Assembly: GCF_000013605.1 (NCBI RefSeq)
Contig: NC_007908.1
Coordinates: 3,596,001 to 3,660,000 of the forward strand
DNA length: 64,000 nt
Source of the DNA: Rhodoferax ferrireducens T118
GTDB lineage: Bacteria; Pseudomonadota; Gammaproteobacteria; Burkholderiales; Burkholderiaceae_C
Direction: 5' to 3'
Part shown: piece by piece, positions 1-64,000 of the stretch
Layout of the letters: each line of letters opens with the position of its first letter
How positions within the stretch are numbered: the first letter of the stretch is position 1
Notes under the pieces: model-generated
What the model was told of the DNA's origin: nothing
Database searches by the model: none
Seen by the model: only the letters and a program-made list of their open reading frames with translations
Position numbers and translations under genes: made by a program

Positions 1-430
1 GCGCCAGCGCGACACGCTGCTGCTCACCGCCCGAGAGCGTCCACACCTTGTGCCGGGCATGATCAAGCAGACCAAAACGCTCCAGCATCCGCGCTGCTCT
101 CGCGCGCGCGTCCGATTTGGCAAGCCGCTGCTCCACCAGCCCAAAAGCGACGTTATCGAGCACATTCAAGTGCGCAAACAGCGCAAAGTCCTGGAACATG
201 AGGGCAAAGTGGCGCCGCTCGGGCGGCACCCGGGTAATGTCCTGGCCATCAAACCAGACGCTGCCCTTGAGTGGCGGTTGCAAGCCCGCCACGATGCTGA
301 GCAGCGTGCTCTTGCCGCTGCCCGATGGCCCCAGCAGGGCCACAATTTCACCGGCAGCCACTTGCAGGTTGATGTCTTGCAGCAGGACCCGATCACCATA
401 GTTCTGACTGATATGGCGCAGCTCAAGCAT
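1..430 (-). CDS. thiQ: Thiamine ABC transporter ATP-binding protein (3' end outside window)
   Basis: This is the ATPase that powers thiamine/TPP import across the inner membrane, cut by the window edge after about 143 codons. From the ATG at 430 the protein reads MLELRHISQNYGDRVLL. It has a Walker A motif GPSGSGKST near residue 39, a Q-loop region (MFQDFALFAHLNV) and the ABC signature LSGGEQQRVALA just before the edge. Its start overlaps the 3' end of the permease gene by 8 bases, so the two are probably translationally coupled. ABC ATPases look alike; the thiamine assignment rests on gene order (binding protein, permease, ATPase) and on the TPP riboswitch ahead of the operon. A ferric or sulfate-type ATPase would be the alternative without that riboswitch. 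Confidence 0.88.
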   Translation of the reverse strand, partial: MLELRHISQNYGDRVLLQDINLQVAAGEIVALLGPSGSGKSTLLSIVAGLQPPLKGSVWFDGQDITRVPPERRHFALMFQDFALFAHLNVLDNVAFGLVEQRLAKSDARARAARMLERFGLLDHARHKVWTLSGGEQQRVALA

Positions 431-2075
431 GAAGAAACGCCCCCACAGCCACAGCACTTGCCGGTGAGCGCCTGCGATCGTGATGATCGGCCGCCGGCCA
501 CTCAATCAGCAAGAACGCCAACAAGGCCAACAGCATCAGCAGGCACGCCAGCACCATGGCCTGATCCAGACTGCTCTCCCCCGGGTGACCCAGGCGCTGG
601 TAAATCAAGGTCGTGAGCGTGGCCCACTCGGGGCGCGACAAGAATAGCGTCACCGCAAACTCACCCAGCGCCGTGGCGGCTGCAAACGCCATGCCCCGGC
701 GTAAAGCGGGGCGCAACAGCGGCAGGGTGACACGCCAAAAAGTACGCTGCGGACTGGCACCCAGCGTGCGGGCAGCGTGCAGCACATGCGGGGGCAGGCT
801 GTCCAAACCGGCTGACAAGGATTTGGCGACAAAGGGGTAGGCCAGCACGGCGTAGGCTGCCAGTAGCAGGGGCAAACTGGCCGTCCAACTCGGGTACAAC
901 AACAGCAGGCCAAACGCCACGGTCACCGGTGACACCACAAACGGCAGAAATGCCGCGGCGCGCCAGGGCACCGAGCGCTCTGCAGCCAGCGCGTGCAGCA
1001 CACCCAACAGCGTCGCCACAGCCAAGGCCAGCGCAGAAAAGCGCAAGGTATTCCAGAGAGCGCCACGCACCTCTGCATCCAGCACAGTGACCCAAGTGGC
1101 CCAACCTGCATCCAGCGCGCGCCAGACGATGGCCAGAACGGGCAGCGCGCAAATCACAAACAGCACCCCGAGCGCCGCCAGCAAGGCCAGCCATTGAGCC
1201 ATGCCGTGGGGCGGCCTGCGCGCAATGGGTTCCACGCGGCCGGGAGCCGCCAGGCGTTTCTCAAGCAGGGCATAGACCAGCGCCACCGTACCCGTCAGCA
1301 GCAGCATCCACAGCGCCAGCACGCTGGCTTGGCCCAGTTGCAGCTCGTGTGCCACCAGGGTGTAAATCTCCACCTCCACAGTGGCGTAACGCTGACCGCC
1401 CAGCACCAGGGCCAGGCCAAAGCCGGCAAAGCAATACAAAAACACCAGGCACAAGCTCGACATCAGCCACGGCGCGATCGACGGCCACTCGACCCGCCAA
1501 AACGCCCGCCACGGCGTGGCGCCCAACGAGCGTGCCGCCGCCACCTGGCGCGCATTCACCTGGCCGAGCGCATCGACCCCGGCGCGCACCACCAGACACA
1601 GGTTGAAAAACAGGTTGCCGTACAGCAGCAGCCAGGGCGTGTTGTGCAGGTTGACACCGAGCCAGCCACCGAGCACGCCGCGCGGACCCCACAGCGCCAA
1701 CACACCCAGAGCCGCCACCAGGGTGGGCACCACAAACGGCAGCATCAACAAGCGCAGCACCAGCGTACGTCCCGCAAACTGAAAGCGGGCCAGCACCCAC
1801 GCCAGCGGCAAGCCCAACGCCAATGCCAGCACGCAGGTGATGCCCGCTTGCGCGAGCGACCAGAGCACGCGCCAGCGCAGGTAATCGTCTTGCCAGGGCA
1901 ACCAAAACGACCATGCCTCGGTAGCGGCTGCACCGGTCAAACTGACATCACCCGCCCACCCGGCCAGCACCAGCCGGCCCAGCGGCGCAATCAGCAGCAC
2001 CAGCAAAGCAACAGCAGGCAGCAGCCCGAGCCAAACGCTGCGGCGCAACCAGCCAGGCAAGGCGACGGGCGACAT
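423..2075 (-). CDS. thiP: Thiamine ABC transporter permease (two-domain)
   Basis: This inner-membrane permease forms the channel for thiamine or thiamine phosphates delivered by the periplasmic ThiB-like protein. The 550-residue product holds two binding-protein-dependent transport domains in tandem. Each has an EAA-type loop: one near ARSLGATPWRAFWRVEWP and one near ARTLGASPQRTFWRVTLP. This duplicated layout is usual for ThiP and for iron (FbpB-type) permeases. I chose the ATG at 2075 (MSPVALPGWL) because it starts 11 bases after the thiB stop. An earlier in-frame ATG at 2123 would overlap thiB and add an unlikely N-terminus. The gene overlaps thiQ by 8 bases. Confidence 0.88.
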   Translation of the reverse strand: MSPVALPGWLRRSVWLGLLPAVALLVLLIAPLGRLVLAGWAGDVSLTGAAATEAWSFWLPWQDDYLRWRVLWSLAQAGITCVLALALGLPLAWVLARFQFAGRTLVLRLLMLPFVVPTLVAALGVLALWGPRGVLGGWLGVNLHNTPWLLLYGNLFFNLCLVVRAGVDALGQVNARQVAAARSLGATPWRAFWRVEWPSIAPWLMSSLCLVFLYCFAGFGLALVLGGQRYATVEVEIYTLVAHELQLGQASVLALWMLLLTGTVALVYALLEKRLAAPGRVEPIARRPPHGMAQWLALLAALGVLFVICALPVLAIVWRALDAGWATWVTVLDAEVRGALWNTLRFSALALAVATLLGVLHALAAERSVPWRAAAFLPFVVSPVTVAFGLLLLYPSWTASLPLLLAAYAVLAYPFVAKSLSAGLDSLPPHVLHAARTLGASPQRTFWRVTLPLLRPALRRGMAFAAATALGEFAVTLFLSRPEWATLTTLIYQRLGHPGESSLDQAMVLACLLMLLALLAFLLIEWPAADHHDRRRSPASAVAVGAFLHA

Positions 2076-2086
2076 CGACTGCCGCG

Positions 2087-3109
2087 CTACTTGAGCACCA
2101 CTTTGGTCCAGCGTGCGACCCACTGCGCACCCTTGCCGGCTACCACTTGGGTCGCCGGGGCTTCAAACTCGGTCGGCTCGGCGGCGTGGCGCATCACCTC
2201 CGCAAGCGGGGTTTTGGCCTGCACCGGGTACATCCACATCGCCGTTTGCAGGGCCTCTTGCACGGGGGCAGAACGCAGAAAATCGACAAACTTCAAAGCC
2301 GTCGCCCGCTGGCCACCCCCTTTGACCAGGCCCACACCTTCCACCTGGCGGAAAACGCCGCCCTTGAGGTTCAGGCTCGCCGTGGGCGACTCTGGCGTTT
2401 TTTCCTTGCTGTAAAACACCTCGGCGGCCGGACTGGTGGCGTAACTCACCACCAGCGGGTAGGCACCCTTGTTACGCGCAAAGTCGGTGTAATAAGCTTC
2501 GCTCCAGCCCTTGACCACCTTGAGGCCGTTGCCGCGCATCTGCGCCCACCAGGCAAAGGCGGGCTCTTCGCCCATGGCGGAAATGGTGGCCAACATGAAG
2601 GCGTAGCCGGTGCTGCTGGTGGCGGGGTTGGGTGTGACCAACCAGTTCTTGTAGGCGGGCAGCGTCAAATCCTGCAAGGTTTTCGGCAAACTGATGCCGC
2701 GTTTGGCCACAGCCGCTTTGTCGTAATTCAAGGTCACGAAGCCATAGTCCACCGCCGCCAGCGCAGCCCCCAGATTGGCATCGGGCGCTTCGGCGGTCTG
2801 GGGCAGCGCAGGCTCCAGCACACCAGCGGCCAGCGCCTTGCCCACCAGCGTGTTGTCAATGCCAAACACCACATCGGCGATGGGTTGGGCACGGGTCAAA
2901 ATCAACTTGTTGAGCATTTCACCCGCGTCACCGCCCTTGATGATGGCCAGCCGGATGCCGTTTTGCGCTTCAAACTGCGCCAGCAGGGGCTTGGGCAGTG
3001 AAAAAGAACTGTGCACCATCACGCGCAGTTCATCGGCCGCACGGGCTTGGGTTGACAGCGAGAACGCAGCCAGCGCGGTGGCGGCCAGCGTGAAAAGACG
3101 ACGGTTCAT
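2087..3109 (-). CDS. thiB: Thiamine ABC transporter periplasmic binding protein
   Basis: This is the periplasmic thiamine/TPP receptor of the ThiBPQ importer. The 340-residue product starts with a signal peptide (MNRRLFTLAATALAAFSLSTQARA, cleaved near ARA-ADE). The mature part resembles group-1 binding proteins, including ELRVMVHSSFSLPKPLL at the N-terminus and a C-terminal region ending in WVARWTKVVLK. I placed the start at the ATG at 3109 because it begins the signal peptide; an upstream in-frame ATG at 3166 falls inside the riboswitch 3' arm. It is first in thiBPQ, about 50 bases after the TPP riboswitch, so excess intracellular TPP probably represses it. Confidence 0.9.
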   Translation of the reverse strand: MNRRLFTLAATALAAFSLSTQARAADELRVMVHSSFSLPKPLLAQFEAQNGIRLAIIKGGDAGEMLNKLILTRAQPIADVVFGIDNTLVGKALAAGVLEPALPQTAEAPDANLGAALAAVDYGFVTLNYDKAAVAKRGISLPKTLQDLTLPAYKNWLVTPNPATSSTGYAFMLATISAMGEEPAFAWWAQMRGNGLKVVKGWSEAYYTDFARNKGAYPLVVSYATSPAAEVFYSKEKTPESPTASLNLKGGVFRQVEGVGLVKGGGQRATALKFVDFLRSAPVQEALQTAMWMYPVQAKTPLAEVMRHAAEPTEFEAPATQVVAGKGAQWVARWTKVVLK

Positions 3110-3157
3110 GGCAAAGCCTTTCGATGCGCCAACGCACAAAACGCCGGGATGAAGGCC

Positions 3158-3243
3158 AACCTTCACGCTCCCTACGCTGGCATGATCCAGATCAGGTGAG
3201 TGGGGTATTTCTCAGACCATCTTGCAACGGACACCCCCGGTGA
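3158..3243 (-). promoter_or_regulatory. TPP (THI-box) riboswitch upstream of thiBPQ
   Basis: On the minus strand the region shows the hallmark THI-box blocks in order. These are GGGGGTG near 3238, CTGAGA near 3213-3218 followed by ATACCCC, then ACCTGATCTGGAT and ATGCCAGCGTAGGGA near 3172-3196. These match the conserved TPP-binding core closely. The element ends about 50 bases before the thiB start, so control is probably at translation initiation or early termination. This is the strongest support for calling the operon thiamine-specific. Confidence 0.95.
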
Positions 3244-3312
3244 ACTCGCCATTGTAATGATGCAGTTCAAGCGGCACGGGCGCGGCGCTTGCAGCCAGCG
3301 CGGGGCCCATGT

Positions 3313-3897
3313 TCAGCTTGTGAGTGTCTCAACCGCAAGAATCGCGGCCTGCAGTCGGCGGTCACCCGAGCCAGACACCTCAATACACGGGTGGCGCATG
3401 GCGTGAAGCTCGTGCCGCAGCCTGGCGTGAATGGCGGCCCGCGCGGGGTCACCGTCACGCTGCAGGCCATCAGACACCCACGGCATGTCTGGCTGCAAGA
3501 GCAGCGTCAAGGCATAGCGGGTATGCAAGACATGGGCGCACTCAAAAAGCGAGGGGTCGGAGAAATAAAAGTCGCTGTAAATCGCGGTGAGCAGCGGCGC
3601 ACTGTCACAGAGCACATACGGGCAAGCCGTTTGCCGGGCCAGTGCTGCCGCCTGCTCTTCTTGCTCAAACTGGGCACGCATGATCAACACCTGCTCATCA
3701 GCCCTGGGCGTGCGGCCCTGCAAGTCACAAAAAGAGCGCAGATGCTCTGGCACCCACAGGCTGGAAAAATGCGCGGCCAGGGCTTTTGCCAACGTCGTTT
3801 TGCCGGTGCACTCAGCGCCTATCAGGCAGATGAGTTGCGGGTTGAATCTCACATCACGCACCAAGTTGGTCAGCGGCCCTTCGGCGGTGGGAATCAT
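3313..3897 (-). CDS. AAA/NadR-like P-loop ATPase or kinase
   Basis: This 194-residue soluble protein has a Walker A motif GAECTGKTTLAKAL near residues 27-40. A Walker B-like LCDSAPLL segment follows near residue 95. The layout matches the NadR C-terminal (ribosylnicotinamide kinase-like) or AAA_28 families. In NadR that domain phosphorylates nicotinamide riboside. No adenylyltransferase or HTH domain is present, so this is the kinase-like module alone. It follows ispH on the same strand, with a repeat copy between them, and precedes the thi riboswitch. The phosphorylated substrate cannot be told from sequence; nicotinamide riboside is a reasonable guess only. Confidence 0.65.
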   Translation of the reverse strand: MIPTAEGPLTNLVRDVRFNPQLICLIGAECTGKTTLAKALAAHFSSLWVPEHLRSFCDLQGRTPRADEQVLIMRAQFEQEEQAAALARQTACPYVLCDSAPLLTAIYSDFYFSDPSLFECAHVLHTRYALTLLLQPDMPWVSDGLQRDGDPARAAIHARLRHELHAMRHPCIEVSGSGDRRLQAAILAVETLTS

Positions 3898-3898
3898 G

Positions 3899-3944
3899 TG
3901 GAGCGCCCGTTGTTATTGCGCAAGCAGCTATAAACTAAATAGCT
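3899..3944 (-). repeat. Dispersed repeat copy R1 (intergenic, at ispH stop)
   Basis: On the minus strand this has the family geometry: an 18-base arm AGCTATTTAGTTTATAGC (3927-3944, inverted repeat GCTAT/ATAGC), 20 bases, then a degraded terminal block GCGCTC in place of GGGCTAGA. Its first bases overlap the ispH stop codon TAG. It fills most of the gap between ispH and the downstream ATPase gene. Confidence 0.75.
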
Positions 3945-4905
3945 AACCCAGGTCCTCGGTATCCTTCAGACGCAAGCCCTTGGGCAGCGGAAACTTGACG
4001 GTCTCCGGCGTGCCAGCCATCTTGCGCACCGACACCGCGCCCAGTGCCTTGATGCGGTCAATCACCTGGCGTACCAGGATGTCGGGGGCCGATGCACCGG
4101 CGGTCAAACCCACGTGCTGGCGACCCTCAAACCACTGCGCCTGCAATTCGTCCGGGCCATCGACCATGTGGCTTTCGGTGCCGAGCTTGCGCGCCACTTC
4201 ACGCAGCCGCCTGCTGTTGGAGCTGGTCGGGCTGCCCACCACGATCACGACATCAACCAGCGGGCTCATCACTTTGACGGCGTCCTGCCGGTTTTGCGTG
4301 GCGTAGCAAATGTCTTGCTGCTTGGGCTCGCGCACCTTCGGAAACCGTGCCTTGATGGCCGCCGCAATGTCAGCCGCGTCGTCCACACTGAGCGTGGTTT
4401 GCGTCACCACCGCCAGTTTGTCGGTCTGCGCCGGGTTGATGCGCGCCACGTCAAGCACACTCTCCACCAGATGAATGCCGCCCTCTAACTGTCCCATGGT
4501 GCCTTCGACCTCGGGGTGTCCCTTGTGGCCGATCATGATGAACTCATAGCCTTCCTTATGCAGTTTGGCCACTTCCACATGCACCTTGCTCACCAGCGGA
4601 CAGGTGGCATCGAACACCTGAAAACCCCGCGCGGCAGCCTCCAGCTGCACCGCCCGGCTCACGCCATGGGCCGAAAATATGAGCGTAGCCCCCGCAGGCA
4701 CGTCATCCAGTGCTTCGATAAATATAGCACCTTTGGCCTTCAGGTCATTCACCACGTAGGTGTTGTGCACAATTTCATGGCGCACGTAGATGGGAGCACC
4801 AAATTTCTGCAGCGCTCGCTCCACAATCTCGATGGCCCGGTCCACACCGGCGCAAAAGCCGCGCGGCTCGGCCAGCAGGATGTCCTGGGGTGCGCTGGCT
4901 GTCAC
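3943..4905 (-). CDS. ispH: 4-hydroxy-3-methylbut-2-enyl diphosphate reductase
   Basis: IspH catalyses the last step of the MEP isoprenoid pathway, reducing HMBPP to IPP and DMAPP with a [4Fe-4S] cluster in the cytoplasm. The 320-residue product has the three cluster cysteines in family contexts: Cys18 (PRGFCAGVDRAI), Cys102 (DATCPLVSKVH) and Cys200 (QDICYATQNRQ). It also has the HEIVHN and HKGHPEVEGTMGQ segments that bind substrate. The length is normal. The start overlaps the stop of the FKBP gene by 4 bases (ATGA), the common fkpB-ispH arrangement of proteobacteria. The stop codon lies in the edge of repeat copy R1. Confidence 0.97.
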   Translation of the reverse strand: MTASAPQDILLAEPRGFCAGVDRAIEIVERALQKFGAPIYVRHEIVHNTYVVNDLKAKGAIFIEALDDVPAGATLIFSAHGVSRAVQLEAAARGFQVFDATCPLVSKVHVEVAKLHKEGYEFIMIGHKGHPEVEGTMGQLEGGIHLVESVLDVARINPAQTDKLAVVTQTTLSVDDAADIAAAIKARFPKVREPKQQDICYATQNRQDAVKVMSPLVDVVIVVGSPTSSNSRRLREVARKLGTESHMVDGPDELQAQWFEGRQHVGLTAGASAPDILVRQVIDRIKALGAVSVRKMAGTPETVKFPLPKGLRLKDTEDLG

Positions 4906-5366
4906 AGAATTCCGATCACATGCACCTCAAAGGTCACGGCACGACCGGCCAGCGGGTGGTTGAAGTCAAACAACACGGCGTCGCCCTTCTCATCGCTTCT
5001 GAAATCCTGTACCGAACCGGCAAACTTGCCCTTGCCGTCCGGCGTGGGGAACTGCAGCACATCGCCCACCGCATACTCTTCATCGGGCTCACCCATGTCG
5101 ATCAGTTCCTGGCGCGCCAGCCATTGCAGCATGGCCGGGTTGTGCGGGCCAAATGCGGTGCCCGCAGGCAGCTCAAACGTGGTGTGGGTGCCTTCGGGCA
5201 GGCCCAGCAAATAAGCCTCCAGCGTGGGCGAGAGCTCACCGGTGCCCAGCGTCAGCGTGGCGGGTTTGCCGTCAAAGGTGTTGATCACATCACCGACCGG
5301 CCCGGCCATGCGGTAATGCAGCGTGAGGAAAGATCCCGGTTGAACCGTGGCAAGTGTTGAAGTCAT
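4902..5366 (-). CDS. fkpB: FKBP-type peptidyl-prolyl isomerase, SlpA/FkpB type
   Basis: This 154-residue protein is an FKBP-type prolyl isomerase with the SlyD/SlpA insert-in-flap layout. The N-terminal part has HYRMAGPVGDVINTFDGKPATLTLG and GELSPTLEAYLLGLPEG. The insert region ends with DFNHPLAGRAVTFEVHVIGI, the closing strand typical of SlyD-like proteins. The metal-binding His-rich tail of SlyD is missing, so SlpA/FkpB fits better. There is no signal peptide, so it acts in the cytoplasm as a folding helper. It is the first gene of the pair with ispH (4-base overlap). Confidence 0.93.
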   Translation of the reverse strand: MTSTLATVQPGSFLTLHYRMAGPVGDVINTFDGKPATLTLGTGELSPTLEAYLLGLPEGTHTTFELPAGTAFGPHNPAMLQWLARQELIDMGEPDEEYAVGDVLQFPTPDGKGKFAGSVQDFRSDEKGDAVLFDFNHPLAGRAVTFEVHVIGIL

Positions 5367-5449
5367 ATCTGAGTCCTGGTTTCAAGTCTGGAGAAGCCCA
5401 CAAAACCACATTCTGAAGGGATGCGGTGTTTGGCGAATAAACTGCTGCG

Positions 5450-5477
5450 ATTGTAAAAGCCTGCGCCAGGGCACAAA
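5450..5477 (-). promoter_or_regulatory. Possible promoter of fkpB-ispH
   Basis: On the minus strand a good -10 hexamer TACAAT (5450-5455) follows a weak -35-like TTTGTG (5472-5477) with a 16-base spacer, about 85 bases before the fkpB start. Only the -10 is close to consensus, so this is a tentative call. Confidence 0.3.
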
Positions 5478-5541
5478 CCAAGCCATGCGCTTGACCGCAC
5501 CCCAAACGCGCCAATTGGCGACAAAGACGCCAGGCACCGCG

Positions 5542-5766
5542 TCAAAAGCCATGCCGCGCGGCGTCAAACTGGACGGGCATGGCCAGGCTCCGCAACAATT
5601 TTTCAGCGACCGCGACGGCGTCATCACGCAGCCCTGTTAGGTTTTGCAACAACACGGTAAATTCATCTCCCCCCCAACCTGGCAGCTGTTTCGGGTTCAC
5701 GCAAACTGTCGGGCAGTCCGTTGGCTATCTCCTGCAGCGAGCTGTCTGCGACTTGGCAGTGGTCAT
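5542..5766 (-). pseudogene. Remnant of a GGDEF (diguanylate cyclase) domain, frameshifted
   Basis: Immediately after the stop of the GGDEF-EAL gene, the minus strand encodes a recognisable slice of a second GGDEF domain. One frame reads LNDHCQVADSSLQEIA, then LREPETAARLGG. After a run of seven G (5669-5675) the next frame continues GDEFTVLLQNLTGL and DDAVAVAEKLLRSLAMPV, then stops at 5542. Removing one G would join the two frames into the normal ARLGGDEFTVLL motif. The region before the metal-binding loop, and everything after about 45 residues past it, are missing. It is therefore a truncated fragment with an extra base in the G run, probably left from a duplicated or replaced cyclase gene. 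Confidence 0.8.
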
Positions 5767-8700
5767 TCAGACGCCTGCCGGCGCACGCAAGCCCGCTGCG
5801 CAAAGCTGCTCGAAATCTTCGAGCGGCACCGGTCGGCTGAAGAAATAGCCCTGATAGGCCTGGCAGCCTGCCTGGGCCAGGAAGTCCCGTTGCGCTGACG
5901 TTTCCACCCCTTCTGCGATGACGCCCAGCGCCAGGCTCTGGGCCAGCGCAATGATGGTCTTGGCAATGGCGGCGTCATTGGGATCGGTGAGCACGTCACG
6001 CACAAAGGACTTGTCAATCTTGAGCTGATCCAGCGGCAGCCGCTTCAGGTAAGACAGCGAGGAAAAGCCGGTGCCGAAGTCGTCCAGCGAGAAGCCCACG
6101 CCCTTGGCTTTCAACGCCGCCATTTTCTCGATCAGGTCTTGCACATTCGACACCAGCAGGCTTTCAGTCAGCTCCAGCTTGAGGCGCTGCGGGTTGGCCC
6201 CGGTCGCAGCGAGGACCGCCAGCACCTGGGCCACGAAGTCGGGCTGGCGGAACTGCTGAGCGCTGACATTCACCGCCACCGTGAGATCGGCCGTCTCGGG
6301 CCGCGCCGCCCAGATCGTCAGCTGGGTGCAGGCAGTTTGCAGTACCCAGTGGCCCAAAGGCAAAATCAAGCCGGTTTCTTCGGCGGCAGGAATGAAGTCA
6401 TCGGGCCACACCATGCCGCGCTGGGGATGCTGCCAGCGCACCAAGACTTCGGCACCTGTCAAGTGGTAATCCCCCGCGACCTGGGCCTGGTAATGGAGCA
6501 CGAACTGATGCTCCTCCAGGGCCTGACGCAGATCGCGCTCCAGCGCGGCACGCACCATCATGACGGATTCCATGGCCGGATCAAAGAAGCGAACCGTATT
6601 GCGACTGGCGGCCTTGGCCCGGTACATGGCAAGATCAGCCTGCTTCATCAACTCCTCGATCGCGACGCTCTGCCCTTTGAACAGCGTCACACCAATGCTC
6701 GGTGTGCTGTGGTAGGCCACACTGCCCAGCTGGTAGGTCTGGTTGAGGGCGGTGAGAATCTTGTCTGCAACGGTTTCGGCACTGACCGCGGCCTCTCCCG
6801 CCACTGTGCCCAGACCTGCCAGCTTGACGACGAATTCATCCCCGCCGAGCCGGGCGACGGTGTCGCCGTCCCGCACACAGGTGTTCAGACGCTGCGCCAC
6901 CTGCTTGAGCAAGATGTCCCCCATGTCATGGCCCAGTGTGTCGTTGAGCATCTTGAAATTGTCGAGGTCAATGAACATCAGCGCGCCGAAACTGCCGTCA
7001 CGCGAACTCGCGGCCATGGTCTGTACGGCGCGATCGAGCAAGAGCGTTCGATTGGCCAGACCCGTGAGCTGGTCAAAAAAAGCCAACTCCTTGATCCTTT
7101 CCTCTGCGTTCTTGCGCTCCGAAATATCATGGTGCGCGGCGATGTAATGGGTCACGGTGCCATCGGCATCCTTCACCACCGAGATGCTGAGCAATTGCGG
7201 ATAGACCTCGCCACTCTTGCGCCGGTTCCAGACTTCGCCCTGCCAGCCGCCCTTGCGGCGGATGTCGTCCCACATGGCGCGATAAAAGTCCTCGCCGTGA
7301 CGGCCCGATTGAATCAGCCGTGGCGTCTGACCCACGGCTTCCTCGGCCGAGTAACCCGTGATCTCGGTGAATGCCTTGTTGACCCGCAGGATCACGCTGC
7401 TGGCATCGGTCATCATCATGCCCTCCAGCGAGTCGAAGGCGACAGCGGCGATGCGCAGTTCGGCCTCGGCCTGTTTGCGGTCGGTGACGTCGCGTCCGCT
7501 GGTGCGAAAGCCCGTGAAGACCCCTTTGGCGTCTTGGATGGGGACCCAGGACGCGGACAGCCAGAACACGGAGCCATCCTTGCGGACACACCGGAATTCC
7601 AGGTCGTCGCCCCGCAGGCCCTGCAGCCCCTTCTGCAACTCGGGTGCAACACGCGGCATGTCTTCAGGATGAATCAGCGTACCAGCGAAGTCGGGCATGG
7701 CCAGGCACTCCTGCACGGTATAGCCGCTGTAGTCCTTGACCGAGGGGTTGATCCAGCGTGGCCGGCCGTCGAGCCCCCACCAGACTTCCAGGTTGACGGT
7801 GCAGTCGGCGATGGCGCGGAACTTTTCTTCACTCTCGCGCAGTTCCCTGGTCATGGTGGCAGCGAGACGGACGGCACGGTCGCGCCCGGTTGCCATGAGC
7901 CACGCGAGCAAGGCCAGCAACAAGCTCAAGCCCGTGCCGGCGACTGCGATCAGCGACTCAGCACTGCTGCCGACGCTGTCCTTGAACTCGTCCTTGGCGC
8001 TCATGGAGAGCGTCCAGGTGCGCCCCGCGACGACCAGGTACTCATCGGCTGCCATGGCGGCACGGCGCGGTTTCGCCGCGTCACCCGAGGTTGAATAGAG
8101 CAGCGTGCTCGCTGATGGTTCGACGCCATCGTAAATGGCGACTGAGAGACCGGGCGGCTGTTCGCCATACAGGCTGGCCATCAGGTCGTTCATGCGGAAC
8201 GAGGCGTAGACCCAAGCGCTCAGGTGGGCTTGGCGAAGCGCCACGCTGTCATGTGGCTGAGCGCGCGCATAAACCGGCAGAAACATGATGAAGCCGGGTA
8301 GTGCATCTGGCTGGCTGTCCACGGTCAGGCGGACCTTGCCGGATATCGCCGCCATGCCAGAGTCCCTCGCCTTCTCCATCGCCAGTCGCCGCACCGGTTC
8401 CGACCACGGGTCAAAGCCGGTGGGGATGCGGTTGTTGCCCGTATAGGGCTCGCGCTGGATGATCGGGGCGTAATTTTCGCGCTCACCCAGGGGGTAAATG
8501 GCGTAGTCAGCGAAGCCGAGCCGGCGCATGGCGGCCAGGTGGGCGTCTTTGCCTGACGCCGCCACCCACTCGGCGAGACCGATAGCCTGGATGCCGGAAA
8601 AGTTGGCGTCGAGTTGAAGCGCGCTGACGTAGTCGCGGAACTTGTCGCGGTCTGCGGCATCGGTGGTCGCGAGCAGGCCTTGCACGCCACGCAACATCTG

Positions 8701-8877
8701 CTCGTAGCTGGCGATGCGCTGCTCAACCCGGCTGACTGCATCGCGCAGCGCAAAGTCGAACTGGGAGCGCACCTGATTGCGCGAGATTTGCCGCTCGTGA
8801 TTCCATAGCAGCCAGGTCACGCCAAGCGAGACGACCAGGATGAGCAGGGGCAGCCGGCTCAGGCGGGCCCAGCTCAT
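5767..8877 (-). CDS. CHASE-PAS-PAS-GGDEF-EAL membrane protein (c-di-GMP turnover)
   Basis: This 1036-residue protein likely makes or degrades cyclic di-GMP in response to an extracellular signal. In order it has a TM helix (about 7-25), a periplasmic CHASE domain (about 60-270), a second TM helix near 300-325 and two PAS domains (about 345-470 and 475-595). A GGDEF domain follows with an intact RLGGDEFVVKL motif near 690, then a C-terminal EAL domain. The EAL signature is present as GAEVLVRWQHP (E kept, A replaced by V, a common variant). LELTESLL, LDDFGTGFSSLSYLK and EGVET are all intact, so both activities are possible. The start overlaps the stop of the binding-protein gene by 4 bases, which suggests the two proteins sense together. 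Confidence 0.93.
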   Translation of the reverse strand: MSWARLSRLPLLILVVSLGVTWLLWNHERQISRNQVRSQFDFALRDAVSRVEQRIASYEQMLRGVQGLLATTDAADRDKFRDYVSALQLDANFSGIQAIGLAEWVAASGKDAHLAAMRRLGFADYAIYPLGERENYAPIIQREPYTGNNRIPTGFDPWSEPVRRLAMEKARDSGMAAISGKVRLTVDSQPDALPGFIMFLPVYARAQPHDSVALRQAHLSAWVYASFRMNDLMASLYGEQPPGLSVAIYDGVEPSASTLLYSTSGDAAKPRRAAMAADEYLVVAGRTWTLSMSAKDEFKDSVGSSAESLIAVAGTGLSLLLALLAWLMATGRDRAVRLAATMTRELRESEEKFRAIADCTVNLEVWWGLDGRPRWINPSVKDYSGYTVQECLAMPDFAGTLIHPEDMPRVAPELQKGLQGLRGDDLEFRCVRKDGSVFWLSASWVPIQDAKGVFTGFRTSGRDVTDRKQAEAELRIAAVAFDSLEGMMMTDASSVILRVNKAFTEITGYSAEEAVGQTPRLIQSGRHGEDFYRAMWDDIRRKGGWQGEVWNRRKSGEVYPQLLSISVVKDADGTVTHYIAAHHDISERKNAEERIKELAFFDQLTGLANRTLLLDRAVQTMAASSRDGSFGALMFIDLDNFKMLNDTLGHDMGDILLKQVAQRLNTCVRDGDTVARLGGDEFVVKLAGLGTVAGEAAVSAETVADKILTALNQTYQLGSVAYHSTPSIGVTLFKGQSVAIEELMKQADLAMYRAKAASRNTVRFFDPAMESVMMVRAALERDLRQALEEHQFVLHYQAQVAGDYHLTGAEVLVRWQHPQRGMVWPDDFIPAAEETGLILPLGHWVLQTACTQLTIWAARPETADLTVAVNVSAQQFRQPDFVAQVLAVLAATGANPQRLKLELTESLLVSNVQDLIEKMAALKAKGVGFSLDDFGTGFSSLSYLKRLPLDQLKIDKSFVRDVLTDPNDAAIAKTIIALAQSLALGVIAEGVETSAQRDFLAQAGCQAYQGYFFSRPVPLEDFEQLCAAGLRAPAGV

Positions 8878-9668
8878 GGCGGGGGCTGGAAAGCAACGAG
8901 GGCGGCGGCGAGTCCGGGATCAAAGTATTTCTCGAAGATGCGCCGCACGGTGCCATCGGCGCGCATGTCGTTGACCAACGCGCGCCACTTGTCCTGCTCG
9001 GCCGGACTCAAGGCCTTCTTTGACATGATGAGGCCGTGGGGCACCGCCGGGTCGTCAAACTCAATAACGGAAGTGATGTCGCGAATCTTCTTCTGGTCCA
9101 GCGCCGGGTAGTCGAAGGGCTCAATGATCATGCCCTGAATGCGGTTGAGCAACAGCGTCTCATACAGCGGCGCCAGGCCATTGGCCTGGCTGACGCGGTT
9201 GGCGAGCGTGAGTTTGTCGACCAGTCGGTTGGCGGACTCGCTGTAGCGAAAGCTGCGGATGACCCCGAGCCGAAACGGGTCACTGCGCTCGAAGTCGGCC
9301 AACTGGCGCACACCGGAGTCCCGGCGCACCAGCAAATAGTATTTGTTGCTGAAATACCAGGCAAAGCCGGCAAACCGGTTGCGCTCGGCGTTGGTGATAC
9401 CAGACAGGCTGAAATCGAGCGCGCCGGACTCGATCAGCTGCCAGATGCGCGCGCGCGACATGAGGCTGACGGCAATTTTGCAGCCGCTGCGGCGGATCAG
9501 TTCATCGGCAAAATCCTTGTCGATGCCTGCGTCGGTATCGGCCGAGTAGAGCAGACCGTGGTCATGCAAGGCAAGCGTGAGAGGACGCGAGCAGTCAGGC
9601 CCGGCCGCCACTGAGGTGGCAATGGCGCACAGCGCGAGCATCAAGCTGCCCATATAGCGTAGTTTCAT
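8874..9668 (-). CDS. Periplasmic solute-binding protein, family 3
   Basis: This 264-residue exported protein has a signal peptide (MKLRYMGSLMLALCAIATSVAAG) followed by a type-3 binding-protein fold. Typical pieces are GIDKDFADELIRRSGCKIAVSLM, ALDFSLSGITNAERN and the second lobe FRLGVIRSFRYSESANRLVDKL. I chose the ATG at 9668 because it begins the signal peptide; an in-frame ATG at 9845 would add an implausible Cys-rich leader. No ABC permease is nearby. The 4-base overlap with the CHASE-GGDEF-EAL gene suggests that it acts as a periplasmic ligand sensor for that protein rather than in transport. The ligand (an amino acid or other small molecule) is unknown. Confidence 0.82.
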   Translation of the reverse strand: MKLRYMGSLMLALCAIATSVAAGPDCSRPLTLALHDHGLLYSADTDAGIDKDFADELIRRSGCKIAVSLMSRARIWQLIESGALDFSLSGITNAERNRFAGFAWYFSNKYYLLVRRDSGVRQLADFERSDPFRLGVIRSFRYSESANRLVDKLTLANRVSQANGLAPLYETLLLNRIQGMIIEPFDYPALDQKKIRDITSVIEFDDPAVPHGLIMSKKALSPAEQDKWRALVNDMRADGTVRRIFEKYFDPGLAAALVAFQPPP

Positions 9669-9888
9669 GGTCTGACCAGGGTAAAAAGTGACTGGGCTGC
9701 AATTTGTTGCTTCATCGTACCCGATGCGAACGCACGCTGCACAAGGGCATTGGCAGCAAGACGCGACCCAGGCAAGCCCCAAGCCCAAGCCAGCGCAACA
9801 GCCTTTGCGCTGGCTGCGGATATCAGGGCATCCAGCCGCTGGCACTGGTCGAGCGTCTAAACTGAAGCTTCTTCAAGAAGACCGAACC

Positions 9889-10593
9889 ATGCCCCTCAAA
9901 GACCTCCCCCCCGATGCCCGTCCGCGCGAAAAACTGTTGGCGCGCGGCCCTGGCGCCCTGAGCGACGTCGAGCTGCTGGCCGTCCTGCTGCGCACCGGCA
10001 TCAAGGGCAAGGGCGTGCTGCAGATGGCGCGCGAGTTGCTGGAGCTGAAAAAATCCGGCAGCGACGACAACGATGGCTTTGACGGCATTGCCGGGCTCTT
10101 ACACGCCACGTCCGACGACCTCAAACGCATCAAAGGCCTGGGCCCCGCTAAAAGGGCCGAACTGGTGGCGGTATTGGAACTGTCGCGCCGCGCGCTGGCC
10201 CAGCAACTGAAAGAGCGCACCATCTTTGCCACGCCGGACGCCGTCAAGCACTACCTGCAACTGCACCTGGCAGCCAAACCGCATGAGGTGTTTGCCGTGC
10301 TGTTTCTGGACGTGCAAAACCGCCTGCTGGCGTTGGAAGAATTGTTCCGCGGCACCCTGACACAAACCAGTGTTTACCCGCGTGAAGTGGTGCTGCGCGC
10401 CCTGCACCACCAGGCCAGCAGCGTGGTGCTGGCGCACAACCACCCCAGCGGCACGGTGCAACCCTCGCGCGCGGACGAGATGCTGACGCAGACCCTGAAA
10501 ACAACGCTCGCACTCATCGACGTGCGGGTGCTGGACCACGTCATCGTGGCACCGGGCGAAGCGCTGTCAATGGCAGAGCGGGGCTTGCTGTGA
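9889..10593 (+). CDS. radC: RadC-family JAB-domain protein
   Basis: This 234-residue protein has the RadC layout: a helix-hairpin-helix-like N-terminus ([36 protein letters not shown]) and a C-terminal JAB/MPN metalloprotease-like domain. The metal motif is intact, with HNHPSG followed by SRAD. The name comes from an old link to DNA repair that has been withdrawn, and its real role is unclear. I chose the ATG at 9889 ([17 protein letters not shown]), the usual RadC beginning; in-frame upstream codons from 9688 do not look like protein. The stop TGA shares a base with the ATG of the next gene. Confidence 0.92.
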
Positions 10594-11246
10594 TGACCAA
10601 GCCCGTCAAGGTCAAAGCTTTGACCGACCTCAAGGTGGTCAAAAAGGCCATCGCCGAGAAAGCCAGGCAGCGCACCGAGCAGGCCAGCGCCCAGGTGAAA
10701 GCCGTCAAGCAGGCCGCCAGTGACAAGGATTTGTTCGTCAGGGCCGCTGGAGCCGTCCAGCCCCTGCCAGACAAGCGCAAGGTGCTACATAAAGTGGAGC
10801 CAAAGATGCCGCTGGCGATGCAGTACCAGAAGGATGAAAAAGCGGTACTGCGTGAGGCCATCAGCGACGAGTTTGATGTGTCAACCCTGCTGGAAACCGA
10901 CGAACATTTGAGCTTTCGCCGCCCCGGCATTGGCCCGGATGTGACGCGCAAGTTGCGCCGGGGAGACTGGTCGATCCAGCGTCAACTGGACCTGCACGGC
11001 CTGCGCCGCGACGATGCCCGCGAAGTGTTAAGCCTCTTCATCCGCGAGGCGCACAAACACGGCATTCGCTGCGTGCGCGTGATCCACGGCAAAGGGCTGG
11101 GCTCGCCCGGCAAAGCGCCGATCCTGAAAAGCCGGGTGCACAGCTGGCTGGTGCAGAAAACCGAAGTGCTGGCCTTTGTGCAGGCCAAACCGGCCGATGG
11201 GGGCGCTGGTGCGCTGGTGGTGCTGCTGATGGCATCGCGCGGGTAA
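10593..11246 (+). CDS. Smr-domain protein (putative DNA endonuclease)
   Basis: This protein of about 217 residues carries a C-terminal Smr (MutS2-related) domain. The marks are QLDLHGLRRDDAREVLSLFI, RVIHGKGLGSPGKAPILKSRV and a final VQAKPADGGAGALVVLL. In this family DLHG and HGKG are the conserved nuclease/nucleic-acid-binding motifs. The N-terminal third is Lys/Ala-rich and probably flexible. The ATG at 10593 overlaps the radC stop (TGATG); a GTG three bases earlier would add one residue. Coupling with radC suggests a shared role in DNA metabolism. Confidence 0.87.
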   Translation: MTKPVKVKALTDLKVVKKAIAEKARQRTEQASAQVKAVKQAASDKDLFVRAAGAVQPLPDKRKVLHKVEPKMPLAMQYQKDEKAVLREAISDEFDVSTLLETDEHLSFRRPGIGPDVTRKLRRGDWSIQRQLDLHGLRRDDAREVLSLFIREAHKHGIRCVRVIHGKGLGSPGKAPILKSRVHSWLVQKTEVLAFVQAKPADGGAGALVVLLMASRG

Positions 11247-11260
11247 GCGACAGTGACGCC

Positions 11261-11665
11261 TTAGTCGTGCGGATTGCGCATCAAGTCTGCGGTCTTGAAG
11301 AACGCCTCCCGCAGCTGACTGCGTAACGCGTCGGGCACGCCGGTCTCGCCCATCGCCTGATCCATGCAGGCCAGCCATTGGTCGCGTTCAAGCGTGCCAA
11401 TCTTGAACGGCAGATGGCGACGCCGCAGGCGCGGGTGGCCAAAGCGCTCCGCATAGTGTTGCGGCCCGCCGAGCCAGCCGCACAAGAACCAGAACAACCT
11501 TTGCCGGGCATCGTCGAGCACGTTGCCATGCGCCGCACGCACCGCCCGGTAGCTCGGCTCCCGGTCCATCAGGTCGTAAAAACGCTCCACCAATGCCTGT
11601 ACCTTGGCTTCACCGCCGATCTGGTCGAACGGCGTATCAGCAACGGGTTTTTTCTCGATGTTCAT
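11261..11665 (-). CDS. Group II truncated haemoglobin
   Basis: This 134-residue cytoplasmic protein is a 2-on-2 globin of group II (trHbO). It shows DQIGGEAKVQALVERFYDLM at the A/B helices, FLCGWLGGPQHYAERFGHPRLRRRH around the E-F region with the proximal histidine, and the G8-type tryptophan in RDQWLACMDQAM. Such globins bind O2 and NO and are linked to oxygen delivery or detoxification of nitric oxide and peroxide. It is a single gene, convergent with smr. Its upstream region is occupied by repeat copy R2, so any promoter must lie in or before the repeat. Confidence 0.92.
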   Translation of the reverse strand: MNIEKKPVADTPFDQIGGEAKVQALVERFYDLMDREPSYRAVRAAHGNVLDDARQRLFWFLCGWLGGPQHYAERFGHPRLRRRHLPFKIGTLERDQWLACMDQAMGETGVPDALRSQLREAFFKTADLMRNPHD

Positions 11666-11667
11666 AG

Positions 11668-11723
11668 TAAAACTAGCCTCTAGCCCCCGTAGTTACTTCA
11701 TAGTATGCTACCAATTATATAGC
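11668..11723 (-). repeat. Dispersed repeat copy R2 (intergenic, full length)
   Basis: This full copy on the minus strand has the arm TGCTATATAATTGGTAGC (11706-11723), exactly 20 bases, then GGGCTAGAGGCTAG at 11672-11685. It fills the gap between the stop of the FtsX-type permease (11726) and the start of the truncated haemoglobin (11665) almost completely. The low GC content of the arm contrasts with the neighbouring genes. Confidence 0.88.
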
Positions 11724-11725
11724 AT

Positions 11726-14245
11726 CTACTGTGCCGTCCGCCGCAGTGTCTCCACCACCGGGCGGCGCAACACGTCACGCAGACCCCACCAGCCGGCCGC
11801 CAGCGCCAGCAGCGCACCACTCAGGGACCCCAGCAGCGGCACCCAGAGCGAGACGATCCAGTCAAACTCAAACACATAGCGCGCCAGTGCCCAACCGACC
11901 GCGCTGGCGACGATGGAGGCCAGAAAACCGGCCAGCAAGCCCACGCCGATCAGCTCGATCCGTTGCACCTGGCGCAGCAGGCTGCTTTTGGCGCCGACGG
12001 CGCGCATGATGGCAAATTCACGGGCGCGCTCCTCGCGCGTGGCGGTCACGGCGGCAAACAGCACCACCAGGCCGGCCGCCAGGGTAAAGGCAAACAAGAA
12101 CTCCACCGCGCCAATCACCTGATCGAGCACGCGCTGCACCTGCGCCAGCGTGGCCGTCATGTCGACGCTGGTGATGTTGGGGAAAGCGCGCACCAGGGTG
12201 TTGTCAAAACCAGGTGTGGCTGGCGCCTTGAAGGCGCTCATGAAGGTGCTGGGCACATCGGGCAGTGTACTCACCGGGTACATGACAAAAAAATTGGCCC
12301 GCATCGAGCCCCAGTCCACTTTGCGCAGGGAGGTGATTCTGGATTGAATCTGCTGCCCGCCGACGTCAAAGTTCAGGCTGTCGCCGATCTTGAGACCCAG
12401 TGTTTTGGCAATCCCTTCTTCCACGCTGATGGCGCCGGGCTCCTCTTCAATCCAGCGACCGGCCACCAATTCATTCTGAGCCGGCTTCTTCGCGCTGTTG
12501 GACAGGTTGAACTCGCGGTCCACCAGATGTTTGGCGCGGTCGTCTGCATAGTCGTCGGGTGTCACCGCCCGGCCGTTGATCGCCACCAGACGGCCTCGAA
12601 TCATGGGATACCAGTCAAATTTGCTCACCCCCGCAGCGCGCAGGGCGGCCCCGAACGCATCGCCCTGCTCGGGCATGACGTTGATGACAAAGCGGTTCGG
12701 CGCGTCCAACGGCGTGGCCTGGCGCCAACTGTTGATCAGGTCGGTGCGCAACAACACCAGCAGCACCAGCGCCAGCAAGCCGAGCGCCAGCGCGCTGACC
12801 TGCACCACGGCATACGCCGGACGAGCCGAAATCTGCCGCATGGCCAGAATCACGGCGCGCGGCGCGGTGCGCTCGTTGACCACACGGCGCAGCAGCACGA
12901 CCGCGCCCCAGCTCAAGACCGCAAACAGCACGGTGGCCGCAGCAAAGCCCCCCACCGCGATCAGACCGAGCTTGACATCACTGCTGGCGGCCAGCAGCAG
13001 CACCGCAAAACCAGCCACGCCCAGACCCAGCACACCCAGCGAGGCGGGTTTGAGGTTGCCCACATCCCGGCGGATCACGCGCAGCGGCGGCACCTGCGCC
13101 AGTTGCAGGACCGGCGGCAGGCCGAAGGCCAGCAACAGCGTCAAGCCCATGCCCAGGCCGAAAATGACCGGCCACAGGCCCGCCGGCGGCAGCGCCGCAG
13201 CCACCAGACCGGCCAACAGCAGCACAAACGCGTAATGCACCGCGTAGCCGATGGCCACCCCGAGCGAACTGGCCAGCAAGCCGATCAGTGTGAACTCAAA
13301 GGCATAACTGGCGGCAATGCTGCGCTGGCTCAAACCCAGCACGCGCAGCATGGCGCAATCGTCGAGGTGCTTGGCCGCAAAACCACGCGCTGCCAGCGCC
13401 ACCGCCACGGCACTCAAGAGCGCCGCCAGCAAGGCAATCAGATTGAGGAACTTCTCGGCGCGCGCCAGTGTCTGCCCCAGTTCCGGGCGCCCGCCTTGCA
13501 GCGACTCCACGCGCACGCCGCGCACCTGGGGCTTTTTGACCTCAAGCTGGGCCCAGTCGACAAACGTAGTAACGCTTTTGTCGGCGCCAGCAACGGCCAG
13601 GCGGTAAGTCAGACGGCTGGCGGGCTGGATCAGTCCGGTGGCCGCCACATCGGCGCGGTTGATCATGACGCGCGGCGCAAAATTCATGAAACCAGCACCC
13701 CGGTCCGGCTCGCTGACAATAATTTTGGCAATGCGCAAACTGCTGTCACCCAGCAGCAAGGCATCTCCCATCTGCGCCCGAAGAGCATCCAGCACGGGCG
13801 CGTCGATCCAGGCCTCGCCGGGCTGGGGAATGGTGGCGGTGATGCTGCCGGGTCCACCCGGCTGGCTGCTGACCCGCAAACTGCCGCGCAGCGGATAACC
13901 GGGCTCCACCACCTTCAGGGCCACCAGTTTGCTGGCGCCACCCAGGGCCTGCGGCGCGCGCGCCATGGTCGGGAAAGCCAGCGTCTGCACCACGTCCAGG
14001 CCCAGCGCGCGCGCTTTCTCGGCAAACGCGGCGGGTGTGGCGTTGTCGCTTGAAATGAGCGCATCACCGCCAAGCAGCTGCCGCGCATCGCGTTGTAGAC
14101 CGCCCTTGAGCCGATCGGCAAAGAAACCGACCGCGGTCAAGGCCGCCACCGCCAGCGTGACCGCCACGATCAGCAATCGAAGTTCACCGGAGCGCAGGTC
14201 GCGCCATAAAGAGCGAGCGCCAAGGCGCCAGAAAGAAATGTTCAT
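11726..14245 (-). CDS. FtsX-family ABC transporter permease (YbbP-like)
   Basis: This 839-residue inner-membrane protein has the YbbP layout. It has an N-terminal TM helix (LIVAVTLAVAALTAVGFFADRL) and a large periplasmic domain. A first FtsX four-helix unit lies around 260-480, followed by a second periplasmic domain and a C-terminal FtsX unit (LFAFTLAAGLVVLFAAVTATREERAREFAIMRAVGA). Such permeases work with a small ATPase (YbbA/LolD type) to move hydrophobic substrates or drive mechanical work in the periplasm. No ATPase is adjacent here, so its partner must be encoded elsewhere. Its stop lies 3 bases from repeat copy R2. Confidence 0.88.
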   Translation of the reverse strand: MNISFWRLGARSLWRDLRSGELRLLIVAVTLAVAALTAVGFFADRLKGGLQRDARQLLGGDALISSDNATPAAFAEKARALGLDVVQTLAFPTMARAPQALGGASKLVALKVVEPGYPLRGSLRVSSQPGGPGSITATIPQPGEAWIDAPVLDALRAQMGDALLLGDSSLRIAKIIVSEPDRGAGFMNFAPRVMINRADVAATGLIQPASRLTYRLAVAGADKSVTTFVDWAQLEVKKPQVRGVRVESLQGGRPELGQTLARAEKFLNLIALLAALLSAVAVALAARGFAAKHLDDCAMLRVLGLSQRSIAASYAFEFTLIGLLASSLGVAIGYAVHYAFVLLLAGLVAAALPPAGLWPVIFGLGMGLTLLLAFGLPPVLQLAQVPPLRVIRRDVGNLKPASLGVLGLGVAGFAVLLLAASSDVKLGLIAVGGFAAATVLFAVLSWGAVVLLRRVVNERTAPRAVILAMRQISARPAYAVVQVSALALGLLALVLLVLLRTDLINSWRQATPLDAPNRFVINVMPEQGDAFGAALRAAGVSKFDWYPMIRGRLVAINGRAVTPDDYADDRAKHLVDREFNLSNSAKKPAQNELVAGRWIEEEPGAISVEEGIAKTLGLKIGDSLNFDVGGQQIQSRITSLRKVDWGSMRANFFVMYPVSTLPDVPSTFMSAFKAPATPGFDNTLVRAFPNITSVDMTATLAQVQRVLDQVIGAVEFLFAFTLAAGLVVLFAAVTATREERAREFAIMRAVGAKSSLLRQVQRIELIGVGLLAGFLASIVASAVGWALARYVFEFDWIVSLWVPLLGSLSGALLALAAGWWGLRDVLRRPVVETLRRTAQ

Positions 14246-14354
14246 GCCGCTACCTTAGCGCACTCGCAGACCGTTTGCCGCAACGCCAGCGCATTGTCCC
14301 GACACCCGCCCTCGGAATTGGCTTGGGGCAGCAGGTGGCCGTTGGAGCCTTTAC

Positions 14355-15197
14355 TCAGGCGGCGGCGAGCCGGGCGCCCACCAGGCCAGGCTGCAGCAGC
14401 AAGCGCTCGGCGGCGCTGTAGCAAAGAAAACGCTTGTTGGTGGCGCGGCCAATGGCGCACAAACCCAGGCGCTGCGCCACGTCGTGCCCCATTTGGGTGA
14501 TGCCGCTGCGCGACACCACAATCGGCACCCCCATTTGCGCCGACTTGATCACCATCTCGCTGGTCAGGCGGCCGGTGGTGTAAAAAACTTTATCCTGACC
14601 GCTCATGGCCTCATCGGATTGCAGCCACATCCAGCCCGCAATGGTGTCAATCGCGTTGTGGCGGCCCACATCTTCCACGAATACCAACATTTCTTCGCCC
14701 CGAAACAAGGCACAGCCATGCACGGAGCCGGATGACTTGTAGGTGGTCTCTTGTAGCCGGATGGCGTTGACGATGCCGTACAGCTGCTTTTGCGTCAGCG
14801 TGGCCGCCGGCAGCACCAGACGGTCCACCTCCGCCATCAGGTCACCAAACACGCTGCCCTGGCCGCAACCGGTGGTGACCACCCGTTTGGCGGTGCGCGC
14901 TTCAATGTCCGAGATGCCCTGGCGCGTTTTGACGGCAGCGGCGCCCACGTCCCAATCGACGGTAATGGATTCGATCTCCTGCACCGATTGCACCAGGCGC
15001 TGGTTGCGCAAGAAGCCCAGCACCAGCAGCTCGGGCTGGGCGCCCAGCGTCATCAGCGTCACCAATTCGCGCTTGTCGACATAAACGGTGAGCGCGCGCT
15101 CAGCCGGGATGGAGACCGTGTCCACGTCACCCCATTCATTGAGCGCAGTCACCTCACGCGTCAGCGGCGCGCGGGCCTGGGTCAGATACGGCAGCAA
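14355..15197 (-). CDS. fdhD: Formate dehydrogenase sulfurtransferase FdhD
   Basis: FdhD transfers sulfur from cysteine desulfurase to the molybdenum cofactor, which formate dehydrogenases need for activity. The 280-residue product has the family core: VYVDKRELVTLMTLGAQPELLVLGFL, then VVTTGCGQGSVFGD and a C-terminal HDVAQRLGLCAIGRATNKRFLCY. The conserved first cysteine is Cys111. The second cysteine of the CxxC pair in E. coli FdhD is not present (CGQG here). The gene closes the membrane-bound formate dehydrogenase operon and may serve both formate dehydrogenases in this window. Confidence 0.92.
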   Translation of the reverse strand: MLPYLTQARAPLTREVTALNEWGDVDTVSIPAERALTVYVDKRELVTLMTLGAQPELLVLGFLRNQRLVQSVQEIESITVDWDVGAAAVKTRQGISDIEARTAKRVVTTGCGQGSVFGDLMAEVDRLVLPAATLTQKQLYGIVNAIRLQETTYKSSGSVHGCALFRGEEMLVFVEDVGRHNAIDTIAGWMWLQSDEAMSGQDKVFYTTGRLTSEMVIKSAQMGVPIVVSRSGITQMGHDVAQRLGLCAIGRATNKRFLCYSAAERLLLQPGLVGARLAAA

Positions 15198-15202
15198 GGC
15201 GC

Positions 15203-15604
15203 TCAGGGTTTTTTGGCCGGTGCAATATCCGCAGCCGGCGCTTTGCTGCTGGGGGGGCTGGTGGCCGTTGGCGCTGGAGAATGAGCACCAGACGCCTCAA
15301 GCGGCTTGGCAGCGACAGCCGGCGCGTACGAAAAAGCGCCCGGATCGACGCAGGGCGGCATGGCCGGGGCCGGCTTGACGTCCTTGCCAGCGGCTTTGGC
15401 CGTCTGGACGTAATGGGCTGCCACCTTGTCCTGTGCCTTGCAACTCTGGTAGGCGTCGACCTTGCCGCTCCAGGCGGCCTTGGCCGCCGCCTCGGCCGCC
15501 TTGGCCTTGGCCTCATCCGACGGCGCGGGCAACTTGGCCATCACGGCGGTGCCCATCAAGAGCAGGCTGCTGATCACAAACATTTGTTTCAGAGGTTTCT
15601 TCAT
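15203..15604 (-). CDS. Small exported Ala/Pro-rich protein in formate dehydrogenase operon
   Basis: This 133-residue protein has a signal peptide (MKKPLKQMFVISSLLLMGTAVMA) and an alanine-rich mature part with two cysteines (SYQSCKAQ-like and PPCVDPGAF contexts). A low-complexity Pro/Ala C-terminus follows. I recognise no named domain. The start at 15604 was chosen because it begins the signal peptide; MPEKACMKK from 15622 is possible. It lies between the cytochrome b subunit and fdhD with very short spacing, so it is cotranscribed. It may be a periplasmic accessory of the enzyme. Confidence 0.68.
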   Translation of the reverse strand: MKKPLKQMFVISSLLLMGTAVMAKLPAPSDEAKAKAAEAAAKAAWSGKVDAYQSCKAQDKVAAHYVQTAKAAGKDVKPAPAMPPCVDPGAFSYAPAVAAKPLEASGAHSPAPTATSPPSSKAPAADIAPAKKP

Positions 15605-15623
15605 ACAGGCTTTCTCAGGCATC

Positions 15624-16814
15624 TCAAACTTGAACGGGTTGACCGGGAACCGGTGTCGACGAACGCTGGGCCGGTATCTTGCCGCTCTTGATGTCGTCCA
15701 GCCAGAGCGCGTGGTGCTCCTTGGCCCAGCCCTCATCGACATAACCGGTTCGCATGCCTTCGTAGGCATCCTTGGTGCCGATGGTGCCCATGTAGATGTG
15801 GCCCAGGAACATGCAGATCATCATCACATTCGACACCGCATGCACCATGAGCGCAATCTGCATATTGCTTCGGTCGTAAGCGACTACGGGCAACAAATGA
15901 TTCAGGAACAAGCCTGTGACCACCGCGATCAGGCCCAAGACGAACACGCCGCCCCAAAAGGTGACCTTTTCACCGGCATTGAAGCGCCCGGACTTGATTT
16001 CTTGCCCGGACAGGATGCCGCCACCCTTGAGCATCCAATTGACATCGCCCTTGGCCGGCAGGTTGTCGCGCATGAAGGTGATGATCACAACCAGCAGCGA
16101 CACCGTGAACACCGGACCGGCGAAGTTGTGCACGTTCTTTAACAAGTACGTCAACCAGCCGAACAGGCTCAGGCCCATCACGGGCAACAGGAAAAACTTG
16201 CCAAACGCCATGATCAAACCCGAAATGGCCAAAATACAGAACGCAATGGCGTTGGTCCAGTGCGCCGCACGCTCGAACGGGGTGAAACGCTCCACCTTGC
16301 GGCCGGTGTAGGGCTCAGTGACCTTCATGGGACCAATGCGCCAATGAAACAGCGCGATGGCGATCAACACAAGCAAGACCAGCGAGCCGCCGTAGGGAAT
16401 GATCCAGTTGTTGCGCACCTGGCGCCAGGCTTCCCCCGCATTGGTCAGGCGCGAGCCTGGGTACTGCACGAAGGGCTGAATCAGCACACCGGCCTCGGGC
16501 GCCTGGGCTTTTGGCAGGCTGCTGTAGCCCGCCACGCCGGAGCCAACCTGACGCCACATCGGCGCGTTGTTGCCCGGCTGCACTTTGGCGCGTTCGCCAT
16601 TGGTCTGCATGGCGTAGCCGGGCTCCTGGCTGGCGTCGGGTTTCACCTCGAAAATATTCTGGCTCTTGACGGCCCCTGCATCCGCAGGCGCTGCCGGCAC
16701 GGCCGGAACCGCCGCCGCTGGCGCCGGGGCAGGTGTGCTTTGCGCCCCGACAGGGCCCGAGGACAACACCAGCGTCAGCGCCAAAGCAGAGGCAACAGAA
16801 AAGACATTTTTCAT
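15624..16814 (-). CDS. Formate dehydrogenase gamma subunit (cytochrome b)
   Basis: This membrane subunit anchors the periplasmic formate dehydrogenase and passes electrons to quinone through b-haems. The 396-residue product has a signal peptide (to GPVGAQ) and a long periplasmic N-terminal extension (about 25-130). The FdhI/FdoI-type core with four or so TM helices follows. Haem-ligand histidines are likely in FERAAHWTNAIAFCILAISG, KNVHNFAGPVF and MVHAVSNVMM. The extension is longer than in E. coli FdnI but usual for betaproteobacterial homologues as I recall them. It follows a small lipoprotein gene in the operon. Confidence 0.88.
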   Translation of the reverse strand: MKNVFSVASALALTLVLSSGPVGAQSTPAPAPAAAVPAVPAAPADAGAVKSQNIFEVKPDASQEPGYAMQTNGERAKVQPGNNAPMWRQVGSGVAGYSSLPKAQAPEAGVLIQPFVQYPGSRLTNAGEAWRQVRNNWIIPYGGSLVLLVLIAIALFHWRIGPMKVTEPYTGRKVERFTPFERAAHWTNAIAFCILAISGLIMAFGKFFLLPVMGLSLFGWLTYLLKNVHNFAGPVFTVSLLVVIITFMRDNLPAKGDVNWMLKGGGILSGQEIKSGRFNAGEKVTFWGGVFVLGLIAVVTGLFLNHLLPVVAYDRSNMQIALMVHAVSNVMMICMFLGHIYMGTIGTKDAYEGMRTGYVDEGWAKEHHALWLDDIKSGKIPAQRSSTPVPGQPVQV

Positions 16815-16827
16815 CCTGGCCTCCTGC

Positions 16828-17049
16828 TCAGTTCATGCGCGTGTAGTCGTTCTGGCCGTACTGATTACGCGCCTTCAGGTGCGACTCCCAACTGGCTTTG
16901 TCGCCCTGCTTCCAGTCCTGGTTGGCAAACGCCTTGCCGGTGCCGGTGTAGCTTGCGGCATCCCTCTTGCTGCTTTGCAACGCTTGCGGCTTTTCGCCGC
17001 AGGCGCTCAAGGCAGCCAGCATGACCATTGCAGACAATAGGCGCATCAT
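16828..17049 (-). CDS. Small lipoprotein of formate dehydrogenase operon
   Basis: This 73-residue product has a lipoprotein signal: MMRLLSAMVMLAALSACGEK, with a lipobox ending in Cys17. The mature part is short, polar and without cysteines (SYTGTGKAFANQDWKQGDKASW, LKARNQYGQNDYTRMN). Its start overlaps the stop of the beta-subunit gene by 4 bases, so it is translated with the complex. No function is known to me. A membrane-anchored periplasmic helper of the dehydrogenase is a reasonable inference. Confidence 0.75.
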   Translation of the reverse strand: MMRLLSAMVMLAALSACGEKPQALQSSKRDAASYTGTGKAFANQDWKQGDKASWESHLKARNQYGQNDYTRMN

Positions 17050-17678
17050 GATTTCGCTCCTTCAGGGGCGGCAACGCCGGGCTGACCGGCCTGCTTGGAA
17101 CCGTAAGCCGTGCCCCAGCCCCAGACTTCGGCGCCCTTGCCGCGGTGCAGCACCCGGCTGCGGAAAATGTCAGCGACCACGTCACCGTCGCCTGCGATCA
17201 AGGCCTTGGTGGAACACATTTCGGCACACACCGGCAGCTTGCCTTCGGCCAGCCGGTTGCGGCCATATTTCTCAAACTCAGCCTGGCTGCCATTGGTCTC
17301 GGGGCCACCGGCGCAGAAGGTGCATTTGTCCATCTTGCCGCGCACACCAAACGTGCCTTGCGACGGGAACTGCGGGGCACCAAACGGGCACGCATAGGCG
17401 CAGTAGCCGCAGCCAATGCACACATCCTTGTCGTGCAGCACCACGCCCTCATCGGTACGGTAGAAGCAGTTGACCGGGCAGACTGCCATGCAGGGCGCGT
17501 CGCTGCAATGCATGCAGGCGACCGAGATGGATTTTTCACCCGGTACGCCGTCATTCAAAGTGACGACCCGGCGCCGGTTCACGCCCCAGGGCACCTCGTG
17601 CTCGTTTTTGCAAGCCGTGACGCAACCATTGCACTCAATGCAACGCTCGGCGTCACAAACAAATTTCATACGTGCCAT
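17046..17678 (-). CDS. Formate dehydrogenase beta subunit, 4Fe-4S ferredoxin
   Basis: This 210-residue subunit carries electrons from the molybdenum subunit to the cytochrome b through four [4Fe-4S] clusters. The cysteine groups are CDAERCIECNGCVTACKNEH, CMHCSDAPCMAVCPVNC and CIGCGYCAYACPFGAP. A fourth set includes CTFC and CAEMC. It has no signal peptide, as expected if it travels folded with the Tat-targeted alpha subunit. It lacks the C-terminal TM helix of E. coli FdnH. It sits between alpha and the small lipoprotein. Confidence 0.92.
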   Translation of the reverse strand: MARMKFVCDAERCIECNGCVTACKNEHEVPWGVNRRRVVTLNDGVPGEKSISVACMHCSDAPCMAVCPVNCFYRTDEGVVLHDKDVCIGCGYCAYACPFGAPQFPSQGTFGVRGKMDKCTFCAGGPETNGSQAEFEKYGRNRLAEGKLPVCAEMCSTKALIAGDGDVVADIFRSRVLHRGKGAEVWGWGTAYGSKQAGQPGVAAPEGAKS

Positions 17679-17751
17679 ACAAATCTCCTCTAATCAGTTG
17701 AGGACAGAGCAAAGTTCACTGCGTGTAACTCCTGGTCTGTCCCGCAAGGCT

Positions 17752-20712
17752 TCAGGCCCGCTCGACGTTGCAAACGGTGGTCTTGGTTTCCTGCATCATG
17801 GTCACGCTGTCGTAGCCATAGGTGGTGCTGGTGTTGATGGCCTCGCCGCGCACGATCGGCGCCGCGCCATTCGGGTAGTAGGCCAGCATGTCGGCGCCCT
17901 GCCAGCGACCGGAGAAGTGAAACGGCAAGAACACGGTATCGGGACCAACGCGCTCGGTCACCAGCGCCTGCACATTCATGCGCGCACCGGTGGGCGTTGA
18001 CACCCAGGCCCGGTCGCCATTGCGAATGCCCTTGTCAGCCGCGACCTTGGGGTTGATCTCAATGAACATCTCCTGCTGCAATTCGGCCAGCCAGGGGTTG
18101 GAGCGGGTCTCTTCGCCCCCGCCCTCGTACTCGACCAAGCGGCCCGAGGTCATGATGAACGGGAATTTCTCGTGCACCTTGTCCGCGATATTTTTATCCT
18201 GAATCGTCTTGTACAGCGTGGGCAAACGCCAGAACGCCTTCTTGTCGTCGTGGGTCGGGTACTTGGCCACCAAATCAGGGCGGATACCGTACAAGGGTTC
18301 GCGGTGCTGCGGAATCGCATCCGGGAAGTTCCACACCACGGCGCGCGCCTTGGCGTTGCCAAACGGATGGCAGCCATGCACTTTCAAGACCACACGCTGG
18401 ATGCCTCCCGAGAGGTCGGTCTTCCAGTTCTTGCCCTCGGCGGCTGTCTTCTCCGCCTCGGTGAGGTCGTCCCACCAACCCAGCTTCTTTAGCAGCACAT
18501 GGTCGAACTCGGGGTAACCGGTGGTGATATCGGCGTTCAGGGAATACGAACCGTCCTCCGCCAGCAGGTTGACACCTTCACGCTCGACGCCGAAGTTGGC
18601 GCGGAAGTTGCCACCGCCGTCCATCACATGTTTGGAGGTGTCGTAAAGGTTGGGTGAGCCGGGATGCTTGAGCGCGGCCGTGCCGTAACAGGGCCAAGGC
18701 AAGCCAAAGTAGTCACCGGTGAAGTCGTAACCGGTTTCCTTGTCTTTGCCGCCCTTGGCCTTGAGCGTCTTCACGTCAAACAGGTGCATGTTGCGCATGT
18801 GGGCTTTGAGGCGCTCCGGACTCTGGCCGGTGTAGCCGATGGTCCAGACGCCCGCATTGATTTCGCGCAGGATCTCCTCCGGCATGGGCTCATCCATGCC
18901 ATGGACTTTTTGCATCTTGTAGTTCTTGGACAGTTCCTTGCCAAAACCGAGTTTGTCCGCGAACTGCTGCATGATCATGTGGTCGCTGCGGCTCTCCCAC
19001 AACGGTTCAATGACTTTTTCACGCCATTGCAAGGAGCGATTGGAGGCCGTGACGGAACCACTGGTTTCGAACTGCGTGGCCGCAGGCAGCAAATAGACCG
19101 CCCGGTTCGGGTTCAAGTCTTCGGGTTTGCCGGGCATGGCAGCCATCGCTGCCGTGGCCGATGGATAGGGGTCCACCACCACCAGCAGATCAAGCTTGTC
19201 CATGGCGCGCTTCATCTCCAGGCCACGGGTTTGAGAATTGGGTGCATGGCCCCAATAAAACACACCACGCAGGTTCGAGTCCTGGTCGATCAGCTCGTTT
19301 TTCTCCAGCACACCGTCAATCCAGCGCGACACGGTGATACCGGGCTTGCTCATCATGGCAGGGCTGGCAAACTGCTTTTTGATCCATTCAAAATCAACAC
19401 CCCAGACCTTGGCGAAGTGCTTCCAGGAGCCTTCCACAATGCCGTAATAACCGGGCAGTGAATCGGGATTGGGGCCGACATCGGTGGCGCCTTGCACGTT
19501 GTCGTGGCCGCGGAAAATATTGGTGCCGCCGCCGGACTTGCCGACGTTGCCCAGCGCAAGTTGCAAGATGCACGAGGCGCGCACCATGGCGTTGCCGATG
19601 GTGTGCTGGGTTTGGCCCATGCACCAGACCAGTGTGCTGGGCCGGTTGTCGCTCATCATTTTGGCGACGCGCAGCACCTGCTCTTCTTTGACGCCGCAGG
19701 CTTCTTCCACTTTGTCAGGCGTCCACTTGGCCATCACATCCAGCTTGACCTTGTCCATGCCATAGACCCGGTCGTTGATGTATTTTTTATCTTCCCAGCC
19801 GTTGTTGAACACGTGGTACAGCACGCCAAACAGGAAGGGGATGTCGGAGCCGGAACGAATACGCACATACTCGTCGGCCTTGGCGGCGGTGCGGGTAAAG
19901 CGCGGGTCCACCACGATCATCTTGGTGCCGGTTTCCTTGGCGTGCAGCATGTGCAGCATGCTCACCGGGTGCGCCTCGGCCGCGTTGGAGCCGATGTACA
20001 ACGCGCATTTGCTGTTCTGCATGTCGTTGTAAGAGTTGGTCATGGCGCCGTAACCCCAGGTATTGGCCACACCGGCCACCGTGGTCGAGTGGCAAATACG
20101 GGCCTGGTGATCGCAGTTGTTGGTGCCCCAGAAGCTGACAAACTTGCGCAGCAGGTACGACTGCTCGTTGTTGTGCTTGGAGGACCCGACAAAGTACACA
20201 CTGTCCGGGCCACTGGCTTTTTTCAGTTCCAGCATGCGGGCACTGATCTCGCTCAAGGCGGTGTCCCAACTGATGCGCTGATATTTGCCATTGACCAGTT
20301 TCATCGGGTAGCGCAGGCGGAATTCGCCGTGGCCGTGCTCGCGCAAGGCGGCTCCCTTGGCGCAATGGGCGCCGAGGTTGATGGGGGAGTCAAACACCGG
20401 CTCCTGCCGCACCCAAACGCCGTTCTCCACCACGGCATCGACCGCGCAACCGACCGAACAATGGGTACACACGGTGCGCTTGATCTCGATCTTGCCTTCA
20501 CCAAGGGCCACCGCGCCCTGCGCTGCATCTGCCTTTTTCACCAGGGTCAGTTGCGAGGCCGCGAGCCCGACGCCCACACCCAGGCCGGAGCGGCGCAAAA
20601 AGGCGCGCCGGTCCATCGTGGGTAAGGCTTGCGACAAGCCACGGCGCAAACTGTGCACAAATGGGGAACGGGCAACAGGGTCAGATGGCCCGGATTTTCT
20701 GGTCAACAACAT
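17752..20712 (-). CDS. Formate dehydrogenase alpha subunit (Mo/W-bis-MGD, Tat-exported)
   Basis: This is the catalytic subunit of a periplasmic, membrane-attached formate dehydrogenase. The 986-residue product has a Tat signal after a long n-region (RRAFLRRSGLGVGVGLAAS, residues 35-53). An N-terminal [4Fe-4S] site follows (Cys82, Cys85, Cys89, Cys117). The metal-ligand position is Cys207 in DHQARICHSTTV, a cysteine form rather than selenocysteine. The C-terminal dinucleotide-binding domain is complete. I chose ATG 20712 because GGAGAG lies just upstream; a TTG at 20724 is less likely. The gene is preceded by a small Tat-signal protein and followed by beta, lipoprotein and gamma genes. Confidence 0.95.
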   Translation of the reverse strand: MLLTRKSGPSDPVARSPFVHSLRRGLSQALPTMDRRAFLRRSGLGVGVGLAASQLTLVKKADAAQGAVALGEGKIEIKRTVCTHCSVGCAVDAVVENGVWVRQEPVFDSPINLGAHCAKGAALREHGHGEFRLRYPMKLVNGKYQRISWDTALSEISARMLELKKASGPDSVYFVGSSKHNNEQSYLLRKFVSFWGTNNCDHQARICHSTTVAGVANTWGYGAMTNSYNDMQNSKCALYIGSNAAEAHPVSMLHMLHAKETGTKMIVVDPRFTRTAAKADEYVRIRSGSDIPFLFGVLYHVFNNGWEDKKYINDRVYGMDKVKLDVMAKWTPDKVEEACGVKEEQVLRVAKMMSDNRPSTLVWCMGQTQHTIGNAMVRASCILQLALGNVGKSGGGTNIFRGHDNVQGATDVGPNPDSLPGYYGIVEGSWKHFAKVWGVDFEWIKKQFASPAMMSKPGITVSRWIDGVLEKNELIDQDSNLRGVFYWGHAPNSQTRGLEMKRAMDKLDLLVVVDPYPSATAAMAAMPGKPEDLNPNRAVYLLPAATQFETSGSVTASNRSLQWREKVIEPLWESRSDHMIMQQFADKLGFGKELSKNYKMQKVHGMDEPMPEEILREINAGVWTIGYTGQSPERLKAHMRNMHLFDVKTLKAKGGKDKETGYDFTGDYFGLPWPCYGTAALKHPGSPNLYDTSKHVMDGGGNFRANFGVEREGVNLLAEDGSYSLNADITTGYPEFDHVLLKKLGWWDDLTEAEKTAAEGKNWKTDLSGGIQRVVLKVHGCHPFGNAKARAVVWNFPDAIPQHREPLYGIRPDLVAKYPTHDDKKAFWRLPTLYKTIQDKNIADKVHEKFPFIMTSGRLVEYEGGGEETRSNPWLAELQQEMFIEINPKVAADKGIRNGDRAWVSTPTGARMNVQALVTERVGPDTVFLPFHFSGRWQGADMLAYYPNGAAPIVRGEAINTSTTYGYDSVTMMQETKTTVCNVERA

Positions 20713-20776
20713 GGGACTCTCCAAGGTCGGCGTGATTCAGGACTGAATCAGCGCAGGATCGATACGAGGGGGACAC

Positions 20777-20983
20777 TCAGACGCGTGTGGTCCGGTAGTA
20801 GTGCTGGACGTGTGCACTCAGGGTGTAGCCACCGCCTTTTTCAGGCGCTGGCTTGGGCGACTCGGCCACCGCCGCCGGGGTATTCGTCTTCAACCAGCCA
20901 GCCGACGCGACGGCAGCACCGGCCACGGAGGCCGAAAGAAAAAATCCGCGACGGGACGGCTTGGGCTGGCTGTTGGGCATCAT
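20777..20983 (-). CDS. Small Tat-signal protein of formate dehydrogenase region
   Basis: This 68-residue product is little more than a twin-arginine signal (PSRRGFFLSASVAGAAVASAGW) plus a short tail ending HVQHYYRTTRV. It matches the small proteins that occur ahead of formate dehydrogenase alpha genes in proteobacteria (formate dehydrogenase region Tat target). Its role is not known. It may help target the alpha subunit or form a small subunit. It is the first gene of the operon, with a CTGGAGACC ribosome-binding region before ATG 20983. Confidence 0.82.
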   Translation of the reverse strand: MMPNSQPKPSRRGFFLSASVAGAAVASAGWLKTNTPAAVAESPKPAPEKGGGYTLSAHVQHYYRTTRV

Positions 20984-21005
20984 GGTCTCCAGGTAACGCT
21001 TTTGT

Positions 21006-21023
21006 TATGCAACTATTTGCATA
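21006..21023. promoter_or_regulatory. Perfect dyad ahead of formate dehydrogenase operon
   Basis: TATGCAA, four bases, TTGCATA form a perfect 7-base inverted repeat 23-40 bases before the first gene of the operon. The position near the transcription start suits a repressor or a stem in the 5' leader. No regulator can be named. Confidence 0.5.
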
Positions 21024-21054
21024 GCCTATGTGTAATGCGCTTGAACTTACCATG

Positions 21055-21071
21055 ATCATTCGCAAAATGAT
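21055..21071. promoter_or_regulatory. Second perfect dyad ahead of formate dehydrogenase operon
   Basis: ATCATT, five bases (CGCAA), AATGAT form a perfect 6-base inverted repeat 72-88 bases before the first gene. The spacing is like that of FNR/CRP-type or two-component activator sites, but the sequence does not match TTGAT-N4-ATCAA. Confidence 0.45.
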
Positions 21072-21134
21072 ACGTTTAACAGACTAGGGAAAACACCAAC
21101 TCCGTCGCAAAAAATCCAAGCTGACCGCCCCGCA

Positions 21135-21758
21135 TCAGGCCAGCATGTCGAACCCCTGCGTCTCCACCGCCACAAAAGCGCGGGTCAGCCCGGCCAGCGC
21201 CGCGTAGAACCGCGCTTTGGGGTGCTGCTGCAGGTCGTCACACAGCGCCAACACCCAGGGGTGCAGGTAGCTCGTAAAGAAGGCGCGCTGGCGCGTCAGG
21301 TTGGCCACCGCCACATCGTCGCCGGCAATCAGATAACGCATCACCTCGCACAGGTAGGCGAAGTGGTCTTCGGTATCAAGCATGCCGTCACCGCGCGCCA
21401 GCCCCAAGCTGCTCAACTCGGTGCGCAAGCGCGCCAGCGGCTTTTCGTTGAGGAAACCACTCAGAAAATGGGACGCGTACAGGTAGACCTCGGGCTTGCC
21501 GACACCGCCAAACAGGGCGTCGTATTCATCTTGAATCGCGCAATCTGTCATCTCGCGCGAGAGCCCCACCAGGGCGCGCCAGGGTTCTTCCAGAAAAGCC
21601 CCAGCCGCTGGTGCCTCGGTCACGGCCAGGCGCAGTTTAGCTACTAATTCAGTAGCTGGAGGCGCATAATACATAAGGGCTAGAAGCCCATAGAGCTCTG
21701 AACGCGCGGTTTCTTCGTCAAGCGCGCTGCTGGGCAGTGTGTCGGAGGTGGGCAACAT
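21135..21758 (-). CDS. TorD-family molybdoenzyme chaperone
   Basis: This 207-residue cytoplasmic protein belongs to the TorD/DmsD all-helical chaperones that hold Tat-targeted molybdoenzymes until cofactor insertion. Typical segments are ELYGLLALMYYAPP near the N-terminus, EYDALFGGVGKPEVYLYASHFLSG in the middle (the EYxxLF...P.YAS signature) and DHFAYLCEVMRYLI. The start at 21758 lies 2 bases after the stop of the upstream ferredoxin. Residues about 23-40 are encoded by repeat copy R3. Its likely client is the exported formate dehydrogenase alpha subunit downstream. Confidence 0.88.
   Translation of the reverse strand: MLPTSDTLPSSALDEETARSELYGLLALMYYAPPATELVAKLRLAVTEAPAAGAFLEEPWRALVGLSREMTDCAIQDEYDALFGGVGKPEVYLYASHFLSGFLNEKPLARLRTELSSLGLARGDGMLDTEDHFAYLCEVMRYLIAGDDVAVANLTRQRAFFTSYLHPWVLALCDDLQQHPKARFYAALAGLTRAFVAVETQGFDMLA
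21639..21690 (+). repeat. Dispersed repeat copy R3 (inside torD-like gene)
   Basis: The plus strand has arm AGCTACTAATTCAGTAGC (21639-21656, perfect inverted repeat GCTACT/AGTAGC with a 5-base loop), exactly 20 bases, then GGGCTAGAAGCCC from 21677. It lies antisense within the chaperone gene and encodes residues about 23-40. The A/T-rich arm stands out from the surrounding GC-rich codons. Confidence 0.85.
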
Positions 21759-21760
21759 GG

Positions 21761-23887
21761 TCAGAGGTCGGTGATTTTGGTTTCGTTGTCGGCTGAATAA
21801 ATGTCGATGACGCGGCAGTCCGCGCACATTTTCAAGCGGGCAAGCGCCTCGCCCTGGAACATGCTGTGGCTGCTCAGCTTGCCGAGCATGGCTTCAATCG
21901 CCTTGAGCGTGCCAAACGGCTTGCCGCAGCGCACACAGGCGTAGGGCTGCATCGCGTTGAGCACCACGGCTTCGTTGCGTTGCGGACTCAGGCTCAAGCG
22001 CGGCAGGAGCGTCAGGGCCTGTTCCGGGCAGGTCTTGACGCACAAGCCGCATTGCACGCAATTTTTCTCAATCAACCGCAGCTCCAGGGCCTGCGGGTTG
22101 TCTTGCAGCGCGCTGGCCGGGCAGGCGTTGACGCAGCTCAGGCACAGGGTACAGGCATCTTTGTTGATGACGAGAGCCCCCAGCGGCGAGCCGGTGGCGG
22201 GCAGCGCAACCACGTCGGTTTTAACCGGCGCATGTTCGATCAAATGGCTGAGCACCAGCTCCAGCGTGGCGCGCTTGTCAGCCTGCACCGCAAAGCCGGC
22301 CGTGCGGGCGACTGTCTGCGCCGGGGCCGCCTGCAAGTCGTGGTCGAGCGCTGCCAGGTCACGCGCGTCTTTGACCTGAAGCAGGCGGAAATGCTCGCCT
22401 TGGTAACCCAACCCCGACAGAATGGCCTGCGCCACTGCCATCTGGCCCTCGAGTGCCGCACGGTATTGCGGCGCTTCTTCGTCCGTCAGCAGCACCCACA
22501 GCTGCGACGCACCATAACAAATGGCAGACAGCCAGACCTCCAGCCCCAACGACGAGGTGTGCCACAGCGCCAGCGGCAAGACCCGGGCCGGAACGCCGTG
22601 CGTGCCTGTTTTGCTGGCACGCTCCAGCTGCGCGGCGCGCCCCAGATCGCCCAGCAGGCGCGCGCCCGCGCCCTGGCTGTGCAGCAGCAGCGCGGCATTC
22701 TTGCCGCCACTGCGGCTGTAGGTCGCCAGCAGGGTCTTGAGCTTGACGCCTTGATCGCTGGCGCGCGGGTAGGCAAAACCCATGGCGCCGGTCGGGCACA
22801 CCGTGCTGCAGGTGCCGCAACCAATGCACAGGTTCGGGTTGACCTTGATTTGCTGGCGACTGCGGTCGCTTTCAATCGCCGAGGCCGAGCAGACGTCGAT
22901 GCAGGCGGTGCAACCCGCTTTCTCGTTGCGACTGTGCGCACACAGCTTGGGTTTGTAGACAAAAAAGCGCGGCTTCTCGAACTCGCCGACCAAGCCGCGC
23001 AACTGCAACAGCGTCGTGAGGCTCCGCCCATCCCAGCGCAAATAACCCTGCGGCAAGGCGTGCTGGCTGAAGGCGGGCGTGGCGCGCAAATCCAGCACCA
23101 GGTCAAAGGTCTCACGCAAAGCTTCAGGTTCGCGCTGGAAGTCAATCGCCCCGGCGACCTGGCAGACCTTGACGCAGGCACGGTGCGCCTGGCAGGCGCT
23201 CAAATCAACCTGGTAATCCAGCCCAATGGCGTCTTCCGGGCAGACTGCCAGACAGGCGTTGCAGCGGGTGCATAAATCCAGATCAATCGGATTGCTGCGC
23301 AGCCACTGGAGTTCAAACGCCCCCAGCCAGCCGGTCAAGGACTGGATCTGCCCGCCCAGCACCGGGTAGCGTCGCTCCTGCGCCGCGCCCGCGTCGCCTG
23401 CACCTTGGGTGAACAAGGTCACGTCCAGCGCATCGCCCAGCAACTCGGCAGCGCGTTCTGCTGCGCCCAGCTCACCAATGATCAACAGCCGTCCGGCGCT
23501 TTTATAAGTCACCGTGGCCACCGGCTCGGGCTCGGGCAAATGGGCCAGCGCCAGCAGTGCGGCAATTTTGGGGCTGGCCTGCGCCGCGTCCCGGCTCCAG
23601 CCACCCGTTTCACGGATGTTGACGAAGCGCAGCGGCGCGTAGCCGGAAGGCGCGCGCGCCGCACCCGCCTGCGCGCTGCTGGCCTGCTCGGCCAGTTCGA
23701 CGAACAGCCGCTGTTCCTGGGTGCACGCCACCACCACCTCTTCTCCGGTCTGCACCGCTTGAAGAAAAGCACCCGCCTCACGGCGGCACAGGGTGGAGTG
23801 AAGCGTCAGGTTTTCATTCAGTGCCGCGCCCAGACTCCTGGCGTCCAGCGGCATGGTTTGGTTGCAGTCGCAAATCAGTGTGGTCAT
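21761..23887 (-). CDS. Multi-[4Fe-4S] ferredoxin-type protein of formate dehydrogenase locus
   Basis: This 708-residue soluble protein carries many Fe-S motifs: CTRCNACLAVCPEDAI, a C-x-ACVKVCQ group, CTACIDVC, CIGCGTCSTVCPTGA, CLSCVNACPASAL, CVQCGLCVKTCPEQAL and a C-terminal CVRCG...CADC site. It starts MTTLICDCNQTMPLD. A similar large ferredoxin-like protein accompanies DUF3305/DUF3306 and TorD in betaproteobacterial formate dehydrogenase loci, as I recall. It may shuttle electrons or help assemble the enzyme. ATG 23887 was chosen; it lies 74 bases inside the end of the DUF3306 gene, an unusually long overlap. Confidence 0.85.
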   Translation of the reverse strand: MTTLICDCNQTMPLDARSLGAALNENLTLHSTLCRREAGAFLQAVQTGEEVVVACTQEQRLFVELAEQASSAQAGAARAPSGYAPLRFVNIRETGGWSRDAAQASPKIAALLALAHLPEPEPVATVTYKSAGRLLIIGELGAAERAAELLGDALDVTLFTQGAGDAGAAQERRYPVLGGQIQSLTGWLGAFELQWLRSNPIDLDLCTRCNACLAVCPEDAIGLDYQVDLSACQAHRACVKVCQVAGAIDFQREPEALRETFDLVLDLRATPAFSQHALPQGYLRWDGRSLTTLLQLRGLVGEFEKPRFFVYKPKLCAHSRNEKAGCTACIDVCSASAIESDRSRQQIKVNPNLCIGCGTCSTVCPTGAMGFAYPRASDQGVKLKTLLATYSRSGGKNAALLLHSQGAGARLLGDLGRAAQLERASKTGTHGVPARVLPLALWHTSSLGLEVWLSAICYGASQLWVLLTDEEAPQYRAALEGQMAVAQAILSGLGYQGEHFRLLQVKDARDLAALDHDLQAAPAQTVARTAGFAVQADKRATLELVLSHLIEHAPVKTDVVALPATGSPLGALVINKDACTLCLSCVNACPASALQDNPQALELRLIEKNCVQCGLCVKTCPEQALTLLPRLSLSPQRNEAVVLNAMQPYACVRCGKPFGTLKAIEAMLGKLSSHSMFQGEALARLKMCADCRVIDIYSADNETKITDL

Positions 23888-24497
23888 GGTCTGGGCCCGG
23901 CGCTTGCGGCGGGTTCTTGGGTGGAGTGGCAACACCGGCGTCAGGCGGCTGGGCCGACTGTGCCACGGAATCGGCGCTGCGGGTATTGGCATCATCCCCT
24001 AGTGGCGGGGGGGGAATCTTCTCTTCTTCAAACAGATTGAGAAATTGGGCGCTGGCCATTTGCCGCAGCATGGACTGCGGCAGGGGGTCAGGCTGGGAAT
24101 AGTCGTCAATGTAAATATCGAGCCGGTCCATCACGTTGTAATGCGGGTCGGCAAACAGCTTTTTCATGGCCGCGTTGCGCACCTCAGGGGTGACACCGCG
24201 CGCGACAAAGGGCTTGAAGTCGGACTCGGTGGTGAGACGCTGCACATCGTCCAGAGACAGCGGCGCAAGCTGGGCCGGGCTGGCTGGCGCGCCTGGCCCG
24301 GCAGCACCGCCCTGATTGATCGGGTCGGCGTCCGGCGTGGCTTTGACCGGCACCGGTTGCGGGCCAAGCGCTGGGGCGCGGGCGTCAGGTGCATCCACCA
24401 CCACGGGAACCGGCTGGGTGGCTGGTTCATCAATCGCCTTGCCCGCCCGCTGCGCCTGCTTGCGCTGCGACCAGCGGCCCAAAAAACCCTCAGCCAT
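23814..24497 (-). CDS. DUF3306 protein of formate dehydrogenase locus
   Basis: This 227-residue cytoplasmic protein matches the DUF3306 family by its start (MAEGFLGRWSQRKQ) and its core: LTTESDFKPFVARGVTPEVRNAAMKKLFADPHYNVMDRLDIYIDDYSQPDPLP. A low-complexity Pro/Ala linker lies at 40-95 and a polar tail at the end. The last 25 or so codons overlap the ferredoxin gene in another frame. The family occurs with formate dehydrogenase genes but its function is unknown. Its start overlaps the DUF3305 gene by 8 bases. Confidence 0.85.
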   Translation of the reverse strand: MAEGFLGRWSQRKQAQRAGKAIDEPATQPVPVVVDAPDARAPALGPQPVPVKATPDADPINQGGAAGPGAPASPAQLAPLSLDDVQRLTTESDFKPFVARGVTPEVRNAAMKKLFADPHYNVMDRLDIYIDDYSQPDPLPQSMLRQMASAQFLNLFEEEKIPPPPLGDDANTRSADSVAQSAQPPDAGVATPPKNPPQAPGPDHDHTDLRLQPNHAAGRQESGRGTE

Positions 24498-25047
24498 GCT
24501 CACCCCCCGATTTTTTCTGGGTACTGACAGACGCGGGTTGGCCAAAGCGGTCGGTCAAGGCGCGAAAGCTCTCGGGCCGTTTGCGGCGCTTGAGCTCCAC
24601 CACATGGTGTTCATCCACAAACGCCTGCAGCCACGCCACCACCGGCGCTGGCGCCGGCACCTGCTCCACCGTCTCCTGTGCGTCCAGCCAGCGGCCGGCG
24701 TCGTAATAACTCAGGCTCACCATCTCGGGCTTGGCAATGGGCTCATCGCTGATGCTGGCCTCTTCTTCCATGCGCCACAACACAAACCAGCCCGGCGTTT
24801 GCGTGCTCGCGTTGAGGTGGTAGCCTTCGGCATCGTCCTTGAACAATTCAACCCTGTAGCCCGGATGCAGCCAGCGTTCTTCGCTATCGTTTTTATAGAG
24901 CAGACGGGGCGTGATGCCAAAACCGTCGTCCTGCATCACCACATCTGCGAGCTCCCAGCGCCAGGGCTGCCAGCGGCTGGACGGGCCAGTGGTTTTGACG
25001 CGTTGCATGACGACGGCGACTTCAATAGAGGGACGAAGGGTAGGCAT
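24490..25047 (-). CDS. DUF3305 protein of formate dehydrogenase locus
   Basis: This 185-residue cytoplasmic protein matches DUF3305: VAVVMQRVKTTGPSSRWQPWRWEL, RLLYKNDSEERWLHPGYRVELFKDDAEGYHLN and the PGWFVLWRM strand. The family pairs with DUF3306 in formate dehydrogenase loci; no activity is known. I chose ATG 25047 (MPTLRPSIEV); an in-frame ATG at 25059 adds four residues. It is the first gene of a four-gene block: DUF3305, DUF3306, ferredoxin, TorD. Confidence 0.87.
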   Translation of the reverse strand: MPTLRPSIEVAVVMQRVKTTGPSSRWQPWRWELADVVMQDDGFGITPRLLYKNDSEERWLHPGYRVELFKDDAEGYHLNASTQTPGWFVLWRMEEEASISDEPIAKPEMVSLSYYDAGRWLDAQETVEQVPAPAPVVAWLQAFVDEHHVVELKRRKRPESFRALTDRFGQPASVSTQKKSGGEHG

Positions 25048-25329
25048 AAGTTTGTGCAATGTACCGGATTGACAACAGCGCCATGGCGGGCGGGGTTATC
25101 CAACGCCAGCCCCACGCCTTCATCACGCGCTGCCGGGCACATTTGGAGAGGTGGTTAGCTTGACCGAACAAGCCATCAGACGCAAGAAGAACGGGCTGTC
25201 TTGCTCGCGTCTGCGTAGTCGGGTGACTACCGCCGCTCTGACGGTCCGCAAAGGAACAAGCTGAAATGCCGGTTGGCAGCGGAACCAGCCCCCTGATCCA
25301 TCGACTACTGTTTCGTGCAGACTGAACAG
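25048..25329. other. Intergenic stretch without a recognisable gene
   Basis: This stretch lies between the DUF3305 start and the terminator of the 52-codon gene. Short open frames on the minus strand show no protein-like composition or known motif. It must contain the promoter of the DUF3305 block. No convincing -35/-10 pair or operator was found. Confidence 0.5.
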
Positions 25330-25360
25330 AAAAAAAGAAGACCCCAATCAAGGGACCTTC
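25330..25360 (-). terminator. Rho-independent terminator of the 52-codon gene
   Basis: On the minus strand GAAGGTCCC (25352-25360) pairs with GGGGTCTTC (25337-25345) over nine positions, two of them G-U. The loop TTGATT has six bases, and seven T follow. It starts 20 bases after the stop of the small gene. Confidence 0.85.
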
Positions 25361-25379
25361 CTTTTTATCTGAACAGACG

Positions 25380-25538
25380 TTATTTCACGGCTGCTTCGCT
25401 ACTGGGAGCGACAGGTCTCTTTTGAGTGAACTTGACAACCGCTTCTGCCAACTTGCGCTTGCGCTCCAAGTTGAGCCTTTCAAGCTCGGCGTGGTTGCTT
25501 TTCTTCATGTTGGGGTCTTTACCAAATACGCCTGCCAT
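25380..25538 (-). CDS. Small basic 52-residue protein, unknown function
   Basis: This short gene encodes MAGVFGKDPNMKKSNHAELE, a Lys/Arg-rich helical middle (RLNLERKRKLAEAVVKFT) and a tail QKRPVAPSSEAAVK. An AAAGGAA ribosome-binding site lies 8 bases before the ATG, and a good terminator lies 20 bases after the stop. Together these make a self-contained transcription unit and support real expression. There is no signal peptide, TM segment or cysteine. The charged amphipathic helix could bind nucleic acid or a partner protein. I do not recognise a family. Confidence 0.72.
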   Translation of the reverse strand: MAGVFGKDPNMKKSNHAELERLNLERKRKLAEAVVKFTQKRPVAPSSEAAVK

Positions 25539-25664
25539 AGTGATGATTCCTTTGGTTCAGTCTAACTGAAAGCGCGCAGCGCAAGCCGCCACGAACTCAT
25601 GGCTCAGGCTTTCCACCACGGAGAAACAGTTCCTCATCAACACTCTTGCCGGCCCAAGCGATTC

Positions 25665-26285
25665 CTAAGCACTGAACTTGGCGTAATACTGCGCCACAGC
25701 CGGGGTCCGGGCAATACGCTGCATATGTGCATTCAGTGCAGGCGCGACCTTTTCCACCAGATCGGCAGGCACATGGTCCAGGCGACCGGAATTGAGGGTG
25801 CGTACATCGACAAACACCTTCAGGTCAGCAACAGTGAGACGATTGTCGGCAAAGTATTCACCGCCATGGGCCTGCAACTGGCTTTGCAGCCAGCCAAGGT
25901 ACACCGGCATGGAGCCATTGACCAGGGCGGCGCGAGCTTCCCTTTGGGCATCGCCCGTCATGCGAAAACTCGGCCCCAACTTGACGCTGGCTTCCTCCAC
26001 CACGTACATCACCTCGTCGCACAAAAGTGCTTGAAACGCATCGGTGGGGTACAAACCCGCCAGCTTGCCCGCGTAGCGAAGAATCGAATCGGACTGCGTC
26101 ACCTGCACGCCATCCACCGTCAGGGTGGGCACCTGGCCAAAGGGTGTGGACTTGCGCACCTCGGCAAATTCAGCAGACGTAAAGCGGTGGTCTTCAAAGG
26201 CAACGCCGCCAATATGCAAGGCCAGACGCACGGGCTCAGCGCGGCCGCCGTGAAAATCGAAATAAGTGAGTTTGAGTTTGGGCAT
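25665..26285 (-). CDS. Glutathione S-transferase, sigma-like
   Basis: This 206-residue cytoplasmic enzyme conjugates glutathione to electrophiles or acts as an isomerase. The N-terminal thioredoxin-like domain starts KLTYFDFHGGRAEPVRLAL, with the catalytic Tyr of sigma-type GSTs (Tyr8). It continues FGQVPTLTVDGVQVTQSDSILRYAG, including the cis-Pro and the glutathione-binding QSDSI motif. The C-terminal helical domain has LTVADLKVFVDVRTL with the N-capping box. It is a single gene with no linked pathway, so its natural substrate cannot be inferred. Confidence 0.9.
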   Translation of the reverse strand: MPKLKLTYFDFHGGRAEPVRLALHIGGVAFEDHRFTSAEFAEVRKSTPFGQVPTLTVDGVQVTQSDSILRYAGKLAGLYPTDAFQALLCDEVMYVVEEASVKLGPSFRMTGDAQREARAALVNGSMPVYLGWLQSQLQAHGGEYFADNRLTVADLKVFVDVRTLNSGRLDHVPADLVEKVAPALNAHMQRIARTPAVAQYYAKFSA

Positions 26286-26435
26286 GGTGCTTACCTGAGG
26301 TCATGAGGCAGGCCCGCAAAGGGCGATTTGCGGATTCTAGGCGGGTAGAGCTGCAGGTTGTTGGTCGGCCATGCAGCCACGATGTCAACGACCTCAGCCG
26401 CGAGATAAATAATTTTCAGAAACGGCGAGCCAGCA

Positions 26436-27707
26436 TCAATAGGGAGAGTTGCCGTTACCAGACACCGTCATGACACCATTGGTAACAGTGAGCGTGTACG
26501 GGCTGTAGCCACCCGACCAGAATGACATGTTGAAGGCAGGATTCAATTTGTCCACTTTGACGACCGTGGCGGTTACCCCGGATAAAGCCTGTCCTGCCAC
26601 ACATTGACCAGGGTAATTTTGCGGCAACACAAAATAAGCGGCGCTCTTGGTCGTCGTCGTCGGGTTTGTGACAAGTTTAGCCACGATCGGAGTTCGGGGG
26701 CCACCATCCCCGGAAACCAACAACGCAGCCTCCACGCCGACCCCTATTCCGCGCGCAATGATGTCGCCGTAAGGCGTGGCTGACAAGTTCTGGGATACCT
26801 TCGGCACGAGAATGCCTCCGCTGCAACCTGACTCGTAATAGGGTCCAATCAGGCGTGATACGAACGTCACCAGGCGACCCATTCGATCACGCTCATCAAG
26901 ATGCGCATCCAGGATCGTGTTGAACAGCGGCGACGGCGTGATAAAGCCGCCAGCAATGGACGTTGGGCTTGTTGGGTCCAAGGTCTGGGGCGTGGGGTCC
27001 AGACTCATGTATTTATTGAAAGGATTGGACAGTGCTTGGTCAGAGGTGACGGTGCCCCTGAGTGCGGCAAAATCAAACTGCCCCAGCACCGCCAAACCTG
27101 CACTGGTTCCGCCGATGGGCACTTTCTTGTTCATCAGTGCCTGAAGCGTCCAGTCGAGCTGGGTATTCTTCCAATACTTGATGTAATCACTTTGATCACC
27201 ACCCGCGATGAATACGACATCCGCCCTGGCCACAATCTGATTGACAGTCGGGTCGTTCGCGGCTTTAACACTGGGGATCACCAAGGTCTCGACTGAACTG
27301 AGTCCCAAATACCCCCCGCCGACCCAACCGTCCTGATTCACGGGTGGAAGTGTTGAAGTTCCGCCGTTGGCATCGCTGTAGTAGATGTAGGGGTTATAGG
27401 CTTCAGTTCCGCTGGCACGGATGATCACGAAGCGCCCGCCCGTGCCTGGCTTGATGCCAGCGCGTTGAATCAGCCACTGAAATGCTTGGTCAACGTCCGG
27501 CCCCCCGCCCATGAGCACATAAGATGGCGTTGTTGCCCGGTCTGACGACGCAATGACGGGTGTCTTTGCCGGCTCACCCACGAAAAAGTAGCTGTACGGA
27601 AGTTTGCCAGCCGCCACCGCCGTGCTGAGAGCGGCGGCAAAGAAAAGACCCACCACTGTCTTGATGCTAGCGCCCATGATGGAACGCAACTCTTTTAAAG
27701 TTTTCAC
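26436..27707 (-). CDS. Exported cyanophycinase-like peptidase (S51 family)
   Basis: This 423-residue protein has a signal peptide (about 1-33, ending AALSTAVAAG) and a class-I glutamine amidotransferase-like fold of peptidase family S51. The nucleophile motif GGTSAGLAVLG is intact, preceded by VVFIAGGDQSDYIKYW. The N-terminus of the domain has YVLMGGGPDVDQAF. Cyanophycinases split the Arg-Asp polymer cyanophycin into dipeptides; exported forms use external polymer. The C-terminal 90 residues form a Thr/Val-rich extension. No cyanophycin synthetase is in the window. The precise substrate is uncertain; another Asp-dipeptidase-like role is possible. Confidence 0.82.
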   Translation of the reverse strand: MKTLKELRSIMGASIKTVVGLFFAAALSTAVAAGKLPYSYFFVGEPAKTPVIASSDRATTPSYVLMGGGPDVDQAFQWLIQRAGIKPGTGGRFVIIRASGTEAYNPYIYYSDANGGTSTLPPVNQDGWVGGGYLGLSSVETLVIPSVKAANDPTVNQIVARADVVFIAGGDQSDYIKYWKNTQLDWTLQALMNKKVPIGGTSAGLAVLGQFDFAALRGTVTSDQALSNPFNKYMSLDPTPQTLDPTSPTSIAGGFITPSPLFNTILDAHLDERDRMGRLVTFVSRLIGPYYESGCSGGILVPKVSQNLSATPYGDIIARGIGVGVEAALLVSGDGGPRTPIVAKLVTNPTTTTKSAAYFVLPQNYPGQCVAGQALSGVTATVVKVDKLNPAFNMSFWSGGYSPYTLTVTNGVMTVSGNGNSPY

Positions 27708-27979
27708 CTTTAACCCCTTTCACAGAACTAATTCCAGTTTCTGCTTTTGTGGAGACTGACTGTATGCAAAACATCAACAAACGCATAATTTTCTCGAACT
27801 CATTCAAATAACCGTCATCCGCAACGATCCGGATACGAACGTGGCGGTCAGTGGCGCACCAAGGGGCAATCCGCCGCCACCCGCAAGCATCGAGGCGACA
27901 TGCGTTTCGCGCTCACCGGCCTGGCACCGGAAGTCTGCGAAAAATCAGCGCACCGAATCGCCGACCTTGCGGTTTTGCA
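27708..27979. other. Intergenic region between fdsA and cyanophycinase-like gene
   Basis: The side near 27708-27800 must carry the peptidase promoter and is A/T-rich. No fdsD-like small-subunit gene follows fdsA here, although many Fds operons have one. No terminator stem with a T run was found. Confidence 0.45.
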
Positions 27980-30808
27980 TCAGCTGACGGGCGTGATGCA
28001 CACCGCGCAGTATTTGAACTCCGGAATTTTCGCGAACGGGTCGAGCGCCGCATGGGTCAGCAAATTGGCTGCGGCCTCGCGGTAGGCAAAGGGCATGAAC
28101 ACGGTGCCGTCAGGGGTGCCGTCATCGCGCCGAAGTTGCACGTCCAGCGTGCCGCGACGGCTGCGCAGCGTGACCATGGCGCCCGCCGTCAAGCCCAGGC
28201 GCGCGAGCTCACCGGCATTGACCGAGGCGGTGGCCACCGGCTCCAGCGCATCCAGCACGGCAGAGCGGCGTGTCATGCTGCCGGTGTGCCAGTGCTCCAG
28301 TTGCCGCCCGGTGATCAGTACCAGCGGGTAGGCTGCATCGGGTTTCTCGGCCGCCAGGGTCAGCGTCGTGGGCACCAGGTGCGCGCGGCCATCGGGGGTG
28401 GGGAAATGGTCAGTGAACACGGTGGCCAGACCGGGATCGTCGGCATTCAAACAGGGATAGGTCACACTGCCCTCGCGCTGCAGACGCTCCCAGCTGATGC
28501 CGCCAATGGCCGTGTGCATGGTCTGGCGCATTTCTTCGTAGACTAGAGCCACACCGCAGTTCTCACCCGGGTAGTTCCAGGTCAACCCCATGCGATGGGC
28601 GATCTGCTGGATGATCCACAAATCAGGCCGGGCGTCCCCCGGCGGATCGATCGCCTGGCGGCCCAGTTGCAGCATGCGGTCGGTGTTGCTGACCGTGCCG
28701 GTCTTCTCGGGCCAGGCGCCGGCGGGCAACACCACATCGGCCAGCCAGGCAGTCTCGGTCATGAAAATATCCTGCACCACCAGATGCGACAACGATGCCA
28801 GCGCGCGGCGCGCCTGGTTCAGGTCGGGGTCGCTCATGGCCGGGTTCTCGCCCATGATGTACATGCCGCGCACCTTGTGCGGGTCGCTCTCGGGTGCCAG
28901 CGCCTTGTGCATGATTTCGACCACGGTATAGCCGGGCTGATCATCCAGCGTCATGCCCCAAAAATCCTCAAACCACTGGTGTGCAGCGGAATCGTCCACG
29001 CGCTGGTAATTGGGAAACATCATCGGGATCAGGCCGGCGTCACTGGCGCCCTGCACATTGTTTTGTCCGCGCAAGGGATGCAGGCCGGAGCCCGGCTTGC
29101 CAATCTGCCCCGCCACCAGGCACAGCGCCATCAGGCTGCGCACGTTGTCGGTGCCGTGCACATGCTGGCTGACGCCCATACCCCAAAAGATCATCGCTGC
29201 TTTGGCCCTGGCATAGGCGCGCGCCACCTCGCGGATGGCAGCGGCCGGGACGCCACAGACCGGCGCCATGGCCTGCGGGCTGAAGGCGCGCACGCTGTCA
29301 CGCAGCGCCTCAAAATTGGACACGCGCGCGGAGATGAAAGCGGCGTCGGCCAGGCCCTCTTCAATGATGGTGTGGATCATGGCGTTGATCAGCGCCACGT
29401 CGGTGTCGGCCTTGAACTGGAGCTTGCGCCACGCATGTTTGTCCAGGTCCGTGCCACGCGGGTCCGCCGTCACAATCTTCAAGCCGCGTTTGGCCGCATT
29501 CTTCATCCAGGTGGCGGCCACCGGGTGGTTGCCAGCGGTGTTGGAGCCAATCACCAGAATCAGCTCGGCGTGGTCCACATCATTGACCTGGTTGCTCACG
29601 GCACCCGAGCCAATGCCTTCGAGCAGCGCCGCCACACTGGAGGCGTGGCACAGGCGCGTGCAGTGGTCCACATTGTTGGAGCCGAAGCCGGTGCGCACCA
29701 GTTTCTGGAACAAATAAGCTTCTTCGTTGCTGCCCTTGGCCGAACCAAAGCCGGCCAGTGCTTTCCTGCCATGGGTATCGCGCAAGCCTTTGAGCGTGGC
29801 GCCCGCGAGGTCCAGCGCCTCGTCCCAGGTGGCTTCGCGGAACACGCTGGCCCAGTCCGCCGGGTCGCGCGTCACGGCCATGTCTTTGGGCACATCGGCG
29901 CGCCGGATCAGGGGCGTCGTGAGCCGGTGCGGGTGGTGCACATAGTCAAAACCAAAGCGGCCTTTGACGCACAGGCGGCTTTGGTTGGCCGGACCGTCGC
30001 GGCCGTCGACGCTGATGATTTTATTGTTCTTGACTTTGTAAGTCAGCAGGCAACCGACGCCGCAGAAGGGGCATACCGAGTCCACGGTCTTATCCAGCGC
30101 CTGCGATCCCATCTGCGTCTTGGGCATCAACGCGCCCGTGGGGCAGGCCTGCACGCATTCGCCGCAGGCCACGCAGCTGCTGTCGCCCATGGCGTCATTG
30201 AGGTCAAACACAATCTGGCTCTGCGCGCCACGATGGGCATAACCGATGACGTCGTTCACCTGCACCTCGCGGCAGGCGCGCACGCAGCGGGTGCATTGAA
30301 TGCAGGCATCGAGGTTGACCGCCATCGCCGGATGCGACAGGTCCGTTGCCGGTTGCGCGCGGCGCAAAGCCTGGAGTTCGGGACGCACGGTGACGCCCAT
30401 TCGTGACGCCCAAGCGCTGAGTTCACCGTGCTGGCCGACCGAACCCGTGCTTGCGTTCGCGTCATTCCACTTGTGCCCCACAGCAGGCATGTCCGACAGC
30501 AGCAGCTCCAGCACCATCTTGCGGCTCTTCACCGCGCGTTCGCTGTTGGCCTGCACCTCCATACCCGCCGTCACAGTTCGGCAGCAACTCGGCGCCAGGG
30601 TGCGCTCACCCTTGATCTCCACGACACAGGCGCGGCAGTTGCCGTCGGCACGCAAGCCGTCCTTGTGGCAAAGATGGGGAATGTCGACGCCGTGACGCTG
30701 CGCCGCCTTGAGGATGGTTTCCCCTTCAAACGCCTGCAGGGTCTGCTGGTCGAGCTTGAACGCAAGCGTTGGCAGCTTGACTTCAGCCGGTTTGGCGGAG
30801 ACCTTCAT
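27980..30808 (-). CDS. fdsA: NAD-dependent formate dehydrogenase alpha subunit
   Basis: This is the catalytic subunit of a soluble formate dehydrogenase that reduces NAD+ in the cytoplasm. The 942-residue product has an N-terminal [2Fe-2S] domain (Cys47, Cys58, Cys61, Cys75 or 76) and two [4Fe-4S] ferredoxin clusters (CIQCTRCVRACR near 169-179 and CVACGECVQACP near 212-222). A molybdenum-domain [4Fe-4S] site (CPFCGVGC near 246-253, Cys280) and the metal-ligand Cys387 (HCTRLCHASS) follow. The segment expected to hold a His-Cys3 cluster (about 108-132) has no cysteine. The start abuts the fdsB stop (TGAATG). No Tat signal is present, so it is cytoplasmic. Confidence 0.92.
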   Translation of the reverse strand: MKVSAKPAEVKLPTLAFKLDQQTLQAFEGETILKAAQRHGVDIPHLCHKDGLRADGNCRACVVEIKGERTLAPSCCRTVTAGMEVQANSERAVKSRKMVLELLLSDMPAVGHKWNDANASTGSVGQHGELSAWASRMGVTVRPELQALRRAQPATDLSHPAMAVNLDACIQCTRCVRACREVQVNDVIGYAHRGAQSQIVFDLNDAMGDSSCVACGECVQACPTGALMPKTQMGSQALDKTVDSVCPFCGVGCLLTYKVKNNKIISVDGRDGPANQSRLCVKGRFGFDYVHHPHRLTTPLIRRADVPKDMAVTRDPADWASVFREATWDEALDLAGATLKGLRDTHGRKALAGFGSAKGSNEEAYLFQKLVRTGFGSNNVDHCTRLCHASSVAALLEGIGSGAVSNQVNDVDHAELILVIGSNTAGNHPVAATWMKNAAKRGLKIVTADPRGTDLDKHAWRKLQFKADTDVALINAMIHTIIEEGLADAAFISARVSNFEALRDSVRAFSPQAMAPVCGVPAAAIREVARAYARAKAAMIFWGMGVSQHVHGTDNVRSLMALCLVAGQIGKPGSGLHPLRGQNNVQGASDAGLIPMMFPNYQRVDDSAAHQWFEDFWGMTLDDQPGYTVVEIMHKALAPESDPHKVRGMYIMGENPAMSDPDLNQARRALASLSHLVVQDIFMTETAWLADVVLPAGAWPEKTGTVSNTDRMLQLGRQAIDPPGDARPDLWIIQQIAHRMGLTWNYPGENCGVALVYEEMRQTMHTAIGGISWERLQREGSVTYPCLNADDPGLATVFTDHFPTPDGRAHLVPTTLTLAAEKPDAAYPLVLITGRQLEHWHTGSMTRRSAVLDALEPVATASVNAGELARLGLTAGAMVTLRSRRGTLDVQLRRDDGTPDGTVFMPFAYREAAANLLTHAALDPFAKIPEFKYCAVCITPVS

Positions 30809-32584
30809 TCAAACGATCTCCTGGGGAAAGTATTTCTGCACACAACGCACCGGATTGGGCGCAGCCTGGCCCAGGCCGCAAATGGACGCCTCTGCCATCA
30901 CCGCGTTCAAGTCCTCCAGCGTGGCGTTGTCCCACACCGGTGCTTCCATCAGACGCACGGCCTTGGCGGTGCCGACCCGGCACGGGGTGCACTGGCCACA
31001 ACTCTCAGCGGCAAAAAAACGCATGGCACTGAGCGCCGCATCACGCGCCCGGTCGAATTGGCTGAGCACAATCACCGCGGCCGAACCAATGAAACAGCCG
31101 TAGGGCTGAAGGGTGTCGAAGTCGAGCGGAATATGGTTCAGGCTGGCCGGCAGAATGCCGCCCGACGCACCGCCGGGCAGGTAGGCGTAAAGCGTGTGCC
31201 CGTCCAGCATGCCGCCGCAGTATTCGTCAATCAGCTCCTGCACCGTGATGCCGGCCGGCGCCAGCTTGACACCGGGCAGCTTGATGCGCCCGCTGACGCT
31301 GAAGGAGCGCAAGCCTTGACGCCCGTGGCGGCCAAAACTGCTGAACCACTGCGGGCCCTTTTCAACGATGTCACGCACCCAATAGAGCGTCTCAAAGTTG
31401 TGGACCAGCGTCGGTTTGCCAAACAGGCCCAGCTGCGCGACATAGGGCGGGCGCAGGCGCGGCTGGCCGCGTTTGCCTTCGATGCTCTCGATCATGGCGG
31501 ACTCTTCACCGCAGATATACGCGCCCGCGCCACGGCGCAGTTCGATGTAGGGCAGCGGACAGGGCGGATCGGCCTGCAGGGCCTCGATCTCTTGCGTCAA
31601 CATCTTGCGCGCGTCGTGGTATTCGTCGCGCAGATAGATGTAGCAGGCCTCGGTGCCCGCCACCTGGGCGGCGATCAGCATGCCCTCCAGAAAGCGATGC
31701 GGGTCGCGTTCCAGGTAGCTGCGGTCTTTGAAGGTGCCGGGCTCGCCTTCGTCGATGTTGACGGCCATGACACGCGGCGCGCTTTGCTCGCGCACGATGC
31801 GCCATTTGCGTCCGGCCGGAAAACCGGCACCACCCAAGCCACGCAGGCCCGCGTCCTCCAGGGCCGCCATCACGCCCTCCGCCGGCTCTTCACCATTCAC
31901 CACGGCGGCCGCCAGCGCGTAACCGGCGCGCTGCCGGTAGGCTTCTAACGATATCAAATTAATAGCATAGTGTGCAGTAAATGCGGGGGCTAGAGTCCTA
32001 TTTTGTATATATTCTGGCTTGTCCGGCAAGGCCACCTGGACCGCTTCAAGCACCGAAGCCGTCGTTGCATTCGGCACCGCCCGTTGCCCCACCAGCACGG
32101 CCGGCGCCTGCTCACAGCGCCCCAGGCACGGTGCAGCCATCACACGCACCGACGCCCCCAGCAACCCCGTCAGCCGCGCCAGCAAATCATCGGACCGCGC
32201 CATCGCGCAGCTCAGGCTGTCGCAGACCCGCACGGTCAGCGCCGCAGGGCTCTGGCCGTCGCGCATCACCTCGAAGTGGTGGTAGAACGTGGCCACCTCG
32301 AACACCTCTGCCATGGGCAGCTTCATGTCGCTGGCCAGCGCCACCAGATGGCGCTCGAACAGACCACGGTAGTGATCATTGAGCAGGTGCAGGTGCTCGA
32401 TCAACAGGTCGCTGCGATGGCCGCCAGGCGGTGGCACGCCAATCAGTGCGCGCAGTTCCTGCAGCGAGACATCGTCGGGCTGTCGGCCTTTGAGCTTTGA
32501 CACCCGTTGTGCCGTCCGGCGCAATTGATCCGGCGTCGCCAGGACCATTGGCCGACCGGGTGCAGTAATGGGCAAAGTGGGCAT
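30809..32584 (-). CDS. fdsB: NAD-dependent formate dehydrogenase beta subunit (NuoE-NuoF fusion)
   Basis: This 591-residue subunit passes electrons from FdsA to NAD+. Residues 15-185 form a NuoE-like thioredoxin fold with the [2Fe-2S] ligands Cys121, Cys126, Cys153 and Cys157 intact. Residues about 212-590 are NuoF-like, with GLRGLGGAGFPAGRKW and EGEPGTFKDR for FMN and NAD, ESCGQCTPC and ICGLG for a [4Fe-4S] cluster. No separate fdsG gene exists here, so the NuoE-like domain probably covers that role. The linker at about 195-212 is encoded by repeat copy R4. I chose ATG 32584; a TTG at 32620 would extend it. Confidence 0.9.
   Translation of the reverse strand: MPTLPITAPGRPMVLATPDQLRRTAQRVSKLKGRQPDDVSLQELRALIGVPPPGGHRSDLLIEHLHLLNDHYRGLFERHLVALASDMKLPMAEVFEVATFYHHFEVMRDGQSPAALTVRVCDSLSCAMARSDDLLARLTGLLGASVRVMAAPCLGRCEQAPAVLVGQRAVPNATTASVLEAVQVALPDKPEYIQNRTLAPAFTAHYAINLISLEAYRQRAGYALAAAVVNGEEPAEGVMAALEDAGLRGLGGAGFPAGRKWRIVREQSAPRVMAVNIDEGEPGTFKDRSYLERDPHRFLEGMLIAAQVAGTEACYIYLRDEYHDARKMLTQEIEALQADPPCPLPYIELRRGAGAYICGEESAMIESIEGKRGQPRLRPPYVAQLGLFGKPTLVHNFETLYWVRDIVEKGPQWFSSFGRHGRQGLRSFSVSGRIKLPGVKLAPAGITVQELIDEYCGGMLDGHTLYAYLPGGASGGILPASLNHIPLDFDTLQPYGCFIGSAAVIVLSQFDRARDAALSAMRFFAAESCGQCTPCRVGTAKAVRLMEAPVWDNATLEDLNAVMAEASICGLGQAAPNPVRCVQKYFPQEIV
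31949..32000 (+). repeat. Dispersed repeat copy R4 (inside fdsB)
   Basis: The plus strand has an arm ending AATTAATAGC (to 31966), exactly 20 bases, then GGGCTAGAGTCC from 31987. It is antisense in fdsB and encodes the peptide IQNRTLAPAFTAHYAINLI (about residues 193-211) between the NuoE-like and NuoF-like domains. Confidence 0.85.
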
Positions 32585-32688
32585 GGCCGACAAGCTAACC
32601 GACTTGGCAACGAATGGCAAGCCCAGTCTGCAACCGTTGACGCCACGCTGCCGGCGAGGGCAACCGGGCCTTCGTGAGCAGACCCTGA

Positions 32689-35115
32689 CTACCCTTGTGG
32701 CCCGCGCTTGTCTTCCTCACGTTTGGGCCCATCGCGACCGTTTCCCCTGTCATGTGGCCTGCTGGCGGCAGGTGTTGGCATTTGGCCACGCGGCTCCGCC
32801 TGGGGTGCCGGATGGCTTTGTGGTGGCGGTGGCGGTGGCGGTGGCGGTGGTCTCGGCGCAGCCACCGGCGGACGAGGCTCAGGCTGCCTGGCGGCAGGGG
32901 CGGGTGCGGCATTCGCCGGGTGCTGCATGGCCGGTTCCGATGGAACGGCTTGCGCAGGTGGGGCCAGCTTGGGCGGCACGGGTCGTTGCGGCGGTGCTTG
33001 TGTCATCGGTACGGCTGGAGCGACCGGCGGCGGGACCGGCTTTGACTCGGGCGCGCGCTGCACTGGTGCAGGCGACACAGGCACGATGGGTTGTGCACGC
33101 TGCTGGTCGTTTTCACGCTGTTGCGCCCGGCCACCCGGCCCGGTCCTGGGTTCGGCCTGGATTTGGGCTGGCAATGGCGGTGGTCTCGGCACAGCCAGCG
33201 GCTGGCTTGGCTCGGCCTGCTTGATCACAGGGGCAGACTCGGGCCGAGCACCCGGCAGGGGCGGTGGCGGCAGAAAGACTTGCGGAGCTGGGGCCAGCTT
33301 GGGCGGCACGGGCCGTTGCGGCTGTGCTTGCGTCGCCGGACCCGATGGACCAACTTGCGGCCGGGCGGGCTTTGGCTCGACTGCACGTTGCAGTGGCGGG
33401 GGCGGCGGCGGTGCGATGGCTTGTGCGCGTTGCTGGCCGTTTCCACGTTGATCGGCCTTGCCGCGTGGCTCCGCAGGCTGGGGTACCAATACCGGCGGTG
33501 TGGGTTGCCGCGCGGCCTGGGGCTGCGCCGCTCCTTGTGGTGGCGCCGACGGCGGAGGAAGCACCTTCGGTGGCGCCACCTGCGCAGGGGCAAGCACTTT
33601 GACAACGGACCTGGGCGCATCGGCTGCCGGTTTCAGGGTCTTGCGCGCAGCGTCATCAAGTGGCTTGCCGGGCTTCAAAGTCAGTTGCTGCTGTTGCGCC
33701 GCGAATCCGACGTGTGCCGCCGCAGGCGCGCTGCGGGCGACGACAGGGCGCTCGAACACGCGGGCTGGCGGCTTGTCGGCGGGCACCGCGGCACCACGCA
33801 CGCTGCGCTCGGTCGGTGCGACGCTCGGGCTGACTGCCACCGCTGCGCGAGCAACCGTTTCCCGGTTGACGCGTACCGCTGCCCGGGACACCGGCTGCGA
33901 CTGCACAAACGTGGTCGTCGGCACGGCGACCACGGCGCCCGGCACCTGCCGGTTCACGTAGACGACTTTGGTCACGTTCGTCGTGTTGTAGGTGTTGTTG
34001 ATCACCGTGTTGTTGATCACCGTGTTGCTGCGGTTGACGTTCTCGAAATAGCCGCGACTGACCGGATAGGACGGTCGAAAGACCTCGCGCGGCGCCAGCG
34101 GGAACCACGCCACACCACCGACGTTGCCGCTCGATATCGTCAAGCGGAAGTTGTCGCCACCCACGAACACCACCAGTGCCGGGGCGTAGTAGGCGGTGCT
34201 GCGCACGGGACCTGGTACCCAGCCCCATATGCCACGCAGATTCGTCCAGCGGCCGTAATGGGACACCGCAAAGCCCCAGGGCGCGTCGTCGACCCAGGTC
34301 CAGCCCCAAGGGTCGATCCAGGCCCAGTGCCCGTCGCGGTAAGGCGCCCAGTCAGCGGCTACGCGATTCGGAATCCAGACGTTACCGTAGGTCGCATCAA
34401 CACGCCAGCTGCCGTTCGCGTCGAGATCCTGGTAGCCGACCACGTCGCGCGACACATAACGCGCGGAAACCGAGTTGTCGAAAGCGCGATCACGATCAGC
34501 GGCCCAGCGATCGAATTCGTCCGGGCGCGCCGCGTCCAGATACTCGTAATCGCTCAAATCGGTTCCCCGGAAGCGATAGGGTTGCCGCGAATCGATTAAA
34601 TAGGCTGCTCCTTCTCCAAGCGCCTCACCCTGGCCTTTGCGCACGATGATGTCGGTCGCATTGCCGTCGGGGTCCACCGCTATGCGGTATTCACCGGGTT
34701 GGCGCAGCGTAAAGGCGAGATTGGGCGTGTCGACTTCAAACACCTGGTTGGGCGCCAGGCGGCGTACCCGAACGTTCAGCGTGCCCTGCGTCAATTGCAG
34801 TTGGGTGATTTGGTCGTCCAGATTGAGCACGGAAACGCTGGTGTTGGCGTTCATGCGAACCACAGCGCCGCCCGCCTGGACTTCGGCCCGCGCGCCCGCA
34901 TCCGTCCAGAGCCGGTCGCCGTTGGTCAGCGGCCGATTGACCGTGGCCTGAACCCAATCGTTCTCGCCCGCCGGTGAGAAACTGACCGCGCCCGCGGTGT
35001 AGCCCAGACGTGCCACGCGCGAGGGCGGGTCAGCGCTGGCCGCACCGCTGAAGACGAAAAACGCGGCACCGACAACGAAGCCGAGCACCCGAAAACCAAG
35101 AGACTGCTTTTGCAT
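32689..35115 (-). CDS. Exported FecR/DUF6600 protein with proline-rich repeats
   Basis: This 808-residue exported protein starts with a signal peptide (MQKQSLGFRVLGFVVGAAFF... to AASA). It has a FecR-like domain (about 50-190: RVRRLAPNQVFEVDTPNLAF and RIAVDPDGNATDIIVRKGQGE). A DUF6600-like Trp/Tyr-rich module follows (about 240-370: GSWRVDATYGNVWIP, HWAWIDPWGWTWVDDAPWGF, HYGRW). The second half is Pro/Ala/Gln-rich with a 110-residue tandem repeat and a polyproline stretch near the end. The GGAGGG ribosome-binding site precedes ATG 35115. The family is probably cell-envelope-associated; no function is known. It is a single gene. Confidence 0.8.
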   Translation of the reverse strand: MQKQSLGFRVLGFVVGAAFFVFSGAASADPPSRVARLGYTAGAVSFSPAGENDWVQATVNRPLTNGDRLWTDAGARAEVQAGGAVVRMNANTSVSVLNLDDQITQLQLTQGTLNVRVRRLAPNQVFEVDTPNLAFTLRQPGEYRIAVDPDGNATDIIVRKGQGEALGEGAAYLIDSRQPYRFRGTDLSDYEYLDAARPDEFDRWAADRDRAFDNSVSARYVSRDVVGYQDLDANGSWRVDATYGNVWIPNRVAADWAPYRDGHWAWIDPWGWTWVDDAPWGFAVSHYGRWTNLRGIWGWVPGPVRSTAYYAPALVVFVGGDNFRLTISSGNVGGVAWFPLAPREVFRPSYPVSRGYFENVNRSNTVINNTVINNTYNTTNVTKVVYVNRQVPGAVVAVPTTTFVQSQPVSRAAVRVNRETVARAAVAVSPSVAPTERSVRGAAVPADKPPARVFERPVVARSAPAAAHVGFAAQQQQLTLKPGKPLDDAARKTLKPAADAPRSVVKVLAPAQVAPPKVLPPPSAPPQGAAQPQAARQPTPPVLVPQPAEPRGKADQRGNGQQRAQAIAPPPPPPLQRAVEPKPARPQVGPSGPATQAQPQRPVPPKLAPAPQVFLPPPPLPGARPESAPVIKQAEPSQPLAVPRPPPLPAQIQAEPRTGPGGRAQQRENDQQRAQPIVPVSPAPVQRAPESKPVPPPVAPAVPMTQAPPQRPVPPKLAPPAQAVPSEPAMQHPANAAPAPAARQPEPRPPVAAPRPPPPPPPPPPQSHPAPQAEPRGQMPTPAASRPHDRGNGRDGPKREEDKRGPQG
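32945..33480 (-). repeat. 330-bp tandem repeat in proline-rich region
   Basis: Two diverged copies of an in-frame module occur with a 330-base (110-residue) period. The anchor GGGCCAGCTTGGGCGGCACG appears at 32961 and again at 33291. QRxNxQQRAQ and PQRPVPPKLAP mark both copies in the protein. It probably arose by slippage or unequal recombination. Confidence 0.75.
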
Positions 35116-35321
35116 GACTTTTCCCTCCAAGAGCAAGCTGTCTGAATCGATAGCTACACCGCTATAACGCGGCGCACGCCCGATTCGACACTGTTCATTA
35201 CGCTTTGTTGCAATAACGATGAACAGCATGCAATCCGCCTCACAGTGCGTCCGTTCGGTAACGCACATGCCGGCAACACGCCGGGCGGCACCGGCGTATG
35301 ACCCATCCGGTTGAACTCTAC

Positions 35322-36413
35322 TCAGGTATTTTTCGAAATCTTGATGGACGGGAACTTGGAAGAAAAGTCCTTGTTCTTGGCCGCAATCGACACCGCCACC
35401 TTGCGCGCCACCGCCTTGTAAATGCCGGCGACCTCGCCATCGGGGTCGGACACCACGGTTGGCTTGCCACTGTCGGCCTGCACACGAATCTGCATCGTGA
35501 GCGGCAAGGCACCCAGGTAATCCATGCCGTACTCAGCCGCCATTTTCTTGCCGCCATCGGCGCCAAAAATATGCTCCACATGGCCGCAGTTGCTGCACAC
35601 ATGCACGGCCATGTTTTCCACAATGCCCAAAATCGGCACACCGACTTTCTCGAACATCTTGATGCCTTTTTTGGCATCCATGAGCGCAATGTCCTGCGGC
35701 GTGGTGACGATCACCGCGCCGGTCATGGGCACGCGCTGGCTCAGGGTCAATTGAATGTCGCCGGTGCCGGGGGGCATGTCGACAATCAAATAGTCCAGAT
35801 CGCGCCAGTTGGTTTGCCGCAGCAACTGCTCCAGCGCTTGCGTGGCCATCGGGCCGCGCCAGATCATGGCCTCGTCTTGTGCCACCAGAAAACCAATCGA
35901 CATGACCTGCACGCCATAGTTTTCCAGCGGCTCCATGGTTTGCCCGTCTTCACTCTCGGGACGGCCGTCAATGCCCATCATCATCGGAATGCTGGGGCCG
36001 TAAATGTCAGCGTCGAGCAGGCCCACGCTGGCACCTTCGGCGGCCAGGGCCAGGGCCAGATTGACCGCCGTCGTGCTCTTGCCGACGCCACCCTTGCCGG
36101 ATGCCACCGCCACGATGTTTTTGACTTTTGGCAACAGCTGCACGCCGCGCTGCACCGCATGCGCCGCAATTTTCATGGTCACGTTGACCGAGACGTTGTT
36201 GACACCGGCCACCCCTTTGGCCGCCGCGATCAGCGCCTTGCGAATGCCAGGAATCTGGCTTTTGGCCGGGTAGCCCAGCTCCACGTCAAACGCCACATCA
36301 CCGTCGGTGAGGGTCAAATTCTTGATGCACTTGGAGGCGACAAAATCGGCTCCGGTATTGGGATCGAGCACGCCCTTGAGCGCGTCCGTCAGCGTCTGTT
36401 CTGTCAAATTCAT
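35322..36413 (-). CDS. apbC: Iron-sulfur cluster carrier ApbC/Mrp
   Basis: This 363-residue P-loop ATPase binds and transfers [4Fe-4S] clusters to target enzymes. It has an N-terminal DUF59/MIP18-like domain (1-85) and the deviant Walker A GKGGVGKST (107-115). The Fe-S site CSNC lies near residue 268. ILGIVENMAVHVC and VDMPPGTGDIQLTLSQ are family motifs. It lies divergent from the patatin gene and near metG, echoing the mrp-metG neighbourhood of E. coli. Cluster delivery would suit the many Fe-S proteins of this window. Confidence 0.95.
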   Translation of the reverse strand: MNLTEQTLTDALKGVLDPNTGADFVASKCIKNLTLTDGDVAFDVELGYPAKSQIPGIRKALIAAAKGVAGVNNVSVNVTMKIAAHAVQRGVQLLPKVKNIVAVASGKGGVGKSTTAVNLALALAAEGASVGLLDADIYGPSIPMMMGIDGRPESEDGQTMEPLENYGVQVMSIGFLVAQDEAMIWRGPMATQALEQLLRQTNWRDLDYLIVDMPPGTGDIQLTLSQRVPMTGAVIVTTPQDIALMDAKKGIKMFEKVGVPILGIVENMAVHVCSNCGHVEHIFGADGGKKMAAEYGMDYLGALPLTMQIRVQADSGKPTVVSDPDGEVAGIYKAVARKVAVSIAAKNKDFSSKFPSIKISKNT

Positions 36414-36525
36414 TAATTTTCTCCTGAGACAGGTAGTCTACCGAAGACTGTTTTGACCTTGTCTGGCTGGGCGAATTCGGGTTAACCCCTGCCGCACGCG
36501 CGACCCACCGGCTGATAATCTTCAT

Positions 36526-37809
36526 GTGCCCAACCTCCCCCCGCCGCCTGCAACCACTGGCCTTGTGCTGAGCGGCGGCGGCGCCCGCGCGGCCTACCAG
36601 GTCGGCGTACTGGAAGCCATCGCCGACATCAGAAAAGCCGCCGGCGTGACCGGGCGCACCAATCCGTTTCCCATCATCACCGGCACCTCGGCCGGCGCCG
36701 TCAACGCCGCGGCACTGGCCTGCGGCGCCGATGATTTCGACACCACGGTGCGCCTCATCGCCGAGGTCTGGAGGAACATTCATGCCGAGCAGATTTACCG
36801 GTCCGACTCCTTCAGCATGCTGCGTTCAATCGCCTCGTTGAGGGGCCTGCTGGCGCTGGGCTGGGCGGTCGCCAGATGGCGTCACAAGAAGCCCCGCTCC
36901 TTGCTGGACAACTCGCCTCTCGTTGATTTTCTTGACCAATTGGTCCCCCTGGAGCGCCTGCCCGCACTCATTCGCATCGGCCACCTGCAGGCACTGGCGG
37001 TCACGGCATCAAGCTACAGCTCGGGCGAGCACATCACTTTTTTCCAGGGTGACGCGCAGCTCATGCCCTGGGAGCGCTCGCAACGGCGCGCGGTGCGCGA
37101 CCGCATCACCCATGCCCACCTGCTGGCGTCGTCGGCCATCCCCTTTGTGTTTCCGGCCACACCTTTGCAGATTGACGGGCTGACCCAGTATTTTGGGGAC
37201 GGCTCCATGCGCCAGTCGGCGCCCGTGGCGGCGGCGATCCACCTGGGCGCGAGCCGCATTCTGGTGATTGGCGCCGGACGTATGCATGAACCCAGGAACG
37301 AGGCCTGCCTGCAAACCTCCAGCAGCTACCCGTCATTGGCACAGATCGCCGGCCACACCCTGTCCAACATCTTTCTGGACGCGCTGGCGGTGGACGTGGA
37401 GCGCATGCGCCGCATCAATCAGACCCTGTCGCTGGTGCCGCCCGAGGCACGCTGCGGCAGTGCGCTGCGGCCCGTGGAGTTGCTGATGATTGCACCGTCG
37501 CAGCGGTTCGACACGATTGCCTCCCGCCACATCGCCGAATTGCCACCGGCGGTACGCACCATGCTGGGCGGCGTCGGCGTGTCAAGCAGCCCGCAAGACA
37601 TCAAAGGCGGCACACTGGCAAGTTATCTGCTGTTTGAGGGCGGCTACACCCGCGAATTGATGGCGCTGGGCCACGCCGACGCCATGCGGCAACGCGTCGA
37701 GGTGTGCACGTTTTTTGGCTGGGTCGCCCCGGCGACCGCTGACCAACCCGGCGAACTGCCTGACAAGCCCGTTGTCGAGCGTCGGCTGGACCCTTTGCGT
37801 CTGCGCTGA
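36526..37809 (+). CDS. Patatin-like phospholipase
   Basis: This 427-residue protein has a patatin domain with the oxyanion motif SGGGARAAYQVGVLEAI (about 15-31), nucleophile elbow GTSAGAVNAAAL and the catalytic Asp in YFGDGSMRQSAP. Patatins hydrolyse phospholipids or other acyl esters. The C-terminal half has no recognised domain. There is no signal peptide, so it acts in the cytoplasm or at the inner membrane. The start is a GTG (36526) because the overlapping ATG at 36524 is in another frame. It is divergent from apbC. Confidence 0.9.
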   Translation: MPNLPPPPATTGLVLSGGGARAAYQVGVLEAIADIRKAAGVTGRTNPFPIITGTSAGAVNAAALACGADDFDTTVRLIAEVWRNIHAEQIYRSDSFSMLRSIASLRGLLALGWAVARWRHKKPRSLLDNSPLVDFLDQLVPLERLPALIRIGHLQALAVTASSYSSGEHITFFQGDAQLMPWERSQRRAVRDRITHAHLLASSAIPFVFPATPLQIDGLTQYFGDGSMRQSAPVAAAIHLGASRILVIGAGRMHEPRNEACLQTSSSYPSLAQIAGHTLSNIFLDALAVDVERMRRINQTLSLVPPEARCGSALRPVELLMIAPSQRFDTIASRHIAELPPAVRTMLGGVGVSSSPQDIKGGTLASYLLFEGGYTRELMALGHADAMRQRVEVCTFFGWVAPATADQPGELPDKPVVERRLDPLRLR

Positions 37810-37886
37810 CCGCCCATTGACGGGCAAGGGCTTGCGCCATGCTGGCGGGGCCTACGGCATGGCGTCTCAAAAAACCCTAAAGCCTG

Positions 37887-37902
37887 TGTACGCAAGCGTA
37901 CA
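37887..37902. promoter_or_regulatory. Perfect 16-base palindromic operator candidate upstream of csbD-like gene
   Basis: TGTACGC, AA, GCGTACA form perfect 7-base arms about 94 bases before the csbD-like start. The compact symmetry suits a dimeric regulator. The protein that binds is unknown. Confidence 0.5.
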
Positions 37903-37995
37903 GACGATTCCTTGACGGATGCCTGACATTTGTCCTGCGAGTCACAAAGTGGCTCACAAGCGTTGAAATTTGTTTAACTACTCTGGGAACCCATC

Positions 37996-38205
37996 ATGAT
38001 GAACAAGAATCAAGTCAAAGGCACAGTCAAAGACATCGCAGGCAAAGTCCAGGAGGAAGCTGGAAAATTAGTCGGCAACAAGGAGCAACAAGCCAAGGGC
38101 CTGCAAAAGCAGGTCGAAGGCAAGGCAGAAAAGCATTTCGGTGATGTCAAGGAATTTGTCAAAGATGCCAAAGAAGCGGTCAAGGATGCCGTTCACAAGC
38201 GTTAA
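37996..38205 (+). CDS. CsbD-family stress protein
   Basis: This 69-residue hydrophilic protein has the CsbD pattern: NKNQVKGTVKDIAGKVQEEAGKLVG, then repeating Lys/Ala/Glu helical segments. CsbD genes are induced under general stress in many bacteria; the molecular role is unknown. It is a single gene with a palindromic operator candidate upstream. Two ATG codons in tandem (37996 and 37999) make the start uncertain by one residue. Confidence 0.92.
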   Translation: MMNKNQVKGTVKDIAGKVQEEAGKLVGNKEQQAKGLQKQVEGKAEKHFGDVKEFVKDAKEAVKDAVHKR

Positions 38206-38354
38206 ACGGGGGCTGTGAGCCGCTTTTGGCTGCGACATCGCCAGAAAAAGCAGCCTCAGCCACAGCCTTGAACCCAGTGGCCCCGGCAGGGGCGGGCTGC
38301 GTGGTGACGCCGCAGCCGACTAAAATCAAAGGCTGTCCTTGAAAGCCCCGCTCC

Positions 38355-40457
38355 ATGCCACGCCAACTCTTCGTTACCACCGCCCTGCCCTACGCCAATG
38401 GCAATTTCCACATTGGCCACATCATGGAGTACATCCAGGCTGACATCTGGGTGCGCTACCAGCGGATGATGGGCAACGCGGTGCATTTTGTCTGCGCCGA
38501 TGATTGTCATGGCGCGCCGATCATGATTGCCGCTGAAAAGGTCGGTAAAACACCGCAGCAGTTTGTGGCCGACATTGCCAGCGGCCGCAAACCGTATCTG
38601 GATGGTTTCCATATTGGTTTTGACAACTGGCATTCCACCGACGGCGCGGAAAACCACGAACTGGCGCAGGCGATATACCGTGATCTCAAGGCCGCTGGCT
38701 TGATCAGCACGCGTGTCATCGCCCAGTTTTTCGACACCGAGAAGAACATGTTTTTGCCGGACCGCTTCATCAAGGGCGAATGTCCCAAGTGCGGCGCCAA
38801 AGACCAGTACGGCGACAACTGCGAAGAATGCGGCGCGGTGTACAGCCCGACCGAGTTGAAGAACCCGTACTCGGCCTTGAGCGGTGTCACCCCTGTGCTA
38901 CGCGATTCGGAACATTACTTTTTCAAATTGTCGGACCCGCGATGTGTTGAATTTCTGGAACAGTGGACGACGGACACCAACCCGCGCGGGCAGTCGCGCC
39001 TGCAAGCCGAGGTCTACAACAAGATCAAGGAATGGCTGCTGCCCGATGCCGAGGGCAAGCGTGACCTGGGCGACTGGGACATCTCCAGAGACGCACCCTA
39101 CTTTGGCATCGAAATTCCCGATGCGCCGGGCAAATATTTTTATGTCTGGCTGGATGCCCCCATCGGTTACCTGGCCGCGCTGAAAAACCGTTTTATCAAG
39201 CTGGCCGGCGACGCCACAACGGGCGCGCAGCATTACGACGACTTCATGGCCGACCCGGCGACCGAGCAGTACCACTTCATCGGCAAGGACATCATCACTT
39301 TCCACACCCTGTTCTGGCCCGCGATGCTGCATTTCAGCGGCCGCAAAACGCCCAACGCGGTGTTTGTGCACGGCTTTTTGACGGTCAACAGCGAGAAGAT
39401 GAGCAAGAGCCGCGGCACCGGCCTGGACCCGCTCAAGTACCTGAGCCTGGGCATGAACCCGGAGTGGCTGCGCTACTACCTGGCGACCAAACTGACGGCA
39501 CGCAACGAGGACGTGGAGTTCAGCCCGGAAGATTTCATGGCGCGGGTCAACAGCGACCTGGTCGGCAAATACATCAACATCGCGTCACGCGCGGCCGGCT
39601 TTATTGCCAAGCGTTTTGGCGGCCAGCTGGGCGTCATTTCAGACGACGGGGCGGCGCTGCTGAAACAGATTCAGATTGAGCGCACCAGCATCGAGCAACT
39701 TTATGAGGCGCGCGAATTTGCCAAGGCCTTGCGCGAGACCATGCTGCTGGCCGATCGGGTGAATGAGTATGTGGATGCCAACAAGCCCTGGGAACTGGCC
39801 AAGCAAACCGGTATGGAGACACGCCTGCACGATGTCTGCACGGTCTGCATCGAAGCCTTCCGGGCACTCACGGCCTACCTCAAGCCGGTGCTGCCCCTGC
39901 TGGCGGCGCAGGTGGAAGTTTTCCTCAATATCGAGCCGCTCTCCTTTGCCAGCGTCAGTCAGACGCTGGGTGCGGTCCACCGCATTGGGGACTACAAGCA
40001 CCTGATGCAGCGCGTCGATATCAAGCAACTTGAGGCATTGTTTGAGGCGCAAGCCCCCGTGGAACCTGATAATATTGCTACAGAATCAGTAGCACCTGGC
40101 GGAGAAGGCATGGCCCCGGTGATCAGCATGGATGACTTCAGCAAGATCGACTTGCGTATTGCCAAGATCGTCAATTGCGAGACAGTTAGTGGCTCTACCA
40201 AGCTCTTGCGCCTGACTTTGGATGTAGGCGAAACCAACACGCGCAACGTCTTCAGCGGCATTGCAAGCAGCTACCAACCCGAGCAGCTGATCGGCAAACT
40301 CACCGTCATGGTGGCCAACCTGGCGCCGCGCAAAATGAAGTTCGGTATCAGCGACGGCATGGTGCTGGCCGCCAGCCATGCCGACGAAAAAGCCCAGCCC
40401 GGCATTTATATCCTGGAGCCGTTTGCCGGGGCCCAACCGGGCATGCGGGTGCATTGA
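38355..40457 (+). CDS. metG: Methionyl-tRNA synthetase
   Basis: This 700-residue class-I synthetase charges tRNA-Met. It has the HIGH-type motif in [14 protein letters not shown], a zinc knuckle ([17 protein letters not shown]), the KMSKS loop ([11 protein letters not shown] near residue 345) and an anticodon-binding domain. A C-terminal OB-fold tRNA-binding domain (about 590-700) dimerises the enzyme. The linker before that domain contains a half copy of the dispersed repeat (R6). The length is normal for the long bacterial form. Confidence 0.97.
40076..40093 (+). repeat. Dispersed repeat half-copy R6 (metG linker)
   Basis: Only the 18-base arm TGCTACAGAATCAGTAGC is present. The 20-base spacer and GGGCTAGA block expected after it are not recognisable. 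It encodes ATESVA in the flexible linker between the synthetase body and the C-terminal tRNA-binding domain. Confidence 0.55.
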
Positions 40458-40686
40458 CGGGCGTAGAATCGCGCTCCTCATGGGCACGCTCCACTCCTTG
40501 AATTCACCGCGGTTGATGTCACCGCTCTCCAAGCGCAGACGCTGCTGCATGCGTCTGCGGCATTGTGGGCCACCCGCATTCGTTTGAACCCCCTGGTGTT
40601 CAGATCGTTTGCGGTGTCCCCATGTTGCCCTTAGATTTTTCTCCTCATTTCGTCCTTCTGTTTGCATTTAAGCGCGCACCAGCGCC
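40458..40686. other. Leader region upstream of first Ehr-like cluster
   Basis: No gene seen. It is pyrimidine-rich toward the 3' end. No sigma-54 (GG-N10-GC) element of the formate/hydrogenase type and no convincing sigma-70 pair was found. Confidence 0.4.
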
Positions 40687-42702
40687 ATGAACCAGCTCAT
40701 TGAGGCGGTTCTGGTTCTGATGGCGGGTGGTGCTTTGGCGCTGCTGCCGGCGCGCAACATCGTGCGCGCCAGCGCCGGACTGGTGTCACAGATGATTGCC
40801 CTGGTCCTGGTCGGGTCGGTCGCACTGCCGGTGCTGTTTGGCGGCCCGGATGTCACGGGTGACATGCCCTGGGCCTATCCCATCGGCACGCTGCATTTCA
40901 GGCTGGACGCGCTGGGCGCATTCTTTCTGAGCTGGTCCCTGCCCATGACCCTGCTGGGCAGCGTGTATGCGATGGGTTACCTGCGCAAGTACTTTGACAG
41001 CCCACGTCACATCGGCGTGCACTTTGGCCTGCTCAACATGATCTCGCTCTCGTTCATTCTGGTGTACGTCGGCGAGCATGCTGTCACTTTTTTGCTGGGC
41101 TGGGAAATCGCCGCCCTGTCGGCCTGGTTGCTGGTGATCTGGGACTACCCCAACCAGAAGGTGCGCTTTGCCGGCTTCAATTACCTGGTTTCCACCCATG
41201 TCGGCCTGATTTTCCTGGTGGCGGCGGTGATGATTCTCTACACCAACACCCAGTCGTGGTTTCTGGATGACTATGGCGACTGGATGAGCCAGAACCCCGG
41301 CACGGTGCGCAACACAGTCTTCTTGCTGCTGGTCACCAGCTTTGGCCTGAAATCGGCATTTTTCCCGTTTCATTCCTGGCTGCCGCGCGCCCATGCGGCC
41401 GCGCCGGCGCATGTCTCGGCATTGATGTCAGGCGTGATTCACAAGGCCGGGCTGTATGCACTGGTGCATTTTTTGATGATCTCGGGCAAGCCGGACGAGT
41501 GGATGGGCTGGTTCTTGATTGCGTTTTCCGTCACCTCGGCCGTGGTCGGTGGTCTCTATACCGTGGGCCAGCGCGACCTGAAACGCTTGCTGGGCTATTC
41601 GTCGACCGAGAACGTCGGCATTGCCGGCATCGGCTTTGGCGTCGGCTGCCTGGGGCTGAGCTGGGACATGCCCACGCTGGTGGCACTTGGTTTTGGGGGC
41701 GGCTTGCTGCACGTGCTCAACCACGCTTTTTTCAAATGCCAGTTGTTTTACGCCGCCGGCTGCGTGTACCAGATCAAGCATGTGATCGACATCGAGCGCC
41801 TGGGCGGCCTGTTCAAGCTGATGCCGGTGACCGCCGTGTGTTTCATCATCGGCGGCGTGGCGATTTCTGCCTTGCCGCCGTTCAACGGCTTTGCCAGCGA
41901 GTTCCTGATCTATTCGGGCCTGTTCACGGGTGAAAGCATCAATATCTGGGCCAAACTCACGCTGGCCCTGACGGCCGCGGCGCTGGCCTTTGTCGGGGCC
42001 GTGTCGGCCCTGAGCATCACGCGCGCCTTTGGCGTGATTTTTTTGGGCAACGCGCGCGATGCCAGCCTGCCTGAAGCGCACGAAGCCAGTGGCTGGATGC
42101 TGTTTCCCATGGTGCTCCATACCATCGGCACGGTGGTCCTGGGCGTGGCCCCCACCTTGGGCTTTGCCATGGTAGCGGCGCCCACAGCCCTGTTCCTGCA
42201 TTTGACGCCCGACGCCGTGGCCCTTGATACCCTGCAGTCTGTCACCGGCACGCTGCTGCGCATCGGCGCCATCTCGGCCGGATTGGTGGCCGTGCTGGTC
42301 GTGGTGCTGGCGCTGGTGGGGTTGCGCGCACGCCTCAAACGACAGACACCAAACCGCAACGCCACCTGGGGTTGCGGCTATGGCGCGCCCAATGCGCGCA
42401 TGCAGTACACAGGTGGTAGTTTTTCGGCCGACTTTGCCGGCCGATTCAAAAACATCATGCTGATGCTCCAGCGGAAAAAAGCACCCGCCGGGTATTTCCC
42501 CCGTGACAGCTACGTGATCACTGACTGTGTGGATGCGGTCGAGCGGCGCCTGTTTGCGGTGATCAGCCACGGCGATGAATCGGCCAGCGACTTATCGCAA
42601 AAACTGCATGAAGACGACCCGCGACTCGCCTTTTCAGCCGGTCTGGCTGCCATCGTGGCCATCGGCGCGCTGGTGTTGCTGGCCGAGGGGGGCTTGCCTT
42701 GA
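40687..42702 (+). CDS. Ehr/Hyf-like antiporter subunit B (NuoL-like), cluster 1
   Basis: This 671-residue membrane protein is a Mrp-antiporter/NuoL-like subunit that would move protons or sodium. It has the GWEIAALSAWLLV helix with its Glu. The segment LKSAFFPFHSWLPRAHAAAP with its key Lys follows, then SALMSGVIHKAGLYALVHF. About 14-16 TM helices are expected. The last 100 residues form a cytoplasmic tail with TWGCGYGAPNARMQYTGGSF, typical of HyfB/HycC. It is the first of six genes ordered B-C-E-F-G-I. The hydrogenase-4 name is by family only, since the partner large subunit lacks a full [NiFe] site. Confidence 0.88.
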   Translation: MNQLIEAVLVLMAGGALALLPARNIVRASAGLVSQMIALVLVGSVALPVLFGGPDVTGDMPWAYPIGTLHFRLDALGAFFLSWSLPMTLLGSVYAMGYLRKYFDSPRHIGVHFGLLNMISLSFILVYVGEHAVTFLLGWEIAALSAWLLVIWDYPNQKVRFAGFNYLVSTHVGLIFLVAAVMILYTNTQSWFLDDYGDWMSQNPGTVRNTVFLLLVTSFGLKSAFFPFHSWLPRAHAAAPAHVSALMSGVIHKAGLYALVHFLMISGKPDEWMGWFLIAFSVTSAVVGGLYTVGQRDLKRLLGYSSTENVGIAGIGFGVGCLGLSWDMPTLVALGFGGGLLHVLNHAFFKCQLFYAAGCVYQIKHVIDIERLGGLFKLMPVTAVCFIIGGVAISALPPFNGFASEFLIYSGLFTGESINIWAKLTLALTAAALAFVGAVSALSITRAFGVIFLGNARDASLPEAHEASGWMLFPMVLHTIGTVVLGVAPTLGFAMVAAPTALFLHLTPDAVALDTLQSVTGTLLRIGAISAGLVAVLVVVLALVGLRARLKRQTPNRNATWGCGYGAPNARMQYTGGSFSADFAGRFKNIMLMLQRKKAPAGYFPRDSYVITDCVDAVERRLFAVISHGDESASDLSQKLHEDDPRLAFSAGLAAIVAIGALVLLAEGGLP

Positions 42703-43625
42703 ATACGCTGCTGACCGTGACCCATGGGCTGCTGGTCCTGAGCCTGCCGATTGTCTTGGTCGGGCTGGTCAACCGCACCAAGTCCTGGTGGGCGGGGCGC
42801 AAGGGGCCGCGCCTGTTGCAGTCGGCCTCTGACCTGCGGCGGCTGCTGGGCAAGCGCCCCATCATCAGCACCGTGGCCAGTCCGCTGTTTCGCTCAAGCG
42901 CCTATGTGGTGCTGATCTGTGGCCTGGCGGCTGCCAGCATGGTGCCGATGCTGGGCCAGTTTGCACCGGTGCAGTTTTCGCACGATTTCGTCGTGGTCGC
43001 CTACACCCTGGGACTGGCGCGCATCGCGCTGATGATCTCGGCCATGGACGTGGGCAGCGCGTTTGAAGGCATGGGCGCGGCGCGGGAAGCGTCGTTTTCC
43101 ACCTATGCCGAGCCGGCGCTGTTTTTGCTGATCGGCGCGGCAGGCGCTGCCACCGGCATGACCAGCTTTGCCGACCTGATTGGACAACTGCACAAAACGC
43201 CTTACTTCCCGGTCATCGTGTTCCCACTGGTGGTGGCCCTGCTGATTTTGTTGCAGACGGAAGCCGCCCGGGTGCCGGTGGACGACCCACTGACGCACCT
43301 GGAACTGACCATGATCCATGAAGTCATGATTCTGGACCACAGTGGTCCGGAGCTGGCCGCCATGCAATACGCCGCCGCGCTGAAGATGACCCTGTACGCG
43401 GGTCTGATTGCCGCCCTGATCAATCCCATGGACCCGCTGGCGTCCCCCATGGCCGCCATTGGGGTGTCGCTGGGCCTGATGCTGCTGGTGGCGCTGCTGG
43501 TGGGGTGCATCGAGTCACTGACCGCCCGGCTGCCGATGCGCTGGGTCACGCGCTATGTGCTGATTGGCTCGGGCGCAGCGATCGTCAGTATGGTGGTGGT
43601 CGGATTGGGAGCCAGCGGCTTATGA
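42699..43625 (+). CDS. Ehr/Hyf-like subunit C (NuoH-like), cluster 1
   Basis: This 308-residue membrane protein matches HyfC/HycD and NuoH, which link the ion-pumping arm to the redox arm. The family segment DPLTHLELTMIHEVMILDHSG with its acidic residues is present. It starts with a TTG codon (42699) that overlaps the previous stop by 4 bases (TTGA). That is unusual but gives the right N-terminus (MNTLLTVTHGLLVLSLPIV). The next gene overlaps by 4 bases. Confidence 0.88.
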   Translation: MNTLLTVTHGLLVLSLPIVLVGLVNRTKSWWAGRKGPRLLQSASDLRRLLGKRPIISTVASPLFRSSAYVVLICGLAAASMVPMLGQFAPVQFSHDFVVVAYTLGLARIALMISAMDVGSAFEGMGAAREASFSTYAEPALFLLIGAAGAATGMTSFADLIGQLHKTPYFPVIVFPLVVALLILLQTEAARVPVDDPLTHLELTMIHEVMILDHSGPELAAMQYAAALKMTLYAGLIAALINPMDPLASPMAAIGVSLGLMLLVALLVGCIESLTARLPMRWVTRYVLIGSGAAIVSMVVVGLGASGL

Positions 43626-44230
43626 CCCTACCTTTGATCCTGTGCCTGGTGGCCACTGTGATTCCCGTCTTCTTTGGCAAGATCCACGTGGCGCCCGCCT
43701 GGCTGAGCCTGCAGGCACTGGCGCTGGGCTGGATCAGCATGACCCGTCATTCGGAGCTGTCGCTGCATGTGCTGGCCTTGGGACTGGAGGTGCTGCTGGT
43801 GCGCGCCTGGCTGGTGCCGACCTTGCTGCGCCGGGCCCTGTCCGGGCACAGTGCCGCACGGCAGGACCTGATGCCCTCCAACCTGTTTGCCTGGGGCGTG
43901 GCCATCAGCCTGATCATTCTGGCGTTCCGCTTTGGCGACGGTGCCCGCGCTGACGTGCGCGCGCTCACCCTGGGCGTGGTGGCGGCCACGGTCATGATTG
44001 CCTTTTTGATTTTGGCCACCAACCGGGAGCCCGTCGCCCAACTGGTCGGCTTGTTGTTCATGGAAAACGCCCTGGCGCTGTTTGAATCGCTGATGCCCGA
44101 GCCCTGGCCGCTGCCGGTGCACCTGGCGGTCAGCGGCGTGTACATCCTGACGGTGGCCGTAGGCAGTTGGCTGGTGCGTGGGCACAGCCCAGCCCCGGTG
44201 GCGCCCAGCGCCTTGAAGGACATGGCATGA
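43622..44230 (+). CDS. Ehr/Hyf-like subunit E (NuoK-like), cluster 1
   Basis: This 202-residue membrane protein resembles HyfE, which contains a NuoK-like core with extra helices. It starts MTLPLILCLVATVIPVFFG and has VAQLVGLLFMENALALFESLM, the conserved acidic segment of the family. ATG 43622 overlaps the previous stop (ATGA), and the stop overlaps the next start in the same way. Translational coupling along the cluster is therefore strong. Confidence 0.85.
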   Translation: MTLPLILCLVATVIPVFFGKIHVAPAWLSLQALALGWISMTRHSELSLHVLALGLEVLLVRAWLVPTLLRRALSGHSAARQDLMPSNLFAWGVAISLIILAFRFGDGARADVRALTLGVVAATVMIAFLILATNREPVAQLVGLLFMENALALFESLMPEPWPLPVHLAVSGVYILTVAVGSWLVRGHSPAPVAPSALKDMA

Positions 44231-45669
44231 GCGCGCTCGCTTCCTCCTCCTCCGCCGTCCTGACGGCGTCGCCAGACCAGGTGGCACCCAACACCAGGTG
44301 GGTCGCTCCCGCCCTGGTGGCGGTCGCGCTGATCAACTGGCTGGCCTCGGTGGCCTTGTTCATCACGCATCCGCTGGCGGAACTGCCGCTGTACTTTGCC
44401 AGGCGCTATCTGGTGCTCGACGCCACCTCGCTGCTTTTTGTCGTGCTGGTCAACACGGTGTTTCTGGGGATCAGCGTTTATATCTTGTCGCGCGAACACA
44501 CATCAAACGTCCTGTCCCATGACATCCGCTCGCGTGCGGGTCTGATGCTGGCCTTCATGCTCATCATCAACCTGGGCGTCATGTCCAACCACCTCATTCT
44601 GATGTGGGCGCTGATCGAGCTCAGCACCTTGTGCGCGGCACCCCTGGTGGCGCGTGGTGATGCAGCCTCACCCAAAGGGGTGGCCTGGCGCTACATGCTG
44701 TACTCGGCCATGACGCTGTCCATCACCTTTCTGGGCTTCATGTGTCTGGCCCAATCAGCCGACTTGCGCGGCGTCGATATCAGCTTTTCGGTTGATCAAC
44801 TCGGACGGGCACTGACCACCAACAGTGATGGCTGGCAACGGCTGGGTTTGTCCTTCATGCTGTTTGGGCTGGGTGGCAAGCTCGGTCTGGCGCCGCTCTA
44901 CAGCTGGATGCCCGAAACCTACGAAGCCGCGCCCACCAGCACCAGCGCGCTGCTGGCGGCGGTGCAGTTCAACATCAGTGTGGTGGCGGTGTTTCGCATC
45001 CTGCAGGTGTTTCAGGGCTTCGAGTCCCATTTTGTGTCCCAGGAGTTGCTGCTCATGGGCTATCTGTCGCTGGTCGTGGCCGCGGTGCAGGTGATGGCGG
45101 TGCGCAACTACAAGCGTCTGATCGCCTATGCCTGCGTCAGCTCCTCCGGCGTCATCGCCCTGGGTCTGTCGGTGGGCAAGGCGGCGGCCTATGGCGTCGT
45201 GCTCTACATCGTCAGCAATGCGTTTGTGAAATCGCTGCTGTTTTTGACCGCGGGACGCTTGCGCGCGGTCTATGGCACCAACGATGTCGCCCCGCTGAGC
45301 GGCGTGATCCGGGTCATGCCGTTTTCTGGCTTGCTGTTTACCGTGGGTATTTTTGCCTTGCTGGGCTTTCCACCGTTTGCCAGTTTTCTGGCCGAGATGA
45401 TGATCCTCTCGGGCATCGTGCAGGCCGGCAACCTGATGGCGTTCACGCTGATGTGTGTGATGCTGACCATCATTTTTGTGGCAACCGGGCGCACCGTGTT
45501 CCCGATGCTGTGGGGGGCCTCCAAACGCGAAGGGCCACCGGTGCACGAATCCTGGATCGCGGCCCTGCCCAAGCTGGGGTTTGTCTTCATCCTGATCATG
45601 CTCGGCACCTACGCCCCCAAACCCATCACCCAATTGCTGATTGCGGTGGCGCAGTCGATTGGCGGTTAA
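44227..45669 (+). CDS. Ehr/Hyf-like antiporter subunit F (NuoN/L-like), cluster 1
   Basis: This 480-residue polytopic protein is the second antiporter-like subunit. It has LILMWALIELSTLCAAPLV (family Glu), FGLGGKLGLAPLYSWMPETYEAAPTSTSALL (key Lys) and later TM segments. It would add a second ion channel to the complex beside subunit B. The start at 44227 overlaps the subunit E stop (ATGA). The next gene starts 3 bases after its stop. Confidence 0.87.
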   Translation: MSALASSSSAVLTASPDQVAPNTRWVAPALVAVALINWLASVALFITHPLAELPLYFARRYLVLDATSLLFVVLVNTVFLGISVYILSREHTSNVLSHDIRSRAGLMLAFMLIINLGVMSNHLILMWALIELSTLCAAPLVARGDAASPKGVAWRYMLYSAMTLSITFLGFMCLAQSADLRGVDISFSVDQLGRALTTNSDGWQRLGLSFMLFGLGGKLGLAPLYSWMPETYEAAPTSTSALLAAVQFNISVVAVFRILQVFQGFESHFVSQELLLMGYLSLVVAAVQVMAVRNYKRLIAYACVSSSGVIALGLSVGKAAAYGVVLYIVSNAFVKSLLFLTAGRLRAVYGTNDVAPLSGVIRVMPFSGLLFTVGIFALLGFPPFASFLAEMMILSGIVQAGNLMAFTLMCVMLTIIFVATGRTVFPMLWGASKREGPPVHESWIAALPKLGFVFILIMLGTYAPKPITQLLIAVAQSIGG

Positions 45670-45671
45670 CC

Positions 45672-47168
45672 ATGACAACGGCACAAGCCCTGGCACTTTT
45701 CCCCTTGCGCGATATTGCCGCGACCAGCCTGCAGGAGCTGATGCAGCTGTGCGGCCAGCGCCTGCAAGCCGGGGAGCGCTTGCTGACGCTCTTTGGCAGA
45801 CCGGCGCCGGAACTTGGGGTGAACATCATCGTGGTCACTGCGGTGCTGCAGCCCGCGCAGGGTGCGCTGGTCATCCTGCGCGCCACGGCACAGCGCGGCG
45901 AACACTACCGCTGCCTCACCGCCCAACATCCGGCGGCGCAGATTTTTGAGCGCGAACTGTGGGAACAGACGGGTTTGTTCCCGGACGACCACCCCTGGCT
46001 CAAACCCGTTCGCTTTGAGGGCGAGCGCCAGCAGCGCATGCTTGAGTACCCTTTCTTCAAGGTGCGCGGGCAGGAGGTGCATGAAGTCGGTGTCGGACCG
46101 ATTCACGCCAGCGTGATCGAGCCCGGGCATTTCCGCTTCATGTGCCTGGGTGAAAATGTTCATCACCTGGAGATTCAGTTGGGTTACCAGCACCGCGGCG
46201 TGGAAGGCCTGCTGCTGCGCCGTCCGGTGTGGCAGCTCACCCCGTTGGTGGAGTCGATTTGCGGCGACTCGGCCGTGGCCTACGCCTGGGGCTATGGCGC
46301 CGCGCTGGAATTGATGTCAAATCAGCCTGTAGCCCCCGCCATACAGGCCTCACGTGCTATCGCTTTAGAGATGGAGCGCATCGCCATGCACCTGGCCACG
46401 CTGGGTGGCATGGCCACTGACATTGCCTTTTTGCAGGGGGGTGCCACCTACGGCCGCCTGCGCACCGCCATCATCAACGCCAGCCAGCGTGTCTGCGGCA
46501 ACCGCTTTGGCCGCGGCTGGATTCGACCCGGTCAGGCCAAACCGCTGTCTGAGGCACTGCAGCAGGACCTGACGCGGACGCTGAGGGCGTTTGCCCCGGA
46601 CTTTACGCAAATCAACCAGTTGATGCTGGCCGCGCGCAGCGTCCAGGCCCGCTTGCACGGCACCGGCACGGTCAGTCAGCAGGCCGCGCTGGACCTGGGT
46701 CTGACCGGGCCGGTGGCGCGCGCCAGTGGCGTGGCGCTGGATCACCGCACACAATGGCCCGGTGCGGCCTACGGCCACGCGCCACTGCCCATGGTGACCG
46801 AGCCCGACGGCGACTGCTGGGCGCGCATGCGGCTGCGCATGCGCGAGGTCGATGCCTCACTGGCCTGGTTGCTCCAACTGCTGGGCGACACCACGCTGAA
46901 CTTGAGCCAAGCGGGTCAAGCCCAGAGCAGCACCCCGGCCGCACTGCAGGCTGAAGCACTGTGCGTGTCGCTGGTGGAGGGAACGCGCGGGCCGGTGCTG
47001 CAGGTGCTGGAGACATCGGCCAAAGGTGAACTGCGGCACTACAAGGTGCAGGACCCCTCAACAGCCAACTGGTTTGGTTTGGCTTTTGCCATGCGCGACA
47101 ACGCCATTTCTGACTTTCCCATCTGCAACAAGAGTTTTGACCTCTCCTACTGCGGCAATGATTTGTAG
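45672..47168 (+). CDS. Ehr/Hyf-like large subunit (NuoC-NuoD fusion), cluster 1, incomplete [NiFe] ligands
   Basis: This 498-residue soluble subunit fuses a NuoC-like domain (1-115) to a NuoD/hydrogenase-large domain. True group-4 hydrogenases have CxxC near the N-terminus and CxxC at the C-terminus. Here the first motif is SICGDS (Cys197 kept, second position Ser200). The C-terminus ends FPICNKSFDLSYCGNDL, with Cys485 kept, Ser488 at the second position and an extra Cys494. Loss of two ligands makes a normal [NiFe] site unlikely. Residues 216-234 are encoded by repeat copy R5. It precedes the ferredoxin-small-subunit fusion. Confidence 0.85.
   Translation: MTTAQALALFPLRDIAATSLQELMQLCGQRLQAGERLLTLFGRPAPELGVNIIVVTAVLQPAQGALVILRATAQRGEHYRCLTAQHPAAQIFERELWEQTGLFPDDHPWLKPVRFEGERQQRMLEYPFFKVRGQEVHEVGVGPIHASVIEPGHFRFMCLGENVHHLEIQLGYQHRGVEGLLLRRPVWQLTPLVESICGDSAVAYAWGYGAALELMSNQPVAPAIQASRAIALEMERIAMHLATLGGMATDIAFLQGGATYGRLRTAIINASQRVCGNRFGRGWIRPGQAKPLSEALQQDLTRTLRAFAPDFTQINQLMLAARSVQARLHGTGTVSQQAALDLGLTGPVARASGVALDHRTQWPGAAYGHAPLPMVTEPDGDCWARMRLRMREVDASLAWLLQLLGDTTLNLSQAGQAQSSTPAALQAEALCVSLVEGTRGPVLQVLETSAKGELRHYKVQDPSTANWFGLAFAMRDNAISDFPICNKSFDLSYCGNDL
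46318..46373 (-). repeat. Dispersed repeat copy R5 (inside cluster 1 large subunit)
   Basis: On the minus strand the block TAGC (46356-46359), exactly 20 bases, then GGGCTACAGG (from 46335) and GATTTGA match the family. It encodes residues about 216-234 (SNQPVAPAIQASRAIALEM) of the large subunit on the plus strand. The paralogue in cluster 2 has the same number of residues across this stretch. Confidence 0.8.
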
Positions 47169-47176
47169 GATGCCCC

Positions 47177-47941
47177 ATGTTTAAGTCCATCGCGGTTCGA
47201 AAATCCCAGGGCACGCAATACATTCCTGATCTGCGCGCAGCCACACCGGGCGGGTTTCGGGGCAAGCCCGTTATCAGCGATGCCGCGTGCGCTGATGGGT
47301 GCCAGGCCTGCGTGCAGGTCTGCCCAAGCCGCGCCGTCAGGCTGGAACCCACACAACCTGACCCGGTCCATATTGACTTGGGTCGCTGCGTGCTGTGTGG
47401 CGACTGCGAACCAGTCTGCCCCAGCCGGAAATTGAGCTTCAACAATGATGTCAAGCTGTGCGCCACCAGCCGCGAGGCCCTCACGGTCAGCAGCGCCCAC
47501 CCCAACCTTGACCCGATCAAGGTTTCAAAGGCGTTGCACAAGCGCTTTGGCCGCTCGCTCAAACTGCGTTCGGTGTCAGCCGGTGGCTGCAGTGGCTGCG
47601 AGATGGAAATCAACGCCCTCTCCAACGTCAACTTCGACCTCGGCCGCTATGGCATCGACATCGTGGCCTCACCACGCCATGCCGACGCGCTGGTGCTGTC
47701 CGGCCCCATCACCCGCAACATGGCGCAAGCCCTGCAAATTTGCTGGGATGCCATTCCCGAACCCAAACTGGTCATTGCCGTGGGCGCCTGCGCCATTTCG
47801 GGCGGTGTGTTTGCCGACAGCGATGCGCTGGACCGGCAGTTTCTGGACAACTTCAAACCGGCGCTGTATGTGCCGGGCTGCCCGGCGCATCCGCTGACGT
47901 TTATTTCGGGCATCATGGACTTGCTGGGCATCGCGCCCTGA
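47177..47941 (+). CDS. Ehr/Hyf-like ferredoxin-small-subunit fusion, cluster 1
   Basis: This 254-residue protein joins a two-[4Fe-4S] ferredoxin domain (CADGCQACVQVCP and CVLCGDCEPVCP, about residues 36-80) to a NuoB-like small subunit. The latter has a [4Fe-4S] site: CSGC, VGAC and PGCPAHP. In E. coli these are two genes (hyfH and hyfI). The fusion gives a continuous electron path toward the large subunit. All cluster cysteines are present, so it should still carry electrons. It is the last gene of cluster 1. Confidence 0.87.
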   Translation: MFKSIAVRKSQGTQYIPDLRAATPGGFRGKPVISDAACADGCQACVQVCPSRAVRLEPTQPDPVHIDLGRCVLCGDCEPVCPSRKLSFNNDVKLCATSREALTVSSAHPNLDPIKVSKALHKRFGRSLKLRSVSAGGCSGCEMEINALSNVNFDLGRYGIDIVASPRHADALVLSGPITRNMAQALQICWDAIPEPKLVIAVGACAISGGVFADSDALDRQFLDNFKPALYVPGCPAHPLTFISGIMDLLGIAP

Positions 47942-47983
47942 AACCCGGTCAGCCTCGTGATGGACAAGGATGCAGGATTGTTT

Positions 47984-48592
47984 TCAACTCAAGCCGATCA
48001 GCTTGGCAATCATTTCGCTTGAACTCTGCGCGCCGACTTTTCTCATGATGCGCGCGCGGTGCCCATCGATGGTGCGCGGACTCACCCCCAGGGTGCGGGC
48101 AATTTGCTTGGTACCCTGGCCGGCCGCGAGCTGACGTACGATCTCGCGTTCACGGGCGGTCAGGGTCATGGCCACCGGTCGACGCGACGAGATGTCCTCG
48201 AACATCCAGACGGCACAGGCGAAGGGCTGGTCACGCTGCAGCGAACGGCCCGCCACATGGCACCAGAACAGGCGGCCACTGCGGTGACACATGATGCGCT
48301 CGTCACTGTAGTGGCTGGTCCTTTGCATCACCGGAAAACCCTGCGCGCCGATGTGCTCGAACTCGCTGCGCGAGGGGTAGAGGCATTCGAGCGAGCGACC
48401 TTGCAGCTCCGCCGGGGCGTAGCCGAACATCGCACCGAAGGCCGCGTTGCAGCGCTGGATCGTGCGTTCGCGCGAGATGCACAGACCCACCGGTGCCAGA
48501 TCGAATACCAGCCCCAGATCGTCCTCGGCCAGCGCGGGTTCTTGCGACGCAGCGGTGTGCTGCGCGGTGCGGGTGGAGAGGGGTTCTGTCAT
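47984..48592 (-). CDS. PAS-LuxR transcriptional regulator
   Basis: This 202-residue cytoplasmic protein has an N-terminal PAS domain (about 25-125, AAFGAMFGYAPAELQGRSLECLYP) and a C-terminal LuxR-type HTH. The HTH reads LTAREREIVRQLAAGQGTKQIARTLGVSPRTIDGHRARIM. There is no receiver domain, so the PAS domain probably senses a small ligand or redox state directly. It is divergent from the thiolase gene, whose operon is the likely target; the 78-base gap contains GTAGTTCTAC, a small dyad. The neighbouring Ehr clusters are possible further targets. Confidence 0.85.
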   Translation of the reverse strand: MTEPLSTRTAQHTAASQEPALAEDDLGLVFDLAPVGLCISRERTIQRCNAAFGAMFGYAPAELQGRSLECLYPSRSEFEHIGAQGFPVMQRTSHYSDERIMCHRSGRLFWCHVAGRSLQRDQPFACAVWMFEDISSRRPVAMTLTAREREIVRQLAAGQGTKQIARTLGVSPRTIDGHRARIMRKVGAQSSSEMIAKLIGLS

Positions 48593-48670
48593 CAGGTAGT
48601 TCTACGGCTGTCAAAAACAGGGTGAGTTTCCTACACTCGGCCGGCAGTAGCAAGAAAGAAGAGGCAAGAC

Positions 48671-49837
48671 ATGGGTGTTTGTATCGTTGGTTGGGCGCAT
48701 TCGCCGTTCGGGCGCCTGGACACGCTGGATCTGGAATCACTGATCGGCGGCGTGACGCGGGCATCGCTTGGACATGCGGGAATCGCGGGCAGCGAAGTCG
48801 ACGGTGTCTGGCTGGGCCACTTGAACGGCGGCTTCGTGCCGGACATCTTCACCTCCTCCCTGGCGCTGCAGGCTGATGATGCGCTGCGTTGGCGACCCGC
48901 CACGCGCGTGGAGAACGCATGCGCCTCCGGCGCGGCGGCCCTCTATGCCGCCTGTGATGCGATCGAGGCCGGGCGTGCGCGCGTGGCGCTGGTCATAGGC
49001 GCCGAAAAAATGACCGGCGTGTCGGGTCCCGAGGTCACGCGCATCCTGGGCAACGCCTCCTATGTGAAGGAAGAAGCGGCGCGGGGCCTGACGTTCCCGG
49101 GCATCTTCGCCCAGGTGGCGCTCGCCTATTTCGAACGCTATGGTGACCATTCGGCCACGCTGGCGCATATTGCGGCCAAGAACCATGCCAACGGCGTGCG
49201 CAACCCGTGGGCGCAGATGCGCCGGGATCTGGGCTTCGAGTTCTGCAACACGGTGTCGGATAGAAACCCGCTCATCGCGGCACCCTTGCGCAAGACCGAC
49301 TGTTCCATGGTCTCGGATGGCGCCGCCGCGGTGATCCTGGCCGACAGTTCGATCGCCAGACAATTTCCCCGTGCGGTCGCGTTGCGATCCCGCGCGCAGG
49401 TCAACGACTTTCTGCCGATGTCACGCCGGGATGCGGTCGCGTTCGAAGGCCCCCGCCGGGCTTGGGCCAAGGCGCTGGACAATGCCCGCTGCAGCGTGCA
49501 TGACTTGTCGCTGGCCGAGGTGCATGACTGTTTCACCATTGCCGAGCTGCTGACCTATGAAGCGATGGGCCTGGCCGCGCCAGGTCAGGGCGCGCGACTG
49601 CTGGCCGAAGGTACCGTGGCTGCTGGCGGCAAGTTGCCGATCAATCCGTCCGGTGGTCTCAAAGCCAAGGGGCATCCCATCGGCGCCACCGGCGTATCGA
49701 TGCATGTGCTGGCGGCGATGCAACTGATGGGTGAGGCCGGAGAGATGCAGGTGCCCGGGGCCGAGCTGGTGGGCGTTTTCAACATGGGGGGTTCCGCGGT
49801 GGCCAACTACGTCAGCATCCTGGAGCGCCTGCAATGA
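48671..49837 (+). CDS. Thiolase-family acyl-CoA acyltransferase (SCP2-like)
   Basis: This 388-residue enzyme belongs to the thiolase superfamily. Catalytic residues seen are Cys84 (VENACASG), His285 (AEVHDCFT) and His335 (KAKGHPIGAT). The second thiolase cysteine, normally in a CxG motif near the C-terminus, is replaced (GGSAVANY), as in SCP2/SCPx-type thiolases. It would cleave or condense 3-ketoacyl-CoA. It is first in an operon with an acyl-CoA ligase (4-base overlap) and an SDR, which suggests breakdown of a carboxylic acid. Confidence 0.87.
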   Translation: MGVCIVGWAHSPFGRLDTLDLESLIGGVTRASLGHAGIAGSEVDGVWLGHLNGGFVPDIFTSSLALQADDALRWRPATRVENACASGAAALYAACDAIEAGRARVALVIGAEKMTGVSGPEVTRILGNASYVKEEAARGLTFPGIFAQVALAYFERYGDHSATLAHIAAKNHANGVRNPWAQMRRDLGFEFCNTVSDRNPLIAAPLRKTDCSMVSDGAAAVILADSSIARQFPRAVALRSRAQVNDFLPMSRRDAVAFEGPRRAWAKALDNARCSVHDLSLAEVHDCFTIAELLTYEAMGLAAPGQGARLLAEGTVAAGGKLPINPSGGLKAKGHPIGATGVSMHVLAAMQLMGEAGEMQVPGAELVGVFNMGGSAVANYVSILERLQ

Positions 49838-51366
49838 ACCTGGCGCAACTGCTGGTGCGCGCCGCGCGCGTCTTTCCGGATCGTCCGGCCGTGCTGCTGG
49901 GTGACCTGCCGGTGCTGAACTACCGTGAGCTGGCCGATCGCACGGCGCGCCTGGCCGCGTATTTGAGCCGCACGCTGGGGCTGGCGCCCGGCGAGCGCGT
50001 GGCGGTGTTCATGACCAACCACCCCGCCTACCTTGAGGTGCTGTACGCAAGCTGGTGGGCCGGCCTGGTGGTGGTGCCGATCAACGCCAAGCTGCACCCG
50101 AAAGAGGTTGAATTCATTCTGAACGACGCCCAAGTCGCCGTGCTGTTGGCGTCCGACGATCTTGCCGCCGGTGTGCAGCCGCTACTGGGTCATGTAAGTT
50201 CATTGCGCCAGGTGCTCACCCCGGGCCAGCCCGGCTACGAGTTGGCGTTGGCGGGGGATCCACTGGCCCCGGTCCATCGCGCACCGGACGATCTGGCCTG
50301 GCTGTTCTACACCTCCGGCACCACCGGCCGGCCCAAGGGTGTGATGCAGACGCACCGCAACCTGTATGCCATGACCGCCTGCTACTTCATGGATGTGGAC
50401 GAGGTCCAGGCCGACGACGCCATCGTCTATGCCGCGCCGATGTCGCACGGCGCGGGCATGTACAACTTCGCGTTTGTCGCGAAAGCGGCGCGCCATGTGG
50501 TGCCGGCCTCGGGCGGTTTTGACCCGGCCGAACTGGTGGCGCTTTCACGTAGCGTGGGCCGACTGTGCATGTTCGCCGCGCCGACCATGGTCAAGCGTCT
50601 GGTCGAGCACGTTGCGGCCACGGGCGCCGCGTGTGACGGGTTCAAGACCATTGTCTATGGCGGCGGGCCGATGTATGTGGAGGACATCGCTGGCGCGCTG
50701 GCCACCATGGGGCCGCGCTTCGTGCAAATCTATGGGCAGGGTGAATCGCCCATGAGCATCACCGCGCTGTCGCGTGAGCAGCTCAATGCGTCTGCGAATC
50801 CAAGATGGCATGACCGCATTGCCTCGGTCGGCGTGGCGCAATCTTTGGTCGAAGTACGCGTGGTCAATGCCGAAGGCGCGTCTGTGCCCGACGGCGAAAC
50901 CGGCGAAGTGGTGGTGCGTGGCGAACCGGTGATGGCGGGTTATTGGCGCAATCCGGATGCCAGTGCCAAGGCGCTGCGCGCCGGATGGCTATGGACTGGC
51001 GACATGGGTGCGATGGACGGCGAGGGCTTCTTGACGCTCAAAGACCGCTCCAAGGACGTGATCATCAGCGGTGGTTCCAACATCTACCCGCGCGAGGTGG
51101 AGGAAGTGTTGCTGCAGCACCCCGGCGTGCGCGAGGTCGCGGTGATCGGACAAAGCGACCCCGAGTGGGGTGAGGTGGTGGTGGCTTTCGTGGTCGGTGT
51201 TGATGTGAGCCCACAAGCGCTGGACGCCCTGTGCCTGGACCACATGGCCCGCTTCAAGCGGCCCAAGCATTACCACTTCGTCGACAGCCTGCCCAAGAAC
51301 AATTACGGCAAGGTGCCCAAAACCATGCTGCGCGAGTTACTGAAAAAGGAGAACGAAAAATGCTGA
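49834..51366 (+). CDS. AMP-forming acyl-CoA synthetase
   Basis: This 510-residue enzyme activates a carboxylic acid to acyl-CoA with ATP. ANL-superfamily motifs are intact: LFYTSGTTGRPKGVMQTH (AMP binding), IYGQGESPMSIT, GWLWTGDMGAMDGEGFL and the C-terminal lysine region NNYGKVPKTML. The substrate is not evident from sequence; medium-chain or aromatic acids are possible. It is coupled to the thiolase (ATGA overlap) and overlaps the SDR start by 7 bases. Confidence 0.9.
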   Translation: MNLAQLLVRAARVFPDRPAVLLGDLPVLNYRELADRTARLAAYLSRTLGLAPGERVAVFMTNHPAYLEVLYASWWAGLVVVPINAKLHPKEVEFILNDAQVAVLLASDDLAAGVQPLLGHVSSLRQVLTPGQPGYELALAGDPLAPVHRAPDDLAWLFYTSGTTGRPKGVMQTHRNLYAMTACYFMDVDEVQADDAIVYAAPMSHGAGMYNFAFVAKAARHVVPASGGFDPAELVALSRSVGRLCMFAAPTMVKRLVEHVAATGAACDGFKTIVYGGGPMYVEDIAGALATMGPRFVQIYGQGESPMSITALSREQLNASANPRWHDRIASVGVAQSLVEVRVVNAEGASVPDGETGEVVVRGEPVMAGYWRNPDASAKALRAGWLWTGDMGAMDGEGFLTLKDRSKDVIISGGSNIYPREVEEVLLQHPGVREVAVIGQSDPEWGEVVVAFVVGVDVSPQALDALCLDHMARFKRPKHYHFVDSLPKNNYGKVPKTMLRELLKKENEKC

Positions 51367-52142
51367 AAGGCCACACCGCCCTTGTCACGGGCTCAACCCA
51401 GGGAATTGGCCTGGCCATCGCCCACGCGCTGGCGCGCGCCGGGGCCAACGTCGTTGTGCACGGCATCGAGTCGATGGCGCAGGGGCATGCCATCGCGACC
51501 CAAGTGGCTGCCATGGGCGGGGTGCGCGCCGCCTATGTGCGTGCCAACCTCGCCCTCGCCGACGAGGCCGCCGGGCTGGTGGCCGCCGCCACGCAGGCTC
51601 TGAGCGCGCCCGATATTCTGGTCAACAACGCAGGCATCCAGTACACCTGCCCGATCGAGAGTTTTCCAGCCGAACGCTGGGACGCGATCCTGGCGGTCAA
51701 CCTGTCGGCAGCCTTTCACACCATGAAGGCGGCGGTGCCGGGCATGCGCGAGCGCGGCTGGGGCCGCATCGTCAACATCGCCTCGGTGCACGGCTTGGTG
51801 GCCTCGGTCAACAAAGGGGCATACCTGGCCGCCAAACACGGACTGGTGGGCTTGTCCAAAGGCGTGGCGCTGGAAACCGCCGCCCAAGGCATCACTGTCA
51901 ATTGCATCTGCCCGGGCTGGACCGACACCGCGATCATCCAGCCGCAGATCGAGGCGCGCGCCGCCCAGTTCGGTGGCGACCGCCATGCGGGCATCCGCGA
52001 CCTGCTGAGCGAGAAGCAGCCCAACCTGACGCTGTTACCTCCCGAACGCATCGGCGATGTGACCGTATTTCTGTGCGGCCAGGCAGGGGCAGGCATCACC
52101 GGCGTGGCCTTGCCGGTCGATGGTGGCTGGACAGCGCAGTGA
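51360..52142 (+). CDS. 3-hydroxybutyrate dehydrogenase-like SDR
   Basis: This 260-residue NAD(P)-dependent oxidoreductase has the SDR cofactor motif TGSTQGIG, NNAG, the catalytic Ser in NIASVHG and YLAAK. Segments such as PGWTDTAIIQPQIEARAAQFG and a closing GITGVALPVDGGW are typical of D-3-hydroxybutyrate dehydrogenases. That enzyme interconverts 3-hydroxybutyrate and acetoacetate. With thiolase and acyl-CoA ligase upstream it could form a short ketoacid/hydroxyacid pathway. ATG 51360 follows AAAAGGAG. Confidence 0.85.
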   Translation: MLKGHTALVTGSTQGIGLAIAHALARAGANVVVHGIESMAQGHAIATQVAAMGGVRAAYVRANLALADEAAGLVAAATQALSAPDILVNNAGIQYTCPIESFPAERWDAILAVNLSAAFHTMKAAVPGMRERGWGRIVNIASVHGLVASVNKGAYLAAKHGLVGLSKGVALETAAQGITVNCICPGWTDTAIIQPQIEARAAQFGGDRHAGIRDLLSEKQPNLTLLPPERIGDVTVFLCGQAGAGITGVALPVDGGWTAQ

Positions 52143-52190
52143 GATTCCCGCCGACTCGGCACCGATGCTTGCAACACTGAAAGAAGGCGC

Positions 52191-53690
52191 ATGAACCTCA
52201 TCCAACCTGATTTCAGGGCCCGACTCGTCATCAGTTTTGGCCTGCTCCTGCTACTGATCGTCGGCTTGACTGCCTTCGCCGTGAGCAATATGGGTGGTTT
52301 CAACAGTGGTGCAGCCCAATTTGTGCTGCTGTTCGGATTCGCGTCGCTTGGTGTTGGCGCTGGTCTGGGTTGGTGGCTCAACCGCAGCATGGCCGCAGCG
52401 CTGGCGCAAGCCATCGGCATCGCCAAGCGCCTGGCAGCGGGCGACTTGAGCGAGCCCTTTGACGCCGATGCGCGAGGGGCTATCGGTGAGCTGCAACTGG
52501 CCCTGCAAGAGACCAGCGCACGCATGTTCAGAATAGTCGCCGACGTACGCGCGGGCACCATGGCGATCGCCAGCACCTCGGGTCTCATTGCCGCGGACAA
52601 TGCCGCCCTGTCCTCGCGCACCGAATCACAAGCCAGCGCCCTGGAAGAGACCGCCGCCACCATGGAAGAGCTGACGGCGACGGTGCGGCAAAATTCCGAC
52701 AATGCCAGACAGGCCAGCCAACTGGCGGCGACGGCCACTGAATTCGCCATCAAAGGCGGAAGCGTGGTGGGGCAAGTGGTGAACACCATGGGCTCGATCC
52801 GCGATAGCTCGCGCAAAATCGGCGACATCATCGGCGTCATCGACGGCATTGCCTTTCAAACCAATATCCTGGCCTTGAATGCCGCCGTGGAAGCAGCACG
52901 TGCGGGAGAACAGGGACGTGGTTTTGCGGTGGTGGCGGCTGAAGTACGCAACTTGGCGCAGCGCTCGGCCAGCGCCGCCCGGGAAATAAAATCACTCATC
53001 GGCGACGAGGTCGACAAAGTCAACGCCGGCAACCAGCTGGTCGATGCTGCTGGCAAGACCATGGACGAGATTGTGACCAGCATCAAACGGGTCGCCGGCA
53101 TCATGAGCGAAATTGCCTCGGCCAGCGTGGAGCAGAGCACCGGCATCGATGAAATCAATCTGGCCGTGATTCACACCGATACCATGACGCAACAAAATGC
53201 GGCGCTGGTCGAAGAGGCCTCGCGCACCGCAGCGGGCTTGCAGGAGCAGGCGGTGGCGCTGTCGCAAACGGTGTCGATCTTCAATCTCGGGGCGCGCGAA
53301 TTTGGCAATTCGGATGAAGCCGTCGACATGGTGCACAGAGCCGCGGCCTTCATGGCAACTCGCGGGAGGGATACGTTCATTGAAGAAGTCAACAAGATGA
53401 ACAAAGGACAATTCATCGATCGCGATCTCTACATCAGTATTTACAGTGTGGCTGGCCAATGCGTCGGCCACGGCACCAACCGGCGCCTGTTGGGCGTCGA
53501 AGCGCTCACCTTCAAGGACCTGGACGGCAAGTTCTTCATCAAGGACATCATGAGTATTGCCAGACGCGAAGGCGCTGGCTGGGTGGAATACAAATGGAGC
53601 AATCCGGTCACCAAAGAACCGATGATGAAGTCCACCTATTTTGAACTGGCCGCTGACCTGATCATTGCTTGCGGAACCTACAAGACCTGA
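52191..53690 (+). CDS. Methyl-accepting chemotaxis protein with C-terminal Cache domain
   Basis: This 499-residue chemoreceptor has two TM helices (about 11-31 and 43-62) separated by only about 10 residues, so there is no periplasmic sensor. HAMP follows (65-115), then a signalling domain with the conserved hairpin [38 protein letters not shown] split across its tip. After it, residues about 375-499 form a single Cache-like domain ([41 protein letters not shown]). The domain order is unusual, and sensing would be cytoplasmic. It lacks the NWETF receptor tail. Confidence 0.88.
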
Positions 53691-53758
53691 TCTTGAGCTG
53701 AAGTGCGGGCGCCATGGGAGACGGCTTGGAGAGGCTCGGTTTGCGCCGCTGGATGCGC

Positions 53759-54274
53759 TCAGGCACGCCGGCGCACAGCCGTCAGAATGCCGCGCAATAT
53801 CTCAATCGGTGGCGGCGGGCAACCCGGTATCACCCAGTCGACCGGGATCACGTTGGACACTCGGCCGCAACTGGCATAACTCTCGCCAAAAATACCGCCG
53901 TCACAGCCGCAGTCACCCACCGCCACCACCAGCTTGGGCTCAGGAATGGCGTCAAACGTGCGTTTGAGCGCGGTGACCATGTTGCGCGACACCGGGCCGG
54001 TCACCAAGAGCATGTCGGCGTGGCGTGGGCTGGCGACAAACTTGATGCCCAGGCCCTCGATGTTGTAGTAGGGGTTGCCCAGTGCGTTGATTTCAAGCTC
54101 GCAGCCGTTGCACGAGCCGGCATCGACCAGGCGAATGGCCAGGGACTGACCCAGGATTTGAAGCACCTCGGCCTGAATCCGACTGATCTCACCTGTGACT
54201 GCAGCCCCGATATCGGGCGCGGGCTCGGTGCGAATGCCGTTCCTGGCAATTTGCTTGACGATTTTCCAAATCAT
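53759..54274 (-). CDS. Ehr/Hyf-like small subunit (NuoB-like), cluster 2
   Basis: This 171-residue subunit carries one [4Fe-4S] cluster in a NuoB-like fold: SCNGCELEINAL, VGDCGCDGGIF and PGCPPPP are present. Unlike cluster 1 it has no N-terminal ferredoxin domain; residues 1-40 are a short basic leader. Electrons must therefore enter from another partner. It is the last gene of cluster 2, overlapping the large-subunit stop by 4 bases. Confidence 0.87.
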   Translation of the reverse strand: MIWKIVKQIARNGIRTEPAPDIGAAVTGEISRIQAEVLQILGQSLAIRLVDAGSCNGCELEINALGNPYYNIEGLGIKFVASPRHADMLLVTGPVSRNMVTALKRTFDAIPEPKLVVAVGDCGCDGGIFGESYASCGRVSNVIPVDWVIPGCPPPPIEILRGILTAVRRRA

Positions 54275-55830
54275 AAATCGTGCCCGGAATAGCTGAGGTT
54301 GAACGACTTGTTGATGAGCGGAAAGTCGGGCACGATATTGCCCATGACGGCGTGCTCCAGCACGGGCCAGTTCTGCCAGGAGGGATCATGCAAATGGCAG
54401 CGTCGAATGCGCTGATCGCTGCTGGCACCGCTCAGCTCCAGCGCGACAAAAATCTCGCCCCGCCAGCCCTCCACCCAACCCGCCCCGCGGCTCGCCTGCC
54501 CGGGCAAAGCAATGTCCTGGCGCAAGGGGCCGGCTGGCAGACCGGCAAGAATTTGCCGGATCAGCCGCATCGACTCAAACACTTCATCAAAGCGCACGCT
54601 CACTCGGGCTGCCACGTCGCCATTGCTGTGCGTGGCCATCTTGACCTGCAATACGTCATACGGCGCAGCCGCATGATCACAGCGCAAGTCCCACGCCTGT
54701 GCACTGGCCCGCCCGGCCAGACCGGTCAAGCCCAACTGGGCCGCCAGCGCCGGCGTAACCCGCCCGGTGGTCATGAAGCGATCCTGCAAGCCGGCATGCT
54801 CTTCGTAGATTGAACGCAAGGTCCGCACCTCGCGCTCCACAGCGTCGCATTGCCGGGTCAGTTGGTCAATATGGGCGCCATGAATGTCATGCGTCACACC
54901 GCCGGGCAGCACGCAGTCCATCATCAAACGGTGTCCAAACATCTCCTTGGACAAGCGCAGCCAGTCTTCGCGCAGACGGGAAAATTGGGCCAGGCCAAAC
55001 GCGAAGGCGGCGTCGTTGCCCAAGGCCCCCAGATCACCCAGATGGTTGGCAACGCGCTCGCGCTCGAGCATCAAGGCGCGCATCCACAAGGCCCGGGGCG
55101 GCACCGCGCAGGCGCTGGCCGACTCCAAGGCCATGCAATAACCCCAGGCGTAGGCGACGGTTGAGTCACCCGAGACCCGACCGGCCAGGCGATACGCCAG
55201 CAGCGGGTCCAACTGGGTCATGCGCTGCTCAATACCCTTGTGTGTGTAGCCCAGGCGCTGCTCCAGGCGCAGTACTTTTTCGCCGACCACCGAAAAGCGA
55301 AAATGCCCAGGCTCAATGATGCCGGCATGCACCGGACCCACCGCGATTTCATGCACGCCATCGCCTTCGACGCGGACGAACGGGTAATCGACCAAGGCTT
55401 CCTCAGGAAATGGCGGCGGCGCCTCGCCGGCGTGGCGCAGGGGAAAATAGTCCAGGGGCCAGGCACCGTGGTTCAGCCACGGACGCTGGTCTTTGCTGCC
55501 CTTGGTGCGAATACCCGACAACTCGGCCGCGGCCCGCTGCATTCTGGCGGCGGCGGGAAAGAAAGGCAGCAGGTCAGGATAAGTCAGCTGCTCGCCGCTC
55601 TGTGGCAACTCCAGCCAGATCAAACCCTCCAACACCACATAGGCGGCGCAGGCAAGCACCGTTGGCTCGTCCGCCAGCCCTGCTCCGCCCCACATCGCCA
55701 GCAAGCGCCCGCCCCCCTCGCGCACGGCCGCAGCGGCGGCGCGCCACTCATCCACGGTGACCCGCGCGTGCCAGATCGGCACGGGTGCCATCACACATTG
55801 GAGATCAACGTCGAAGCCAGAAATCTTCAT
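54271..55830 (-). CDS. Ehr/Hyf-like large subunit, cluster 2, no [NiFe] ligands
   Basis: This 519-residue protein fuses a NuoC-like region to a NuoD/hydrogenase-large fold. It aligns with the cluster 1 large subunit through GVHEIAVGPVHAGIIEPGHF, GDSTVAYAWGYCMALE and a C-terminal DFPLINKSFNLSYSGHDL. All four positions that hold [NiFe] cysteines in hydrogenases are other residues: SGRVSGDS in the first motif, PLINKS in the last. It cannot bind [NiFe] in the normal way. The fold is kept, as in complex I NuoD and in Ehr complexes. Confidence 0.87.
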   Translation of the reverse strand: MKISGFDVDLQCVMAPVPIWHARVTVDEWRAAAAAVREGGGRLLAMWGGAGLADEPTVLACAAYVVLEGLIWLELPQSGEQLTYPDLLPFFPAAARMQRAAAELSGIRTKGSKDQRPWLNHGAWPLDYFPLRHAGEAPPPFPEEALVDYPFVRVEGDGVHEIAVGPVHAGIIEPGHFRFSVVGEKVLRLEQRLGYTHKGIEQRMTQLDPLLAYRLAGRVSGDSTVAYAWGYCMALESASACAVPPRALWMRALMLERERVANHLGDLGALGNDAAFAFGLAQFSRLREDWLRLSKEMFGHRLMMDCVLPGGVTHDIHGAHIDQLTRQCDAVEREVRTLRSIYEEHAGLQDRFMTTGRVTPALAAQLGLTGLAGRASAQAWDLRCDHAAAPYDVLQVKMATHSNGDVAARVSVRFDEVFESMRLIRQILAGLPAGPLRQDIALPGQASRGAGWVEGWRGEIFVALELSGASSDQRIRRCHLHDPSWQNWPVLEHAVMGNIVPDFPLINKSFNLSYSGHDL

Positions 55831-55834
55831 CAGC

Positions 55835-57289
55835 TCAGCCCCCCAACATCCGCGCGGCCTGGACGTACCAGGTATTGAGGTAAGGCGGAATGTACAAACC
55901 CAGCACCAAGCCCAGACTCAGGTGCACAAACACCGGCACCAAGGCCGGCGGATGCGGCAGGGCTTTAAGTGAGGTTTCGCCAAACACCATCGGCAACACC
56001 CGGATCATCATGGAAGCAAACGCCACACCGAGCGACACAAACAAAAACGGCGCCGCCCAGGGCTGCTCACGCATGGCGGTGGTCAGAATCAGGAACTCGC
56101 TGGCAAAGACGCCAAATGGCGGCATGCCCAGAATCGCCATCACGCCCAAAATCAAGCCCCAGCCGATGGTCGGATTCACCTTGATCAGGCCGCGAATCTC
56201 GCTCATGATCTGCGTACCGGCTTTTTGGGTGGCGTGCCCCACCGCAAAGAAGATCGCCGACTTGATGAGGGAATGCACCGTCATGTGCAACAAACCGGCA
56301 AAGTTGGCCACCGGCCCGCCCATGCCAAAGGCAAAAGTGATCAAGCCCATGTGCTCGATCGACGAATAAGAAAACATGCGCTTGACGTCTTTTTGCCGTG
56401 ACAGGAAAAAGGTCGCCACCACCACCGACAGCAGGCCAAAGCCCATCATGAGCTGGCCCGCCAGGGGCCGCATCAAGGCCCCGTCGGTCAGCACTTTGCA
56501 GCGCAACAAGGCATACATCGCCACATTGAGCAGCAAGCCCGACAGCACGGCCGACACCGGCGTCGGGCCTTCGGCATGCGCATCGGGCAACCAGCTGTGC
56601 AAGGGCACCATGCCGACCTTGGTGCCATAGCCGATCAAAAGAAAAGCAAACGCCAAGGTGATGATGGAGGGGTCCAACTGGTCTTTGATCGCATCCAGAT
56701 TGGTCCACAACAGCGTGGCCCCCTCCGGGCCGAGCACTTTTTCTGCCGCCATGTACAGCAAGACCGTGCCAAACAGGGCCTGTGCAATGCCCACACCACA
56801 CAGAATAAAGTACTTCCAGGCCGCTTCCAGACTGGCAGCGGTGCGGTACACGCTGACCAGCAGCACCGTGGTCAAGGTCGCCGCCTCCATGGCCACCCAC
56901 AGGATGCCCAGGTTATTGGTGGTAAAGCCCAGCAGCATGGTGAAGCTGAACAACTGGTACATGCTGTGGTACAGCCGCATGCGCGGCGGCGTCATCTTGC
57001 CGTGGTCCTGCTCAATGCGCATGTAAGGCCGGGAAAATATCGCCGTCGTCATCCCAACGAAAGCGGTCAGCGTGACCAGGAACACATTCAATGGGTCGAT
57101 GAAAAATTGGTCATGCCAGACCAGAATCGGGCCGTCCGCGACGATCTCCGCCGTCAGCACGCAGGCCGCCAGAAAGGTGCCCAGGCTGAAGACCACATTG
57201 ATGTCGCGGGCGTACGACCGGTGCCCGATCAGCGCCAGTACGGCGCCGCCCAGCAAAGGAAACCCCAGGACAAAAAACAGGGTGGACAC
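55835..57289 (-). CDS. Ehr/Hyf-like antiporter subunit F (NuoN/L-like), cluster 2
   Basis: This 484-residue polytopic membrane protein is an antiporter-like subunit. It has NLGILWVAMEAATLTTVLLV with its Glu and GYGTKVGMVPLHSWLPDAHAEGPTPVSAVLSG with the key Lys. It aligns with the cluster 1 counterpart over the whole length. Spacing is 2 bases to subunit E and 4 bases to the large subunit, so the order B-C-E-F-G-I is kept. Confidence 0.87.
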   Translation of the reverse strand: MSTLFFVLGFPLLGGAVLALIGHRSYARDINVVFSLGTFLAACVLTAEIVADGPILVWHDQFFIDPLNVFLVTLTAFVGMTTAIFSRPYMRIEQDHGKMTPPRMRLYHSMYQLFSFTMLLGFTTNNLGILWVAMEAATLTTVLLVSVYRTAASLEAAWKYFILCGVGIAQALFGTVLLYMAAEKVLGPEGATLLWTNLDAIKDQLDPSIITLAFAFLLIGYGTKVGMVPLHSWLPDAHAEGPTPVSAVLSGLLLNVAMYALLRCKVLTDGALMRPLAGQLMMGFGLLSVVVATFFLSRQKDVKRMFSYSSIEHMGLITFAFGMGGPVANFAGLLHMTVHSLIKSAIFFAVGHATQKAGTQIMSEIRGLIKVNPTIGWGLILGVMAILGMPPFGVFASEFLILTTAMREQPWAAPFLFVSLGVAFASMMIRVLPMVFGETSLKALPHPPALVPVFVHLSLGLVLGLYIPPYLNTWYVQAARMLGG

Positions 57290-57291
57290 GG

Positions 57292-57951
57292 TCAGTCTTC
57301 CTTGAGCGTTTCGAGGTTGTGGATGTCCAGGCTGTCGAATTTCTCGCGAATCTGGAACATGAACACTCCCAAAATCAGCACGCCCACCAGCACATCGAGC
57401 GCAATGCCAAACTCAACAATCATCGGCATGCCGTTGGTGACCGCGGTGGCGGCGAAAATCAGGCCGTTTTCCATCGATAGAAATCCGATCACCTGCGGCA
57501 CCGCCTTGGAGCGGGTGATCATCATCAAGAACGAAAGCAGCACACAGGCCAGCGCAATGCCGAGCGAGCCGCCCGCCATGGAGGACGACAGACGCGAGAT
57601 CGGCAAGGCCAGGCTGAAGGAAAAAATCACCAGCGCAATCCCCACCAGCATGGTGGTTGGAATGTTGATCAGGGTGTCGACGTCCCAGCGCACATTGAGC
57701 TTGCGGATGACCCGGTGCAACATCCAGGGAATAAAAATGACCTTGAGCAACAGCGTCAGGGCCCCAGAAACGTAAAGGTCAGGTTGATGCGTGACATAAC
57801 CGAGCAACATCGACGCTGCGACCAGGGCGACGCCCTGGATGGTGAACAAATTAATCAGGGAAACGATGCGCCGCTGCGAGATCATGGCAAACGACAGCAT
57901 CAGAATCAGCGTTGCAAACAGGTTGATCAACTGGGGCGCCAACTGAATCAT
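57292..57951 (-). CDS. Ehr/Hyf-like subunit E (NuoK-like), cluster 2
   Basis: This 219-residue membrane protein matches HyfE. It has MIQLAPQLINLFATLILMLSF at the start and VIGFLSMENGLIFAATAV with the conserved acidic residue. I chose ATG 57951, which overlaps the stop of subunit C by 4 bases; longer open frame upstream is the shadow of that gene. Confidence 0.85.
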   Translation of the reverse strand: MIQLAPQLINLFATLILMLSFAMISQRRIVSLINLFTIQGVALVAASMLLGYVTHQPDLYVSGALTLLLKVIFIPWMLHRVIRKLNVRWDVDTLINIPTTMLVGIALVIFSFSLALPISRLSSSMAGGSLGIALACVLLSFLMMITRSKAVPQVIGFLSMENGLIFAATAVTNGMPMIVEFGIALDVLVGVLILGVFMFQIREKFDSLDIHNLETLKED

Positions 57952-58898
57952 CCGACCCCCAGCAAGATGTTGACCAGCAGGCCGATCACGGCCAACAAAA
58001 AGGCAGTGCCCAGAAACTCCGGCACGCGAAAGATCCGCATCTTGGCGCTCAAGGTCTCGATCAGGGCCATCAAGACGCCCCCCAACGCCAACTTGATGAC
58101 GAGCACTGGCAGCGCCAGCAACAGCGCCAGTGGCGCATGGGCCTCGGCCACACCCCAGGGAAAAAACAGCGCCAAACCGATGCAGGAATAGGCAAACAGT
58201 TTCAGGCTGGCCGCCCATTCGAGCAGCGCCAGGTGGCGCCCGGAATACTCCAGAATCATGGACTCGTGAATCATGGTGAGTTCCAGATGCGTGTCCGGGT
58301 TGTCCACCGGCACCCGGGCGTTCTCGGCCAATGACACCATGGTGAACGCCACCCCGGCCACCAGCAGGCTGGGGTAGATGGCCAGCTCCCGATGCGCCAG
58401 CGTCTCGACAATGGTGGTGAGCGAGGTCGAGCGCGAAATCATGGAGGCACAAAAAAGCACCATCAGCAACGCCGGCTCGGCCAGAAAACCGACCAGCATT
58501 TCCCGACGTGCACCGAGCGAGCCAAATGCCGTGCCGACATCCATCGCCGCCAATGAGATGAACACCCGCGCCAGGGCAAACAAGCCCACCAGCGCAATGG
58601 CGTCAGCAGCTGGTGACAGGGGCAGGTCGGTGGACAAGGTCGGGATGATGGCACTGGCCAGCAGCATGCAGCCGAAGACAATGTAGGGTGCCATGCGAAA
58701 CAGGGGCGAGGCGTGCTCGGCCAACACCGATTCCTTGTTGAACAGCTTGTGCAAAACGCGGTACGGCTGCAACAGATTGGGCGCCGACTTGTTCTGCAAC
58801 CGGGCGCGCCATTGGTTGACCCAACCGGTCAGGAGAGGCGCCAGTACCAGCGCCATCACAATCGCCATCAATTGAGACAGGAGACCGAGCCAGCTCAT
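57948..58898 (-). CDS. Ehr/Hyf-like subunit C (NuoH-like), cluster 2
   Basis: This 316-residue membrane protein resembles HyfC/NuoH. The conserved connector DNPDTHLELTMIHESMILEYSG matches the cluster 1 counterpart (DPLTHLELTMIHEVMILDHSG). It would bind near the redox arm and the quinone-like cavity. Overlaps of 4 bases with both neighbours indicate tight coupling. Confidence 0.88.
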   Translation of the reverse strand: MSWLGLLSQLMAIVMALVLAPLLTGWVNQWRARLQNKSAPNLLQPYRVLHKLFNKESVLAEHASPLFRMAPYIVFGCMLLASAIIPTLSTDLPLSPAADAIALVGLFALARVFISLAAMDVGTAFGSLGARREMLVGFLAEPALLMVLFCASMISRSTSLTTIVETLAHRELAIYPSLLVAGVAFTMVSLAENARVPVDNPDTHLELTMIHESMILEYSGRHLALLEWAASLKLFAYSCIGLALFFPWGVAEAHAPLALLLALPVLVIKLALGGVLMALIETLSAKMRIFRVPEFLGTAFLLAVIGLLVNILLGVG

Positions 58899-60919
58899 TG
58901 CTTCACCACCAGCAGCACCACGATCAAGGTCAGAAAGCTGTACATCAGATAGACCGCGATGCGCCCCTGCTGCAACAGTCCAATCACTTTCGAGATGCGC
59001 TCAACCAGTCTGGCTATCGGCAGGTAGAGCCAGTACCAGAGCGGATCTTCGACCGTCACCCGGTAACGTGGCTGCTCGTCGAATGGCGAAGGCAGTTCGC
59101 GTTTCATGCGAAACATGGGCTCGAAAATCTGCCGGATCGGCTGCCCGAATCCTTCTGCCGTGTCCTGCATGCGGGCGTCTTGCCACGGATAACCGCAGTC
59201 CCAGGCAGGCGCGCGCCGAATACGGCCGCTGTAAAAGCGGCGTACCAGCAAATAGGTCAAGGCAAAGAAGAACATCACGCCAAGCAGGAAGATCGCCGGC
59301 GCATAACTGGCGCGCTCGATGCTCACGGGCACCAGCAGCCAGCCGCTGGCCGCCACCGTCTTGACCAGACCGGCGGACACCAACAATTGGGTGACAGGAT
59401 CAATCAGGGCAATGACCTGGTTCGGAAAAAGCCCCAGCACCACACAGCCCGCCGTGAGCCAAAGCATACCCGCGCGCTCCCAGGTGCCGGCGTCATGCGC
59501 GCCTGAGAGCTTTTCCTCACGCGGCTGGCCCAGGAAGATGACGCCAAAGTACTTGACCATGGTGTAACCCGACAGCGCGGCAATCAGCGCAATCAAGGCC
59601 GCCAGCACCGGCACCAGCATATTGAGGACCGAGCTCGGCAAGCCGGAGGTGAACAAGAAGCTTTGCAGCAGCAACCACTCCGCGACAAAACCGCCAAAAG
59701 GCGGCAGACCGGCACAGGCCAGGACGCCGATCAGGGTCGGCCAGGCGACCCAGGGCATGTAGCGCATCAGGCCACCCAATTTACCCAGGCTGCGCTCGCC
59801 GGTGGCGTGCAAGACGGCTCCGGTGCTGCAGAACAACAGGCTCTTGAAAAACGCGTGGCTGAGCAGGTGATACAAGGCCGCCGTCAGAGCCAGGGCGGCC
59901 AGGGCGTGCATGCCATAGCTTGAGAACAACAGCGACAAGCCGAAACCGGTGCAGATCAAACCGACGTTTTCAATCGAGGAATAAGCCAGCAGACGCTTCA
60001 TTTCCACCTGCACTGTGGAGAAGACAACGCCGAACAGCGCCGTCGACAGGCCAATCGCCATCAACAGCACACCCCACCACCAGATTTTCGTTTGCAGCAA
60101 GTCAAACGACACCCGCAGGATGCCATACAGGGCAATTTTGAGCATCACGCCGCTCATCAAGGCAGAGAAAGGGGAAGGCGCCGCCGGGTGCGCCTCGGGC
60201 AACCAGGCGTGCAGCGGCAAGATGCCGGCCTTGGCGCCAAAGCCAAACACCGCCAGCACAAACGCCACCGAGCCCCAGAACGGCGACAGATGCTGGGCCC
60301 GCATGTTGGCGAAGGTGTAGTCACCGGTGTTGGCCTGCAACACACCAAAACACAGCAGAATGCCCAAGGCGCCGATGTGGGCCACCAGCATGTAGAGATA
60401 GCCCGCAAAGCGGATTTCAGGAATGCGGTGGTTGGCAATGACCAGAAAAAACGAGGAAAACGCCATGGTCTCCCAGACCACCATGAAGGCGTAGGCGTCG
60501 TCCGCGATCACCACCATGGCGATGCTGGCCAGAAAGATATGGTATTCAAGGCAGATCAAACCCGGCGGTGTGCCCTCGCCCTGGCGAAAATAACCGGCGG
60601 CAAAGGCCGACACCCCGGCGCCGACCCCGCCAATGACAATCAGGAAGAAGGCCGACAGACTGTCCAGCCGCAAATGAAAGGGCAACTGCGGCAAACCGAT
60701 CGGCAACACCGCCACCTCGGGCACACTGAACGCGGCGCTGAGGCCCACGCCCAGCAACAGCAAAGCGACAAGCCCGCCCGCCGGAAACAGCACCACCGCC
60801 ACCAGCCTGAAACGCCGCAAGGCCAACACGCCCAGCACACCGATCAAGAGCCAGGCAACCACCACCACCAACACCCAGTCCAGATGGACCCAAGATAAGG
60901 GGTGAAAGAAAGCGTTCAT
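58895..60919 (-). CDS. Ehr/Hyf-like antiporter subunit B (NuoL-like), cluster 2
   Basis: This 674-residue membrane protein is the first gene of cluster 2. It has FMVVWETMAFSSFFLVIANH (family Glu), AKAGILPLHAWLPEAHPAAP with the key Lys, and SALMSGVMLKIALYGILR. The C-terminal tail has APAWDCGYPWQDARMQDTAEGF, the HyfB-type extension also seen in cluster 1. A second ion-translocating complex is therefore encoded. Only about 100 bases separate it from dcd upstream, so it may be transcribed from a dcd promoter as well. Confidence 0.88.
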   Translation of the reverse strand: MNAFFHPLSWVHLDWVLVVVVAWLLIGVLGVLALRRFRLVAVVLFPAGGLVALLLLGVGLSAAFSVPEVAVLPIGLPQLPFHLRLDSLSAFFLIVIGGVGAGVSAFAAGYFRQGEGTPPGLICLEYHIFLASIAMVVIADDAYAFMVVWETMAFSSFFLVIANHRIPEIRFAGYLYMLVAHIGALGILLCFGVLQANTGDYTFANMRAQHLSPFWGSVAFVLAVFGFGAKAGILPLHAWLPEAHPAAPSPFSALMSGVMLKIALYGILRVSFDLLQTKIWWWGVLLMAIGLSTALFGVVFSTVQVEMKRLLAYSSIENVGLICTGFGLSLLFSSYGMHALAALALTAALYHLLSHAFFKSLLFCSTGAVLHATGERSLGKLGGLMRYMPWVAWPTLIGVLACAGLPPFGGFVAEWLLLQSFLFTSGLPSSVLNMLVPVLAALIALIAALSGYTMVKYFGVIFLGQPREEKLSGAHDAGTWERAGMLWLTAGCVVLGLFPNQVIALIDPVTQLLVSAGLVKTVAASGWLLVPVSIERASYAPAIFLLGVMFFFALTYLLVRRFYSGRIRRAPAWDCGYPWQDARMQDTAEGFGQPIRQIFEPMFRMKRELPSPFDEQPRYRVTVEDPLWYWLYLPIARLVERISKVIGLLQQGRIAVYLMYSFLTLIVVLLVVKQ

Positions 60920-61021
60920 GGCGCGCTAGTCAGGAAAACAGGTCGAATGCATAGGATGCCAATGGTACTCGCTGCAATTCAGCTGATAGCGCCTGCGGCG
61001 CTGGCGCCCGATGCGCCGACC

Positions 61022-61591
61022 TCAAGCTCGGGGCAGCGTCACGCCCACTTGTCCCTGGTATTTGCCGCCACGGTCTTTGTACGAGGTCTCGCACTCCTCA
61101 TCACTCTCAAAAAACAGCACTTGCGCGCACCCCTCGCCGGCGTAAATTTTGGCCGGCAAGGGGGTGGTGTTGCTGAATTCAAGCGTGACGTAACCTTCCC
61201 ATTCGGGCTCAAAAGGCGTGACGTTGACGATGATGCCGCAGCGTGCGTAGGTGCTTTTGCCCAGGCAGATGGTGAGCACATTGCGCGGAATGCGAAAGTA
61301 CTCCATGGTGCGCGCCAGCGCGAAGCTGTTGGGCGGGATGATGCAGCTGTCGCCATGAAAATCGACAAAGCTTTTTTCGTCGAAGTTCTTCGGGTCCACC
61401 ACGGTGCTGTGGATGTTGGTGAAAACCTTGAATTCGGGTGCGCAGCGGATGTCATAGCCGTAGCTGCTAGTGCCATAGCTGACGATTTTGTTGCCATTGG
61501 CATCCTGGCGGATCTGGCCGGGCTCAAAGGGTTCAATCATGCCGTGCTGCTGCGCCATGCGGCGGATCCATTTGTCGCTTTTGATCGTCAT
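61022..61591 (-). CDS. dcd: dCTP deaminase
   Basis: This 189-residue enzyme deaminates dCTP to dUTP for thymidylate synthesis. It starts [22 protein letters not shown] and has the family core [18 protein letters not shown], the [14 protein letters not shown] and [14 protein letters not shown] segments with the catalytic Glu, and a C-terminal [13 protein letters not shown]. Its length is usual. It is a housekeeping gene divergent from the small RHH-like gene; repeat copy R7 lies in the gap. Confidence 0.96.
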
Positions 61592-61635
61592 GGGAATGAG
61601 GCTCCTGAGTTGCGCCAGATTGTAAGCGTGACACC

Positions 61636-61688
61636 TGCTATCAATTCAGATGAATTGACGTAATAGGGTCGCGGGCTGGAGGCCTGTT
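61636..61688 (+). repeat. Dispersed repeat copy R7 (between dcd and RHH-like gene)
   Basis: The plus strand has TGCTATCAATTCAGATG (a one-base-shorter arm), exactly 20 bases to GGGCTGGAGGCC (from 61673). It lies between divergent genes, where both promoters must be. Confidence 0.75.
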
Positions 61689-61738
61689 TCTTTGCGAATC
61701 CGCAAGAACTTCGCCACCGCGTGACGCGATGATGAACC

Positions 61739-62137
61739 ATGCGCAAAGCGATCAAATCGACAGGTGCTGAGCACCGGGCTGCACGAGGCAAAGCCGTCGC
61801 GCGAAAAAGGTATGTCTGCCGATTGCCGCTCGAATTGGCATCCCGGCTGGAAGCCCTGCGCGAGGCGTATCCGGGCAAGAAGCGAAGTGAACTTCTGGAG
61901 GATCTGCTGCGCCTGGGGCTGGCCGAGGTCGAGCGTGCCTGGGCGGGCGCCACAGCTTCAGAGGCGGCATTTCATCCAGACACCCGGCAGCCGATCTACC
62001 TGCCGACGGGACCATTCGCAGAATTTCACAGCCTTGTTCACAAGCATCATCTGGCCTTGGAGCATGAGTTTGCCAAAGACGATGATCCACAAGCCTCGTA
62101 CCCGGTTGATGACTACGTGCTGGACGCCAACGAGTAG
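61739..62137 (+). CDS. Small RHH-like protein, unknown function
   Basis: This 132-residue protein has a basic N-terminus (about 1-25) and a ribbon-helix-helix-like stretch YVCRLPLELASRLEALRE, then YPGKKRSELLEDLLRLGLAEVERAW. The C-terminal half is acidic with several histidines. An RHH fold suggests DNA binding, but the pattern is only suggestive. It is a single gene divergent from dcd; no toxin partner is adjacent. Confidence 0.7.
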   Translation: MRKAIKSTGAEHRAARGKAVARKRYVCRLPLELASRLEALREAYPGKKRSELLEDLLRLGLAEVERAWAGATASEAAFHPDTRQPIYLPTGPFAEFHSLVHKHHLALEHEFAKDDDPQASYPVDDYVLDANE

Positions 62138-62196
62138 CGAACAGCCCAGGCCAGGCGCCGGGGTCACCGGGGCCGGACCGGTCCGAGGCCAGAAAT

Positions 62197-62250
62197 AAAT
62201 TCAAAATCAATAGCTACAAACCCAATAAAGACGGTGGCTAGAGGCCAAAA
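62197..62250 (+). repeat. Dispersed repeat copy R9 (between RHH-like gene and guaD)
   Basis: The plus strand has an arm ending AAAATCAATAGC (to 62214), exactly 20 bases, then TGGCTAGAGGCC (from 62235). It fills the gap between two convergent genes and ends 4 bases before the guaD stop. Confidence 0.85.
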
Positions 62251-62253
62251 GGC

Positions 62254-63591
62254 TTAAATGTTTTGAGAGATAACCGTCTTTTCCACCAGTCGGTCATCGC
62301 CCAGCACGATCATGGCAAACAGCAGCTCATCGAGACTGTGGGCGCTCGCGGTCCGGCGCGCCAGCAAAGGCGTGGCCTGCGGGTTCAAGACCACGAAATC
62401 GGCTTCGCAACCGGGCTGCAGATTGCCCACCGCTGGCGCACCGTGTCGGCCGTCCAGCCCCAGCGCCTGCGCTGCGCCCAAGGTGTGTTGCCACCACAAA
62501 TGCTGCGGCGCCAGCGACAAGCCCGCTTTGGTCTGCCCTTCGCGGCCCACGTAGTAGGCCGCCAGCATGGTGTGAAACGGACTGAAACTGGTGCCCCCGC
62601 CCACATCGCTGGCCAGGCCGTAGGAGAAGCCGGCCCGGTCGGCCGCCGCATAGTCAAAAAAGCCGCTGCCCAGAAACAGATTGCTGGTCGGGCAAACCGC
62701 GGCGCTGGCACCGGTGTCGCGCATCAGGGCGCGATCCATCTCATCGAGGTGAAGGCAGTGAGCGTAAATTGCGCGCGGGCGCATCAGGCCGAAATCGGCA
62801 TAGGTGCCCAGGTAGCTGCGCGAGGCGGGAAACAACGCGCGCGCCCATTTGATCTCATCGAGGTTCTCCGCCACATGCGACTGAATCCAGACCCCGGGAT
62901 ATTTGGTCGCCAACACGCCGGCCCCGCGCAATTGGGCCGCTGAACAACTGGGCGCAAAACGCGGCGTGATGGCATAACCCAGACGGCCCCTGCCATGCCA
63001 TTTTTGCAGCAAGGCCTCGGAGTCGATCAAGCTTTGCTCGGTCGCATCCAGCGTCCCGTCGGGTGCGGCGCGGTTGAGCAGCTCGGCCGGGGCATGGCGG
63101 TCCATCAGGCACAGCCCGGTGATCAGGCGCAGACGCCGATGCAGCGCCGCGGTGAACAGCGCGTCGACCGATTCGGCGTGTGCGGTGGCAAACGCCAGCG
63201 CCGTCGTGACGCCGTTGCGCAACAGTTCCGCTATGAAAAATGTAGCTTCTTGTGCACTGTATTCGGGGGCTGAGAAGCGTTTTTCCTCGGGAAATGTGTA
63301 CTTCTCCAACCACGGCAACAAACCATCGGCGGGTGAGCCGATGACCTTGGTCTGCGGAAAGTGGATATGCAGGTCCACAAAGCCGGGGGCGATGATGCGC
63401 CCCGGCAGGTGCTCGATCTCCACACCAGGGACGCGGTCCTTCAGCTCCCGGTACGGACCCACCGCCTGCACCACCTGCATGCCGGCGCCATTGGGGCCCA
63501 CGACCAGCAGACCGTCTTCTTCGAAAACAGCCGCGTGGCGTGGCTCGCGCTCGGGGGCGAAACGCAGAATGGCGGCGCGGTAGGCTTTCAT
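62254..63591 (-). CDS. guaD: Guanine deaminase
   Basis: This 445-residue zinc hydrolase deaminates guanine to xanthine for purine salvage or breakdown. The metal motif FVDLHIHFPQ, MDRHAPAELL, ITPRFAPSCS, VQSH-type segment WIQSHVAENLDEI, YAHCLHLDEMD and GLASDVGGGTSFS are all in place. The residues 104-121 (KRFSAPEYSAQEATFFIA) are encoded by repeat copy R8, yet the family register is unbroken. Beside it is a BMP-family binding protein, which may bring purine nucleosides or bases. Confidence 0.94.
   Translation of the reverse strand: MKAYRAAILRFAPEREPRHAAVFEEDGLLVVGPNGAGMQVVQAVGPYRELKDRVPGVEIEHLPGRIIAPGFVDLHIHFPQTKVIGSPADGLLPWLEKYTFPEEKRFSAPEYSAQEATFFIAELLRNGVTTALAFATAHAESVDALFTAALHRRLRLITGLCLMDRHAPAELLNRAAPDGTLDATEQSLIDSEALLQKWHGRGRLGYAITPRFAPSCSAAQLRGAGVLATKYPGVWIQSHVAENLDEIKWARALFPASRSYLGTYADFGLMRPRAIYAHCLHLDEMDRALMRDTGASAAVCPTSNLFLGSGFFDYAAADRAGFSYGLASDVGGGTSFSPFHTMLAAYYVGREGQTKAGLSLAPQHLWWQHTLGAAQALGLDGRHGAPAVGNLQPGCEADFVVLNPQATPLLARRTASAHSLDELLFAMIVLGDDRLVEKTVISQNI
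63229..63282 (+). repeat. Dispersed repeat copy R8 (inside guaD)
   Basis: The plus strand has arm CGCTATGAAAAATGTAGC (63229-63246), exactly 20 bases, then GGGCTGAGAAGC (from 63267). It is antisense in guaD and encodes about residues 104-121. Confidence 0.8.
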
Positions 63592-63601
63592 GGCGCTTGC
63601 A

Positions 63602-64000
63602 TCAAGGCAACTTGCCCTGCACCCCTTGCACCAGCCAGTTCATCTTGAGAATCTGCTCATCCGTCAGTGTCCGGCCTTTGGCGATGACTTCTTTGCCCTC
63701 ATTGTCCCGCACCGCTTGACTGGCTTGGAACGGGTGCAACTTGCCTGCGGCCATGTCTTGTTGGCGCGCCAGTACTTCCTGCTGCACCGCCTTCGGCACT
63801 TTCGAGCCAAAGCCCTCGACCTTGATCATGCCCTCACGCACGCCACCCCAGACGCGACCACTCTTCCAGCTGCCATTGAGCACCGCTTGCGCGCGCTGGG
63901 TGTAGTAAGGGCCCCATTGGTGGGTGACGGCGACGATCTGCGCGTCGGGTGCAATTTTTCGCATGTCCGAGTGGTAGCCCACGGCCAGTCTGCCGCGCTC
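63602..64000 (-). CDS. BMP-family ABC transporter substrate-binding protein (5' end outside window)
   Basis: This is the C-terminal 130 or so residues of a basic-membrane-protein (PnrA/BMP) family binding protein. The frame is open to the window edge (ERGRLAVGYHSDMRK). Segments VTHQWGPYYTQRAQAVLNGSWKSG and a tail with DNEGKEVIAKGRTLTDEQILKMNWLVQGVQGKLP are typical. This family binds purine nucleosides. The guaD neighbour, 10 bases downstream, supports purine uptake and salvage as an operon role. Confidence 0.88.
   Translation of the reverse strand, partial: ERGRLAVGYHSDMRKIAPDAQIVAVTHQWGPYYTQRAQAVLNGSWKSGRVWGGVREGMIKVEGFGSKVPKAVQQEVLARQQDMAAGKLHPFQASQAVRDNEGKEVIAKGRTLTDEQILKMNWLVQGVQGKLP

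Follow-up and report, generated by a model that had tools for sequence, protein, structure and literature searches.

A 64-kb stretch of DNA from Rhodoferax ferrireducens T118, here called the window and analysed over its whole length, contains a short sequence that recurs at scattered places. What kind of element is this: a repeat that copies itself, a structure that acts in RNA, or a site that is read in the DNA?

The repeat and its copies

The dispersed repeat is real. A sequence-only reading of the window had proposed nine copies (R1 to R9) with a fixed 18-20-8 geometry. A profile spanning positions -40 to +26 around GGGCTAGA was trained on 29 copies from elsewhere in the genome and none from the window. 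It retains the 20-nt spacer of that geometry and gives a longer unit, about 67 bp, in which an A/T-rich tail after GGGCTAGAG is also conserved. From 5' to 3', the element consists of an arm (GCTA-N9-TAGC), the 20-nt spacer, the core GGGGGCTAGAGG and the A/T tail.

Nine matches in the window reach at least 15 bits. The reversed, non-complemented window, used as a control, has a single match of 5 bits or more, which stays below 10. A permuted-profile control was weaker than the reversed sequence, and the results rest on the latter. Eight of the nine proposed copies fit the 67-bp profile; R7 does not. Strand orientation, which the earlier reading had left to be checked, is mixed, with four of the nine (R1, R2, R5 and R6) on the minus strand.

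R1, 3880..3946, minus strand: 21.1 bits, at the end of a LytB/IspH-type ORF (3943-4905, minus; Pfam); the 5' arm and the spacer are well preserved and the 3' half is decayed
R2, 11660..11726, minus strand: 58.3 bits, filling the space that separates an FtsX-type permease gene from one for a bacterial globin (Pfam)
R3, 21637..21703, plus strand: 40.2 bits, antisense within a TorD/NarJ-like chaperone gene (ORF 21135-21827, minus; Pfam)
Extra copy, 24836..24902, minus strand: 22.1 bits, weak, absent from the earlier list and the least certain part
R4, 31947..32013, plus strand: 66.8 bits, antisense within ORF 30809-32620 (minus)
R5, 40030..40096, minus strand: 28.5 bits, antisense within metG (ORF 38355-40457, plus)
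R6, 46309..46375, minus strand: 22.8 bits, antisense within a hydrogenase/complex-I 49-kDa-type gene (ORF 45453-47168, plus)
R7, 61634..61699, plus strand: right block only, at spacer 19; a full copy is not supported
R8, 62195..62261, plus strand: 45.1 bits, at the end of an amidohydrolase gene
R9, 63227..63293, plus strand: 16.8 bits, antisense within an amidohydrolase gene (ORF 62254-63591, minus)

R7 is a decayed copy at best, because it scores -6.0 bits at a spacer of 20 and, counting the two blocks only, 11.2 bits at a spacer of 19, with the left block contributing -3.4.

Several of these sites are occupied in related genomes. The orthologous copy of R1 scores 36.1 bits in G351, and the place of R2 holds three copies each in G342 and G351. 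Counterparts of the extra copy score 20.4 bits in G328 and 18.6 bits in G284. R4 lies in the inter-domain linker of a fusion between a 2Fe-2S thioredoxin-like protein and a 51-kDa flavoprotein. It is found in G328 at 63.8 bits; G214 has unrelated sequence at this site and no 67-base gap, in an uncertain alignment. Of 30 genomes from the genus, the source genome counted, 14 have a copy at the R5 site, in the metG linker before the tRNA-binding domain. Copies at the site of R6 score 31.7 bits in G342 and 39.1 bits in G339, and the region aligns without an indel to both and to G121.

Abundance and spacing

A sample of 800 kb of the chromosome contains 101 copies and the same DNA reversed contains none. 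Extrapolation gives about 600 copies per chromosome. A strict pattern has 142 matches in the source genome and its reversed form 15. The source-genome copies hold 59 bits of information in total, whereas by our own estimate about 14 bits would suffice to address some 600 sites.

The earlier reading had also described the 20-base gap as exact. When both blocks were required to score at least 8 bits and spacings from 12 to 28 were examined, all five matches in the window fell at 20. The 800-kb sample gave 86 at 20, one at 24 and none at the other spacings (86/87), with no match in the reversed control. The description thus stands, and the fixed spacing holds although the copies fit the consensus only in part.

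Distribution and dialects

The earlier reading had placed similar sequences in Comamonadaceae, and relatives are indeed found in genera of that family. The element pattern is present in 88 of 299 genomes of the family and has no match in 211 of 299. The element was not found in the sampled genomes of other families. Dialects differ between genera, in a comparison that groups genomes by genus and not by tree. A Polaromonas-type pattern occurs in 85 of 299 genomes. It is weak outside single genera, since matches are mostly few and the reversed control has about as many.

Copies inside genes

Inside predicted genes lie 41 of the 101 copies in the 800-kb sample, 23 of them antisense to the host gene. 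The remaining 60 are intergenic or overlap gene ends. By eye, several copies stand directly before a start codon. Five of the eight supported copies from the earlier list are in genes (R3, R4, R5, R6 and R9).

An example of a copy inside a gene is R3, which sits in the conserved motif of the TorD-like chaperone without an insertion. The motif is native and of equal length across the 30 best-matching genomes. The site scores 40.2 bits in G000, 31.0 in G121, 19.9 in G031 (by G031's own dialect) and a borderline 0.5 in G012; the other 26 genomes range from -27.9 to -58.1 by own-dialect profile. Likewise, copies add no length to the Pfam domains AMP-binding_C, adh_short, Competence, tRNA_U5-meth_tr, IspD, NAD_kinase_C, Carb_kinase, HSCB_C and Acyl-CoA_dh_M, the last a match under Pfam's cut-off. 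Other copy-bearing domains are longer than their profiles (DUF4131 by 20 residues, LNT_N by 19, Mur_ligase_M by 33, HAD_2 by 29 and GMC_oxred_N by 99), and therefore a few in-gene copies may be insertions. In metG, an eight-residue length change at the arm also counts against growth in place.

All 40 in-gene copies tested (of 41) beat the best of 200 synonymous recodings, a test that by itself cannot tell insertion from growth in place. A recoding control also backs R3 and R9. Where homologues are comparable, the in-gene copies are written into native protein sequence with no added length. Intergenic copies would presumably have grown in place as well.

Rickettsia palindromic elements (RPEs) are in-frame insertions. 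They resemble the present element in having copies within coding sequences and differ from it in the genes compared, where the element leaves the native protein length. In-frame insertion of the RPE kind was set aside because of the TorD comparison and the Pfam domain lengths. With its unvarying gap and with in-gene copies that keep protein length, the element therefore looks like a recognition tag and not a jumping repeat.

Hairpins and RNA

The earlier reading saw possible selection on structure. Something does keep the geometry (86/87), but a hairpin is not borne out by pairing. At arm position -33/-25, 29 copies show TA 11, CA 10, CG 4, TG 3 and GG 1, near independence. In the dialect with the centre GCGCTT...AAGCGC (89 copies), pairs are near or below expectation at the eight positions counted. 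No compensatory changes appear in the arm of the former or the centre of the latter, and Rfam has no match at the window copies or in loci L193, L201 and L220.

These two results rule against a hairpin or RNA element. The wider idea of a regulatory RNA or terminator-like intergenic element acting on transcripts would fit the 60 of 101 copies that lie between genes or across gene ends, some of them right before a start codon. It is nonetheless very unlikely, as the antisense orientation of 23 of the 41 in-gene copies also speaks against it.

Possible shared descent and the RAYT-like gene

A copying unit had been the other suggestion, and it fares poorly. The closest pair among the 101 copies is identical at 52 of 67 bases, with flanks identical at no more than 30 of 60, and several in-gene copies come without inserted length. 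Similarity between copies is nevertheless more uneven than in column shuffles (sd 4.77 vs 3.87), and 40 pairs share at least 48 bases where 4.5 are expected. Such unevenness reflects uneven site strength or some shared descent.

A REP-associated transposase had been named as a candidate, and the source genome does have one Y1_Tnp (RAYT-like) gene, its only one, between two same-strand copies of 53.2 and 36.1 bits. In other genomes, for example G121, G205, G284, G099 and G120, a copy lies at the 3' end of the RAYT gene; a further 20 genomes with the element are mixed in this respect, some having a copy at RAYT and others none. Relatives of the gene occur in 283 of 299 genomes, against 88 for the element pattern, and the complete genome G270, with its 13 strict copies, yielded none. 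RAYT 3' ends also bear, by eye, repeats of their own (GGGGACAYAT/GGGGTCAGA). These resemble the GGGGWSAS inverted repeats at TIRYT genes described in the excerpted text of PMC3733652. RAYT as the maker of the element was rejected on Y1_Tnp in the source genome, RAYT in 299 genomes and 50 RAYT loci: local linkage is real and family-wide dependence was not found.

Could the element still be an old, decayed REP- or MITE-like repeat, made by a RAYT-like transposase and surviving in coding sequence as tolerated in-frame relics? Like REP of the GTAG and CGTC families, it is short, partly palindromic and present in many copies on the chromosome, also within genes. Its high information content, the surplus of similar pairs, the over-long domains and the RAYT-side copies would all fit. 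Such an origin is unlikely, however, as it would leave several things unexplained: the 19- and 21-nt spacers expected from drift are absent, no copies are near-identical, pairing does not covary, and TorD and the nine Pfam domains lack inserted length. Many RAYT-bearing genomes are also without the element, and RAYT 3' ends have their own repeats.

Placement on the chromosome

Close neighbours are scarcer than random: one gap in 68 (1.5%) is shorter than 500 bp, compared with 9.6% in simulation. Low-GC stretches carry fewer copies (rho 0.43, p 0.005). In the same genome, contig C1 (257 kb) is plasmid-like and encodes conjugation and partition genes; its first 20 kb gave no match to plasmid records. 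This contig has no match at -5 bits or above, where about 32 would be expected at chromosome density; plasmid depletion is here a statement about one contig of one genome.

One model for such placement is a chromosome-organising site, in which the same in-place motif would be bound every few kilobases by a nucleoid, segregation or replication-associated complex. The fixed geometry, the spacing of neighbours, the plasmid-like contig and the copies kept at several orthologous sites are consistent with this. The model is rather doubtful, as both strands are used (62 plus, 39 minus) and copy strand compared with GC skew by eye in the 800-kb sample shows no evident replication-linked orientation. 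A dialect that differs between genera and the 211 of 299 family genomes without a match also tell against it.

Proposed recognition of self DNA

The preferred model is that the element is a recognition sequence, evolved in place and resembling DUS and USS, that is read in the uptake of self DNA. We give it a probability of about 40%; the uptake function is one that we infer. A protein or complex would read the element as duplex DNA across about six helical turns. A selective or drive-like process would then keep and multiply sites where the local sequence allows, mainly in intergenic gaps and at tolerant coding positions. The likeliest such process would be self-DNA recognition in natural transformation. 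Uptake or recombination would favour fragments with a good site, and mutations that improve a site would spread as a result, as for the DUS of Neisseriaceae and the USS of Pasteurellaceae.

Observations in support are the fixed spacing, the unchanged gene length where comparable, the dialects and the absence from one plasmid-like contig, together with the recoding results, the scarcity of close neighbours and of copies in low-GC stretches, and the lack of near-identical copies. Others count against uptake. The 59 bits exceed the roughly 14 needed, and excess information is more usual for repeats of shared descent. Two elements flank the sole RAYT-like gene, similarity between copies is uneven, and some copy-bearing domains are over-long. 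Within one genus, strict matches range from 0 (G162) to 200 (G039), although the zeros may conceal other dialects. ComEC is uninformative as a discriminator, because it is present in 287 of 299 genomes.

DUS and USS likewise have many chromosomal copies, some in genes, with dialects between related genera, and the element shares their absence from plasmid-like DNA in the contig examined. A USS is a short core with flanks. In contrast to a DUS of about 10-12 bp, the element has 67 bp and 59 bits, with conserved blocks 20 nt apart. Dialects of DUS, and DUS in permissive regions of core genes, are described in the excerpted text of PMC3630211.

It is possible, if on the doubtful side, that the element is a categorically new type of recognition site: tripartite, six turns long, written by point mutation into hundreds of places between and within genes, read by a family-specific protein complex, and differing among genera in dialects that shift in concert along the chromosome. 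The element would then be the longest and most information-rich genome signature evolved in place that is known to us. If the uptake reading is true, self-DNA recognition would extend to one more bacterial family, whose signal is several times the length of those known and whose several dialects could serve to match signals with receptors. If it is not, some 600 sites (extrapolated) with 59 bits and one exact spacing, also in enzyme genes, would still point to an unknown DNA-reading complex in a group of bacteria common in fresh water and soil. In both cases, genome comparison guided by the dialects should lead to the reader protein.

Earlier descriptions of repeats in the group

Among the matches listed, the literature searched contained no report of an uptake sequence in Comamonadaceae, and a search by motif string gave nothing related among the papers listed. 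Two papers listed bear on repeats in this group. Hot et al. 2011 described the Betaproteobacterial repeat element (BRE) in Comamonadaceae, including Rhodoferax and Polaromonas; it is about 90 bp long, has a mean GC of 69% in Bordetella, is often tandem and has some copies within coding sequences (PMC3110155). The present element shares the family and the in-gene copies and differs in size, GC and tandem habit, a distinction drawn from the description of BRE alone. The excerpted text of the Rhodoferax ferrireducens genome paper mentions, as repeats go, a CRISPR array only (PMC2755013).

The second paper is that of Tong, Schliekelman and Mrazek 2017 (PMC5217627), whose excerpted text reports ATAGCT(N)22CAAAAG in Polaromonas naphthalenivorans and GCTTAT(N)5AAGCG in Acidovorax ebreus, with 125 and 114 copies, mostly intergenic. 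Their scan of 569 genomes found more motif pairs in Rhodoferax ferrireducens T118 (140) than in any other. By sequence and spacing the two pairs match dialects of the element. In that text they are statistical pairs with no function given, and they are not joined into a 67-bp element, arranged as dialects or traced to evolution within genes. GCTTAT(N)5AAGCG is the centre of the GCGCTT...AAGCGC dialect and occurs in none of 80 metG loci. ATAGCT(N)22CAAAAG is found in the Polaromonas loci L293 and L303 and also in L305, the arm and central bases being shared too.

Structure and spacing of the repeat

The element is a repeat of about 67 bp in which a 5' arm is followed by a 20-nt spacer, a core and an A/T tail. 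Its consensus, TTTGCTATTAATTTAATAGC TACTTACGCATATTACACGG GGGCTAGA GGCCGATTTGATATAAAAA, holds a total of 59.4 bits (60 sampled copies not fully in a gene), with conserved blocks TGCTA, TAGCT, ACGGGGGCTAGAG, ATTT and a terminal A/T tract. The exact pattern TAGC-N{8,36}-GGGCTAGA has 142 matches in the host genome (4.97 Mb, two contigs), a few of those listed being one element counted twice via an earlier TAGC, compared with 15 when the pattern is read backwards.

A profile was trained on 29 copies from the chromosome that contains the window, all within its first 1.3 Mb; these come from 30 loci with strict matches, of which L033 was removed as the same element as L032. The window (C2:3596001-3660000) lies outside that region, and thus its copies are absent from the training set. 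A sequence-only reading had listed nine dispersed copies here. Eight of them score 16.8 to 66.8 bits; the seventh, R7, scores -6.0 bits and drops out. The reversed window gives no match of 10 bits or more.

The constant 20-base gap described in that reading is borne out well beyond the window. With left and right blocks scored separately over 800 kb of chromosome, 86 pairs have a spacer of 20 and one has 24, while other spacers in the 12-28 range have none. Freely decaying copies this far from the consensus should show single-base indels, so some process probably maintains the spacing. Selection on structure, also suggested there, is not seen in the form of a hairpin: mismatches at the first variable arm pair are about as frequent as chance predicts (29 copies), and clear covariation was not seen in the palindromic centre of another dialect (89 copies). 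The arms are not maintained as a hairpin.

Distribution in the genome

Forty evenly spaced 20-kb pieces of the chromosome contain 101 copies of at least 12 bits (5 also in the training set), and the control contains none. According to a simple purpose-made gene caller (coding fraction 0.82), 31 copies are intergenic, 29 lie across a gene end and 41 within a gene. Extrapolation gives about 600 copies per 4.71 Mb. Seven pieces have no copy, and low-GC pieces are poorer in copies (rho 0.43, p 0.005). Close neighbours are rarer than expected, since gaps below 500 bp make up 1 of 68 (1.5%) against 9.6% simulated; the CV is 0.71 against 0.83 ± 0.07.

The most similar pair among the 101 copies shares 52 of 67 bases, and flanks share at most 30 of 60. 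Pairs with at least 48 identical bases number 40, compared with a mean of 4.5 in column shuffles.

In the second contig, of 257 kb and 54% GC, the profile finds no match of -5 bits or more, while the reversed sequence gives four, at -5 to 3.4 bits. The contig is taken as a conjugative plasmid on account of its genes for a TraI_2 protein, a VirB4/TraG-like ATPase and a ParB. Its first 20 kb found no match among plasmid records.

Copies inside genes

In-gene copies favour one frame per orientation (antisense 20/23, sense 15/18). Synonymous recoding could be applied to 40 of the 41, the other extending beyond its gene start, and in all 40 the observed score exceeds all 200 recodings (mean 42.4 against -16.2). 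An inserted copy would show such an excess too; the decision rests on comparison with homologues.

The Pfam scan covered 38 proteins from 37 distinct genes, 8 from strict loci and 30 from the sample, with 8 further sample genes outside it. In nine proteins the element lies within a domain of unaltered length: AMP-binding_C, adh_short, Competence (the protein is ComEC itself), tRNA_U5-meth_tr, IspD, NAD_kinase_C, Carb_kinase, HSCB_C and Acyl-CoA_dh_M, the last match being below Pfam's cut-off. The same holds for Amino_oxidase, with a weak copy, and for HI0933_like after subtraction of a nested domain. Three element-bearing domains exceed the profile length by 8 to 10 residues. DUF4131, LNT_N, Mur_ligase_M, HAD_2 and GMC_oxred_N run about 20 or more residues beyond it, so insertion is possible in these five. 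Most of the remaining copies fall in linkers or at termini, or in proteins that lack a usable domain.

Individual genes carrying copies
L218 10479-13004 (-): ComEC-type competence gene, two copies (56.8 and 55.5 bits)
L039 1-1599 (-): strict copy that encodes the signal-peptide-like N-terminal portion of a DsbD-type protein
L214 17684-18196 and L195 4748-5746: copies also within N-terminal, signal-like stretches (by eye)

Orthologous sites in relatives

Copy R3 lies in a TorD/NarJ-like chaperone gene that has a match in 73 of 150 family genomes, the best 30 of which were aligned. All 30 proteins have the same gap-free motif, of the DEETARAELYGLLAALYYAPP..ELLAQLRVAVT type. The underlying DNA resembles the element in G000 (40.2 bits), G121 (31.0) and G031 (19.9, own-genus dialect) and is borderline in G012 (0.5); the 26 other genomes score -27.9 to -58.1 bits by the profile of the Rhodoferax ferrireducens dialect.

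The R6 site, in a hydrogenase/complex-I 49-kDa-type gene, aligns without indels to three relatives (G342, G339, G121). R4, in a 2Fe-2S/flavoprotein fusion gene, is missing in G214 without a 67-base gap, in a place that aligns poorly. The R5 site in metG is recognisable in 14 of the best-matching 30 genus genomes, own included. Several relatives without this element have a linker 8 residues shorter, at the arm, so a deletion or insertion did occur there.

Upstream of a globin gene there is one copy in the window (11660-11726) and three over about 1 kb in G342 and G351, so per-site copy number differs between close relatives.

Related sites in G342 and G351
L075 17462-18498 and L076 16195-17496: three-copy globin sites, G342 and G351
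L074 9028-9161: duplicate of a metG piece and its element (44.7 bits), about 7 kb from metG, G342

Dialects

Close relatives identified through metG bear the names Rhodoferax, then Polaromonas, Hydrogenophaga and others. Similar sequences do lie in Comamonadaceae genera, in line with the sequence-only reading. The fixed-distance pattern TAGC-N22-GCTAGAG-N-C is matched once or more in 88 of 299 family genomes and 50 of 141 genera, with a maximum of 200 copies (G039). Read backwards, it is absent from the own genome and reaches 14 matches at most in others. Among 195 sampled genomes from other families of the order, 7 have a single match, none element-like by eye. G121 shows a strand bias: its strict GGGCTAGA matches number 32 forward and 5 reverse, whereas GCTAGAG matches number 50 and 37.

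Dialects of the element
Rhodoferax ferrireducens T118: CACGGGGGCTAGAG
Genus g32: AGGCAATAAATACGCCGGCTAGAG
Genera g5, g86, g128: GCGCTT-N7-AAGCGCTAGAG
Genome G217: CATATTCCACGGGCGCTAGAG
Genus g21: GCCGGC...GCCGGCTAGAG
Polaromonas: form with GCAAAAG end

These searches held the arm-to-core distance fixed. With variable distance, the element-like matches listed were almost exclusively at 20 (by eye). Zero-scoring genomes may harbour dialects outside the patterns searched.

Tong et al. (2017; PMC5217627) scanned 569 genomes and describe motif pairs, presented there without a function, in which Rhodoferax ferrireducens is richest (140). Examples are ATAGCT(N)22CAAAAG, with 125 copies in Polaromonas naphthalenivorans (101 between genes, 18 within them and 6 overlapping), and GCTTAT(N)5AAGCG, of whose 114 copies in Acidovorax ebreus 107 are intergenic. 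Sequence and spacing identify both as dialects of the element. The Betaproteobacterial repeat element (BRE) of Hot et al. (2011; PMC3110155) is described in overlapping taxa and differs in reported length and composition.

A RAYT-like transposase

The sequence-only reading had proposed looking for a REP-associated transposase (RAYT) or another one. The single Y1_Tnp gene of the genome, a RAYT relative, does lie between two same-strand copies.

Features of locus L093
1344-1410: element copy
1462-2166: Y1_Tnp gene
2150-2216: element copy

Copies occur at RAYT 3' ends in several genera; in several genera besides that of the host, an element with a GACAYATYAAA start overlaps the RAYT 3' end. No dependence across the family was found. 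Of 299 genomes, 283 have a RAYT relative, mostly single-copy and whether or not they bear the element; the complete genome G270, with 13 strict matches, yielded none; and RAYT 3' ends bear separate repeats, GGGGACAYAT and GGGGTCAGA. The link is thus local. These repeats resemble the GGGGWSAS inverted repeats reported for TIRYT genes (PMC3733652).

Models for the evolution of the element

The data ask for a process with in-place base changes, one enforced spacing, a site-free plasmid and dialect shifts between genera. As a class, an in-place-evolved, geometry-locked recognition site has an estimated probability of about 80%.

The leading candidate function, with a probability somewhat below even, is DNA uptake, in which uptake-biased transformation would shape the sites. 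Related uptake signals occur in Pasteurellaceae. For Neisseriaceae, this process is described with in-gene motifs and dialects (PMC3630211). The length of the element and its excess information content stand against uptake. The closest rival is that the element is a chromosome-organising site.

Other feature of the window

3151-3248 (-): TPP riboswitch (RF00059, 61.2 bits, gathering 54.3)
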